DNA from: Ehretia macrophylla
Taxonomy: Eukaryota > Streptophyta > Magnoliopsida > Boraginales > Ehretiaceae
Assembly (NCBI GenBank): GCA_037974665.1
Contig: CM075773.1
Span: 65,392,263-65,456,262, forward strand
Direction of reading: 5' to 3'
DNA length: 64,000 nucleotides
The position numbers and the translations under genes are program-made. Positions 1 to 64,000 of the stretch are shown here, piece by piece (the stretch's first letter is position 1; every line of letters starts with the position of its first letter). Below the pieces are notes generated by a model. The model worked only from the letters and a program-made list of their open reading frames with translations, was not told where the DNA came from and searched no databases.

Positions 1-770
1 AAATAGTACTTGAGCGAGAGTAGTACTAGGATAAGTGACCCTTTAGGAAATCCTCATGTTGGCCATGCAAAATTCATGAAGAAAAAAAGAATACAAGCAG
101 CAGCTTAGCAAACAATTTCAGCCACACATTATCTCATGCGGACAACACACCAACCAGCAACGGACCAATCAGAATCATCTTTGTACCTTACCAATTAATT
201 TCGCAGCTCATCAGCAAATTAACTCACATACAAACCATTTTCAAACCTTGACATCATTTTAATAAGCTTCACCACAGTTAATGAATCTGTTTCAGTCTCA
301 AAATGAGGCACTCTCATATTTTCAATCCACTTCAGCCCTACCTATAAGGCAGCTAGTTCTGTTGTGATATTTATTGAAATCCCTAAATTAACCGTGAATC
401 CACCAACCTAATCTCCATTTTTCTTCTTAATAAACCCTCATCCGGCAGCATAGCCCGAGTTACCCTTTGTACAACCTTATATATTCAATTTTCATCGTCT
501 ATGGGGTTTAGTCCAGCCAATTTCAATTTTGACCCACATAGAACAAGGTTTTGTAACAGGGCAATGCATCGATCCATGTTTCATTAATATCTTCTGTCTG
601 TTTCTTATTAAACTCTGCTGCCCCTTGATGATCAAACTGTACTTCTTCCCCATGAATTCTTTTGTTATGCCATTTCTACATCTACCATAAGGCAGCCTAA
701 AAAGTTGTCTGCATTCAACACCATGAATCATAACCTTATTGTTCAAGCAATAATGCCTTTGAAGACTCTC
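1..770 (-). pseudogene. LINE-type RNase H domain fossil (RVT_3-like), 3' half
   Basis: Read on the minus strand, this is a decayed RNase H domain of the kind found at the C-terminus of plant LINE polyproteins and LINE-derived genes. Near 520-490 a W-T-K-P motif precedes a K-L-N-like strand. Around 440-330 come a G-Y-A-like turn, two glycines and a T-E-L-A-A-L helix followed by G-L-K-W. Around 300-280 the segment E-T-D-S is the classic third acidic block, followed by a V-V-K-L-I helix. A weak A-E-I-V helix occurs near 120. Several stops and at least one frame change show it is dead. At 770 it stops abruptly at the LTR of element A. The missing upstream part (zf-RVT) lies at 25264-25405, beyond A and the CACTA element. 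It could instead be a fossil of a host RNase H-like gene descended from a LINE. Confidence 0.72.
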
Positions 771-1639
771 TGTAAGACTCGGCACGAGAGCTTATACGTA
801 GTTCACTATTTGTAATGCATTCATATTATTTTATATGCATTAGCATTAATTAACATGCATTAATAGCATTTAACATGTATTTTTATCGTTTTACGTGCAC
901 TTGCCTTGTTTTACGTATATTTAGATGTTAAAGTGTCGTAGACATTTAATTAAAACATCAACATGGTAGAAATAGCAACTAGATAGTTGCAATGGAACGA
1001 AAAGGGCAAACTAGTAGAACATTACTTAGTTGGAGGGCAAGGTCATCATTTGGAAAAATTAGATTTTTGTCTACCTACTACTACTATTCTTGACCAAGCA
1101 AAAACACACAAAACATACTAAAACACACACTCCTGCACGGCTAAGAGAGGGAGAGAAGAGAGAGAGAAAAAAGGAAGAAAGAAGAAGAAGAAGAAGAAGA
1201 AGAAGAAGAAGAAGAAGAAGGAAGAAAAGAAGGGTTGTCAAGCCATAACAAGCCATTTTTTAGCCTTTACTTGCCTCTTATCACCTTGAATTTGCAATTT
1301 CACTACTTTAGAGGTGAGGGATGTTTTCTTCAAGCTTTTCTAAAGTTCCATATGGTATATTATGAGTTCTAAACATGTATTAAGAATGATCTAGTAAGGT
1401 TATGCTTATTATGCATATTTGAACTTGAGATTTTGTTCTAGGGCTTCAAGAACATAAATAGTGCACTTCTAGTTTGATCTTGTTGATAATAGGCTTGTGT
1501 GGTACTTATGTGTGAGACTAGTACACATGTCTTGAGCTAGATGAATTAGTGGTGCCATAATATGAGTTAAATCTTGATTTGATCCAAATGTGAGTAGTAG
1601 GTCTAATCCTGTTGTGGTTTAGTTGGTTTAGAGTTAGAG
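771..1639 (+). repeat. Element A 5' LTR, first segment
   Basis: Begins TGTAAGAC and matches the 3' LTR from 18002 onward. It contains the leader with a purine-rich (GAA)n tract and a donor-like AG/GTGAGG at 1312-1319. It is interrupted at 1639/1640 by element B, with the duplicated target TAGAG at 1635-1639 and 11586-11590. Confidence 0.88.
1178..1224. repeat. (GAA)n microsatellite in the leader of element A's LTR
   Basis: About fifteen GAA units in a purine-only stretch. The 3' LTR copy near 18413-18435 is much shorter, so the tract has grown or shrunk since insertion. Confidence 0.85.
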
Positions 1640-4102
1640 TGTAACGCCCCGAACCCAACCCCACGCTAATAGTTAGGCTCGGACTCGTCACTCGGACAGA
1701 GTCTCCCCTGTACCAAGGACAAAACTGATACCTGTCAACATTCATTCAAGACATCTAAACTAAAAACAACAACTTATCAACAATAACTCCAAGCCAAAAC
1801 ACAATCACAAGGCCATCCGAGCCTTGGAGCAACAATATTCTACTAAAGCACACAAGCATGCGAGATAAGTTGGTTTTAGTCATAAGTAATTAAATACAAT
1901 AAAATTCTAAATTCCATATGAAGATTAACAAACACTCCAAGCATGCAAGGGAAATTAAAGTCTAGAATTCATTATTACAATCCAACAACTTTCTTTAACA
2001 TCTTAGTACACATCTACTAGACATATATATACAAGACTCCAAAGTCTCAAAATACATTAATAACAAGAACTCCACGCAAGAAGCACATAAAATCCACCTC
2101 AGCACACAAGATCACTGATTCTGATCTACTTGAACTTCTTCTTCTTCTCCTATTTCTAACAGCTGGGGATTCACCTCAGCTTCTCCTAAAACATTTCAAA
2201 TGAGGAGTGAGCAACAAAGTTGCCCAGCGAGGGAGGTGATGCAGCATGCCAACGTGCAATATGATATGCAACACAAGTAAACATATATACAAGCCACATA
2301 AACTAACAAGACAATAAGTCAAACTATTAATCACTTTAAAAAGGATACGGTTCCACTTCCAAGACTCCATCCACGAGCCACGATCCATGAGCATCACGAA
2401 TATGCCGGCAAAACCCAAACACCACAATTGGGATACTCCGGATGTATCCCGATCCTACGACCCTTTTTCCCGAGGTAGGTCCATGCCCAGCAGGTGAACC
2501 ACGCCTCTGGGGTAGTGGAGTATGCCTCAGCGAGAAAGGGAATAGGCACCATGGTAGTCGAGGGAGCACGGCAAGCCCGATGCCGCCCGTGTTTCTCGAC
2601 GCTATCATGTCCAATATAGGTTGCGCAACCCAATACAAGTCACAAACAATCAATATATCACATAACACGTAAAAGGGACGACAAAGTAGGCCGCCCTCAC
2701 ATATATGCACGATAAAAGTTCATATATGCACGATATTAACTAATAGATGCCAAAAGAAGCAATCAACACAATTAATTCCAATAATCTACTCAAATAACTT
2801 AAATAGATCCTAAATATTCAATGCAAAGCATTACTAACACACAACAAGTTCCAATTACAACTAAAAAGGCTAAAAACTACTTTTCCCCTTTCTTTAACCG
2901 AGCTTTCTTTCTCCTAAGCATGGTTCGAGATTCCCAATCATACCCTAGTCTTTCTATATTCCTAATTAAGCTCAAAGGTACCCTTTAAAGTCACTAAAAC
3001 TCATTTTTTGAAGCAAAAGTTCTGGAAGGCCCCGAACGGGTTTGAACTATAGCCATACTAACCGAACCCCAATTTCGCGAAACGAAAGCACCAAAGGTGC
3101 TTCCTTAGCTCAAGGATACCCAAATCGATGCCCAAATTTGCCCGGATTGCCTAACGTGCAAAACCCCCTTTTTAAAGTAAGCTATTTATGCACTAAAGTT
3201 CAAATTCGAGTGATTCAACTAAACGTGGCTTTTCAATTACCTTCTCTAGGGTCTAGAGCACCTAATTGAGGCATCAATTCAAGGCAAATAGCAAATTTTC
3301 TCAAAACCCTAGTTTTAGGCACTATTCATCACCTCTTTGATCAATCTCAACATTCAACCATTAACTATGTTATCAAACCTCAAAAGTTAGCTCTAGAGAC
3401 TTTAAATAACTCATAGGAAGCATTCATAACAAGATATATAGCTATAATTGGCAAATCAAGAAAATTAAACATATGCACATAAACTTTAAACTCAAGAAAA
3501 TGAGACTCCCTCACAATTTTGAAGATGGAGAAGCTTTGTTGAAGGTCCTAAGTTGCTCAAAATCCTCCCAAGATCAATCTAAGAGCCCAAAGTGCAAGAT
3601 TGAAGAAGCAAAATTTCTCCTCTTCCTCCTTGAAGTGGACGGCCAGCTAGGGGACATGGATGGAATTTTTGCAATTGTTTTGTTGACAAGAATAAGCTTA
3701 TGTTTTAATTTAGTAAGTTGGCTAATATTATATGTGGTGCATGACTAGATAATGTAATCTAATTAGTCTCTAATCTTGATCAACTAATGGCTAATTGAAA
3801 TTCCAAATGCTTTTAATTTAATACTAGCACTATTCTAACGTAACACTATTCAAAGCTCACGGAAAATATTTTTCAAACGCATACTCCTAAGCTCGAAAGT
3901 TCAAAACAAAAATTTCTTGGTTCCTTTTAAATGTCGAGTGACCTAGGAAAAATTTAAAATCAAGCTTTCGAAACAGTCGAAAATATTATGAATAGTAACT
4001 CACAATAAAAACAATTAAACAAGAAAAATGATGCACGTAGAAATGCGCACATAAGTATGTAACGATTATAATAAATTTAGGGTGAAATTCTCGGGTGTCA
4101 CA
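1640..4102 (-). repeat. Element B 3' LTR (left copy)
   Basis: Nearly identical to 9124-11585. In element sense it starts next to the polypurine tract at 4103 and ends at 1640. It carries a donor-like GTGAGG near 3507, hairpin 1 at 2674-2698, a GC-rich module at about 2436-2640 and hairpin 2 at 2209-2225. Confidence 0.95.
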
Positions 4103-4138
4103 CCCTTTCCTCCTTAAACTAATTGCGTCCTCGCAATT
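4103..4138 (-). other. Element B polypurine tract and preceding palindrome
   Basis: On the minus strand the palindrome AATTGCGAGGACGCAATT (4138-4121; seven-base arms, AGGA loop) is followed by a purine run GGAGGAAAGGG that abuts the LTR. This is the plus-strand primer site of an LTR element. The same palindrome precedes the polypurine tracts of D and E, and a variant precedes that of A. Confidence 0.85.
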
Positions 4139-4525
4139 CTTACATGATTCGGCAAAGAGCTCCGGATACTTCTCTCTGATCTGATCTTCTCGCTCCCAAG
4201 TGGCATCCTCAACCCCATGATGATCCCAGAGAACTTTTACCATAGGAATATTTCTAGTCCTAAGTTCCTGAATCTTTCGGTCAACCACTCGAAGAGGTTT
4301 CTCAACATAAGCTAAGGACTCATCAATCTCCAACGGCTCCGGCTCAATGATATGCGACGGATCAGGATTATACTTTCTCAGTAGTGATACATGAAAAACA
4401 TCATGAATCCGACCCAAACTCGGAGGTAAGGCCAATCTGTAAGCTAAATCCCCAACTTTCTCAGTGATCTCAAATGGTCCCACGTATCTAGGATTAAGTT
4501 TACCTCCTTTGTCGTGCCGAATCAA
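4104..4525 (-). pseudogene. Element B integrase C-terminal / chromodomain-like segment
   Basis: The reading contains the R-H-D-K-G-G-K-L-x-P-R-Y-V-G-P-F block of Gypsy integrase C-termini, then V-F-H-V-S-L-L-R-K-Y, and ends with K-V-L-W-D-H-H-G and A-T-W-E followed by a Y-P-E-L-F tail. That tail is the shape of the Tekay/Del-type chromodomain, thought to steer integration to chromatin. The reading runs into the polypurine tract and LTR. Part of the broken pol region. Confidence 0.85.
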
Positions 4526-4609
4526 ACCTTTTCACGGAGAGACTTTCAAGAAAACATGATCACCCTTAGAAAATACTAAGTCTCGTCGACGTCTATCAGC
4601 ATAATTCTT

Positions 4610-4960
4610 CTATCGACTCTGAGCTGTAAGCATCCTTTTCTTTATAAGTCTCACATTATCTACCATTTTAATCATCTCCGGAAGAATAGATGGATCAATT
4701 GTTTTCATCTCACCTACCTCATCCCAATACAACGGAAACCGACATTTTCGCCCATAAAGTGCCTCGTAGGGTGCCATGCCAATAGTGGCCTGATAACTGT
4801 TATTGTAAGCAAACTCTGCTAAAGGCAGATATTTCTCCCAATTCTTGCCAAAATCCAAAACACAGGCTCTCAATATATCTTCCAGTATCCTGATAGTCCT
4901 CTCTGACTGGCCATCCGTCTGCGGGTGATAAGCAGTACTAAAACTCAAATTAGTCCCCAA
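4610..4960 (-). pseudogene. Element B integrase core, distal part
   Basis: Shows the Gypsy integrase signature [15 protein letters not shown] with the catalytic glutamate, then E-F-A-Y-N-N-S-Y-Q and [10 protein letters not shown]. It follows the long pol reading in order. Part of a pol region with a few breaks. Confidence 0.88.
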
Positions 4961-5020
4961 AGCCTTTTGTAGTTTCTACCAGAACTGTGATGTAAACCTG
5001 GGATCCCTGTCTGACACTAT

Positions 5021-7855
5021 CTAAGATGGAACTCCATGCAGTCTCACAATATTTTCAACATAAAGCTCGGCCAATTTATCGAGAGAATCTGTTTTCTTTG
5101 TAGCAATAAAATGCGAACTCTTCGTCAACCTGTCTACTACAACCCACACCGAATCATTACCTCGTGGTGATCTCGGTAAATCCGACACAAGATCCATAGT
5201 AACCTGATCCCATTTCCAAACCGGAATCTCCAACGGTTGCAACAATCCTGCTGGCCTCTGATGCTCTGCCTTAACTTTCTGACAAGTCAAACATTTAGCT
5301 ACATACTCAGCTATCTTTCTCTTCATGTTGTTCCACCAGAAATTCTGTTTCAAATCTCTATACATTTTTGTGCTTCCAGGATGAATCGTGTATTTAGAAG
5401 CATGAGCCTCAGCAAGAATCTTATCTTTCACAGTCGAATTACTAGGAATGCAAATTCTGTTCCTGTACCTGAGAAGTCCATCATCATGCATCTTAAAGTC
5501 GGACTCTCCCCCTTTTGACTTCTCTAAAAGCTTCAATAGCTGAGAATCTGATTGTTGCACTTCTCTGATTCTAGATAGCAATAAAGATTTGATTTGTAAA
5601 CTAGCAAATTGAATACCTGATCTAGAAGCTTTCGGTTTCCATAAGCACAGTTCTTCCACAATCTCCCAATCCTTGATTATCAAACTAGACACAGAAGCTT
5701 TCCGGCTCAGTGCATCTGCAACAGTATTAGCTTTTCCCGGCAAATAGCTAATGGTACAGTTATAATCATTTAACAGTTCTAGCCAACGCCTTTGCCTCAT
5801 ATTCAAATCTTTTTGAGAAAACAAATATTTCAAGCTTTTATGGTCAGTAAATATTTCAAATTTGTTGCCCCACAAATAATGCCGCCATTTCTTCAAAGCA
5901 AAGACAACAGCTGCAAGCTCCAAATCATGTGTAGGATAATTGAGTTCATATGGTTTCAATTTCCTAGAGGCATATGCTATGACTTTACCATTTTGCATCA
6001 AAACACAACCTAACCCTTCTTTCGAAGCGTCACTATAAATCACCAAGTTCTCGATTCCCTCAGGCAAGGCAAGGATAGGTGCAGTGGTAAGTCGCTTTTT
6101 CAACTCCTGGAAACTAGCTTCACATTTATCATCCCAATTAAACACAGTTTTCTTCTGAGTTAAAGTAGTCAAAGGTCCTGCAATCTTTGAAAAATCTTTA
6201 ACAAATCGCCTATAATAGCCCGCTAGTCCCAAGAAACTACGGACTTCCGTGACAGTTTCAGGTCTCTTCCACGACATAACTATATCAATTTTAGCAGGAT
6301 CAACAGATATTCCCTCCTGGGAAATGATATGACCTAAAAAGGCAACCTGTTTCAACCAGAATTCGCATTTGCTAAATTTGGCAAACAACTTATGTTCTTG
6401 CAGGGTTTTAAGTACAATCCTCAAATGCTCTTCATGCTCTGACTCAGACTTAGAGTATACTAATATATCATCAATAAAAATCACCACAAACTGATCAAGA
6501 TAGGGTCGAAATACCCTATGCATCAAATCCATAAAAGCGGCTGGAGCATTTGTCAACCCGAATGGTAACACAACAAACTCATAATGGCCGTACCTGGTTC
6601 TAAATGCAGTCTTAGGTACATCCTCTTTCCTGATCCTCAACTGATAATAACCCTGCCTCAAATCAAATTTCGAAAACACAACAGCACCTTGTAGCTGATC
6701 AAACAACTCCTCAATTAAAGGCAAAGGATATTTGTTTTTCACCGTTACCTGATTCAGACCCCGATAATCTATACACAAACGCAGAGTACCGTCTTTCTTT
6801 TTCACAAATAACACGGGAGCACCCCACGGTGACGAACTAGGCTGAATAAAACCTTTCTCAAGCAAACCCTGAAGCTGAATTTTCAATTCTTGTAACTCAG
6901 GGGGAGACATTCTATACGGGGTTCTCGAGATAGGACTAGTTCCCGGCAACAGGTCAATCACAAATTCAATCTCCCTATCAGGTGGTAACCCAGGCAACTC
7001 TTCAGGGAAAACCCCCGGAAACTCTTTTATAATAGGTACTTCATTCAATTTCAATTTATCTCCAGGCTGATTAATTAAATAAGCTAAATATGCATCATAG
7101 CCTTTACTCAACATTTTAGTAGCTTTAATGGATGATATAATACGAGTCCCAGTAGACTTTCGACTCCCAGTTACTTTAATAACAGGTTGGTTAGGTACTT
7201 CTAAAGTCAAAACTTTCCTTCTACAGTCCAAACATGCATAATATCGCCCCAACCAATCCATCCCCAAGATAACCTCAAAGTCTCGAAATGGCATGATAAT
7301 CAAATCAATAGGATACATGCAACCCTCAATGCAAATATTACAATCCTTACATACAGACCCCGTAACAAATTTAGTTCCCATAGGATTACCTACTTTAATC
7401 ACATACGGCAGTTTATCAACTTTTAATGTAGCAGACTGTGCACATGCAGGTGTAATGAATGAATGTGTAGCCCCGGTGTCAATCAAAACTACTACCGGTT
7501 GACTATTAATAAGAAAAGTACCTTCCACCACCACTGTAGTCTCTGGAAGCTCCTCCTGGTCAAGTGCAAATACCCGTGCCTGACCTCGCGGTACGGTAGC
7601 TGCTCCTGAAGCCCTAGTCTGGGCACCCTGGCCTGAAGTCTGACCCTGACCAAATCTAAACTTGGAACAATCCCTAACTCTATGCTGATCACTGCCACAA
7701 CCTATGCAACGACCCAGTTTCCTCCAACACTCAGCCTCTGTGTGACCCTTACGGTTGCAATGAGTACACTGGAGATTCTTCCTAGCAGCAGTTCCTCCTG
7801 TAGGGGCCCTATAAGTAGATGTGGTAGAACTACCCTGCTGAGATCTAGCAGTCAC
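5021..7855 (-). CDS. pol: Element B pol: zinc knuckles, protease, RT, RNase H, start of integrase
   Basis: A 944-codon open reading. Residues about 30-63 hold two CCHC-like zinc knuckles (end of gag). The aspartic protease motif D-T-G-A-T-H-S-F is at about 126-133 and the partner block I-L-G-M-D-W near 196-201. Reverse transcriptase follows, with Y-R-G-L-N near 364, F-D-L-R-Q-G-Y-Y near 397 and the catalytic F-I-D-D-I-L near 460. RNase H shows the S-D-A-S block and F-T-D-H-K-S-L. The integrase zinc domain ends in C-L-T-C-Q-K-V-K. The integrase core begins with V-D-R-L-T-K-S-S-H. Domain order PR-RT-RH-IN is Ty3/Gypsy. The reading is part of an element with breaks elsewhere. Confidence 0.93.
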
Positions 7856-7978
7856 TGGTTGGGTCTGTGACTGTCCCTGTGGCTGGCTCTGAGCTGGTCT
7901 CGGCTGTGACTGTACCTGAATTGGTCCTGGATAGCTCTGAGTCTGTCTAGGCTGCTGAGTCTGAACAGGCTGCTGATA

Positions 7979-8815
7979 CTACCTATGATAACCCTGACTC
8001 TGAGACTGAAACTGACGTTTGCTTGATTGACTAGATTGAGCTAACACATCTGCCTTACGTTTCTCATACCTCGATGCAGCCCGGACTACTGCAGCATAGT
8101 TCGGATAATCTTGCGAAGACAAGTTAAGCATGATGTCACTCCTCAACCCTGTAATAAATCTCTGGATTTTCACATCCTCCGGCTGAACTAAAGCTGGCAC
8201 ATATCGAGATAGTCTCGTAAAGGTAGCCTCATACTGGTCTACAGTCATGTTCCCCTATTTCAAAGCTATAAACTCATCCTGATGTCTCTCACGGGCTACA
8301 ACTGATACATATTTATCTCGAAACTCATGAACAAAATCAGCCCATACATGCTGAACCCTCTCAGCATCCCATTTTTCTCTAATAGTGCGCCACCAAGCCT
8401 CGGCATCACCCTCCATTAAAAATGCAGCACAAGTGATCTTTCTTTCATCGTCACACTCAAGTATCGCAGCAACTTTCTCGAATTTGCTCAGCCACAACTC
8501 TGCTTTCATATCATCAGGCTCACCATAAAAACTATAGGCTCCGTGATGCAGGAATTTATCAAATAAGTTACCTCCTGCAGTACCACTGCCCTCTGCTCTG
8601 GCAGTCTGATTACCTCTGTCGGCACCTGCTGTACCCTGCTGAACCACAAACTGTGCTATGGTATTCATCGTAGTAGCCATAGTAGCTAAAATCTGGGCAG
8701 TGCTCGGCTCCTGACCCTGCTGTACATTCCCGGCTGCCCCAGCATCCTGCCCCGGTACATTCTGTCTAGGAGCCTCCTCCGGCTCACCCCGTGGTCTACC
8801 CCGTCTCCTCATCAC
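7979..8815 (-). pseudogene. gag: Element B gag
   Basis: The N-terminal part begins at 8815 with an arginine-rich start. It contains the plant retrotransposon gag core: G-E-P-D-D followed by A-E-L-W-L-S-K-F-E-K, a C-A-A-F-L-M-E-G-D-A-E-A-W-W block, then F-R-D-K-Y. The C-terminal part has F-I-T-G-L-R-S-D-I and a basic Q/S-rich linker leading to the zinc knuckles of the next reading. In a live element this would form the particle shell. The region has a break. Confidence 0.88.
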
Positions 8816-9104
8816 AATGCTAGAAGAACATCATATTATAATAGGCAAATAAACTATGCAAGATAATTTACACATTGTTTTCAAACATTTTACTCACATA
8901 AGAACACATAAAACACTTAACAACATTCAATACTAACTTTTCATATTCTTATCATATTAAGTTTTATCATTCATTTTCATGCTAGCATGTCTTATATCTA
9001 AGTACTTAAACAACTAAACACGTACATATTCACATAATTCACTTTCACATATAGACCTCTACCCACATGCCAAGGAATTTAACCCGGCTTCAAGCATTCT
9101 AGTA

Positions 9105-9116
9105 GCTCTGATACCA
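9105..9116 (-). other. Element B primer-binding site
   Basis: On the minus strand, TGGTATCAGAGC lies seven bases inside the LTR at 9124. It is complementary to the 3' end of plant initiator Met-tRNA, the usual minus-strand primer of Gypsy and Copia elements. Confidence 0.93.
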
Positions 9117-9594
9117 CTTAAGATGTAACGCCCCAAACCCAACCCCACGCTAATAGTCAGGCTCGGACTTGTCACTCGGACAGAGTCTCCCCTGTACCAA
9201 GGACAAAACTGATACCTGTCAACATTCATTCAAGACATCTAAACTAAAAACAACAACTTATCAACAATAACTCCAAGCCAAAACACAATCACAAGGCCAT
9301 CCGAGCCTTGGAGCAACAATATTCTACTAAAGCACACAAGCATGCGAGATAAGTTGGTTTTAGTCATAAGTAATTAAATACAATAAAATTCTAAATTCCA
9401 TATGAAGATTAACAAACACTCCAAGCATGCAAGGGAAATTAAGTCTAGAATTCATTATTACAATCCAACAACTTTCTTTAACATCTTAGTACACATCTAC
9501 TAGACATATATATACAAGACTCCAAAGTCTCAAAATACATTAATAACAAGAACTCCACGCAAGAAGCACATAAAATCCACCTCAACACACAAGA

Positions 9595-9668
9595 TCACTG
9601 ATTCTGATCTACTTGAACTTCTTCTTCTTCTCCTATTTCTAACAGTTGGGGATTCACCTCAGCTTCTC
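9595..9668 (-). other. Acidic short reading after an acceptor-like AG in element B's LTR
   Basis: Immediately after TTTCAG on the minus strand, a reading starts with G-E-A-E-V-N-P, continues through a run of glutamates and ends at a stop before the LTR end. The solo LTR of the same family (40660-40733) keeps the frame. Of six differences I see, four are silent. No in-frame start codon is visible, so translation, if any, would need an upstream exon. Confidence 0.4.
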
Positions 9669-9691
9669 CTGAAACATTTCAAATGAGGAGT

Positions 9692-9708
9692 GAGCAACAA
9701 AGTTGCCC
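9692..9708 (-). other. LTR hairpin 2, family B
   Basis: On the minus strand, GGGCAAC / GTTGCTC pair across a TTT loop (seven pairs including one G-U). The upstream flank is CCTCGCT and the downstream flank ACTCC. Sister copies are at 2209-2225 and 40757-40773. It lies about 20 bases before the acceptor-like AG. Confidence 0.65.
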
Positions 9709-10155
9709 AGCGAGGGAGGTAATGCAGCATGCCAACGTGCAATATGATATGCAACACAAGTAAACATATATACAAGCCATATAAGCTAACAAGACAATAA
9801 GTCAAACTATTAATCACTTTAAAAAGGATACGGTTCCACTTCCAAGACTCCATCCACGAGCCACGATCCATGAGCATCACGAATATGCCGGCAAAACCCA
9901 AACACCACAATTGGGATACTCCGGATGTATCCCGATCCTACAACCCTTTCTCCCGAGGTAGGTCCATGCCCAGCAGGTGAACCACGCCTCTGGGGTAGTG
10001 GAGTATGCCTCAGCGAGAAAGGGAATAGGCACCATGGTAGTCGAGGGAGCACGGCAAGCCCGATGCCGCCCGTGTTTCTCGACGCTACCATGTCCGATAT
10101 AGGTTGCGCAACCCAATACAAGTCACAAACAATCAATATATCACATAACACGTAA

Positions 10156-10181
10156 GAGGGACGACAAAGTAGGCCGCCCTC
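10156..10181 (-). other. LTR hairpin 1, family B
   Basis: On the minus strand, GAGGGCG pairs with CG(U)CCCUC, seven pairs with one bulged U, around the loop GCCTACTTTGT. Sister copies are at 2674-2698 and 41220-41245. The loop is shared with families A, E, F and H although the stems differ. Confidence 0.65.
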
Positions 10182-11741
10182 ACATATATGCACGATAAAA
10201 GTTCATATATGCACGATATTAACTAATAGATGCCAAAAGAAGCAATCAACACAATTAATTCCAATAATCTACTCAAATAACTTAAATAGATCCTAAATAT
10301 TCAATGCAAAGCATTACTAACACACAACAAGTTCCAATTGCAACTAAAAAGGCTAAAAACTACTTTTCCCCTTTCTTTAACCGAGCTTTCTTTCTCCTAA
10401 GCATGGTTCGAGATTCCCAATTATACCCTAGTCTTTCTATATTCCTAATTAAGCTCAAAGGTACCCTTTAAAGTCACTAAAACTCATTTTTTGAAGCAAA
10501 AGTTCTGGAAGGCCCCGAACGGGTTTGAACTATAGCCATACTAACCGAACCCCAATTTCGCGAAACGAAAGCACCAAAGGTGCTTCCTTAGCTCAAGGAT
10601 ACCCAAATCGATGCCCAAATTTGCCCGGATTGCCTAACGTGCAAAACCCCCTTTTTAAAGTAAGCTATTTATGCACTAAAGTTCAAATTCGAGTGATTCA
10701 ACTAAACGTGGCTTTTCAATTACCTTCTCTAGGGTCTAGAGCACCTAATTGAGGCATCAATTCAAGGCAAATAGCAAATTTTCTCAAAACCCTAGTTTTA
10801 GGCACTATTCATCACCTCTTTGATCAATCTCAACATTCAACCATTAACTATGTTATCAAACCTCAAAAGTTAGCTCTAGAGACTTTAAATAACTCATAGG
10901 AAGCATTCATAACAAGATATATAGCTATAATTGGAAAATCAAAAAAATTAAACATATGCACATAAACTTTAAACTCAAGAAAATGAGACTCCCTCACAAT
11001 TTTGAAGATGGAGAAGCTTTGTTGAAGGTCCTAAGTTGCTCAAAATCCTCCCAAGATCAATCTAAGAGCCCAAAGTGCAAGATTGAAGAAGCAAAATTTC
11101 TCCTCTTCCTCCTTGAAGTGGACGGCCAGCTAGGGGACATGGATGGAATTTTTGCAATTGTTTTGTTGACAAGAATAAGCTTATGTTTTAATTTAGTAAG
11201 TTGGCTAATATTATATGTGGTGCATGACTAGATAATGTAAGCTAATTAGTCTCTAATGTTGATCAACTAATGGCTAATTGAAATTCCAAATGCTTTTAAT
11301 TTAATACTAGCACTATTCTAACGTAACACTATTCAAAGCTCACGAAAAATATTTTTCAAACGCATACTCCTAAGCTCGAAAGTTCAAAACAAAAATTTCT
11401 TGGTTCCTTTTAAATGTCGAGTGACCTAGGAAAAATTTAAAATCAAGCTTTCGAAACAGTCGAAAATATTATGAATAGTAACTCACAATAAAAACAATTA
11501 AACAAGAAAAATGATGCACGTAGAAATGCGCACATAAGTATGTAACGATTATAATAAATTTAGGGTGAAATTCTCGGGTGTCACATAGAGGGATTATGAT
11601 TTGAGTTCTTGCATGTTCTTGAGCTTGATTATGTTGTCTTGTAAGCCTTGTGGGTGTTCTAGGTGCTTAGCTAAGGGTAGAAGCAAGACAATGAGGTTGA
11701 AAATCAAAAGTGGTGAAAATTCCCATTTTTGGTGCAACTCC

Positions 11742-11933
11742 TGATTGATCAGGAATAAGGTCTGATCGATCGAGCACTGTTCATCCCTTGTCCTCTGCCC
11801 TATCGATTAGTTGCCTTCTCCGATCGATCGGACAGGGTGCCCGATCGATCAGCCACTTTGACCGATCGATCGGACAGAACACTGATTTTGTTTTCATGTC
11901 ACCCGATCGATCGAGAATCTTCTCTGATCGATC
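11742..11933 (+). repeat. Cluster of GATCGATC palindromes in element A's LTR
   Basis: Exact GATCGATC occurs at 11764, 11822, 11843, 11864, 11905 and 11926, with decayed versions near 11743 and 11801. The 3' LTR has the same cluster at about 18987-19175, with partly different sites intact. Comparing the two LTRs points to eight ancestral sites in under 200 bp. Intervening sequence is not a tandem repeat. Confidence 0.88.
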
Positions 11934-12305
11934 GGGAAGTCTCTTTTTCGAAATATTAGCTTGAGATAATTGGTTTTATGTGGTCGTATGATGCCTATCA
12001 CTTGGCCAATGGTTTATATTATGAAAATGACTTAGGGAGGCATTACATAGATCCCAAACTTCTCACTTCTAAGGGCACTTTATATCAATGCAATGTAACT
12101 CGTTATAAATTTATATGCAAGAAGATTATATGAATACTCATTATGCCATTGATTATTCATTTATTACCAATGCCTCGTTTACTCTTGTTTAGCTTGGTAA
12201 TTGGAGGCAACCTCCTTAGTTGATCTTCATATGCTTGTTTATATGTTTCATGAACCTACTTGGTCTTAATTGGAATTTTAAGATGTTCACTTGCTATATG
12301 TGGTT

Positions 12306-12330
12306 GGGGGCAACCTACTTTGTTGCCCTC
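12306..12330 (+). other. LTR hairpin 1, family A
   Basis: GGGGGCAA pairs with TTGCCCTC (eight pairs including one G-U) around the loop CCTACTTTG. The 3' LTR copy is at 19549-19573. It has the same loop as families B, E, F and H with a different stem. Confidence 0.65.
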
Positions 12331-12746
12331 CCTTTCATGTTGATGCATACATTTTGCTTACCATGTTAATAATTACGGGTGTGACGATTGCAACCACAAT
12401 TATGGGTATAATAACGTTCGTTTCCCCTAGGTAGCATAGGGCTACCAGTCGGTCTCAACTACCATGGTCCCCGGTGTATATCCGGATATCACTTAATGTT
12501 TAGAGTTGGGGAAAAATGGATAAGGACTGAATCAAGGCCAGCTGTCTCCTGCAATTAAAACTGTATCCTTTGGTAAATTGTAAATCTACCTTGGCTTGGT
12601 CCCTTGAGGAACTCAGAAGGCAGAGCCACGTGTTATTACTGGTTCATTATTTCATGTACTTATTCGTTATTCATGCATGGCATGCTTTCTAAATGGTTTT
12701 GAAAGATCAAAACTCTTGCAAAAATCCCCTTCCCGTTATCCCTCAT

Positions 12747-12767
12747 TGAGCTAAGTGGTGTAGCTTA
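12747..12767 (+). other. LTR hairpin 2, family A
   Basis: TGAGCTA pairs with TAGCTTA across AGTGGTG. The upstream flank is CCTCAT. The 3' LTR copy (19991-20009) has GAGCTA/TAGCTC. It sits about 20 bases before the acceptor-like TTTCAG. Confidence 0.6.
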
Positions 12768-12790
12768 CCCTTTTCATGATAATATTTCAG

Positions 12791-12870
12791 GTGAGGGCAC
12801 GCCTGAGCCAACAGCTCAAGCCGAAGGCGAGACTTATTTGTGTGACGAGTCGAACTTCTGCTTGTTGTGA
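12791..12870 (+). other. Acidic short reading after an acceptor-like AG in element A's LTR
   Basis: After ATTTCAG a reading with G-E-G-T-P-E-P, then a Q-A-E-G-E-T-Y stretch and C-D-E-S ends at a stop at 12868-12870. It uses the same codon phase relative to the AG as the readings in families B and H. No start codon is visible. The 3' LTR copy is near 20041-20113. Confidence 0.35.
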
Positions 12871-13231
12871 TCCTGCTTGCTTGTATTGTTAAATTTTTGG
12901 ATGTTATAACCTATGTTAAATTGAACAATTTCAAGTACTGTACTATTCTTTTGGATGTTGGATTGTAACCTCACTACTAGTCTATTCTTTTGAGGCCTAG
13001 AATGCATTGATGTTTGTAGCATGACTGAGGTTGAAGTTAGGCCTTGTATATATATGAAGCAAGTTAATGAATGTTATAGTACCGTTAGATCGAGCACCTT
13101 TCTTGAAGTTACTTGCGAAAATAAATGTCTAGGGTATAAATTGATGATTGTACAAGTTTATCTATTTAGTACACGTCATGTTTTGGCCTTGTCCTAGAAA
13201 TGGGTCAGGGTCGGGGCGTGACACCCTTAGG

Positions 13232-13243
13232 TGGTATCAGAGC
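13232..13243 (+). other. Element A primer-binding site
   Basis: TGGTATCAGAGC, complementary to initiator Met-tRNA, eight bases after the LTR end at 13223. Confidence 0.92.
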
Positions 13244-13574
13244 TAGCCCAGGCTAGCGAATGTCCGAGTTTAAAAATATGGTTCGTAGGTAGATACCCTA
13301 AATAGGAACATACCGCTTAAGAAATGTTTTGAATTACTTATACATTAACGTGACTTATGAGTCTGTATGCGAATAATATGTGCTCATATGTGGTATTTGT
13401 TTCTTGTTAATGTGAAGATTATATGATTAAGTATGGCCATAATCTATACTATACCAATATTAATTTATCCATAATCATTCATATTAGAAGTAACTATAGG
13501 ACATGTATTCTTATCTCATATCATAATGCATGCGTATTATATCACTGTGAGTGGTTCATATGTTATTTTTATAG

Positions 13575-14640
13575 ATGGCAGGTTGTAATACCCATGCAAA
13601 AGCCGGAGCACAAGGAACGGGGAATACCGACCCAGTCAAGCCAAGGATAGCTATGTTCAATATGACGGCAAATGCGATAGATCGTATGAGTAGGGTAATG
13701 GAGCAACAAGTAAACAATACTACGGGTAATAATAACAATAATAACAATAATGGTGGTGGCAACAACAACAACAACCCCTAAGGTAATGGAGATGATACCT
13801 TGAGAGGCTATCTAGGGTATGGACCTTCTAAATTCTTGGGTGAGCTTGACCGTGAGAAGGCGGAGGCTTGGCTTGCCAACGTAGAAAATATTTATGTTGC
13901 TATGGACTATACCGATGAGAAAAAAGTAGCCTTTGCAACTTTCTTGCTAGAGGAGGATGCGGAGGAATAGTAGAGAAATGAGAAGACTCGTTGGAAACAG
14001 AATGGCATCCCAATAACATGGGTTAACTTTGTGGAGTCCTTCAAAGGCAACTATGTGTCGGATATGGCTCGAGAGAGAAAAGAAGAAGAGTTTCTGTTTG
14101 TGAGTCAAGGAAGCTTATCTGTGATACAATATGAAGCCCGATTCAACAAACTCTCCAAGTACTTGCCGAAGTTGGTCCAGATAGAAAATAGGAGGATCAA
14201 ACATTTTATTCGAGGACTAAGGCCCGAAATTCATGATTTTCTTGCATCTCACCGTTTCGCTACTTATGCCGAAATGGTTGATTCGGCGACATGAGTTGAG
14301 AAGAGGATATTAGATACTCGTGGGGGACCGAGTCAAGTGAGCAAAAGGCCAATGTTGTCACAAGCACCTCAGAGATTATACTCAACCTAGAGTCAAGCTT
14401 CGAGTCAAGCTAGATCAGCCCCTACTCGACCACAGTTGAGTGCCTCAATCACTCAATTGGTCAGTGGTTCCTCAAGTAGTGCTACTATTGCCAAGAATAT
14501 TGTGTGCAACTATTGTAGTAAAACGAGGCATGTTGAGGCCCAGTGTTAGAGAAAAATGGGTAAGTGTTTGGGGTGCGAAAGTGATCAACACTTAGATAAG
14601 GATTGTCCGAAATGGTGAAACAGAGGTGCACTGAATGAGG
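13575..14640 (+). pseudogene. Element A gag remnant
   Basis: Starts near 13575 with an N-rich, (AAC/AAT)n-encoded asparagine tract at 13724-13778. It continues with a recognisable gag core (A-E-A-W-L-A-N-V-E, then L-E-E-D-A-E-E) and the D-M-A-R-E-R-K block. It ends in a zinc-knuckle region (C-N-Y-C ... G-C-E-S-D-Q-H) near 14500-14610. Broken in several places. Confidence 0.82.
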
Positions 14641-14678
14641 CCATTGGAAATGCACCAGCGCAGAGAGTTCATGCCCGA

Positions 14679-17600
14679 GTGTATGTTGTTGATCAAGAGG
14701 AGATTCCCGAGGCTACAGCAGTGGTTGAAGGTACTTTCTTAATTTTACAACAATTAGTAAATGTGCTTATTGATCCCGGAGCCACGCATTCCTTTGTTAC
14801 CCCCCAATGTGTATATCGTATCAAGTTGCAAGTAGGACCTTTATCATGTCATGTAGAAGTTAGCAGTCCCATGGGCACCAAGCATGTTTTTAAGTATGGA
14901 TATAAAGGGTGTAAAATTCAAATAAAAGGTGGGGGATTTTTGGCCGATCTCATTGTACTTCCTTTTCAAAAATATGATGTTGGTTAGCTCGGAATTATGC
15001 CTAATTGGATTGCCGTACGAAGATTGTGAAGTTTCAGGTAGTGCTATGATGTCCTCGATCAAAGCTATGAAATTAATGAGGAAGGGATGCAGTGGATACT
15101 TGGTTTATTTAATTAACAAGCCAACTGATCAGGCTAAGCTCGTAGAGGTGCCAATGGTGAATGAATATGTGGATGTGTTTTCGGAAGAATTACCGGGATT
15201 GCCACCAAAAAGGGAGATTGATTTTGTAATTGAGGTATTGTCAGGTACTCAATCCATCTCGAACGCACCATATCGGATTGTCCCGATTAAATTGCAAGAA
15301 TTGAAGACTAAATTGCAAGGATTATTAGAAAAAAGGCTTTGTTCAACCTAGCTCATCTCCTTTGGGAGCCCTAGTATTGTTCATGAAGAATAAAGATGGC
15401 ATATTGAGGCTATGTATCGATTATCGAGGATTGAATCATGTGATTGTTAAAAACAAGTATCCCTTGTCATTGATAGATGAGCTGTTTTATCAGTTACAAG
15501 GAGCCAAAGTTTATTTGAAGTTTGATTTGAGTCAGGGTTATTATCAGCTTCGCATCAAGAAGGAAGACGTGCCTAAGTTAGCTTTTAGAACAAGGTACGG
15601 ACATTATGAATTTGTTGTGATTCCGTTTGGACTAACGAATTCTCCTACTACCTTTATGGACTTAATGCACAGGGTGTTCCAACCTTACTTGGATCAATTC
15701 ATGGTGACATTCATAGATGATATTTTGGTGTATTCTAAGACAGAGAAGGAGCATGAGAGACATCTACATTTGGTGTTACAGAAGTTGCGAGAACATCAAT
15801 TGTATGCCAAGTTCAGTAAATGTGAGTTCTGCCTTCAACAAGTTGCTTTCTTAGGGCATATAATCTCCCAAATGGGGATAGCAGTGGATTCCTCAAAGAT
15901 TAAAGTGGAGCAAACGTGGAAGAAGCCCGAGAGTGTTACGAAAGTGGGTAGTTTTCTTTGGTTAGTCGGGTACTACATGAGATTTGTGAAAGACTTCTCA
16001 AAAATTGCAGGACCCCTTACAAGATTGACACAAAAGAAGGTGAGCTTCACATGGGATGGTAAGTGTGAAAATAGCTTCCAAGAGTTGAAGAAGAGATTGA
16101 CAACTACTCCTATCTTAGTATTGCCTGAGGGAAGCCAAGGGTTTGTCATTTATAGTGATGCTTCGAATGAGGGATTAGGATGTGTTTTGATGCAAAATGA
16201 TTGGGTAATCACTTATGCCTCTCATAAATTGAAGCCCTATGAGGTGAATTACCCCACTCATAACTTAGAGTTGACGGTGATAGTATTTGCATCGACAAAG
16301 TGGAGACATTACTTGTAGGGAAGCAAGTTCGAGATTTTCACCGACCACAAGAGCTTAAAATACTTGTTCTCCCAAAAAGAATTAAATATGAGACAACGGA
16401 GATGGATGGAGCTCTTGGAGGACTACAATTGCACCACCAACTATGTGCCTAGAAAAGCTAATGTGGTGGCAGATGCGTTGAGCCGAAAAATAAGCTTGGC
16501 AAAGGTAGGGGTGAATGCTCATCTAATGATTCAATCGGCATTGTTATCTCAAATCAATGAACCTCAACAACAAGATCCACAATTTCAGAAGATAAAATGA
16601 GACAATCAGGATTTCAAACAACAAGACAGATTATGGAGATTTCAGAATCGGGTTTGTGTATCGAATGACCCAGAATTGAAGAGAAAGATACTTGAAGAAG
16701 CTCATAATACAAGGTACACAATACATCTTGGAGGAACGAAGATGTATCGTGATTTGAGACAATTCTATTGGTGGAACAATATGAAATAGGAGATTGCAGA
16801 TTTGTGTCATGTTGTTTGACATGTCAAAGGGTTAAGGCAGAACATCAAAGACCTACAAGACTTTTGCAACCTTTAAAGATTCCACAATGGAAATGGGAGC
16901 ATGTAACCATGGATTTCGTGACAGAATTGCCGAGGTCACCTCGAGGCTGTGATACTGTTTGGGTAATCGTGGATCGATTGACGAAGACAACCCATTTCGT
17001 CGCAATGAATAAGACGGATAGTTTGGAGAAGCGAGTCGATTTGTATATAGCTAATATTGTGAAGTTGCATGGTGTTCCTGCGAGCATAATATTGGATAGA
17101 GACCTAAGGTTTACATCTCGGTTTTTGCAAAAATTTTAAGAAGCTTTGGGAACGAAGTTGAGCTTCAGCACGACCTACCATCCTCAAATAGATGGGCAAT
17201 CCGAGAGAACTATACAAATCTTGGAAGACATGCTAAGAGCTTGTGCATTAGATTTTGGAGGGACGTGGGAGAAACATTTGTCGTTGGCAGAGTTTGCCTA
17301 CAACAACAGTTACCAAGCAACAATTGGCATGGCACCTTACGAGGCTTTGTATGGAAGGAAGTGTAGATCACCTCTATATTGGAATGAGATCAGTGAAATA
17401 AAAGCCATTAACCCTACATTTTTACCGAAAATGATGGAGAAGATAGATAATGTGCGGTTGATCCGAAAAAGAATGCTTACCGCTCAGAGTAGGCAGAAAC
17501 GCTACGCCGATAGAAGAATAAGAGACTTGGAGTTTGAAGTGGGTGATAAGGTGTTTTTGAAATTGTCTCCACGGAAAGGGTTTATTAGGCATGACAAAGG

Positions 17601-17937
17601 TGGCAAATTAAGTCCAAGGTACGTAGGACCGTTCAAGATTGTTGATAGAATTGGCAAATTAGTATACCGGTTGAGTCTACCAATAAATCTCTCCGGTATA
17701 CATGATGTGTTCTATGTCTCAATGTTAAGAAAGTATCAACCCGACCCTTCTCATATCTTGGAGCCAGAACCGCTACAACTTCGTGAGAACCTCTCCTATG
17801 AAGAAATGCTCGTGAAAATTTTAGATGAACAAGAACGGGAGTTGCGTAGAAAGAAGATTCCTATGGTGAAGGTATTATGGAACAATCATGGAATCGATGA
17901 AGCAACTTGGGAGTTATGGGATCAAATGGATAAGTAA
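14679..17937 (+). pseudogene. Element A pol remnant (protease, RT, RNase H, integrase, chromodomain-like tail)
   Basis: Protease remnant near 14770 (L-I-D-P-G-A-T-H-S-F). Reverse transcriptase is recognisable at 15362-16318, with [14 protein letters not shown] and F-I-D-D-I-L. RNase H runs through about 16600, integrase zinc and core at 16768-17139, and integrase C-terminus at 17146-17937 ending in A-T-W-E. Gypsy order, same lineage as B. Broken in many places. Confidence 0.88.
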
Positions 17938-17966
17938 TATTCGGGGTTGTTTTCAAGGTAAGAAGA

Positions 17967-18001
17967 AATTGCAAGGAAGCAATTCTTTTAAGGAGGGAAA
18001 A
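17967..18001 (+). other. Element A pre-tract palindrome and polypurine tract
   Basis: AATTGCAAGGAAGCAATT (six-base arms) followed by AAGGAGGGAAAA against the 3' LTR. It is a variant of the palindrome seen before the tracts of B, D and E. Confidence 0.8.
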
Positions 18002-20467
18002 TATAAGACCCAGCATAAAAGCCTATACGTAGTTCACTATTTATAATGCATTTATATTATTTCATATGCATTAGCATTAATTAACATGCATTAATAGCAT
18101 TTAACGTGTATTTTTATTGTTTTACATGTACTTGCCTTGTTTTACATGCTTTTAGATGTTAAAATGTCGTAGACATTTAATTAAAACCTCAACATGGTAG
18201 AATTAGCAACTAGATAGTTGAAGTGGAACCAAATGGTCAAACTAGTAGAACATTACTTAGTTGGAGGACAAGGTCGTCATTTGGCCAAATTAGATTTTTG
18301 TCTACCTACCACTACTATTCTTGACCAAGCAAAAACATACAAAACATATTAAAACACATACTCCTACATGGCTAAGAAAAGGGAGAGAAGAGAGAGACAA
18401 AAATATGAAGAAAGAAGAAGAAGAAGGAAGAAAAGAAGGGTTATCAAGCCATAGCAAGCCGTTTTTGAGCCCCCTATCACCTTGAATTTGCAATTTCACT
18501 ACATTGGAGGTGATGGATGTTTTCTTCAAGCTTTTTTAAAGTTGCATATGGTGTATTATGAGTTCTAAACATGTATTGAGAATGATCTAGTAAGGTTATG
18601 CTTATTATATACATATGAACTTGAGATTTTGTTCTAGGGTTTCAAGAACATGAATAGTGCACTTCTAATTTGATCTTGTTGATAATAGGCTTGTGTGGTG
18701 CTTATGTGTGAGACTAGTACACATGTCTTGAGCTAGATAAATTAGTGGTGCCATAATATGAGTTAAATCTTGATTTGATCCAAAGGTGAGTAGTAGATCT
18801 AATCTTGTTATGGTTTAGTTGGTTTGGAGTTAGATGGCTTATGATTTGAGTTCTTGCATGTTCTTGAGCTTGATTATGTTGTCTTGTAAGCCTTGTAGGT
18901 GTTCTAGGTGCTTAGTTAAGGGTAGAAGCAAGACAATGAGGTTGAAGAACAAAAGTGGTGAAAATTCCCGTTTTTGGTGTAGCTCCCGATCGATCAGGAA
19001 TGAGGTCCGATCGATCGAGCATTGTTCATCCCATGTCCTCTGCCCGATCGATCAGCTGCCTTCTCCGATCGATCAGACAGGGTGCTCGATCAATCAGCCA
19101 CTTTAAGTGATCAATCGGACAACACTGATTTTGTTTTCATGCCACCTGATCGATCGAGAATCTTCTCCGATTGATTGAGAAGTCTCTTTTTCGAAATATT
19201 TGCTTGAGATAATTGGTTTTATGTGGTCGTATGACGCCTATCACTTGGCCAATGGTTTATATTATGAAAATGACTTAGGGATGCATTACTTACATCCCAA
19301 ACTTGTCACTTTTAAGGGCACTTTATATTAATGCAATGTAACTCGTTCTAAGTTTATATGCAAAATGATTATATGAATATTCATTATGCCATTGATTAAT
19401 CATTTATTATCGATGCCTCGTTTACTCTTGTTTAACTTAGTAATTGGAGGCAACCTCCTTAATTGACCTCCATATGCTTGTTTACATGTTTCATAAACCT
19501 ACTTGGTCTTAATTGGAATTTTAAGATGTTCACTTGCTATATGTGGTCGGGGGCAACCTACTTTGTTGCCCTCAATTTCATGTTGATGCATATATTTTGC
19601 TTACCATGTTAATAATTACGGGCACGATGGTTGCAACCACAATTATGGGTATGGTAGCGTTCGTTTTCCCTGGGTAGCATAGGGCTACCTGTCAGTCTCG
19701 ACTACTATGGTCCCTAGTGTATATCCGAATATCACTTAATGTTTGGAGTTAGAAAAAAATGGATGAGGACTAAATCAAGGCCAGCTGTCTCCCGCAATTA
19801 AAACCGTATCCTTTGGTAAATCGTAAATCTACCTTAGCTTGGTCCGTTGAGGACCTCGGAGGGTAGAGCCACGTGTTATTACTGGTTCATTATTGCATGA
19901 ACTTATTCGTTATCCATGCATGGCATGTTTTCTAAATGGTTTCGAAAGATCAAAACTCTTGCGAAAATCCCCTTCTCGTAATCCTTCATTGAGCTAAGTG
20001 GTGTAGCTCACCCTTTTCATGACAATATTTCAGGTGAGGCCTCGACTGAGCCAGCAGCTCAAGCCGAAGGCGAGACTTACTTGTGTGACAAGTCGGACTT
20101 CTGCTTGTTGTGATCGTGCTTGCTTGTATTGTTAAATTTTTGGATGTTATAAACTATGTTAAATTGAACAATTTCAAATACTATACTATTCTTTTGGATG
20201 TTGGATTGTAACCTCACTAATAGTCTATTCTTTTGAGGCCTAGAAGGCATTGATATTTGTGGCATGCCTGAGGGTTGAATTTAGGCCTTGTATATATATG
20301 AAGCAGGTTAATTAAAGTTATAGTACCGCTAGATCGAGCACCCTTCTTGAAGTTACTTGCAGAAATAAATGTCTAGGCTATAAATTGATGATTGTATAGG
20401 TTTATCTATTTAGTATACGTCATGTTCCGGCCTTGTCCTAGAAATGGGTCGAGGTCGGGGCGTGGCA
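18002..20467 (+). repeat. Element A 3' LTR
   Basis: 2466 bp, aligning to the split 5' LTR with about 5-7% differences in sampled stretches, mostly transitions. It ends at GTGGCA, directly against the CACTA insertion. Hairpin 1 is at 19549-19573 and hairpin 2 at 19991-20009. Confidence 0.88.
18987..19175 (+). repeat. GATCGATC cluster, 3' LTR copy
   Basis: Five intact GATCGATC palindromes and three decayed to GATCAATC, GATTGATT or similar by C-to-T/G-to-A changes. Counterpart of 11742-11933. Confidence 0.82.
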
Positions 20468-20499
20468 TCACTACCACATTTTTGCTTCCTTGCAACACG

Positions 20500-20700
20500 T
20501 TAATTGAGCTAATAGAAAAACCGTTGCTATAGTTAGCTTATTGTAATGGTTTTGTAACCATTGCCTAAAACTAGAACCTTTTGCAATAGTTCTATTTAAC
20601 TGTTGTTTAAAACTAATATCTTTCGCAATGATTTTGGTTAACCGTTACCTAAAACTAATATTTCTCTCAACAGTTTTTCTTATTCGTTGCAATATATACA
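20500..20700. repeat. CACTA subterminal repeats, left end
   Basis: Several copies of a short motif of the form A/TACCGTTGC(T/A/C), interleaved with AACTATTGC-like complements. In CACTA elements such clusters are binding sites for the element's DNA-binding protein. Confidence 0.75.
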
Positions 20701-20939
20701 TTTAGTACCTTCTTTTATTAAATATTTTTTATACTTTTAACTTTTAGCAACTGTTTATTTAGTTACAACGTCATATTAATCGTTACTTATTGCCAAAAAT
20801 TTGAGGGGATATTTTAACTATTTGATTTCCCACAAATACTTAACTTTTCCTTCCCACCAAAATTTTCCTTTCCACAAAAATTTTAATATTCATTAAAAAG
20901 AAAATCCAAAAACTAGGTTTCTCTTTAAACTTTGGTTTT

Positions 20940-21170
20940 CACTGCTCTTACATTTCCTCCCGCCTCTAATCAACACCGTGCTCTTATCTCAGATGCTTAT
21001 GAACAAAGGTAATTACTCTTTATATTTTCAATCTCTAAGCTTTTCTCTGATTATAGATATATTACCGTGCAATATATTGTGGCTGCAGACAAGATATTTT
21101 GAAGCTGAATCTTAGTATAGGATTTACGAACCCATCCAACAATAAAGTCAACCTGAAAGGTATAGTCCTC
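20940..21170 (+). other. Exon/intron-like signals inside the CACTA element, left part
   Basis: A CT-rich stretch is followed by ATG-containing sequence, an AAAG/GTAATT donor-like site near 21007, a GGCTGCAG acceptor-like site near 21090 and an AAAG/GTATAG donor-like site near 21160. This is the texture of a small plant gene with short exons, either a remnant of the element's own transcription unit or captured host sequence. No domain is recognised and I could not define a coding sequence. Confidence 0.3.
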
Positions 21171-22406
21171 TTTCGCTAATTTTTTAGGTTTTGCGAATAG
21201 TTATGTCTTCTCTACATGTTTCAAAATTGAGTCATCCTAAGAATGCACTTTAGTTGTTTGTAAATATGTCTAACACAGCGAATTTCATTTTTTTTCATTG
21301 AATAATCGGGTTAAGACTTATGTGATGCCTGCTTCTTTCTTTTTTTTTTTTCTCGACTTCTTTATGGGGTTTCAAAGTCTTATTTTCTGTAATACTCTTT
21401 TTTGAGTTTAGATATCACAACATAGAAGCTTTGGTCTTTTCTGTAATAATCAATTACAATTGGCATGTCTCACATATATAAGTCTCCAGTTATTTAGAGC
21501 ATAAGCTCTCATCATTTTTGCAGCTTGGTCGCCTCCTTTAGTTTCTTTCCTATACCTTTTCTCTTAAATATTTAATTAGAGTAAAACTAATATTGCACAT
21601 GGTAATAAGTCATCTTTTTGGGAAACTAGTGTTGGGATTCATAAGACTGGTTTGAGGAATTTTTTTTTGTTTTGATGTGAGCTTCCTAATTCAAAGTTTG
21701 GTTGTAGTGGTGTTTGATTATAAGGCCATATATGTTCAACAAGCTCTTCACAGAGAGCAGATCAAACAAACTAGTCCATATATAAAAGCTAATAACACAT
21801 AAATAAAAATACGATTATTGATTTGATTTGGTTTTTTTGGTCGGTTAGAAAATTTCACTCATATTAAAAGTAAATACGTGGAAAGATCAACCAGTCCTTG
21901 ATGCATGGTGACTAAAACTGAATAAAAGATTAGTTAGTGTATTAGCAAACAAGTCAATTGGCACTTTATTATTAATTTGAATCCGTATGTTAGTGCCACT
22001 TTTTTGTGTTAGTAAACGAAACCAAGTAAAACCAAACACGTATCTGACTAAGCTTGATAAAACTTTGAATATACATCACAACACATATTGACTGTATTGT
22101 GAAGAAGAAAATTCATTCTTATGTTTTTATTTGGAGAAATTTTGTCTAGCAACTCTGTTCCAACTATTCCTAATCATTTTACCATAATGATGATTGTATG
22201 ACTAGACCTTCCTCTTGTTATTCTTTTCTAACTCTTAAGACTTCATAGAAATTGAGCTAAAAGACTTGTCTTGTTCATTAATGTCTAAATGCTTTGTTGG
22301 ATATGCAAAGACAGGAGAGCCATAAATTTGGACATGTAAAGGCTCGAGCTATAAATTTAGAGAAGCCATATATATAAAATTATTGATGAATTACTTCGGA
22401 TAATGA

Positions 22407-23154
22407 TGTTGAAAAAAGTTGATTTAGGAAAAAAAAACACAAATAAGAAATAGGATAAAGACTCACCACTCTAAAGAATCTACTATAGAGAAAATCCATA
22501 AGGATAGAAGCTCATCACTCAAAGAAATCCACCTAAGAGATACAGAGCAAAATAGAAGAAATAGTTCTTCTAAAACAAAGTCTAATACTTTAATTATAAT
22601 TTCAATTTATAATCTGATCTTGCAAGATAACAAGCCACCTATTTATAGAGTTGGAACATTCTTCCAACTTAGGCAAAATTTAGATAACCGATAAGTAAAA
22701 ATGCTAGTCTAACTTAGGAACTATAAGATAATAATAGAGACTCTAGAAAAATTTAATAACCCCTTAAGTACCAATAATATAAGCTTATGTGCTCCTTAAA
22801 ATATCCAAATCAGATTTTGAAGCAAGCCAAAATTAAAGCGTAATAAAATGAAGCTGAAAACTTGAGTTCGTCACTTTGCAGACAGCTCAGACACATTTTA
22901 CAAAAATAATTATAACTTCTTTTAGGAAACTCCAATTGACGTACCATTTGAAGCATTGGAAAGTAGACTCATAGAGCTTTCCAACCATATATGACTCTTC
23001 AGCTAACTCCTTCCCAATTTGTACAGTTTTTTATGTGAAATTGGGTCAAAAAACTGATTCTGCAACTTTGTTATTTTTCTATCTTCTTTCATTAATTTTG
23101 GAATTGGACTTATTTGCTTCAGCTAGAATTCCTACGGTGGATTATTTGGCATCA
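22407..23154. mobile_element. 748-bp insertion with TG...CA ends and 8-bp flanking repeat, inside the CACTA element
   Basis: The segment starts TGTTGAAAAAAG and ends GGCATCA. It is flanked on both sides by the exact 8-mer GATAATGA (22399-22406 and 23155-23162). TG...CA ends and an internal CACCTATTTATAGAG promoter-like stretch suit a solo LTR. The 8-bp repeat is longer than the usual five and would suit a hAT element, although terminal inverted repeats are weak. No coding sequence is seen. Confidence 0.6.
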
Positions 23155-23162
23155 GATAATGA

Positions 23163-24250
23163 GATCTAGGTTCGCTTACACATGTTAGTATGTGGTTGAT
23201 ACGACTGACTTTATAGCTAAGTAAAATTTGTTGTGTATTAGAATGAGATAACCCATCGAATATGTAAATCTACTATTTTGACTTAATGTAAAGCTGAAAC
23301 TATCATAAAACATGGGGTAACAAAAGCAATTGGCTATCTTAATGCCGGTAGTGTGTATTGCTTCAACAGGCTTTATTATGTTTATTCTTTTGGCCTGTTG
23401 ACAGTTGATGCTCCATTATGAAGAATAAGCATTGTCCTTCCTTAGATATTGAGCTATACCTATTATGTTTGCTTTTGAATAACTAGTAATGTGTCCAAAC
23501 TAGCAATAAGAGTTTTGAGTTTGTTGGTTGAGTACTGGACTTGAATAAAGCATCTTCATTGGGGGACATCGGATAAAAACGTTGAAACCAAATCTCAAGT
23601 TAGTGTCCACTATCTGTTTTCGTATGCTTGTCCAAGTTTATGAAAATACAAAAAAATACTACATTCAACTCTTGTATGTTAGTTGTTTGTTATCTGTACA
23701 TCTCTTAATCTCCTTTGGCATCATTATGGAAATCTTGGTCTTGTTAGAAGTGTTTCTCTTTTTGGGAGTTTAATAGAGGTCGACTGATTGAATCATCTTG
23801 ATTAGCCATTCCAAATATTACAGACATATATGAGTTTGACTATGATTGTGAAACACTGATTTTGAAGGCTTGTAGAGAAAGTTTTCATTTCTATATTTGG
23901 TTTGAACTCTGAAGCACTATGTACAAGAATTCTACTCACTTATTTATGATAGATATGGTTTCCTCTAGGCATGCAATTTGGTTAGATAAATCTTCTGAAT
24001 ATTTTGAGCAAAACAAGGGTAAAAGCTGCAAGTCTATGGACAAAATGCACAAATAGTGTTATTGTTGAGTGATAATATGCATCCTCTTTTTAAGAAGCTT
24101 TAATGTGTTTTTCGAGTTGAATATGATCGTGAACTTGTACACCTCTTAACTACTAATTTTCATATTGTTGACTATGCCTACTATATTCATGCGTTCTTTT
24201 CTTTCTTTCATTAGTTGTTGACTATATTTATAATTTTTTCATGTTTATTT
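23163..24250. other. CACTA interior without recognisable gene
   Basis: AT-rich sequence with only short chance readings. Its T-rich, intron-like composition between the exon-like pieces at 20940-21170 and 24257-24310 suggests a long intron. Confidence 0.4.
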
Positions 24251-24256
24251 ATGCAG

Positions 24257-24310
24257 GGACAAACTTCAAACCCAGATAACAATACTTATGAGGATATAGA
24301 AGAGGAATGA
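24257..24310 (+). other. Exon-like C-terminal piece in the CACTA element
   Basis: After an acceptor-like TTTATGCAG, a short reading runs G-Q-T-S-N-P-D-N-N-T-Y-E-D-I, then three glutamates and a stop. It is followed by a T-rich stretch with AATAAA-poor 3' UTR character. It is a plausible last exon of the small transcription unit in this element. Too short to assign. Confidence 0.3.
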
Positions 24311-24489
24311 GATATTAAGTAAAAGTGTAGTTTTGGTGTTGCTGCCATATCATCTCTCTTTATTGTTTCTTTTATTTTGACATTTAGCTTGAGAAACTTG
24401 TTCCATTGCCAATTATAGTCATTATTAGTAGTATAGTGGGAACTCAAATGTATTAGTTACAATTTGTTTTAATTAAAATACATTGTTGC

Positions 24490-25240
24490 TTATACTTCTG
24501 AAAACTATTGCAAAAATAGGCAAAAACTAGCACTGGATATATTAAAAAGTGTTACCATTATCTTTCAAACCCGTTGCAATGAGTGATGAAAACTATCACA
24601 AAACAATAGTAAAAATGTTGCTATTACTCTTCAAACCATTGCAACAACTAACAAAAAGTGTTACAAGAAGTGCTAAAACCGTTGCTAGTGCTCATGAAAG
24701 CCGTTGCAAATGCTCATAATAATAGTTGTGAAAAGAATTACAACTGTTGCTAATACCTTTTAAAATCGTTACAATAAATGATAAAAATGGTCACAAAAAG
24801 TACTAAAACCGTTGTAATAAATGATAAAAACTGTCATAAAAAGTATTAAAATCGTTACAAGTACTTAACAAAACCGTTGCTAATACTCTTTAAAACTGTT
24901 GTAATAAATGACAAACTGTCACAAAAGATATTAAAATCGTTGCTAGACTTCATCAAAACCATTGTAGTAACTAACTAAAATCGTTACCAAAAGTATTAAA
25001 AACCGTTACTCTTACTTTTTAAACCGTTGCAAATATGAAAACACTTATTATGTAGCTTTTAAAAAAACCGTTGCTAAAAGTTTCAATCACAATGGTTTTC
25101 TAACCGTTACTATGTCTTTGTAAAAAACTGTTGTAGTAGAGAATAGACAACGAGAACGAATTTAACGGTAAGAAAACCGTTGCATAAAGTCAATGGTGAC
25201 GATTTTTAGCTTTTATACAATGGTTTTCAAGTGTTCCATA
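24490..25240. repeat. CACTA subterminal repeats, right end
   Basis: A dense array of more than a dozen short units of the form AAAACCGTTGC(T/A)A plus spaced GTTGTAATAAATGA-like variants, imperfect and in both phases. Typical of CACTA subterminal regions, here far longer than at the left end. Confidence 0.8.
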
Positions 25241-25263
25241 AAATGAAAAATGTGGTAGTGCAT

Positions 25264-25405
25264 TCTCCATTTGCACAAAAATTGTTTATGCCTACAAGTC
25301 TTTTCCAAATTTCTTGCACACCGGAGCAGGCCCCAAAAACATGGTCTAAATCTTCATGAGCTACACCACATCTTTACAAGACGCTTCCATTAGAGCTCTG
25401 AATAT
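25264..25405 (-). pseudogene. LINE-type zf-RVT fragment, 5' neighbour of the RNase H fossil at 1-770
   Basis: On the minus strand this reads a Cys/His-containing segment with the pattern R-C-G-x-A-H-E-D-L-D-H-V-F, then G-A-C-S-G-V-Q-E-I-W-K-R-L. That matches the reverse-transcriptase-associated zinc-binding domain (zf-RVT) of plant LINEs, where a C..H..E..D/E-H-x-F..C block precedes V/I-W. In LINEs this domain lies directly upstream of the linker and RNase H domain seen at 1-770. The reading stops at 25264, where the CACTA element and Gypsy element A begin. Above about 25405 coding-like sequence fades out. Only this short piece remains. Confidence 0.72.
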
Positions 25406-25479
25406 CAATAAATGCTAAAAATGATAATAAAATGCAATCATTAAGCATAAATTTCTTCTAAAAATGTATGCAATATTTA

Positions 25480-26460
25480 CTTCAAACACAAACATATCAT
25501 GTATTATCATGATTTAGGTGGTTACATGAGTTGTTTCAAGAACATGGGTCAAATAAGACTAGATACAAGGGATCGTTATTTTCCTTTTGTCCTTCAATAA
25601 AAAAAATATAAAATGCCTTTGATATTAATCAAACCTTTTGATTTGTTTCGAGAATGTCTCTTCTATATCAAGACAATATATAAGGCAATCAAGTCATCAA
25701 TAGAACCTATTTAGTTACGATTACCATGCAATTCAATCCTTTTATTACTAATGTCCCGATCAAATAAGAACCATGAACCTACTAAGTTCATTGACTCAAT
25801 TCTATAAACAGATCAAATTTGGTATGAAAGATGGAACATATAAAATAACTTTTCCATTGTTCATACCTTGGACAAGGATTTTCTCACTCAACAACTACAA
25901 CTAAATAACATAGGACATTCTCATCATGTAGGAGGTAATGGATCCTATCCTGACAAGTACTTGTCAATTATTATTTTATCGGTTGAAACTACTAGTGAAC
26001 ATGTTTTGCCCATGGATTGGACAAGCTTGTATTTAAAAATAAATCTCAAATATCAACACATAGGACAACCGTGTTGTCGCGAGTCAAAGGATCACTTGTA
26101 CCATCACAACGAATAACAAATCATTTATCCTAAGTCATGTGATTTATGATTCACGCCACGTTCAGTGATTATTCAAGTAATGATTATTCAAGTAATCATC
26201 ACTCTCATATTTGCTATTTGCATCTCATGCTTTTATGATATATGACTCACTATCATTTATCATTAATATCCCATACTAATCAAAGGTAACAACCAAAGTA
26301 ATATTCTATACTAGATTAATTAAAGTTTCATTCAAATAATCTTAGCATTACAAACAATTTAAAAGTTTTCATACTAAAAAAATATGTGAACATATTTTAA
26401 CACTTGAGAGTACGTTCTTTAATGAAAAAAATAAGGTCTTATTTATATAAAGATGGAGAA
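25480..26460 (-). repeat. Strongly diverged Copia LTR relic, related to element G's LTR
   Basis: Read on the minus strand, the segment follows the LTR of element G in order: a TGAATA..TCACTGAA.GTG.CGTGAATAA block near 26190-26130, then AGGATAGGATCCATTA.CCTCC near 25950, a GAGAAAATCCTTG stretch near 25880, then AATCATGGTTCTT-like and TTGTCTTGATA-like blocks down to about 25670. Divergence is far greater than between G's own LTRs. Ends are not defined and I see no target duplication. Confidence 0.6.
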
Positions 26461-26729
26461 TATGAATGATAAAATGAAGCCATTATATGAACAAATTTGC
26501 ATCAAATACCCCTAAAAGAAGTCATCCAATTTTTAGCAATAGGGGTAGGGAATTTGTGACGAGTCCCAGTTTCTGTTGCTATTTGAAAGAGTAGTGGGTA
26601 GGGAAGGGTGGGGACTTGCAACGATGGAATGGTTTGTAGCCTGTGTCAAAGTGGCAATGAACCTTTTGGTCTATCGCCCGTGTCAAAGTGGTAGCGGACC
26701 TTACAGTCTGTCGCCACTCTGTTTAATTT

Positions 26730-26795
26730 AAAGTTCCAGTGGCTGGAACTTTAGTATGTCATTTTGATATACAAATGTTTTATGTCAAAATGACA
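26730..26795. repeat. Two consecutive perfect inverted repeats
   Basis: AAAGTTCCAG / CTGGAACTTT with a TGG spacer (26730-26752), then TGTCATTTTGA (26757-26767) and its exact complement TCAAAATGACA (26785-26795). Two back-to-back hairpins with 10- and 11-base arms. Confidence 0.85.
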
Positions 26796-27003
26796 TGGGA
26801 AAAAATTGAAAAGCCCCCATCCCCCTATCCTACAGCCATCTCCCTCCCAAGCTCTTATTTACCACTTTTTCTATTTTTTTTTCTCTTTTTTACACATTTG
26901 AAGGCATGTGATTTAATATATTCTATATGGGTATTAGGTATCAAAATTTGGATATTTATAGGTGAGGAATAAGAAAATAAACTTGTACTTATCTTTTCCT
27001 TTT

Positions 27004-27008
<5 letters not shown>

Positions 27009-27084
<76 letters not shown>
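27009..27084. repeat. (AT)n microsatellite
   Basis: About 38 uninterrupted AT units, followed by shorter (TA)n patches to about 27150. Confidence 0.97.
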
Positions 27085-27087
<3 letters not shown>

Positions 27088-27775
27088 ATATGTAGATGTA
27101 TGTATACTTTGTGTATATATATATATTTGTATTTTTGTATATATATATATTTTTGTATATATTATGAATTTAATGTTATATTGCATATGTATGTATATTT
27201 TCTAGTTTGCATGATTTTATTTTGTTTTTTTAGTATCTCAAATTAGTTATTTTGTATAATTAGTTTTAGTTATTGTGAAACAAATTTTATTTCTGTAATA
27301 CAAATTATTTTTCTTTGTATAATAAATTGTTTTTCTTTTTCTTTTTGTAATAAATTCAATTCTTTTTCGTTGTGTAATAGATTCATTTTCTATTTCTTTT
27401 GTAGAATAAATTATGTTTCTTTTTATATTTATTTTTCTTGCAATTTATGATTTTTTTTTTTTGCATTTGAAATAAATAAATTTACATACAAAAACACTAA
27501 TAAATTAAAACAAAAAAAAATATTACAAATTTAGCCACAGATTAGCCACGGACTGCTTTATTCATGAATAGAGATAGAAGTGGTAACGGATCCCATCTTG
27601 CCGCTAGTTACGACGGACATAATTTCGTCATTATTTTGCGACAGATTTTCATAATGCGCTTATTTCTGTTGTCGTCCGCACCATTTTGCAACTAACTTTT
27701 TTTTCGTTGCTAAAGGTGATAAATTAGCAACCAAAATGTTATTTTGTACACAAACATCTTTTTACTAGCATTTGA

Positions 27776-28081
27776 TTATCCTAAAAAATCAAATCACTAA
27801 CTTGAGCGTCGGAGTGTTCACATGAAATTATCCGCAGTTGTTTATTGAACGCAGGTCAAGAGCCTGAGGTCAAGCGAAGTCATTTTTACACCTTAAGAAA
27901 AGGCATTGCTCCTATGCATTCTGTATGTCTTTAGTTGACTGCTCTTGACCGTCTCTATACTAAACAAAGATTGGTTGCTTAGGTTGCTAATATCTCCAGC
28001 TTGGCTAATCCCATGAACGGAGAAATGAAATTCTCATATTCATTCCTTCATACCAAGAATGGAAATCGAAATAGAGCTGGG
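27776..28081. other. Unassigned non-coding stretch between repeats
   Basis: No reading of note. It contains an ACTTGAGCGTCGGAGTG string near 27799-27815 that resembles a motif seen in some plant LTRs, so this may be an LTR remnant. It ends where element F's LTR begins at 28082. Confidence 0.3.
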
Positions 28082-29964
28082 TGTAACAACCCGAACCTTT
28101 CATGTAGTGATTAATATTTAATTGTACATGTCTATGTGTTTATTTTAAATAAAGGTGCATGATTTGGTGATTTTAATTAATTAGTATTACACATTTCTTT
28201 ACATAGTTTCTTTTATTTTTGGAAATGTGCAAAATGTGTTTAATTAATTAATTTGAGTTAATTATTTTATAACTATATTTATTTGAAATTATATCTTTCC
28301 AATTAATTGCTAAACTTTCATAAATTTCAATTAGTAAATAAGTAGCTCCGAGTTTGGAGTAAAATTTTAAACTATTTTATTTATCAAAAATTTTATTTTT
28401 CCTATATTATACTTTATTTATAATATATTCGCTCATTGTCAGAATGTATCGTGCATGTCTCGAGTGCGAGTTAGAAAATAGAAAATGTTAAGTGTCCCCA
28501 AGTGAATAGTAATAGTTTAGTTGTTTTAGGGTCTTTAACATTTTAACTAATGTCTACTAAGTTAATTAGGCCCAATAGCATTTTATTTTAGCCAACCATG
28601 ATTTACCCATTTAGTTATATCATATACATACTTATATACATATATTATAAGACAACACAAAAACAAAGAGCAAAAGAACAAGAAAAATCAACAGAGAGAG
28701 AGGGAAAGAAAAACGTGAGAGAGAATGAGGCTAGGGCTTGGCTTTTGGAGCAATTTTAGCATGAATCAATGGCTTCTCTTGTAAATCCCTTCCATTTTTG
28801 GCATCTTTGAGGTGAGAGGTTCATGTAAAGTGCCATTTTTATTGATTTCTTGATATAGAGATTTCATGATTTTTTTTGTTAAATGTCTATATAAAGCTTC
28901 CAATGCATAAAGTGTTGTCTAGAGACATGGTAGAGTGGAATCTTAGAGTTTCTTGCATGTGTTTTACTCCAATTTTGAAGATGGCTAGAAGTAGAAGATG
29001 ATGAACAGTAAAAAAAAATGTGAATAGTAAAATTCTTGTGTTCTAGCTTAATTTGTTGCTATATAGGTGTGATTTAGGAGTTATTAAACCTAGATTAGAG
29101 CTTTGAATGGGTTGGCAATGCTTGAAATGCAAGATCAATTAGTTAAAGTTAGTTTAATGGGCATTATTCACTTAGGCCTTTTAAATCTTGCTCAAAACCT
29201 TAATCTAATGATAGATATGTGATGTTGGGTTGATAAAACGATCCCACGTTAAAATTTATCGAATTTCGAGAACGTCAATTTTTATGCCTCTTTGTATGTG
29301 CACATTAGAATTAATGCAATTAGAACCTTAAATACTAGTTTAATACTTGGTTTAGGTTCCATAAATGTAGTGAGGATAATTAGATACTTTAGTTAACTAA
29401 ATCTTGGCTAAAACTAGTTTCGTCATATTGAACTTAAAGGAGAAAATTGAGATTTTAGGACTTATACTTAATTTTAGCTTGTTTATTGTGCTATATTTGT
29501 TGTAAAGACTAGGAATACTTGTTAGATGACTAAAATTAAGGTGAACTTCTTAACTTAGTTACATGTGTAGTTGAGTTGTATATAAAAGTGCAATGAAGAA
29601 GAAAGTGAGTATACTATATCTTGCTTATATTACTCATATTGCTTGTTAGTTGTATAGTTTGTGTGAAGAAATGAATATGACTTAAATATTTTATTATTTG
29701 AATGATTACTTGGATTATGTGTTTAATTGAAGTTATTATGTTTAGGTAGAGGTTTTGAGTGGTAATGAAAGGAGATTTGGGCAATTGAGGTAGATTCTTG
29801 GCTTTCTAGAGGTGAGGGAGCTTGCATAATTATCATATTTATGTTTATGTCAATTATTTGAACTTCTTGTATTATTGTTTATAGCTATGGAAGTAGTTAT
29901 TGTTGCTTGATATACAACCTTTAGAACCTATAGAGTTCTCTTTTGAAGCTTGTTAACAACTAGA
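28082..29964 (+). repeat. Element F LTR, first segment
   Basis: AT-rich LTR with an AAC/GA-rich leader at 28650-28730 (AGAGAGAGAGGGAAAG) and donor-like AG/GTGAG sites near 28811 and 29811. No coding reading. Ends at the CTAGA target duplicated by G. Confidence 0.7.
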
Positions 29965-31080
29965 TGTTAGAGATATACCCTAATGCTACATATTTGGATA
30001 ACATATATTGATGCATTTTGACATTAACTTGTATATTATGACATCTATGTCTATATATGTGTGTTTTCATATTGACATAATTAGCACATTCATATTCTCA
30101 TTCTTTTATGTGTATGAATGAGTCCCCAGTATTTTCATTATAGGAATGTATTCTAAAATCGTTTAGAATATGTTGGCGTGTTTTCTTAATATGATAAATA
30201 CTTAAAGTATTCATAGTCCTTAGATTATTTGATCGGGACTTCTATAATCTATTATGGACTATCACATGTGTTGTTACCTTTGATTAACATAGGGATATTA
30301 ATGATCAATGATGGTGAGTCACGTGTCATAACAACATAGGGATGCGATTAACAAATATGTGGGTGCTATTAGTTGAATAGATCACTGAATGTGACGTGAA
30401 TAACAAATTATATGACTTCAGATTAATAATTTGTTATTCATTGTGATTGTGCATGTAATCCTTAGACTTGAGACATTATGGTTGTCATCTATATTGGGGT
30501 TTGATTCTACCGTTTGGACAATGATTATTTCGACAAACGAGATGAGATGTGGCCTCTCACAGTTTCATTCGTTCGGTATAGTGATTGACATGTAGTGGTC
30601 AAGATAGGATCCATTAACCTCCAACGTGAGGCGATGTCCTATGCGATCTAAGCTTGATTGTTTAATGAGAAAATCCTTGGCCGATGTGTGAATGATGGAG
30701 AATGAATTTTCCATGTGTCATCTCTCATTATACCAATTAGATCTATGCATGATATCGAGTTTATGAACTTAATCGAATCATGGTTCTTGCTCGACAGGAC
30801 AATTAATGGAAGGATTGGATTTCACGATCGGCAACCATAAATAGATTCACTTGAATAAGATTTCATTGCTTTATAAACTGTCTTGATACATTAGTAGCTA
30901 GAACGTCACTCAAAAACTTTGAAGATGTTTTGAGAATGACGGGAGATATTCTCTAAACAAATCGAATAGTTTGATTAATATTGAAAGTGTTCAACATTTC
31001 TTCAATGCTATATAGCGGTGAATCTAGAATGTCACACACAATAGAGTACGGTGAATGGTATTTCTATTGAGATTGATTTA

Positions 31081-31190
31081 GTTTCTCTTGAGTTGTTAAA
31101 GTGTTAACAATTGCATTTAGTTTTCTCTTGAATTGTTAAAATGTTAACAATAATATTTTGTTTCTCTTGAATTATTAAGGAGTTAACAAT
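31081..31190 (+). repeat. Tandem 40-bp units with GTTAAC palindromes in element G's LTR
   Basis: About 2.75 units of TTTTCTCTTGAATTGTTAAA plus TGTTAACAAT and spacer. Each holds TTGTTAA...TTAACAA inverted repeats. The 3' LTR copy is at 58821-58930. Confidence 0.85.
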
Positions 31191-31394
31191 GGTGTAATTG
31201 GCCTTTAAAAGTTATTGGGGCCAATATGCAATTATTATTAAGTGTTGGGGCTAATGTGAAAATATAAAAATGTTGTTTTCATAATTTCAACTAATGGTGA
31301 TTAGGTTGAATATTTAAATGCCTTAGTGGAAGAATACTACACAATATACATAAGATGTATATATGTATATTATTACATTAGTAGAAAATACTAC

Positions 31395-31398
<4 letters not shown>

Positions 31399-31450
<52 letters not shown>
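31399..31450. repeat. (AT)n microsatellite in element G's 5' LTR
   Basis: About 26 AT units. The 3' LTR has a shorter tract at about 59141-59180 in the same place. Confidence 0.95.
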
Positions 31451-31454
<4 letters not shown>

Positions 31455-31928
31455 TATTCCATTAGTGGAATAATCCGATCCCTCACGAGACCGGAGGCTC
31501 TAATGGTCATGCTAATCACAACCCAATTTCAACCCGGTCACAAAATTTAAGAAAAACGGACGGAGTTTTCCCTATTTATAAGACTATTTGGAAACCTGTA
31601 AACTATAACATACAACCACAAGATCATAATCCACAACTTCAATCTGTTTCATCTCTATTAGCATGCAAGTCAACTAAATGGAAGAGTAAACAATTAAAGT
31701 TATTACAAACCACTAGCACCTAACTATCACCCAAGACTAAAACTTTAATATTACATTTCTTAAGATAACACAAATACATACATGACCATAAGGTCTCAAA
31801 TAGTATACATGCATATAAGGTACATATTCTTCCTTGTTCTACACACTGATAGAGCAGGCAGACCACACAGGAGGCAATCCCATTTCCAACTTATAGCACT
31901 GATCCTGAAAGGTGTTAGAAACGAGGGT

Positions 31929-31949
31929 GAGTATACAACATGTATACTC
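31929..31949 (-). other. LTR hairpin 2, family E
   Basis: GAGTATAC and GTATACTC pair perfectly (eight pairs) around a five-base loop. The flank on the element strand is CCCTCACT. The right LTR copy is at 48696-48716. Family D has the same stem with a longer loop. Confidence 0.65.
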
Positions 31950-32396
31950 AGTGAGGGAGGTGATGCAGAAAACCGAGAAATGCTTTCATAAGATGCAACA
32001 AGAATAATAACATATACAACACAAAATAACAAAGTCAATTAGACAAGTATTTAACCATGTATAAAAATGATACGGTTCTATGTTTGTCTTCAATCACGAG
32101 TCACGAGCCAAGATCTTCAAGCAAGTGCCGACAAAATCCTTACTCCTCCAAGTTGGGGTACTCCGGATGTACCTCAATCCTATGACCCTTTCTCCTGAGG
32201 TAGGTCTATATGCCCAGCAGGTGAACTACGTCTTTGGGGTAGTAGAGTATACTTAGCGAGAAAAGGAATAGGCACCATGGTAGTCGAGGGAGCACGGCAA
32301 GCCCGACGCCGCCCGTGTTTCTTGATGTTACCATGTCCAAAAAGGTTGCGCAACCCCGAACAAGATCACGAGAGCCAATAATATAAAATCACATAA

Positions 32397-32422
32397 GAGG
32401 AACGACAAAGTAGGCTGCCCTC
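32397..32422 (-). other. LTR hairpin 1, family E
   Basis: On the element strand, GAGGGCAG and CGTTCCTC flank the loop CCTACTTTGT. The outer five bases pair, including one G-U; the inner part is looser. The copy at 49164-49189 has GAGGGTGG, which restores inner pairing. Confidence 0.55.
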
Positions 32423-33438
32423 GTAATTAATCACAAATAACAAGAAAAGACACAAGATAACAAGTAAATAATACATATAAACTTTATCAATTACCAAATA
32501 GTATAATCTAGAAACAATAATATAAGTTAAAATGCACAGAAAAGATGAAAACTCCCTCACCTTTACCAAACCTGTAAGGGTATAGCTTAGACTTACTCTA
32601 AACCTCTTTGAATCTGCTCAAATGTGCAAAACCCTAGTTATTCATATAAGTGTAACACTTTAGCAATTGACTATAGAAGGTTTAACAACTATCTTCCACA
32701 TCCAAGAATCTATATTACATGCTTTATTTCATTGTAACTTAATTAAACTTCATAGCTTTGTAACAACATAGAAGCATTTACTAATATATAAGGTTAAGCT
32801 AACTACAACTAACCAAAATTGTACTTAACATAAAAACTTAATGCCAACTGTACAAGTGGACTCAACGAACATGCATTGGTTAACATCTTTACATTTAACT
32901 TACATTCTAATTAATTCTTCAAACATTCAATACAAGTTTCCAAGTGCAAAGTTAATACTGCAAGCTCAACTAAGACATCTTCCAATTCCTTTAACAGAAG
33001 CTTAACTTAATCAATTCGGTTACCTAGGCTACTGACCTCCAAACTATCTAATTTTTATGTATAATCGTAGGTCTTCGAGTGTATTTAATTTTAGGTTCAA
33101 ACGGTGCTCAATTCCGAGTTAAATTCCAAAAGTTATAACCCTTACCGCGCAACCACGCATAGCTGGGCAGAACTAGCGATTTTTTAGCTACATTTCGGAA
33201 ATGATGTGATCAGAGGGCTAAAGTGTTAGAATTAGCCTTAGTCCTGGAAATCAACATTTTCTATACACTGCCTAATTTAGCAGTTGTACAAATTTTGTTC
33301 AATTCTAAGCTCATTTACTATGTCAAAACTGCTCTAGAAGATGGCGATAGTGAACGGCCCAAACAGGGTATCCACACACACATGCACATTTCTTGCATTG
33401 AACTAACTATGAGCATTATACTAGCATGTGACACAATC

Positions 33439-35793
33439 TGTCACGCCCCAACTCGACCCCTCCTACAATCAGTCGGGACGCAACGGAATTTCGGCAGTAT
33501 AACGACAGTAATTAGGACACCGAGGCTTTAAACCAACCTCTTTTGAACATCATACATCAAACTCCATAAACAATCCCAACAATCATCTCCTCAATTAAGT
33601 TAATAACATACAACACATCCATATTATACAATAATCATTCTTCAACATTCCAATCATAGTTATACGCCTCCGTTCCAACTTAATACATATGCTATACATA
33701 CATTTCAAAATAGATTATACAAAACATTATTTTACAACAACTAAGATAATCTCATGGCAATGACTCCTGCACATAAGACTCATCCACATACGGCACATTT
33801 CCCTCTTCAGGAGGCACATACCCGTAGTCAAAATCGGTAACACCTGCATGCATGCAATAATAGAGAGTGAGCTTATATACATAAGCCCAGTGAGGATCCG
33901 ATAGATCTCGACAGTATTCACTACGCTCCTTGGATTTAGTCCTTTGAACAAGTAAACACACAACAACAATAATAACATAAATAATGCTATCATCACACAA
34001 CAACATAAATAATGCTATCATCACATAACTATATAACCAATCAATAAGGATACTCTATTTGGTGTAGCTCCAAACGCCATCACGATCTCAACCGTTCTTC
34101 TTATAACTCCCCATTACTCACGCACCCGAGGTACCTCACTAGCCCCTCCCTCCATGACACCTCCGTCATGCGAGCTGGGGGTAGCCTATGGCAGTCATGC
34201 CGTTATCAACCCGACAGCCCGACGCTGCCCGAGAGGTGGCACACACATACCAAGACTCCATATTCATCAATCACACAAGCATAAATCAATCAATCAATTG
34301 GGAGATCAGCAACAAGAGTGCCCGATTCCCGCATTCAATAATAATCAATCAATAACATCAATATAACATCAATATTAAATTAAACAACAAACAACGTAGT
34401 TAGATGACAAAGTAGGCCATCTAACCGGACATGCATAATATACATAATTAAACTCTAAATTACTCAACAACAACTCACCATTCATCACTCGAACACTACC
34501 CAACCATCTAAGGCATCGTTCAAGAAATTAAAGAATGACAACCTAAACTTCTAAAATTCATAACTTACAATCTACTAATCCAAACATTGCCAAATCAGTT
34601 CCTATCACTCACCCATTCAACCTACTACATTAGCCCTCTCAGAAATCCACCATAACACCTCTAAATCATGCCCGATAACCCTAAAACCCTAAGATGTCAT
34701 GGCTGGATTTTCCGGATTTTCACACAAACAATGTAATCGAAAATTCGGCATTACAACAGCGCTAACACGTAATTATCAAGTATTTAGAAATCGACGGCAA
34801 TCGATTTCGAGCAACGCAACTCAATTAAATCAACTTTGAACATTTTAATCAAAATTAAATACCCGGAAAATAAAAATTATGCTATATCCGACAGAAACTC
34901 GTAGTATTACCACTAAATGATCCCTAGCATGCAAGGAGCAATAATCTAACATCAGATTACAATTCTAACGGTTCAAATTTCATTTATACGCAAAAACATA
35001 AAAATGACATTTTGAGATCTAGAATTTTTCTCTCACCTTTGATGTGTTTTGATGCAAGAAATGTGTAGAATGGATGCCAAACAATCAATTTCAAGCTTTG
35101 AATCACTCAATTCGGCTTTGAAACGCAAAATCTGTGAGAAAAATGCTTTGAAAATGCCTTATCTTTCTCCTCCAAGGAGCCACGGTTTTGTGTGTGTTTT
35201 TGGTGGTGTTTTTCTTTGTTTTTAATGTGTGTTGATCATATATTAAGCAAAGGTCAAATAAATAAAAGAAAGTCAAAGTGGAAATTAATTATTTTTAGTG
35301 TTTTCTTGACTTTAAATGCATTTTCTTGATCACCAAAGTTCAAAACATTTATTCAACACCCAAAATAGCTCAAGTAGATTATTTTTAGGTGACAAGAAGT
35401 TTTACAATCAAACAATTCTACCCGAGTCGGCTTAAAACTCGATTTTCGCAAAAGTCGGTGTAAAAACCCTAATAAATTCTTAAGCCGATTTTAAAACCGT
35501 TTTAATCAAACAAAGGTCTATTAAAGTCCGTGGACTAGGTCTAGAAAGGTTAAAAAGACCAGTTTCAAAATTATAGCGGACGTGTTTCAAAAACACTATT
35601 CACTAAAAATCGACGATAAAATTTCTGACTCCGTTTTTGATGAAAATTTCATGAATGCACATTTAGCACGTATTAGAAGTATTGACATCAAAATTATAAC
35701 TTTCTAGGTCCTATAGCACATAAACAGATCATATGCACGCAAAACGAAACAAAGCACGTAAATCAAGTTAAAGCAGAAAAATGGGGTTTCACA
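33439..35793 (-). repeat. Solo LTR of family H inside element E's LTR
   Basis: 2355 bp, TGTCACGCC...GGTTTCACA on the + strand, flanked by the exact duplication CAATC (33434-33438, 35794-35798). The paralogous LTR of E reads through uninterrupted at about 50204-50208. It is homologous in reverse to the LTR at 60754-63192. Hairpin 2 is at 33869-33888, hairpin 1 at 34399-34425, and the short acidic reading at 33843-33752. No interior is present, so two LTRs recombined. Confidence 0.93.
33752..33843 (-). other. Acidic short reading after an acceptor-like AG, family-H solo LTR
   Basis: Reads ...D-Y-G-Y-V-P-P-E-E...P-Y-V-D-E-S-Y-V..E-S..P then stop, aligned with 62681-62772. About nine of the codon differences between the two copies are silent and about four change the residue. 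Directly upstream of the AG the copies are almost identical base for base, so the pattern changes at the AG. Confidence 0.45.
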
Positions 35794-37367
35794 CAATCCT
35801 ATACTTCATTTAGGACATTAAACAAACACCTTAGCTATTTCTACAAAATTTCATTCAAGTTTTACTAGTTGTAACTAAAATCACAACCAACATTCAAGAT
35901 ACAAGTAATACAATGCCAAAAGTTTACTCTATATCATCATTAGGTAATATAGAAAGCATTGGAAGCAAGAAATGCAAGACTATAAACAATAAACATGAAA
36001 TTAACCATCGGTACACAAAGGGGATAAACAATATACTTTTACGAAATTTCATCAATAGCTCAAATATGCTATAGAAATACATTTAAACACAAAATAACCA
36101 ACTATAAGGCAATACAAGCTATAAAACACCTTATTATCTCATTTTCCCCTTTGTTCAACTAGGCTATTTAGCTTTCTACCGAAATTTAAGAATCAAGTTA
36201 AGCTAGCTAACCATCCTACCAATCTAAGGATACCTAAATACCTCATTTAGAACCTCCAAATCATAACCTAGAGTACAAGTACATGAAAATACCGAAAATA
36301 CCTCTTTGTGGGTTTACACTACAAGTACCGATTTCTGAACCCAAACAAGCAAAACGAAGGCACTTATAAGGCTTCAATACTTAATAAAGACTAGGCATAA
36401 CCTCGAAACGTGCCCGGATTCGAGTTAACCCCGAAACCCCTTATTAAAGTAGCCTAATTTGATCAAATTATTCAAAATTTGTATATGGCAAGTGAAACTA
36501 ACATTTTTTCCACACTCAAAAACCTAATTAGCAACTACTAGAAACCTCGAATCGAATTAAATTGTAACTTTTTTTTTCGGAACCCTAGTTTGGCACTATT
36601 CATCATCTTCCTCATGTGATTCTTGCTAAAAAAAACTTGGTTTCAAGCTATATAATTACATAAGGATGTTTACTAGCATATAACAATATCATATCTAGCA
36701 AGAATTAAGCAATTTATAGCACAAAACCTCAAAATCCGAAAATATGAAATAAAGGAAAGAAACTGTAATTAGCTAAAATGGTGCATCTCCCTCACCTAGA
36801 GGTCTTGAGGAGGGTGGAGAAGACCTTTGGAGATGTGGAATGAGGTGTAGAATGATGATTCTTGAGCCAAATGAAAAAATTTGCTTGCAAAAGTTCCTTT
36901 TTTTTTTTCTCTTTTGATCGACGGGTTTAGGGAGCTTTGGGGAGTTTTGTTTTGTTTTTGATGAGCATATGCATGTATGTGTAGTGTATTAAATATATGT
37001 ATAGATATAAGTTATTTTTTATGAGTCAAATACTAACAAGGACTTAGTCAAACTACACTAAAATTGTCAATTAAAAGACTAATCAACTAAACTATTATTC
37101 ACACTAATGTAACACTATTCAACGAAGTACAAATCATTTTTCAAATGCATGTTCCCGGCCACCAAAGTCCAAAACTACAAGTTTCCCATTCCTTTTATAA
37201 GTTATACTACTAGGAAAAATACTAAACCGAGCAATTTAGACAGTAAATTTTCTTATAAATAGTGACCATCAAGTAAACATATTTAAACTAGAAATAAAAT
37301 ACATTAAAATGCACAAAAGATATGCTACAGTTATTTATGACTATGATGCAAATTCTCGGGCGTCACA

Positions 37368-38402
37368 ATTTTTCCCCCTTAAACAAATTGCGTCCTCGCA
37401 ATTTCTTGTTTCAAGTGAATTGCTCATATGAATCTTGAACAATCTGGATAAGAAGCTCGAATGCAAAAATCATAGGGAGTACCAAGTAGAAGTACTGAAG
37501 AAACACTCCAATAAGAACCTTCAAATGGAACTCCCAAGAAACCGATCGCTCATGAATGCAAATAAAATGCCATCAAAGATCTTCGTAAGAATGCCAAAAG
37601 AATACTAATCCAGAAGTCCGAATAAGTGTCCCTCCGAATAAAAACATCACATAGGAATTCATAATGTAGTTGTTAAACGAGAAGCCCGACCGAGGATCTC
37701 TAAACCAAAATACCATAATTATAGCAGATAAGAATCCCAAGATAGACCATCAATCATTATTGCTGAATAAGAATATTATTAAGAATCCCAGAGCAATGTT
37801 CTCAGGTCACCAGGCAATGAAAGCTAAATAAGAATTCAACGGGAGCACCAAATAAGAAGCCCAGTAGAAATACACCAATTGAGGGTCCCCATATTGAATC
37901 CCGGAAAAGACTACTCTTATATGTATATGTGCTAAGTAAGAATGCCAACAAGAGTCCCAATAAGAATACTATTATAGAACCCCGTATGAAAATACTAATA
38001 AGAATCCCAGAGAGAATACCAATTGATCAACTCTTCCTCTTTCTGTTGGTCCACGTTTTCAAGCAAGCCGCCTATGTCATCTCTTTATAGGGAAGAGTGT
38101 TCACTTACCATATTAACGGGTAATGCATGTATGTGGTGGATTTCACATATGATAAATACTTATACACTTTATTACAAATAACTAAGGTAGGTAAACACTC
38201 AAGAAATCACTTACATGCATAACTAATCATATAAATAAACATATGCAATAAGTTTTACTTATTGCATAAAGAGGACACATAGGTGCACACACAATCACAT
38301 ATCGCATAATCTTCCTATTTCACGTAATCATAACACATAAGAACACATTTTCACTCAAGTAAACACAACCCATATGCAAGCACATACTTATTCAAGACTC
38401 AC
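37368..38402 (-). other. Element E interior: polypurine tract, palindrome and degenerate repeat tract
   Basis: On the minus strand it ends with AAATTGCGAGGACGCAATTT (37404-37385), then GTTTAAGGGGGAAAAAT against the LTR. Upstream, 38020-37440 is built of loosely repeated 15-20 base units of the type GG-(A/C)-ATTCTTATT-(G/A)-GTATTCT. Further upstream is a leader rich in TGTG and TTATG. No gag or pol is seen. Confidence 0.75.
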
Positions 38403-40193
38403 TGTGATAACCCGAACACGGCATGCATTTAAAGGCATTTAACTGCTTTTAAATTAAGTGACATCTTAAATGTTAGCATTGGATTTGTGTTTATTTTTAG
38501 TTAAACATTTATTTGTAGCTTTATTTTCATATTTCTTTTAGAAGTAACTAGAATAATACTTGAGATAATTATTTTAATGGAATATCAACTACTTTTCATA
38601 TTGATGTCAATCGGTTTTATTTTTCTTGCACTTAAATGCTCGGATTTCAATTAAATGAAAAGTAGCTCCGAGCCGGAGTAAATTTTAAACTATGATGCTT
38701 TTCAAAAATGATATATTTTCTTAAATTCTTTGAGATTTAATGGTTATTTTTCTATTGACGCAAAGTGCATAGCATATTGAGAGAGATAGTTAGGAAATGA
38801 ATTCGAGTCCTCAGCAAATAGTGGAAACTAGTATTTAGTGTTTTAATTTTAGTGTTTTAAGTTGTATTTAACTAAAATTGGATTTATGTTACTTGTTTTA
38901 GCTCTAAAATGCATGAAATAAGCCTATTTGACCAAGTTTAAGTTAGTTTGACCAAAGACTTGACCAATTGACTTGTTTATTTCCTTTTAAAAGCTTAAAT
39001 TAGCACAAAACAAAAAAAGAAAAAGGGCTGAACAGAAAGAGGGCAGGGCCGAAAAATAAAGGAGAGAAAAAAAAGAAAATTCAACTTCAAATCTTCAATT
39101 CTTCGCGAGGGCTTCCACGGGGTGGTTTCTGAGGCATCCTACGAGGTTTTCCTAGAGTCTAGGAGAGTCTAAGGTGAGGGTTTCATCGTTATTTGTGCAT
39201 TTAAATATTTTGTGTATTAACTTTGATTTTTGGGTTTTATCCGTATATTGTTGTTTTAATTGATTTGAGGCTTAAAGTATGTTCCCTAGCAATCGTAGAA
39301 CATGTATTTATAGTTTTTTAACATTTTCTGTAGTTGAATATCGAAATTGAAATATAAATTGTTAGTTGAATAGTAATTTATGAATAGTAAACCCTTGAAA
39401 TGATGAAGTTGCGTTGTTATGCTTTCTGTTGATGTAAAAATGTGCTAGGTATGTTAGAATGCCTAAATGCATGGTTTGTTTAGGTTGCGTAATGGAAAAA
39501 ATGAGAATTATACATTAGTGAAAGTTGGGGTCGTTTTGGTCGAGTTTAGAATTTTCTCGATTTGCGTGAAGGCATTGTCGAGGTACGTCATGGAAGCACT
39601 TTTGGTGCAGTTGTGACATTGGTTGGGTAATCGGTTGAGGTAGTTGTAGTTCAAACGAGCAAAGGGGAAAATCGGGGCTTTGCGGGAATTCTAGGGTAAA
39701 GTGGGGTTTTGTGGTCTTTAGTCGTGCTTTATGGTAACCTAGGAGGATTGGCGAAGTCGATTTCCAAAACTAGTGGCTCGTTTGAAAGTAGTAGTGTTTT
39801 GAAAGTTGGGGTCATTTTTGTGATTTTGTGTGTTTTCATAGTATCTTGCTTATAGAATGTTTATGTTGCTTATAGATTGCTTATGTTGCTTATAGAATGC
39901 TTATGTTGCCTATAGAATACTTGTTATTGCTTGATAATATTAGTTGGTGTTGTTCTTGTTACTTATTGATTGTAAATGCTTGTTAATGCTTATTACGCTT
40001 GTTAGAGTGATTATTGATTGAAATGTTTAACAATTGTTGAATAATGCTTGATATCTCTTTTATCTCCTCTATTGTGTATTGTTGTGCTATCGCTCGTTTA
40101 TCGACTTGTATCGAGTCTTGCATTGCATAGAGTCAGGGCGGTGTGATGGGCCTCTCTGGGTAGCCTTGGGTTGCCAGTGTTGGTTGCCCTAGC

Positions 40194-42650
40194 TGTAACG
40201 CCCCGAACCCAACCCCACGCTAAGTCAGGCTCGGACCCGTCACTCGGACAGAGTCTCCTCTGTACCAAGGACAAACCGATACCTGCAAACATTCATTCAA
40301 GACATCCGAACTAAAAGCAACAACTTATCCACAATAACTCCGAAGCCAAAACACAATCACAAGGCCATCCGAGCCTTGGAGCAAAATTTTCTACTAAAGC
40401 ACACAAGCATGCGAGATAAGTTGGTTTTAGTTATAAGTAGTTAATTACAATAAACTTCTAAGTTCCATATGAAGATCTACAAACACTCCAAGCATGCAAG
40501 AGAAAATAAAGTCTAGAATTCATTATTACATTCCAACAACTTTCTTAACTCTTAATACACATTTACTAGACATATATATACAAGACTCTATGGTCTCAAA
40601 ATACATTAACACCAAGAACTCCACATAAGAAGCACATAAATCCACCTCAGCACACAAGATCACTGATTCTGATCTACTTGAACTTCTTCCTCTTCTTCTA
40701 CCTCTAATAGCTGGGGATTCACCTCAGCTTCTCCTGAAACATTTTAGATGAGGAGTGAGCAACAAAGTTGCCCAGCGAGGGAGGTGATGCAGCATGTAAA
40801 CGTGCAATATGATATGCAACACAATTAAACATATATACAAGACACATAACCATCAAGACAATAAATCAAACTATTAATCACTTTAAAAAGGATACGGTTC
40901 CACTTCCAAGTCTTCGATCACGAGCCACGAACCACGAGTATCACGATTATGCCGGCAAAACCCAAACACCACACTTGGGATACTCTGGATGTATCCCGAT
41001 CCTACGACCCTTTCTCCCGAGGTAGGTCCATGCCCAGCAGGTGAACCACGCCTCTGGGGTAGTGGAGTATGCCTCAGCGAGAAGGGAATAGGCACCATGG
41101 TAGTCGAGGGAGCACGGCAAGCCCGATGCCGCCCGTGTTTCTCGACGCTACCATGTCCGATATAGGTTGCGCAACCCAATTCAAGTCACAAGCAAGCAAT
41201 AATATCACATAACACGTAAGAGGGACGACAAAGTAGGCCGCCCTCACATATATGCACGATAAAAGCTCATATATGCAAGATATTAACTAATAGATACCAA
41301 AAAAAAACAATCAACATAATTAATCCCAATAATCCACTCAAATAACTTAAATACATCCTAAATATTCTATACAAGGCACTACTAACACACAATAAGTTCC
41401 AATTGCAACTAAAAGGGCTAAAAACTACTTTTCCCCTTTCTTTAATCGAGCTTTCTTTCTCCTAAGCATAGTTCGAGGTTCTCAAACCTACCCTAGTCTT
41501 TCTATATTTCTAATTAAGCTTAAAAGTACCCTTTAAAGTCATAAAAACTCATTTTTGAAGCAAAAGTTCGGGAAGGCCCCGAACGGGTTTGAACTATAGC
41601 CATACTAACCGAACCCCAATTTCGCGAAACGAAAGCACCAAAGGTGCTTCCTTAGCTCAAGGATACCCAAATCGATGCCCAAATTTGCCCGGATTGCCTA
41701 ACGTGCAAAACCCCCTTTTTAAAGTAAGCTATTTATGCACTAAAGTTCGAATTCGGGTGATTCAATCTAACGTGGCTTTTCAATTACCTTCCCTAGGGTC
41801 TAGAGCACCTAATTGAGGCATCAATTCAAGTCAATTATCAAATTTTCTCAAAACCCTAGTTTTAGGCACTATTCATTGTCTCTTTGATCAATCTCAACAT
41901 TCAACCGTTTAATTTGTTATCACACCACAAAAGTTAGCTCTAGAGGCTTTAAATAACTCATAGGAAGCATTCAACACAAGATATATTGCTATAATTGACA
42001 ATTCAATAAATTTGAACATATGCAAACAAACTTTAAATTCAAACAAGTAAGACTCCCTCACAATTTTGAAGATGTAGAAGCTTTGTTGAAGGTCCTAAGT
42101 TGCTCAATAACCTCCCAAGATCAAACTATGAGCTCAAAGTGCTTGGATGAAGAAGCAAAAATCTCTCTTTTCCCTCTTTGAAGTGGACGGCCAGCAGGGG
42201 ACATGAATGGCATTTCTGAAATTGTTTTTGATGACTAATTTGCTATGTTCTATTTTATTTTATGAGGTAGTTGTTTTATGTGTTGTAGGTAATTAATATT
42301 CTAAGCAATTAAATCTCAAAACTTAATCAATTAAAGCTAATTGCAATTACAATTGCTTTCTAATTAAATACTATCACTATTCTAACGTAACACTATTCAA
42401 GGCTCACGGAAATTATTTTTCAAACGCATACTCCTAAGCTCGAAAGTTCAAAACGAAAATTTCTTGGCTCCTTTTAAATGTCGAGTGACCTAGGAAAAAT
42501 TTAAAATCAAGCTTTCGGAACAGTCAAAAATTTTATGAATAGTGATCCACAATAAAAACAATTAAGCAAGAAAAAATGATGCACGTAGAAATGCGCACAT
42601 AAGTATGCAACGATTATAATAAATTTAAAGTGAAATTCTCGGGTGTCACA
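40194..42650 (-). repeat. Solo LTR of family B inside element D's 5' LTR
   Basis: 2457 bp, TGTAACGCC...GGGTGTCACA on the + strand like B's LTRs, with a moderate number of differences from them. Flanked by the exact duplication CTAGC (40189-40193, 42651-42655). D's other LTR shows the uninterrupted target GCCCTAGCTCCG at about 47126-47137. Hairpin 2 is at 40757-40773 and hairpin 1 at 41220-41245. No interior. Confidence 0.96.
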
Positions 42651-43017
42651 CTAGCTCCGTGTCCTATTCCCTTTCTCGCTTAGGTTGCCTCCCAGGGAGA
42701 TTTGGGTCGTATAATTGATGGTTACTCCCAGAGTATTCCAAACTGGTGTTATAAGGTGGTTGCGCGCTTATTGTCATCATTGTCAACATCAAGCTCGAGA
42801 TTGATGTATCGCTTGTGGAATGATATATTGCTCGTATGAGTGAACCATAACCTTCAGAGTGTGGTATAGCTTTGAATGGTTGTGTTAATGCTTTCTTGAA
42901 TGTTTAATATATTGTCGTTTGTATTGAATGCTTTCTTATTGATTTTATTGCTTAACTGTCTTATTTGCATTGCACGACTTTCTTTCTCTCCAATTCGATA
43001 TCTGTCTCGCCCTCACT

Positions 43018-43040
43018 GAGTATACGTGTTGTGTATACTC
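43018..43040 (+). other. LTR hairpin 2, family D
   Basis: GAGTATAC / GTATACTC, eight perfect pairs around GTGTTGT. Preceded by CCTCACT and followed by ACTCC, then TTTCAG. The 3' LTR copy is at 47495-47517. Confidence 0.65.
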
Positions 43041-43662
43041 ACTCCTCACCACCACATTTCAGGAAATGTCATGTTAGCTGGAAAGTTCGTGATTTCATGA
43101 AAGCTCGTACTTGAAGAGTTGTCTTGTGTGCCTATGTGGCTTGAGTTGTCGAAGTTGTAAAGATGTATGCTTTTACGTATTGTATGTATTTATTGTTAAA
43201 AGAAATGTAATCTAAATTAGCTAAATAGTTGAGGTGATTGATAAGTTAGTTATGTATTCAGTAATATAGTTTAACTTCGATGCATGTTTATAATGTCTAA
43301 AGGAAAAGAGTTAGAATGGCATGATAGTTTATTTTATGCAGTAGCTTAGTATGGTTTAATTGTCTAGTTTGAATGTACTTGTCAAGAATGAAAAGAGATA
43401 GGTTAGTTTTTTTTTTAATTGGAAATGTATGTATACTTGCTGAGTTTAATTGTTAAGAACCGAGGCTCGGATGGCCTTGAGGTAGTTGAATGTTTGGACA
43501 TGGTATTGGTCCTCTTATATGCTGTCGCAGGTTTATTGTTTTTTCCTAGAAACAGGGGAGACTTCGTCCGTTTTCCCTAAAAATTATGCCCGGGTTTGGA
43601 TTTGGGTTGTGATTAGATTGATTGATAGAACTCTCGGTCTCGAGAGGGATCGGGGTATTACA

Positions 43663-45448
43663 GGTAGTATCAGAGCTTGTTTAGCTCATAAGCCGGGACA
43701 GGGTCCTATGTCTAGTGGGTAGTGATCCTTGAATGTGTGCTTGTTAAGTGTGTCTTGAAAGTGTATGCTTGTATGTGAGATTGTGTGTCTTGATCTGAAT
43801 GTGTGCTCCTATGTGATATAGTTATGTGTTATGTGTTAATTGTGTGCTAAGTAAAGTGAAGTGTCTAGTTATGCATTGAATTGACCTATCAAATTGGCAT
43901 CGTGAATCGGATTGATCTCGTGGATTGTTATTTGCTTGGAGTATTGCTTGTGATGTGTGTATTAGAATGTCTTGAATTAGCTATGCCGTGATTTGAATTG
44001 ATTATGTTGTGCTTGACTTGATTGTCGTGCTTGAGAGACTTTGTTGAATAAACTATTTTGTAAACTTGCTGGCATAATAGCTTAAGGCATATGTATAATT
44101 GTGATATATTGGCATTCATACATGTCCTATTGAAATGGTAAGTAAGTCCTCTTCCTCCCCTGAAGAAAGTGGTTCACCGCTGGCTTTTCAAGGTGTATGG
44201 ATTGGCAGGAAATGAATGGCATTTGACTAGCCTTTATTTGGGAATTTGTGTTTGCTTTTGGAGCTCGGTTATTGGTGAATCTCTAAGGTCCTCTTTTGTG
44301 CTTAATAGTTGTGAAATAGTAGCTTTCTCTTGGGGTTTTATTTGGTTATTCTTTGGAGTATTCTTTGGTTTTCTTAATGGGTATTCTTTGGAGACTTCTG
44401 TTGGCATTTCTCGATGGATTTAGCTATTGGGATTTCAATCGGCCTTACTGCACAGTATTATCTATGGTATATGTGTCTCAGTCTTTATTGGTGTGAAACT
44501 GGCATCCCTGATTGGAAATTCTTCAATGGTATTTTATGGAATTCTCAGTGGCCAATTATTTAATATTTACTTATTAGGCAAACTTGGCTACTTTCTTATT
44601 GGAGCATTGTTTCGGATATCTTCTTCAGTGTTCCTCAGTAGGTTTGGTATTTGGAATTCCTATAAGACTTATTGTATAGTACTACTTATGGTATTCTTTG
44701 AAATTCTTATTGGGCGTTCTATTGGTATTTTCTTTATTGGCAAGGTTGTATGAAGTTCTCACTTGGAAAACAGTGAAGAGGCCTCAGAGTTTGGTTTTGG
44801 TATATTGTTCACCAGTTCGGTGTTTATCCTTGGAGTTTTCGTCCATCTGGGAAACTATGTTTGTTATTCAACTTGGTTGTCTTATTGGGCACATTGTATT
44901 TTCTCTGCTATTTCCTTTGACATTCATCTCAGCATTTGATAGCAAAACTCGGAATCTAATTGGTTGTCCCATGGGGTTATTATTTGGAAGGCTTCTTTGG
45001 AACTTTGGAAGTATATTTGATTGGGTTTCTTGGTATTTTCTTCAGCACTCTTAACAGGGAATTCTTCTATGGAATTCATGACCAGTGGGGTATTTCTTTG
45101 GACCTTTGGATAGAACCTTTGATTGAGCCATTATTTGGCTTTTTGCTTGGGGATTCTCGGGCAGCAATAGTTGAACTTCTACTAGAGATTCGTGTATGGG
45201 GTCTTCATTCGGTATTCCTTTTATCATTAATATGTGATGTGATTTCATCTACAGTATCTTTGCTCTAGTCTTTATTGGTATTATCTCGGCATTCTTGGTT
45301 GGGATTTCTATTCGAGTGTTCCTACGAGCATCTTTATTCACCACTTGCTCAGCAGCCGAAGAAGATTAGTCAGGGTTGGATTTCAGCTGATGCAGAGTTC
45401 TATTGGAAGAAGAATTGCGAGGACGCAATTGTTTTAAGGGGGGAAGGA
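43663..45448 (+). other. Element D interior: primer-site variant, leader, T-rich degenerate repeats, polypurine tract
   Basis: Begins with a primer-site variant (TAGTATCAGAGC) and a leader rich in TGTGT/TTATGTG (43730-43870). From about 44170 to 45350 it consists of loosely repeated units of the type TTCTTATTGG-(N)-ATTCTTTGG. These give several overlapping hydrophobic readings (44169-44423, 44427-44753, 44698-45054, 44960-45268) with no recognisable domain. I regard them as by-products of the T-rich repeat. It ends with AATTGCGAGGACGCAATT (45413-45430) and AAGGGGGGGAAGGA. Confidence 0.78.
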
Positions 45449-48140
45449 TGTGATAACCCGAACCCGGCATGCATTTAAAGGCATTTAACTGCATTTAAAT
45501 TAAGTGACATCTTAAATGTTAGCATTGGATTTGTGTTTATTTTTAGTTAAACATTTATTTTTCTTGCACTTAAATGCTCGGATTTCAATTAAATAAAAAG
45601 TAGCTCCGAGCCGGAGTAAATTTTAAACTATGATGCTTTTCAAAAATGATATATTTTCTTAAATTCTTTGAGATTTAATTGTTATTCTTCTATTGACGCA
45701 AAGTGCATAGCATATCGAGAGAGATAGTTAGGAAATGAATTCGAGTCCTCAGCAAATAGTAGAAACTAGTATTTAGTGTTTTAATTTTAGTGTTTTAAGT
45801 TGTATTTAACTAGAATTGGATTTATGTTACTTGTTTTAGCTTTAAAATGCATGAAATAAGCCTATTTGACCAAGTTTAAGTTAGTTTGACCAAAGCCTTG
45901 ACCAATTGACTTGTTTATTTCCTTTTAAAAGCTTAAATTAGCACAAAACAAAAAAAGAAAAAGGGCTGAACAAAAAGAGGGCAGGGCCGAAAAATAAAGG
46001 AGAGAAAAAAAATAAAATTCAACTTCAAATCTTCAATTCTTCGCGAGGGCTTCCACAGGGTGGTTTTGCGAGGCATCCTACGAGGTTTTCCTAGCGTCTA
46101 GGACGTCTAAGGTAAGGATTTCATCATTATTTGCGCATTTGAATATTTTGTGTATTAACTTTGATTTTTGGGTTTTATCCGTATATTGTTGTTTTAATTG
46201 ATTTGAGGCTTAAAGTATGTTCCCTAGCAATCGTAGAACATGTATTTATAGTTTTTTTAACATTTTCTATGGTTGAATATCGAAATTGAAATATAAATTG
46301 TTAGTTGAATAGTAATTTGTGAATAGTAAACCCTTGAAACGATGAAGTTGCATTGTTATGCTTTCTGTTGATGTAAAAATGTGCTAGGTATGTTAGAATG
46401 CCTAAATGCATGGTTTGTTTAGGTTGCGTAATGGAAAAAATGAGAATTATACATTAGTGAAAGTTGGGGTCGTTTCGGTCGAGTTTAGAATTTTCTCGAT
46501 TTACGTGAAGGCATTGTCGAGGTACGTCATGGAAGCACTTTTGGTACAGTTGTGACATTGGTTGGGTAATCGGTTGAGGTAGTTGTAGTTCAAACGAGCA
46601 AATGGGGAAATCGGGGCTTTGCGGGAATTCTAAGGTAAAGTGGGGTTTTGTGGTCTTTAGTCGTGCTTTATGGTAACCTAGGAGGATTGGCAAAGTCGAT
46701 TTCCAAAACTCGTGGCTCGTTTGAAAGTAGTAGTGTTTTGAAAGTTGAGGTTATTTTTGTGATTTTTTGTGTTTTCATAGTATCTTGCTTATAGAATGTT
46801 TATGTTGCTTATAGAATGCTTATGTTGCTTATAGAATGCTTATGTTGCCTATAGAATACTTGTTATTGCTTGATAATGTTAGTTGGTGTTGTTCTTGTTA
46901 CTTATTGATTGTAAATGCTTGTTAATGCTTATTACGCTTGTTAGAGTGATTATTGATTGAAATGTTTAACAATTGTTGAATAATGCTTGATATCTCGTTT
47001 ATCTCCTCTATTGTGTATTATTGTGCTATTGCTCGTTTATCGACTTGTATCGAGTCTCGCATTGCATAGAGTCAGGGTGGTGTGATGGGCCTCTCTGGGT
47101 AGCCTTGGGTTGCCAGTGTTGGTTGCCCTAGCTCCGTGTCCTATTCCCTTTCTCGCTTGGGTTGCCTCCCAGGGAGATTTGGGTCGTAGAATTGATGGTT
47201 ACTCCCGGGGTATTCCGAACTGGTGTTATAAGGTGGTTGCGCGCTTATTGTCATCGTTGTCAACATCAAGCTCAAGATTGATGTATCGCTTGTGGAATGG
47301 TATATTGCTCGTATGAGTGAACGATAGCCTTCAGAGTGTGGTATAGCTTTGAATGGTTGTGTTAATGCTTTCTTGAATGTTTAATATATTGTCGTTTGTA
47401 TTGAATGCTTTCTTATTGATTTTATTGCTTAACTGTCTTATTTGCATTGCACGACTTTCTTTCTCTCCAATTCTATATATGTCTCGCCGTCACTGAGTAT
47501 ACATGTTGTGTATACTCACTCCTCACCACCACATTTCAGGAAATGTCATGCTAGCTGGAAAGTTCGTGATTTTGTGAAAGCTCGTACTTGAAGAGTTGTC
47601 TTGCATGCCTATGTGGCTTGAGTTGTCGAAGTTGTAAAGATGTATGCTTTTATGTATTGTATGTATTTATTGTTAAAAGAAATGTAATCTAAATTAGCTA
47701 AATATTTGAGGTGATTGATAAGTTAGTTATGTATTCAGTAATATAGTATAACTTCGATGCATGTTTGTAATGTCTAAAGGAAAAGAGTTAGAATGGCATG
47801 ATAGTTTATTTTATGCAGTAGCTTTGTATGGTTTAATTGTCTAGTTTGAATGTACTTGTCAAGAATGAAAAGAGATAGGTTAGTTTTTTTTTTTAATTGG
47901 AAATGTATGTATACTTGCTGAGTTTAATTGTTGAGAATCGAGGCTCGGATGGCCTTGAGGTAGTTGAATGTTTGGACATGGTATTGGTCCTCTTATATGC
48001 TGTCGCAGGTTTATTGTTTTTGCTTAGAAACAAGGGAGACTCCGTTCGTTTTCCCTAAAAATTATGCCCGGGTTTGGATTTGGGTTGTGATTAGATTGAT
48101 TGATAGAACTCTCGGTCTCGAGAGGGATCGGGGTGTTACA
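45449..48140 (+). repeat. Element D 3' LTR
   Basis: 2692 bp, uninterrupted partner of 38403-43662. It preserves the empty target of the family-B solo LTR near 47126. Hairpin 2 is at 47495-47517. A loose candidate for hairpin 1 (GCTCG...CGAGT around CGACTTGT) lies at 47031-47055. Confidence 0.93.
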
Positions 48141-48216
48141 CTCACTTCACAGGTACGCACTCGGAGGTCCACTACCCAACAGACCAAGGACCTTGTCCCA
48201 ACTGTGAGCTATATAA

Positions 48217-48228
48217 GCTCTGATACCA
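48217..48228 (-). other. Element E primer-binding site
   Basis: On the minus strand, TGGTATCAGAGC is four bases inside the LTR that starts at 48233. The only other interior sequence on this side of D is about 70 bases (48146-48216). Confidence 0.92.
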
Positions 48229-48232
48229 CTTC

Positions 48233-51200
48233 TGTAATGCCTCGATCCCTCACGAGACCAGATGCTCTAATAGCCATGCTAATCACAATCCAATTTCAAC
48301 CCGGTCACAAAATTTAAGGAAAACGGACGGAGTTTCCCCTATTTATAGGACTATTTGGAAACCTGTAAACTACAATATACAACCACAAGACCATAATCCA
48401 CAACTTCAATATGTTTCATCCCTATCAGCATACAAGTCAACTAAATGGAAGAGTAAACAATTAAAGTTATTACAAACCACTAGCACCTAACTATCACCCA
48501 AGACTAAAACTTTAATATTACATTTCTTAAGATAACACAAATACATACATGACCATAAGGTCTCAAATAGTATACAGGCATATAAGGTACACATTCTTCC
48601 TTGTTCTACACGCTAATAGAGCAGACAGGCTACACATGAGGCAATCCCATTTCCAACTTATAGCACTGATCCTGAAAGGTTTTAGAAACGAGGGTGAGTA
48701 TACAACATGTATACTCAGTGAGGGAGGTGATGCAGTAAACTGAGGAATGCTTTCATAAGATGCAACAAGAATAATAACATATACAACACAAAATAACAAA
48801 GTCAATTAGATAAGTATTTAACCACGTATAAAAAGGATACGGTTCCATGTTTGTCTTCAATCACGAGCCACGAGCCAAGATCTTCAAGCAAGTGTCGGCA
48901 AAATCCTTACTCCTCCAAGTTGGGGTACTCCGGATGTACCCCGATCCTACGACCCTTTCTCCTGAGGTAGGTCCATATGCCGAGCAGATGAACCACGTCT
49001 CTGGGGTAGTGGAGTATACTCAGCGAGAAAGGGAATAGGCACCATAGTAGTTGAAGGAACACGGCAAGCCCGACGCCGCCCGTGTTTCTCGACGCTACCA
49101 TGTCCAAAAAGATTGCACAACCCCGAACAAGATCACGAGAGCCAATAATATCAAATCACGTAAGAGGAACGACAAAGTAGGCCACCCTCGCAATTAATCA
49201 CAAATAACAAGAAAAGACACAATATGGCAAGTAAATAATACATATAAACTTTATTAGTTACCAAATAATATAATCTAGAAATAATAAAATAAGTTAAAAT
49301 GCACAGAAAATATGAAGACTCCCTCACCTTTACCAAACCTGTAAGGGTATAGCTTAGACTTACTCCAAACCTCTTTGAATCTGCTCAAATGTGCAAACCC
49401 CTAGTTATTCATATAAGTGTAACACTTTAGCAATTGACTATAGGAGGTTTAACAACTATCTTCCACATCCAAGAATCTTTATTACATGCTTTATTTCATT
49501 GTAACTTAATTAAACTCCATAGCTTTGGAACAACATAGAAGCATTTACTAATATATAAGGTTAAGCTAACTACAACTAACCAAAATTGTACTTAACATAT
49601 AAACTAAATGCCAACTGTACAAGTGGACTCAACGAACATGCATGAGTTAACATCTTTACATTTAATTTACATTCTAATTAATTCTTCAAACATTCAATAC
49701 AAGTTTTCAAGTGCAAAGTTAATATTGCAAACTCAACTAAGACATCTTCCAATTCCTCTAACAGAAGCTTAATTTAATCAATTCGGTTACCTAGGCTATT
49801 GACCTCCAAACTATCTGATTTTTATGTATAATCGTAGCTCTTCGAGTTTAGTTAATTTTAGTTTCAAATGGTTCTCAATTCCGAGTTAAATTCCAAAAGT
49901 TATAACCCTTACCGCACAACCACGCATAGCTGGGCAGAACCAGCGATTTTTTAGCTACATTTCGGAAATGATGTGATCAGAGGGCTAAAACGTTATAATT
50001 AGCCTTAGTCCTAGAAATCAACATTTGCTCTACACTACCTAATCTAGCTTCTGTACAAATTTCATTCAATTCTAAGTGCATTTACTATGTCAAAACGGCT
50101 CTAGAAGATGGCGATAGTGAACTGCCCAGACAGGGTATCCACACACACATGCACATTTCTTGCATTGAACTAACTATGAGCATTATACTAGCATGTGACA
50201 CAATCCTACACTTCATTTAGGACATTAAACAAACACCTTAGCTATTACTACAAAATTCCAATCAAGTTTTACTAGTTGCAACTAAAATCACAACCAACAT
50301 CCAAGATACAAGTAATACAATGTCAAAAGTTTACTCTATATCATCATAAGGTAATATAGAAAGCATTGGAAGCAAGAAACGCAAGACTATAAACAATAAA
50401 CATGAAATTAACCATCGGTGCACAAAGGGGATCAACAACATACTTTCACAAAATTTCACCAATAGCTCAAATATGCTATAGAAATACATTTAAACACACA
50501 ATAACCAACTATAAGGCAATACAAGCTATAAAACACCCTATTATCTCATTTCCCCCTTTGTTCAACTAGACTATTTAGCTTCCTACCGAAATTTAAGGAT
50601 CAAGTTAAGCTAGCTAACCATCCTACCAATCTAAAGATACCTAAATACCTCATTTAGAACCTCCAAATCATAACCTAGAACACCAGTACACGAAAACACC
50701 GAAAATACCTCTTTGTGAGTTTATATTACAAGTACCAATTCCGGAACCCAAACAAGCAAAACGAAGACACTTCTACTACTTCAATACTTAATAAAGACTT
50801 GTCATAACCTCGAAACGTGCCCCAATTCGAGTTAATCCTGAAACCCCTTATTAAAGTAACCTAATTTGATCAAATTATTCAAAATTTGTACATGGCAAGT
50901 GCAACTAACATGTTTTCCATGCTCAAGAACCTAATTAGCAACTACTAGAATCCTCAAATCGAATTAAATTGTAACTTTTTTTCGGAACCCTAGTTTGGCA
51001 CTATTTATCATATTCCTCATGAGATTTTTGCTAAAAACACTTAGTTTCAAGCTATATAATTACATAAGGATGTTCTCTAGCATATAACAATATCATATCT
51101 AGCAAGAATCAAGCAATTTATAGCACAAAACCTCAAAATTTGAAAATATGAAATAATGTCAAGAAACTTTAATTAGCTAAAATGGTACATATCCCTCACC

Positions 51201-51772
51201 TAGAGGCCTTGAGGAGGGTGGAGAAGACCTTTGGAGATGTGGAATGAGGTGTAGGATGATGATTCTTGAGCCAAATGAAAAAAAATTGCTTGCAAAAGTT
51301 CCTTTTTTTTTTCTCTCTTGATCGACGGGTTTGGGGGGCTTTGGGGAGTTTTGTTTTGTTTTTGATGAGCATATGCATGTATGTGTAGTGTATTAAGTAT
51401 ATGTATAGATATAAGTTATTTTTTATGAGTCAAATACTAACAAGGACTTAGTCAAACTATACTAAAATTGTCAATTAAAAGACTAATCAACTAAACTATT
51501 ATTCACACTAATGTAACACTATTTAACGAAGCACAAATCATTTTTCAAATGCATGTTCCCGGCCTTCAAAGTCCAAAACTACAAGTTCCCCATTCCTTTT
51601 ATAAGTTATACTATCTAGAAAAAATACTAAACCGAGCAATTTAGACAGTAAATTTTCTTATGAATAGTGACCATCAAGTAAACATATTTAAACTATAAAT
51701 AAAACACATTAAAATGTACAAAAGATATGTTACAGTTATTTATGACTATGATGCAAATTCTTGGGCGTCACA
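48233..51772 (-). repeat. Element E 5' LTR (right)
   Basis: 3540 bp, TGTAATGCCTCG...GGGCGTCACA on the + strand. Hairpin 2 is at 48696-48716, hairpin 1 at 49164-49189, the GC-rich module at about 48918-49125, and a donor-like AG/GTGAGG on the minus strand near 51200. Uninterrupted, so it shows the pre-insertion state of the H solo LTR in the left copy. Confidence 0.92.
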
Positions 51773-52535
51773 ATAATACTACACAACATATGTATATTCT
51801 TTGTCCTACAAGAAAGTCAACAAGAGAGACAGGACCACAAAATATAAGGAAGACTTGTCTTCTTTCTCTTCAACCAAGAGAGACAAGACAACCTTAATAT
51901 AAGGAAGACTTGTCTTCTTTCTCTTCAACCAATAGAGACAAGAAAAATAAAAGAAGGAGACTTGTCTTCTTCTCTCTTGCTTCTACACGGGTGAACACAT
52001 GAAAGAGATAAAGAAGTCTTCTTCTTCAACTCTTCAAGGATAGAGAAACATGGCTGAAAAATAAAGTAGATAGAGAAGATGTAGTCTTCTCTTCTTCTTC
52101 ATAAAAAACGTAGCCATGAAGAACACAAGAAGGAGGAAATGGATTTGCTCTCTTCTTCACAAACAAGCTCATAAATCTTCCATGGTAGATCTAGCACAAA
52201 AATAGCCATGAAGATGGAGAAGCCATTTTTTTTCTCATGTGAACCGACTAGAGCTCTTGTGGTTTCAAGAAGAGGTGTCTTCCATGAAGTGTGCAAAAAT
52301 TCAGATCTATGGCTTCCATGAGTTATCTACAAGAGGTATTCTCTTCTACTATCTCTTGTCAATATATATACTTGCTATATATATGTTTTGCATATGTTAA
52401 TCACATGATATCAAAATTAGAGTTTTATATGAACATTATGTTTTGAAATTCCAGAAAGTTTTGAAGTTCATGTTATGCTTCCGCTCGATTCTTAGCTAGA
52501 TGATATTCATAGCTCTAAATATATGAGATCCTTCA
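51773..52535 (+). repeat. Element G 5' LTR, second segment
   Basis: Resumes with ATAAT and matches 59197-59960. Contains a tandem 54-55 bp repeat at 51822-51975 with GAAGAC/GTCTTC palindromes. Ends GATCCTTCA. Confidence 0.9.
51822..51975 (+). repeat. Tandem 54-55 bp repeat in element G's leader
   Basis: Units begin A-A-(G/T)-AGAGACA at 51822, 51876 and 51931 and contain AAGACTTGTCTTCTT, itself a palindrome. The same array lies in the 3' LTR from about 59244. Confidence 0.85.
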
Positions 52536-52537
52536 AG

Positions 52538-52549
52538 TGGTATCAGAGC
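52538..52549 (+). other. Element G primer-binding site
   Basis: TGGTATCAGAGC two bases after the LTR end at 52535, complementary to initiator Met-tRNA. Confidence 0.93.
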
Positions 52550-55500
52550 AAGGACTTGATGTTCATGTGATTACATATATGTTTGCTTAAAGTATCTAAA
52601 GTCTTGAGCACAAAAGAACAAGGAAAGAGTTTCAACATATCTGAAAATATTTCTGTCCACTGTTTTTGCGTGACTGTTTTGGCATAGTAAATGTTGTTAG
52701 ATTTGGATGATTTTTGGTTATGTTATGCTATAGAGATAGTAGAACATTTCATCCTCTAATATGCATCTCCTAATTTCATGGCTAAGGGTTTCAAATTAAT
52801 GAAAATCAGTAAGTTCACTGATTCTCGCGCTGGACTGGACAGTTTTGTGCAGTTGTGTTTCGAGGGGCATAACTCAGTCAATTTAACTCCGAATTGAGTT
52901 CTGTTTGATTCTAAAACTGTCTACACTCGAAAAGCTACGTCTCTACAAAATTTCAGAAGTTTTGGAGAAATGTGGGTAGGCTAAACAAGTCAAAACAGTT
53001 GGTGCATGTGCAGCAGGTTTATGATGGGTCATAAATTAAAAATCATGACTAATTGGTTTGATTTTGGTTAAGTCCAATGGACTTAAAAATCAATGGGCTT
53101 TAGTCTAATAAGATTAGATGAGGTTGTTTTTCTTAGTAAAGATTAAAATGAGCCTAGGAACTCAAATTGAGCTATAAAATTAACAAATGATTGGCATTGG
53201 GCCTTATTCAACAAGTATTGACTTAAAATTGGTTTTATCTAGTTCTTTTGTGTTGTTTAACATGAGATGTTAAAATCTCAAGATATGAAACTTATTGCAA
53301 ACATGCTATCATTTATTTTATGTATAGGATACATTAGTTTATGCTAGCTTGCTTATTTAGCTTTTTTGAATTTATGTATTTGATGCATATCCCATGCTTT
53401 ATGAGTTTTATCTTACATTGTGATGTTAGATGTTGGATGGTGAATTTGACCATGGACTTGGTTAATGAAATGTTAATTAGTTGTAATTTCATTAGATGGC
53501 GTTATAACTAATTCTATCATTCATTAGTATGTAATTGAGACATAAGTCTCATTTTATTTTCTTGCAATTGAAAGAAATTTGTAGTGAGGCATAATGTATG
53601 TAATTTCTACAAGAAGTTTGCAAGAAGACCATTGGAGACTTTCAAAGAGTTGGAGGTGCTTTGGATCATTGAGGAAAATCAAGAAGACAAGACCAAAGAA
53701 TACATGTTGATGTGTTTGTTTAGGTTTTATTTTTGTCTTGATTTGTTTCATAGTCCAAGTCCATGATCCACCATAATGTATGATTTTGCATGCATGTTTA
53801 TTTATTTGCCTATATGTGATGTATGCTTGTAAATTAACTAATGTGCAGAGTGAGACCTAATTAAATTCAAAATCTTCCTATGTGCAAACATATTATATTG
53901 TAAAGCGGTAAAGGCGTTTATCGTTGCCCTCCACTATCCTAAGTTATATGTGCTCGATTGGGTATGTCTTGGCTAACCCAAAGGTAGGAAGACATATTCC
54001 ATGAAAGTATTATATTTACCTAGCAAGCATAGTGATATTATGTTGTTCTAATATCAAAAGGCCAATAATGCACCAAAGCTGAGGTCCGAGATTCAAATTG
54101 TCGCAACACTGTGATAGTGGGTGTAATCTAGCTAGATCACGTTTCCAATAATGCACCAAAGCTGAGGTTACAGTGATTTAGGGGCTAAAGGCCATATCCT
54201 ATATAGTGATATAAATAGTAATCGTTACTAACTCTTTGTATGTATATTCAAATAATGCACCAAAGTTGAGGGGTATTCATATTAAAGAGAACTATGGTCA
54301 CCTACTAATGAGTCTTTAATTAGATTCACGATCTCAATTAGGAAGTGTGGGAATCGATAAAATTAGTGGGAGGTATCATTTAATTAAAGGCCAAATTAAA
54401 TGTTTTAACAAGTTTTATGTCAACTTGCGATTTTATTTTTTGCATACGTTTATGGCTACAACAATGAACCCATTATTTTAATTAACTAGACTTTATATCA
54501 TGCAACCGGACCAAATTTTTGATTAACGTTATCATCTAAGAATGGTTCTTAGAAACTTAATAAAGTCTTAGAATTACATGCTCCGTTATTTTTTTATCTT
54601 GATAAAGTATCAAAAATAAAAAGTTGTAGTACTTATGGTTGATAAGTATAACAAAACAAATATGCAAAGGATTTGTATTCTTCCATAGTTTGCATAAGGG
54701 TATGCAAGATGTAAAGAATATGATTCTAAACTAGCAAAGGGTTGTGTGGTAAGCATATTCAATGCCATGGTATTAGATATAATTGGAATTCATTCTCACA
54801 TTTGTATTTCTTCTTTAGTTAGTGGTAATGCAAAGAAGAAAGACAAAGATAGATGATTTCTATTAGCTAGTGGGAGCATATCTACGAAGAAAATTAAGAT
54901 TGTATAGGCATGCGTAAAAGATGTTTTCATAGCCTTAAAACCGGACATTAAAAGAGGTTTTAATCTAAAGTATCCTTATAACTTAAATGTCAAGGTTGTA
55001 AAGCTACTATGAATTATAAATCTTCTTTTATTAAGATTGGTACTATGTGTTTTAGATTCTAGTAAAACATTGATGTATGTGTTCGAGGATATAATCTTCA
55101 TCACAGTAGTGCGCTTTTGGAAGCGTGGAATGTTTTCAGAGTTAGCAAATGAAATAAAGGTTGTTGTGTTAGCTAAAGACAATTTGTTTGGATGCCTTTT
55201 GGACATATTTTGTATTTTAAGGATTATACCTAAATGATATTAGGAATAAAATGTATATTCCTAAAGTTTGTAAAAACGCATTATGGTGTAGTCTTTATTA
55301 TCTTAATGTGGACGAAAGAACATATTGCAAACATATTGTTAACCGTTATAACTATCCACCAAAATTTTAAGATCACTCAAATAATCCAAATCAATTGTAG
55401 TTTCGACATGATTAGGTTGTTCTAATAATAAGATGATGATTAGGTTGGTTTGATCAACTTATGCATCTTATTTATTGGAAAGGTAACCAAGTCATCCTTT

Positions 55501-57690
55501 GTTTGATAAAGGATTAGAACTACTAAGTTATTTTGATTAGTACATGTTGATGTATGTGAAACTATTTCGGAATAGGCTCGTGTAGTAAAAGGTATTAGTG
55601 CCTTATGATTATATCATGAAGGTAAAATACTTGAGTACTATTTTGTTTGAGTATCCCAAATTTTGATATAGTATTGAAATTAACTAATGCCCGGTGTACC
55701 GCAATTAAATGGGGTTTTCTTAATGAAGAAACCGTGCTTTGTTGGACATAGTGCATTTATTGATTAGTTTAACTAATCATCCTATTTATTTATGGGTTGT
55801 ACTTTCCTTAATTTAATTTTATGTTGAATAGTAAATCCCTACTATTGTTAGAACTTTATATTTGATATAAGTTGGATAGCAACCAAGGATTAATTATGTT
55901 AATTTTGGGTTGTCCTACTTTTATTGAAAAGTTTTGTACGGACTAGTGGGAGTTTTGGTTAAAGATAATTTTGTAGTATATCTTAGTTTTTGTAAGATAT
56001 AATTTCCATTTAATGATCAATGTGTATTGATTTATTAGATAATAATCTTTCTTGAAGAAAAGGTTTTGCTCAAGAAAATATTACTTTCTAATAAAATGAA
56101 AATTATGGAAGTATCCTCAAAAGCTATAAAATCACCTAGACCAAAATAATAAATCTATTCAATAAGGTCTGGAATGTGTCATCACACAAGATCTTTGCAA
56201 ATCTAGTACTGTATCTCATACTTAAAAGGAATATTTGGATATTTTTTTGGGGATGCACAAAAGTTGTTTGTGTATTTGAGATAATAATCAATTAGTAGAT
56301 CCTACAATTTATAAAGAAATGATATATGTGATATTGACTCCAAGAAACTGTATAATATAAAAGCATATTGATTAGACTTCATATATTTTAACTTAATCTG
56401 GATATTGATTTCCAAGATAAAGGTTGAAGTTAATGGAAAAGGCTAGTGACCTTTTATAGCTAGATTGGTTTCTAAAAGATATCATCAAAGGCAAAGCGTT
56501 GACTATGATGTAGTCTTTTTACCAATTATTGTGCTCAAGTCTCTTTGTATTATGCTAGACATTATATTACATTATGTTACTATGTTTATGATTTGGATCA
56601 ATAGATATGAGTAATATGTGCGTACTTGATAAATCCACTTGTGGATTTTTAAGTAAATTTCTTGAAATTGTTTCGTCCAATTCAAATGAGATTAAAGAGT
56701 TAGATTTTATTTAGAATGTGGATGAACCTTGTGATTGCAAAAGAATAGTGAGAGCGCATCCACTTTTCTATGACTGCAATAATAATGACTTGGATATCAT
56801 GGATGATGATATGTGTGTTGTGATATTAATTATAGTTTAGTCATATTAAATGTTCTCCATTTAGAACTTGTCATTCGTATCTTGTGAATTCGTAGCTATG
56901 ATAATAGTACGAAGATATTACTCAGCATATTTATATTGTACAAAGAGTATTTTTGAAGGTGTTGAAGAAATTCTAGTTGCATAGCAAATTTATGTTCAAG
57001 TTATAGTAACTTCATATTTGTTATACTATGTACAAGACTTGATATTGCGTAAACTGTAAAGTGTTACAAGTAAATAACAGTCCAATCCAAGTTTGGGAAT
57101 GGTTGATAGAATTGAAGTATATTCTTAAGTACTTAGAAAACACTAAAGATATATTTTAGTTCATGGAGAAGATAAATTCGTAGTGACGGATTTACTAATT
57201 TAGATTCTTAATCTGAATCTTATAATAGAATATCTATGTTAAGGTTCATGTTTATTTGTAGTGGGAGCTCAGTAAGTTAGAAAGGTTCTGAGAAAACTAT
57301 AGATTCCATTACATAACTCATGTTTTTTGTGATATGTAATATTACAAAAGAAGTTATTTGGATCGAGGAAATCATACAAGTTGCTTATAGTTCCTACCGT
57401 TAAGTTGTGATACTTTCATCGTTATGACTATACGGAGCTACTGCACAAGCTTGTAGAACCCAGGTCTCACTGTATGTCCAAACATTTGGAAAGATGTTTC
57501 CATCTTCATGCGTTGTATCTGTAGCCAATAATCATATTGAGATATGTGTTTGCAGAAAACGGCCACATCTCTTGATGTAGCTGACCCACTAACCATAGCT
57601 ATGAATCTGTCACAGCTAGGTCCTCGTTTTGAGAAGATGGATATTCGATACCATTGTATGTTGTGCTAATACTATGTAACATAGTATTAG
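52550..57690 (+). pseudogene. Element G interior: heavily decayed Copia gag-pol
   Basis: Five kilobases with no long reading. Near 56430-56600 a Copia reverse-transcriptase trace is recognisable (A-R-L-V, Y-H-Q-R-Q, V-D-Y-D-V-V-F-L-P, L-K-S-L). Near 57090-57400 a Copia RNase H trace is recognisable (I-L-K-Y-L, S-G-S-S-V-S, E-V-I-W-I-E-E-I-I-Q). The rest, including gag, protease and integrase, I could not identify with confidence. Broken in very many places. Confidence 0.75.
54062..54272 (+). repeat. Three spaced copies of a 24-base motif in element G
   Basis: Copies of (C)CAATAATGCACCAAAG followed by (C/T)TGAGG lie at 54062-54085, 54145-54168 and 54249-54272, spaced 83 and 104 bases. Nothing between them repeats clearly. 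Confidence 0.85.
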
Positions 57691-57704
57691 TGCAAGTGGG
57701 AGAT

Positions 57705-59135
57705 TGTTAGAGATATGCCCTAATGCTACTTATTTGGATGACATATATTGGGGCATTTTGACATTAACTTGTACATTATGACATCTATGTCTATATATGT
57801 GTGTTTTCATATTGACATAATTAGCACATTCATATTCTCCTTCTTTTATGTGTATGAATGAGTCTCTAGTATTTTCATTATAGGAATATATTCTAAAAAC
57901 GTTTAGAATATGTTGGCGTTTTTCCTTAATATGATAAATACTTAAAGTATTCATAGTCCTTAGATTATTTGATCGGGAGTTCTATAATCTATTACGGACT
58001 ATCACATGTGCTGTTACCTTTGATTAACATAGGGATATTAATGGTAAATGATGGTGAGTCACGTGCCATAACAGCATAGGAATGCGATTAACAAACATGT
58101 GGGTGTTATTAGTTGAATAGATCACTGAATGTGATGTGAATAACAAATTACATGACTTAAGATTAATAATTTGTTATTCGTTGTAATTGTGCATGTAATC
58201 CTTAGACTTGAGACATTATGGCTATCATCTATATTGGGGTTTGATTCTAGCGTTTGGACAATGATTGTTTCGACAAACAAGATGAGATGCGGCCTCTCGC
58301 AGTTTTATTCGTTCGGTATAGTGATTGACAGGTAGTGGTTAAGATAGGATCCATTAACCTCCAGCGTGAGGCGATGTCCTATGCGATCTAAGCTTGGTTG
58401 TTTAATGAGAAAATCTTTGACCGAGGTGTGAATGATGGAGAATGAATTTTCCATGTGTCATCTCTCATTACACCAATTAGATTTATGCATGGTACCGAGT
58501 TTATGAACTTAATCGAATCATGGTTCTTGCTCGACAGAACAATTAATGGAAGGATTGGATTGCACGATCGACGACCATAAATATATTCACTGGAATAAGA
58601 TTTCATTGCTTTATAAACTGTCTTGATACGTTAGTAGCTAGAACGTCACTCAAGAACTTTGAAGGTGTTTTGAGAATGACATGAGATATTCTCTAAACAA
58701 ATCGAATAGTTTGATTAACATTGAAAGTGTTCAACATTTCTTCAATTCTATATAGCGGTGAATCTAGAAAGTCACACACAATAGAGCATGGTGAATGGTT
58801 TTTCTATTGAGCTTGATTTAGTTTTTCTTGAGTTGTTAAAGTGTTAACAATTGCATTTAGTTTTCTCTTGAATTGTTAAAATGTTAACAATAATATTTTG
58901 TTTCTCTTGAATTGTTAAGGAGTTAACAATAGTGTAATTGGCCTTTAAAAGTTATTGGGGCCAATATGCAATTATTATTAAGTGTTGGAGTTAATGTGAA
59001 AATATGAAAATGTTGTTTTCGCAATTTCAACTAATGGTGATTAGGTTGAATATTTAAATGCCTTAGTAGAAGAATACTACACAATATACATATGATGTAT
59101 ATATGTATATTATTACATTAGTGGAAGAATATTAC

Positions 59136-59184
<49 letters not shown>

Positions 59185-59960
59185 CTATTAGTGGAATAAT
59201 ACTACACAACATATGTATATTCTTTGTCCTACAAGAAAGTCAACAAGAGAGACAGGACCACAAAATACAAGGAAGAGTTGTCTTCTTTCTCTTCAACTAA
59301 GAGAGACAAGACAACCTTAATATAAGGAAGACTTGTCTTCTTTCTCTTCAACCAATAGAGACAAGAAAAATAAAAGAAGGAGACTTGTCTTCTTCTCTCT
59401 TGCTTCTACACGGGTGAACACAAGAAAGAGATAAAGAAGTCTTCTTCTTCAACTCTTCAAGGATAGAGAAACATGGCTGAAAAATAAAGTAGATAGATGA
59501 GATGTAGTCTTCTCTTCTTCTTCATCATAAAAAACGCAGCCATGAAGAACACAAGAAGGAGGAAATGGTTTTGCTCTCTTCTTCACAAACAAGCTCATAA
59601 ATCTTCCATGGTAGATCTAGTACAAAAATAGCCATGAAGATGGATAAGCCATTCTTTGCTCGTATAGATCGACTAGAGCTCTTGTGGTTTCAAGATGAGG
59701 TGTCTTCCATCAAGTGTGCGAAAATTCAAATCTATGGCTTCCATGAGTTGTCTACAAGAGGTATACTCTTCTACTATCTCTTGTCAATATATATACTTGT
59801 TATATATATGTTTTGCATATGTTAATCATATGATATCAAGATGAGAGTTTTATATGAACATTATGCTTTGAAATTCCAAAAAGTTTTGAATTTCATGTTA
59901 TGTTTCCACTCGATTCTTAGCTAGATGATGCTCATAGCTCTAAATATATGAGATCCTTCA
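57705..59960 (+). repeat. Element G 3' LTR
   Basis: 2256 bp, preceded by the Copia-type tract AAGTGGGAGAT. Partner of the split 5' LTR, about 4-5% different. 40-bp units at 58821-58930, (AT)n at 59141-59180, tandem leader repeat from about 59244. Followed by CTAGA. Confidence 0.93.
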
Positions 59961-59965
59961 CTAGA

Positions 59966-60753
59966 ATGGTTGAATGCACAAATCAAATGAAAGAGACAAT
60001 GAATAGTGCCTAAATCTAGGGTTCTGCTTTAAGTTGTTATTTGGATTGAATTGATGCTACCTATAGGTGCTTTAAATGTTATTAAAACTAGTTAAGTGCT
60101 CATGTGTAGTTAATTTGCCTGAAATTGAGTTAAAATGCGAATTAGCTAAATTTTCAAAAGGGGGTTTCCATGAAATGTAATCTAGGAACTTTTGGACTTT
60201 AGATTAGGTATCCATGGGGGCATAGAAGCACTTTTGTTGCTTTCGTTGCATTAAATTGGGGTCCGGATATGGTAGTTATAGTTAAAACTCACTCGGGGCC
60301 TTCCTGAGCCTTTGTCTCCAAAACGGGTTTTCAGGGCCTAGGTAGATGTCGTTTGGTTTCCTTTGAAATGTAGATTGATTGGTTTATGGATTTGGGACCT
60401 TGAATTTCATATAGAAGAATAATTGCATAGTTATATAAGGGGGAAAAGTGATAAATGGATACTTTTGTACTTGTACGAGCGTGTAGAGGTTTTGTTAAGT
60501 GTTTACATACTTGTTTAAGGTATAATCAAATTAATTGAAGAGTTTTTGGAAAAGTATGTTATTTACCTCTTTAGTGTTTATATCGTTATTTCGTGTTCAA
60601 TGACTTCTATTACGACTAACTGCGAGTGCGGCCTACTTTGTCGTCCCTTTTATGTGATATTTGAAAATCTTGGCTCTCGTGAACTTGATTCGGGGTTGCG
60701 CAACCTATTCGGGCATGGTAGTGTCAAGTAACATGGGCAATGATGGGCTTGCC
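59966..60753 (+). repeat. Element F LTR, second segment
   Basis: Continuation of the LTR begun at 28082. Contains GAAGCACTTTTG-like and GGGGCCTTCC blocks shared loosely with the LTRs of D and B, hairpin 1 (60624-60649) and the TTGCGCAACC / GGGCATGGTAG start of the GC-rich module. That module is cut off at 60753 by element H. Confidence 0.65.
60624..60649 (+). other. LTR hairpin 1, family F
   Basis: GAGTGCG and CG(T)CCCTT flank GCCTACTTTGT; the inner CG/CG and several outer pairs form, with one mismatch. The loop is identical to that in families B and H. Confidence 0.5.
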
Positions 60754-62143
60754 TGTGAAACCCCACTTTCTTACTTATCTCGTTTTACGTGTTATACCTT
60801 GTTTTACGTGCATATGATCTGTTTATGTGCTATAGGACCTAGAAAGTTATAATTTTGATGTCAATACTCCTAATACGTGCTAAATGTGCATTCATGAAAT
60901 TTTCATCAAAAACGGAGTCATAAATTTTATCGTCGATTTTCAGTGAATAGTATTTTCGAAACACGTCCGCTAAAATTTTGAAACTGGTCTTTTTAACCCT
61001 TCTAGACCTAGTCAACAGACTTTAATAGACCTGTGTTTGATGAAAACGGTTTTAAAATCGGCTTAAGAATTTATTAGGGTTTTTACACTGACTTTTGCGA
61101 AAATCGAGTTTTAAGCCGACTCGGGTGAAATTGTTTGATTGTAAAACTTCTTGTCACCTAAAAATAATTTACTTGAGCTATATTGGGTGTGGAATAATTG
61201 TTTTGAACCTTGGTGATCAAGAAAATGCAATTAAAGTCAAGAAAACACAAAAATACTAACTTAAACTACTTTGACTTTGCATTTTTTTTAATTGACTAAG
61301 CTTTTAATTATATATTGTCATCAACACACACTCAACACAACACAAAACACACTCAAAAAAACACATAGGAGGCCGAGAGGGAGAAGAGAGAAAAAGAAAA
61401 GAAATTTCAAAGCTTTTCAATCCAATTTTTCAAAGAGAAACCTAGTTTTTGTCCGTAGAACTTCGCACCGACTTGGATTCTGCTTGTTGGGCACGCATAG
61501 CACGCATTCCTAGGCTTATATCGCATCAAAGGTGAGAGAAAAATTCTAGATCTCAAAATGTCATTTTTATACTTTTGCTCATAAATGAAAATTTAACCGT
61601 TAGAATTGAAAACTAATGATAGATTATTGCTCCTTGCATGCAAGGGATCATTTTGATGCAATACTACGAATTTCTGTCGGATGTAGCATAATTTTTATTT
61701 TTCGGGTATTTAATTTTGATTAAAATGTTTAAAGTTGAATTAAATGAGTTGTGTTGATCGAAATCGATTGCCGTCAATTTCTAAATACTTGAAAATTACG
61801 TGTTAGCGCTGTTGTAATGCCGAATTTTCGATTACATTGTTCGTGTGAAAATCCGGAAAATCCAGCCAAGACATCCTAGGGTTTTAGGGTTATCGGGCAT
61901 GATTTGGAGGTGTTATGGTGGATTTTCGAGAGGGCTAATGTAGTAGGTTGAATGGGTGAGTGATAGAAACTGATTTGGCAATGTTTGGATTAGTAGATTG
62001 TAAGTTATGAATTTTAGAAGTTTAGGTTGTCATTCTTTAATTTCTTGAACGATGCCTTTAGATGGTTGGGTAGTGTTTGAGTGTTGAATGGTGAGTTGTT
62101 GATGAGTAATTTAGGGTTTAATTGTGTATATAATGCATGTCCG

Positions 62144-62170
62144 GTTAGATGGCCTACTTTGTCATCTAAC
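62144..62170 (+). other. LTR hairpin 1, family H
   Basis: GTTAGATG and CATCTAAC pair perfectly (eight pairs) around GCCTACTTTGT. The solo LTR copy is at 34399-34425. This is the clearest member of the hairpin 1 set and its stem shares almost nothing with the stems in A or B. Confidence 0.75.
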
Positions 62171-62635
62171 TTTGTTGTTTGTTGTTTAATTAAATATTGA
62201 TGTTATATTGATGTTATTGATTGATTATTATTGAGTTCGGGAATCGGGCACTTTCGTTGCTGATCTCCCAATTGATTGATTGATGATTGATGATGATTAT
62301 GGAGTCTTGGTATATGTGTGCCACCTCTCGGGCAACGTTGGGCTGTCGGGTTGATAACGGCATGACTGCCATAGGCTACCCCCAGCTCGCATGACAGAGG
62401 TGTCATGGAGGGAGGGGCCAGTGAGGTACCTCGGGTGCGTGAGTAATGGGGAATTATAAGAAGAACTGTTGAGATCGTGATGGCGTTTGGAGCTACACCA
62501 AATAGAATATCCTTTATTGATTGGTTATATAGCTATGTGATGATAGTATTATTTGTGTTATTGTGTGTTTACTGACTCAAAGGATTATTCCAAGGAGTTT
62601 AGTAGACCTTGCTCGAGATCTATCGGATCCTCACT

Positions 62636-62655
62636 GGGCTTATGTATATAAGCTC
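62636..62655 (+). other. LTR hairpin 2, family H
   Basis: GGGCTTAT and ATAAGCTC pair (eight pairs, one G-U) around GTAT. Preceded by CCTCACT and followed by ACTC. The solo LTR copy is at 33869-33888. Confidence 0.7.
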
Positions 62656-62680
62656 ACTCTCTATTATTGCATGCTTACAG

Positions 62681-62772
62681 GTATTGCAGAGCTGGATTAC
62701 GGGTACGTGCCTCCTGAGGAGGAAAATATGCCTTACGTGGACGAGTCATATGTTCATGAGTCTTATCCATGA
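62681..62772 (+). other. Acidic short reading after an acceptor-like AG in element H's LTR
   Basis: After TTACAG the reading G-I-A-E-L-D-Y-G-Y-V-P-P-E-E, then P-Y-V-D-E-S-Y-V and a stop at 62770-62772. Compared with 33752-33843, most differences are at third codon positions. There is no start codon at its beginning. It could be the second exon of a short spliced product or part of a longer reading. Function unknown. Confidence 0.45.
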
Positions 62773-63198
62773 TTTTATGTTGTTTAATGTCTTGTACATT
62801 AGCTTAATAGACTTTTATATGTTTTATGGTTCTTATTGTAATAAATGTAGAAAAGATGATGATCCAAATGATGTTAACTTATTGGCTTTCTTTTGTCTAT
62901 GGTTAAGTTGTAGATGTGTCTCAACTTATTTTTGAAATGTATGATAAGGTTGAGGTATTGTATGTTATGTTGGAACGGAGGCAGATAACAAAGACTGATC
63001 ATTGTATATTACGGTTATGTTATGTGTTGTTATGCTGTTGAGGAGTTGTTGTTTGTATGGTTATAGAATTGGATGTTTAATGTTATTAATGAGGTTGGTT
63101 TAGAACCTCGGAAATCTATTTACTGTCGTTACGTTGCCGAAATTCCGTTGCGTCCTGACTGATTGTAGGTGGGGTCGAGTTGGGGCGTGACATTTAAG

Positions 63199-63210
63199 TG
63201 GTATCAGAGC
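63199..63210 (+). other. Element H primer-binding site
   Basis: TGGTATCAGAGC six bases after the LTR end, complementary to initiator Met-tRNA. Confidence 0.93.
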
Positions 63211-63299
63211 GCATGTTAGTTGTCAGCCGGGGTATTCTCGGAATGTGGGTAAAGGTATTAGCATGAAGTATGTATGAAAAGAAAGAAAAGTGAAATATG

Positions 63300-63420
63300 T
63301 ATTGGTATGATTAAATGATTAAGTGATTATGTGATTTAAGTGCTTATGTGATTATGTGATCAATTTGCTTATGTGATTGAAACTTATGTGATCTATGTGT
63401 TTTATATGAGTTTGTTGTTT
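63300..63420 (+). repeat. TTATGTGAT-type leader repeats of element H
   Basis: Around eight imperfect copies of (C)TTATGTGATT / TTAAGTGATT between primer site and gag. Looser TATGTG-rich leaders follow the primer sites of D (43730-43870) and E (38200-38400, minus strand). Confidence 0.7.
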
Positions 63421-63486
63421 ATGTGTTAAAAGTTGTATATAATCTGTTTATGTGCTATAACCTGTGTTAACTCTTTGATTGGTACG

Positions 63487-64000
63487 ATGGCCGGTAGACC
63501 GAGGACTCGTGGTAGGCCCGAGATTGTAGATGAGGTCCCTGGTAATGTGGCACAGGGCAGTGATGGGGGTGATGGCAGGTTAGGGGAAGCAATGGATCGG
63601 ATTGCAGATTTGATGGCTGGGCAGGCCCAGTTGTTAGCAGGTCAGGCTGTTCAGACTCAGGCGTTGCAGGCTCAGATACAGAGTGTACAGGGAGGTAATC
63701 ACGGTCGAGGTACTATGAAGGAGTTTCTGGGGTACTATCCTCCTAAATTTCAGGGAGAGCCTGATGATAGGAAGGCCGAGTCGTGGATTAGTAAGTTAGA
63801 GAAATTTTTTGATTCTCTCGGGTACACTGATGAGAGGAAGGTGACTTGTGCTGTCTATTTGCTTGATGATGAGGCAGAGGAATGGTGGCGCACTGTGAGA
63901 GCCAATTGGGAGACCCGGGGTGTTCTGTATGTTTGGGATACCTTTCTGACTGCTTTTAGGGATAAGTATGTCCCGAGGGTTGCACGAGAGAGGAGAGAGG
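63487..64000 (+). CDS. gag: Element H gag, N-terminal part (continues beyond the window)
   Basis: Open for 171 codons to the window edge. It starts M-A-G-R-P-R-T-R-G-R-P, a basic start like that of element B's gag, then a glutamine/alanine-rich coil (L-M-A-G-Q-A-Q-L-L). The plant retrotransposon gag core follows: F-L-G-Y-Y-P-P-K-F, E-S-W-I-S-K-L-E-K-F, V-T-C-A-V-Y-L-L-D-D-E-A-E-E-W-W and F-R-D-K-Y-V-P. Zinc knuckles and pol would lie outside. The ATG chosen is the first in this frame after the leader. Confidence 0.9.
   Translation, partial: MAGRPRTRGRPEIVDEVPGNVAQGSDGGDGRLGEAMDRIADLMAGQAQLLAGQAVQTQALQAQIQSVQGGNHGRGTMKEFLGYYPPKFQGEPDDRKAESWISKLEKFFDSLGYTDERKVTCAVYLLDDEAEEWWRTVRANWETRGVLYVWDTFLTAFRDKYVPRVARERRE

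Follow-up and report, generated by a model that had tools for sequence, protein, structure and literature searches.

Retroviral leaders carry structured cis-acting RNA in or near an intron, which is hence carried by unspliced RNA only. The hairpin described here, hairpin 1, would resemble retroviral packaging signals and leader splice donors in being structured cis-acting RNA in or near an intron, but differs in that the putative intron lies entirely within the long terminal repeat (LTR) and in that any binding or packaging role is putative. In the mouse, the IAP RTE and the MusD MTE are structured RNAs that serve full-length, unspliced retrotransposon RNA (PMC12786077); hairpin 1 would be alike in kind, a likeness drawn from its proposed role and not from a match in sequence or structure. 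The same source, a 2025 review of host factors, describes the host export pathway in plants as different from that of IAP and MusD, and RNA export in plants as not directly studied for such elements (PMC12786077). Spliced and unspliced transcript pools are described for Ogre, EVADE and BARE1 (PMC6317226, PMC12786077, PMC3735527), whose introns lie in the coding part (gag-pro/RT interval or gag end), whereas here the intron would lie inside the LTR. Among plant LTR retrotransposons, BARE has cis-acting RNA signals for dimerisation and packaging (PMC3735527). BARE is a Ty1/copia element, whereas the carriers of hairpin 1 are Ty3/Gypsy, and the two are likened by kind, not by location or sequence. 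What the present analysis adds is the position of hairpin 1, ahead of an acceptor-like site and within what may be an LTR intron.

Host elements and the invariant loop

Hairpin 1 was found in LTRs of families A, B, E, F and H within the window, by which we mean the whole 64,000-base stretch of DNA analysed. Three of the elements that carry it are as follows.

1640..11585, minus strand: element B, Ty3/Gypsy of putative chromodomain type, with LTRs at 1640-4102 and 9124-11585
11586..20467, plus strand: element A, part to the right of the B insertion, with its 3' LTR at 18004-20467
60754..64000, plus strand: element H, truncated at the window end, with an LTR at 60754-63192, PBS 63199, Gag from 63487

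The 5' LTR of element A is split (773-1639 and 11586-13223). Pfam domains comprise PF03732, PF08284, PF00078, PF17917, PF17921 and PF24626 in element B, and PF08284, PF00078, PF17919 and PF24626 in element A, where rve appeared below the cut-off only; protein evidence for H consists of Gag, where the window ends. Gag, PR, RT, RNase H and integrase were found in Ty3/Gypsy order in protein tests that covered A, B and H. The chromodomain of element B (PF00385) scored E 1.7e-4 and 21.9 bits, below the curated 25.1; none was found in element A, and H is cut by the window end before that region. Domain order, the PBS (presumably Met-initiator) and the long LTRs suggest Tekay/Del as the host clade.

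The motif CCTACTTTG has 10 matches in the window against 0.43 expected, a count reached in 0 of 100 shuffles. All ten lie in an LTR or, for F, an LTR fragment, and all are in the sense orientation of their element. CCTACTTTGT is the sole 10-mer common to one LTR each of families A, B, E and H, while 100 Markov-shuffled LTR sets, used as a control, shared a mean of 0.03 10-mers and at most 2. The LTRs of these four families scarcely align, the B-E pair excepted. The hairpin 1 loop is 7 nt long (CUACUUU), closed by a C-G pair, and identical in 10/10 copies. The initial annotation had reported the same loop in LTRs of several Gypsy families, and the loop was found at every position it gave; it spoke of nine copies while listing ten coordinates, and ten is correct.

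2673..2698, minus strand: hairpin 1 of LTR copy B1, 9 pairs, one 3'-arm bulge
10156..10181, minus strand: hairpin 1 of LTR copy B2, 9 pairs, one bulge, shuffle P 0.037
41220..41245, minus strand: hairpin 1 of solo LTR B3, 9 pairs, one bulge
32397..32422, minus strand: hairpin 1 of LTR copy E1, weak, one A-C mismatch, shuffle P 0.55
49164..49189, minus strand: hairpin 1 of LTR copy E2, G-U rich, weak by energy, shuffle P 0.71
60624..60649, plus strand: hairpin 1 of LTR fragment F, weak, one T-C mismatch, shuffle P 0.76
12306..12330, plus strand: hairpin 1 of LTR copy A1, 9 contiguous pairs, shuffle P 0.0085
19549..19573, plus strand: hairpin 1 of LTR copy A2, 9 contiguous pairs, shuffle P 0.003
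34398..34426, minus strand: hairpin 1 of solo LTR H1, 11 contiguous pairs, shuffle P 0.0115
62143..62171, plus strand: hairpin 1 of LTR copy H2, 11 contiguous pairs, shuffle P 0.0125

Stem pairing and the folding molecule

Over pairs p1-p9 of the ten copies, 88 of 90 stem cells hold standard pairs (73 Watson-Crick and 15 G-U), and the other two are one A-C and one other combination. Pairing is contiguous over 9 pairs in A and 11 in H; in B, E and F one U of the 3' arm has to stay unpaired. Changes on both sides occur in six of the nine pairs, five of these six only in H, as counted without correction for phylogeny. Compared with random genomic flanks, contiguous stems gave P 0.0007 (H), 0.0015 (A) and 0.005 (B, E2). 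When folding energy was compared with that of shuffled flanks, A and H did better than chance (P 0.003-0.0125) and B was borderline (P 0.037-0.06), while E1, E2 and F did not stand out from the shuffles (P 0.55, 0.71 and 0.76). An earlier claim that the stems differ yet still pair is thereby borne out for pairing and both-sided changes, but not for the energy of E and F, which is at chance level.

The covariation rests mainly on H, because B and A can exchange their entire 3' arms at a loss of just 1 of 27 pairs and because 6 of 120 arm permutations among five representatives reach the observed 44/45 pairs. Since homology links the stems of B, E and F (LTR blocks of 78% for B-E and 67% for B-F), there are about three independent stem lineages rather than five; the "at least five families" first proposed hold for the motif, which is present in A, B, E, F and H, and not for the stems. 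This low number of lineages, together with the clear homology of B, E and F, is what would be expected if the LTR families had simply inherited a stretch that is not under selection and has yet to decay. Such shared ancestry has little probability in our view, as the LTRs beyond B-E (and F) scarcely align and still all ten copies have the same loop, and the H stems pair fully with letters unlike those of the other families.

The excess of G-U over A-C on the sense strand (15 vs 1) indicates that the folding molecule is sense RNA and not a DNA cruciform; with p2 left out, its U being part of the invariant motif, the excess is 7 vs 1. An invariant 10-mer flanked by an inverted repeat would also suit an element acting in DNA, as a protein-binding site or a cruciform, but G-T is of no more use to a cruciform than A-C, and we consider this explanation highly improbable. 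The initial annotation had allowed either RNA or a cruciform; both-sided changes, the invariant loop and the G-U excess favour the former, and the same excess speaks against the latter. Together, the pairing data support hairpin 1 as a selected RNA structure.

Folding of the whole module was only mildly better than that of shuffles (z -2.55 for B2, -2.24 for H2 and -1.62 for A2). Another hairpin, whose loop is partly conserved (RYVTNGGGY), was noticed post hoc and has been left out of the evidence.

A putative intron inside the LTR

An acceptor-like site near a second hairpin, together with donor-like sites further upstream, suggests an intron of 0.66-1.43 kb inside the LTR in five families.

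9691..9709, minus strand: hairpin 2 of B2, 8 pairs, CTCA ending the 3' arm; also B1 2208-2226 and B3 40756-40774
48695..48717, minus strand: hairpin 2 of E2, 10 pairs; also E1 31928-31950
19990..20010, plus strand: hairpin 2 of A2, 7 pairs; also A1 12747-12767
62635..62656, plus strand: hairpin 2 of H2; also H1 33868-33889
47494..47518, plus strand: hairpin 2 of G2; also G1 43017-43041
9669..9694, minus strand: acceptor-like site of B2, branch-point-like CTCAC, tract, CAG
18782..18790, plus strand: donor-like AAAG/GTGAG of A2
32556-32564 (E1), 49323-49331 (E2) and 35032-35040 (H1), minus strand: donor-like AAAG/GTGAG
61528-61536, plus strand: donor-like AAAG/GTGAG of H2
46108..46116, plus strand: donor-like TAAG/GTAAG of G2; G1 counterpart TAAG/GTGAG
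10992..11001, minus strand: weak donor-like AATT/GTGAGG of B2; same in B1 and B3

The stems of hairpin 2 differ in sequence and are paired in 11/11 copies. The acceptor-like site consists of hairpin 2, then CTCAC, then CAG, and its pattern is present in nine of the 11 copies, the deviants being B1 (TTTTAG) and A1 (CTTACCC). CTCACYC-N15-24-CAGG has 9 matches against 0.13 expected, every one directly after hairpin 2. Similarly, AAAGGTGAG has 5 matches against 0.61 expected, all five in LTRs and upstream of the motif; the corresponding position of A1 reads AAAT/GTGAG. Rough splice-site matrices ranked donor and acceptor first in A2, H1 and H2 and the E2 sites fifth, with the B donors and the G acceptor outside the top six. 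No ATG occurs in the 250 nt upstream of the donor in G2 and H2, and ATGs precede it in A2, B2 and E2. Downstream of the acceptor the T content equals that of the intron, and ATGs are more frequent there than in the intron in four of five families, so that splicing would yield no clean leader. Between the B and E LTRs the main block of similarity (78%) covers positions 1402-1919 of B2 and thereby runs from hairpin 1 up to the acceptor (1917); F-B similarity runs on upstream of hairpin 1 as well. A coding explanation of the module was rejected by inspection; gaps of 1 and 2 bases occur when B and E are aligned.

From the motif to hairpin 2 measures 433-527 nt (A 433, B 463-464, E 464, H2 482, H1 527), so that the spacing described earlier is kept while its range of 440-490 is too narrow. 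The acceptor-like site lies 476-572 nt downstream of hairpin 1, a distance that varies little, and the donor-like site about 147 to 825 nt from hairpin 1, a distance that varies much; together with the place of the hairpin inside the putative intron, this points, within the originally open list of roles, to splicing and unspliced-RNA biology. Loop-kissing homodimerisation, which was on that list, appears unlikely, since CUACUUU is not self-complementary. A kissing partner, AAAGTAG, was sought and set aside, being upstream in B, in wobble form in A and absent from E, F and H in the range examined.

The kept acceptor distance and the branch-point-like CTCAC at the end of hairpin 2 are compatible with hairpins 1 and 2 controlling splicing only, by setting the efficiency of leader-intron removal or enhancing expression, with a host splicing factor reading the pyrimidine-rich loop and no part in genome choice. 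A host reader would further be expected to leave the loop constant while Gag diverges, and the Gags of B and H, both of which keep the loop, are only 41% identical. Against this stands family G, which has hairpin 2 and the intron signals and lacks hairpin 1, so that hairpin 1 would be dispensable for the intron as such; splicing control as the sole function seems to us unlikely, if quite conceivable. The same divergence of Gag argues against a packaging or Gag-binding signal unconnected with the intron, as do a hairpin 1 position that keeps in step with the acceptor-like site, a loop that makes kissing dimers unlikely, and the lack of G in that loop, zinc-knuckle targets containing G. Sense RNA, an invariant loop and an LTR location would all suit such a signal, which we nevertheless hold to be improbable. 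In HTLV-1, the structure of a long R region controls polyadenylation, and plant poly(A) words resembling TTGTA or AATAA do occur about 90-330 nt past the acceptor in five LTRs. They are, however, more than 500 nt from hairpin 1 and common in T-rich DNA, which makes this role distinctly improbable. If poly(A) addition does follow the acceptor, spliced RNA, too, would contain the hairpin in its 3' R, making it a weaker mark of unspliced RNA.

Search for relatives and proposed role

Rfam gave 0 matches at gathering score over the whole window on both strands, and no description of such an LTR hairpin, in Tekay/Del chromoviruses or elsewhere, was found in the literature searched, in keeping with the initial annotation, which knew of no described matching element. 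Scans of a viral contig collection with an RT piece, an RT alignment and the two-hairpin pattern found no relative; the RT search found no match in phages or E. coli genomes and 3 distant matches in plasmids. A genome contig collection scanned with the B RT piece yielded 6 loci in bacterial assemblies, apparently contamination, and Pfam domains pointed to 20 further loci in these six genomes. One motif match in those genomes (L007) was rejected, having no stem and lying apparently within a bacterial gene; across the 27 loci (102,073 bases), CCTACTTTGT was not matched again and the acceptor pattern did not appear. Locus L003, which has an LTR end and PBS and may belong to another clade, lacks the motif in its 1.2 kb of LTR, which speaks against wide conservation. 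Across the collections searched, no LTR containing this region turned up.

The explanation that we favour, tentatively and at somewhat less than even probability, is that hairpin 1 is a sense-RNA cis-element of the unspliced transcript, within the 3' part of the putative LTR intron. Directly observed in its favour are the motif, the pairing, the both-sided changes, the sense-strand bias and the acceptor spacing. The cis-acting hairpin with its CUACUUU loop, in several chromovirus-like families, would be part of a partly structured stretch of about 0.5 kb ending in a hairpin, a branch-point-like sequence and a CAG acceptor; this stretch would form the 3' part of an intron lying entirely within the LTR. 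The intron would be spliced and would belong to the R/leader part. The unspliced transcript would be acted on by a factor that recognises the invariant loop, with the possible outcomes that splicing is held back, that the RNA is exported or that Gag chooses it as genome. As LTR-internal splicing blocks regeneration of a full LTR, the element would have to protect its unspliced pool, and a hairpin inside the apparent LTR intron may therefore serve to control the RNA of the element.

A broader proposal, rather unlikely at present, is that a widespread group of plant Ty3/Gypsy elements has an LTR intron in which hairpin 1 is a tag parting unspliced genomic from spliced pools. If true, this would be a plant counterpart of retroviral leader logic, in which every successful copy escaped splicing at both ends. 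The combination of CCTACTTTGT and stem is a possible sequence tag for finding and dating such LTRs. Long plant Ty3/Gypsy LTRs make up a large share of genomes and are usually deemed featureless except for a promoter and poly(A) signal; a kept hairpin and putative intron within them would help to study how RNA is split between translation and replication.

A nest of LTR retrotransposons

Self-comparison and boundary reading resolved the window into a nest of plant-type LTR retrotransposons, in which letters denote element families and digits denote LTR copies.

Elements and LTRs of the window
1639/11586 (+): element A, point at which its 5' LTR is split by element B
1640-11585 (-): element B
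31476-33438 plus 35791-37369, and 48243-51774 (-): LTRs of element E, the first listed being split by solo H1
33439 to about 35793: solo LTR H1, splitting the E LTR
38616-40193 plus 42651-43662, and 45554-48140 (+): LTRs of element G, the first split by solo B3
40194-42650: solo LTR B3, splitting the first G LTR
57705-59960 (+): LTR of element D, whose other LTR is split by E
about 59961-60753: F fragment, cut by element H
60754-63192: LTR of element H, with its PBS at 63199

Nesting is deep at 1640-11585, 31476-51774 and 38616-48140, with B in an A LTR, E in a D LTR and G in E; solo B3 also lies in a G LTR, solo H1 in an E LTR and H2 in F. Element B matches Gag, protease, RT, RNase H, integrase zinc-binding and SH3-type domains, with a sub-threshold chromodomain match, and the Gag of H is 41% identical to that of B over 157 residues. 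The PBS TGGTATCAGAGC comes after the LTRs of five elements (A, B, E, H and D), of which D is probably Ty1/copia. About 50 nt past the PBS, GTGGGTARAGG is kept in B (9056-9066, -) and H (63245-63255, +), with 0.05 expected, and looser versions (GGGTAG or GGTAG) occur in E, G and A; it may serve as another donor site or belong to a leader signal.

A sense-strand hairpin with an invariant loop

The motif CCTACTTTG occurs 10 times in the window versus 0.43 expected, always on the sense strand of its host LTR (10/10), and forms the hairpin with loop CUACUUU (hairpin 1) in A, B, E, F and H. CCTACTTTGT is the sole 10-mer common to LTRs A2, B2, E2 and H2; shuffled LTR sets shared 0.03 on average (maximum 2), and the LTRs of A, B, E and H can be aligned in short patches alone, the B-E pair excepted. 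All comparisons concern one window of one genome and approximately three stem lineages.

When the 3' arms of B, E and F are permitted one unpaired U each, stem pairs p1-p9 across the 10 copies comprise 73 Watson-Crick, 15 G-U, 1 A-C and 1 other. The G-U to A-C ratio is thus 15 to 1, or 7 to 1 when p2, whose U is part of the invariant motif, is set aside. An A-C on either strand reads as G-T on its complement, and the excess thus identifies the sense strand as the folding strand. Of the RNA or cruciform structure proposed in the initial annotation, it is therefore sense-strand RNA that is favored, but E and F do not exceed shuffles by energy. Against shuffled flanks, free energy gave P values of 0.0085 and 0.003 (A), 0.0115 and 0.0125 (H), 0.06, 0.037 and 0.049 (B), 0.55 and 0.71 (E) and 0.76 (F). 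Contiguous stems were compared with random genomic flanks, yielding P = 0.0007 (H), 0.0015 (A), 0.005 (B, E2), 0.03 (F) and 0.5 (E1); with a bulge allowed anywhere, values weakened to 0.003 (H), 0.005-0.010 (A), 0.010 (B, E2), 0.07 (F) and 0.84 (E1). E1 and E2 differ from each other in the 5' arm at one CG-like position, perhaps through ordinary methyl-C decay.

Both-sided changes occur in H (p4, p5, p7, p8 and p9) and in A (p3). Swapping whole arms between B and A kept 26/27 pairs, making the arms almost interchangeable, and 6/120 arm permutations over five representatives equaled the observed score; thus, most of the covariation signal is carried by H. The covariation originally read across families is upheld at p3-p5 and p7-p9, but mostly on the strength of that one family. 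What stands firmly is that hairpin 1 is an RNA hairpin of the sense strand, under selection and with a heptaloop that does not vary. We found no description of it in the open-licence literature, and a prior description elsewhere is possible.

Family G lacks hairpin 1, as judged by a scan that tolerated up to 2 mismatches in a CTACTTT-like loop and called for a long stem, though hairpin 2, donor and acceptor are present, and D has neither hairpin. Six outside loci matched by the B RT piece lie in bacterial assemblies with contigs carrying Ty3/Gypsy reverse transcriptase. The motif is absent from the 1.2 kb of L003, the only outside locus in which both an LTR end and a PBS were seen. The genome of another, L005, has 19 RVP_2 matches, which suggests eukaryotic contamination of a bacterial assembly.

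Hairpin 2 and a putative intron within the LTR

Hairpin 2, already reported in the initial annotation, lies downstream of hairpin 1 and was seen in 11/11 LTR copies inspected, from families A, B, E, G and H; the stems run to 7-11 pairs and differ in their letters above a common TGRG...YTYA base. In random stretches, 3 inner pairs arise at 6% and 6 or more at 0.35%, so the A copies, with 3, are unremarkable alone. Just after hairpin 2, CTCACYC is followed 15-24 nt on by CAGG in 9/11 copies (0.13 expected), the exceptions being B1 (TTTTAG) and A1 (CTTACCC).

Other shared features of these LTRs
2348 (-), 9831 (-), 40895 (-), 48840 (-), 12563 (+), 19806 (+), 62507 (+): RTATCCTTT, kept between hairpins 1 and 2 in A, B, E2 and H2
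12430-12446 (+), 19673-19689 (+), 34213-34229 (-), 40159-40175 (+), 47098-47114 (+), 62331-62347 (+): extra short hairpin in A, G and H

The extra hairpin has differing 4-6 bp stems and a partly kept GCATAGGGC-like loop (RYVTNGGGY, a pattern drawn up post hoc, after the sequences were seen); B and E carry a related version, its stem shortened or shifted.

Upstream, the donor-like AAAGGTGAG occurs five times (A2, E1, E2, H1, H2; 0.61 expected). Donor-like sites elsewhere read TAAG/GTGAG (G1), TAAG/GTAAG (G2), AAAT/GTGAG (A1) and a weak AATT/GTGAGG (B1-B3). Taking these as donors, CTCACYC as branch-point-like and the CAG beyond it as acceptor, the putative introns would measure 1248 (A2), 1329 (B2), 656 (E2), 1428 (G2) and 1149 nt (H2). 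The motif lies about 147 to 825 nt downstream of the donor but 476 (A2), 503-504 (B), 509 (E), 527 (H2) or 572 nt (H1) upstream of the acceptor. The main block of B-E similarity (78%), at positions 1402-1919 of LTR B2, begins at hairpin 1 and ends at the acceptor, with weaker blocks elsewhere; F-B similarity reaches upstream as well.

Scored with rough splice-site matrices, both the donor and the acceptor come first in A2, H1 and H2, as does the G2 donor; the E2 sites rank fifth and the B acceptors fourth, and the B donors and G2 acceptor fall outside the top six. One B site scores above the position-homologous B donor on these matrices.

Alternative donor-like site
about 10723 (-): AAG/GTAATTG, strong, at LTR B2 position 863; also in B3

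Putative intron T content (0.35-0.40) is above that of the 250 nt preceding the donor in 4/5 families (not A2). Relative to the 300 nt after the acceptor it is not raised in most, being equal in A2 and lower in B2, E2 and H2; in G2 the flank is slightly lower than the intron. ATG is missing from the same 250-nt stretch upstream of the donor in G2 and H2, occurs there at 8 (B2), 28 (E2) and 40 (A2) per kb, and is frequent after the acceptor (16.7-63.3 per kb); no clean spliced leader for Gag was seen in these counts across five families. The LTR sequence thereby favors an intron, short of proof, and hairpin 1 likely sits in its 3' portion. The intron-bearing plant elements Ogre, EVADE and BARE1 splice within the coding part (PMC6317226, PMC12786077, PMC3735527), whereas the putative intron here is inside the LTR; plant LTR retrotransposons are generally without introns, according to a review (PMC12786077).

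Possible roles of hairpin 1

Splicing within the LTR precludes rebuilding a full LTR, so an element with an intron of this kind must keep an unspliced pool. Within the putative intron, hairpin 1 would be in a good position to restrain splicing, promote export or be picked out by Gag, and its function may be among these. Since the loop is invariant while Gag diverges to 41%, a host factor is somewhat favored over Gag as its reader.
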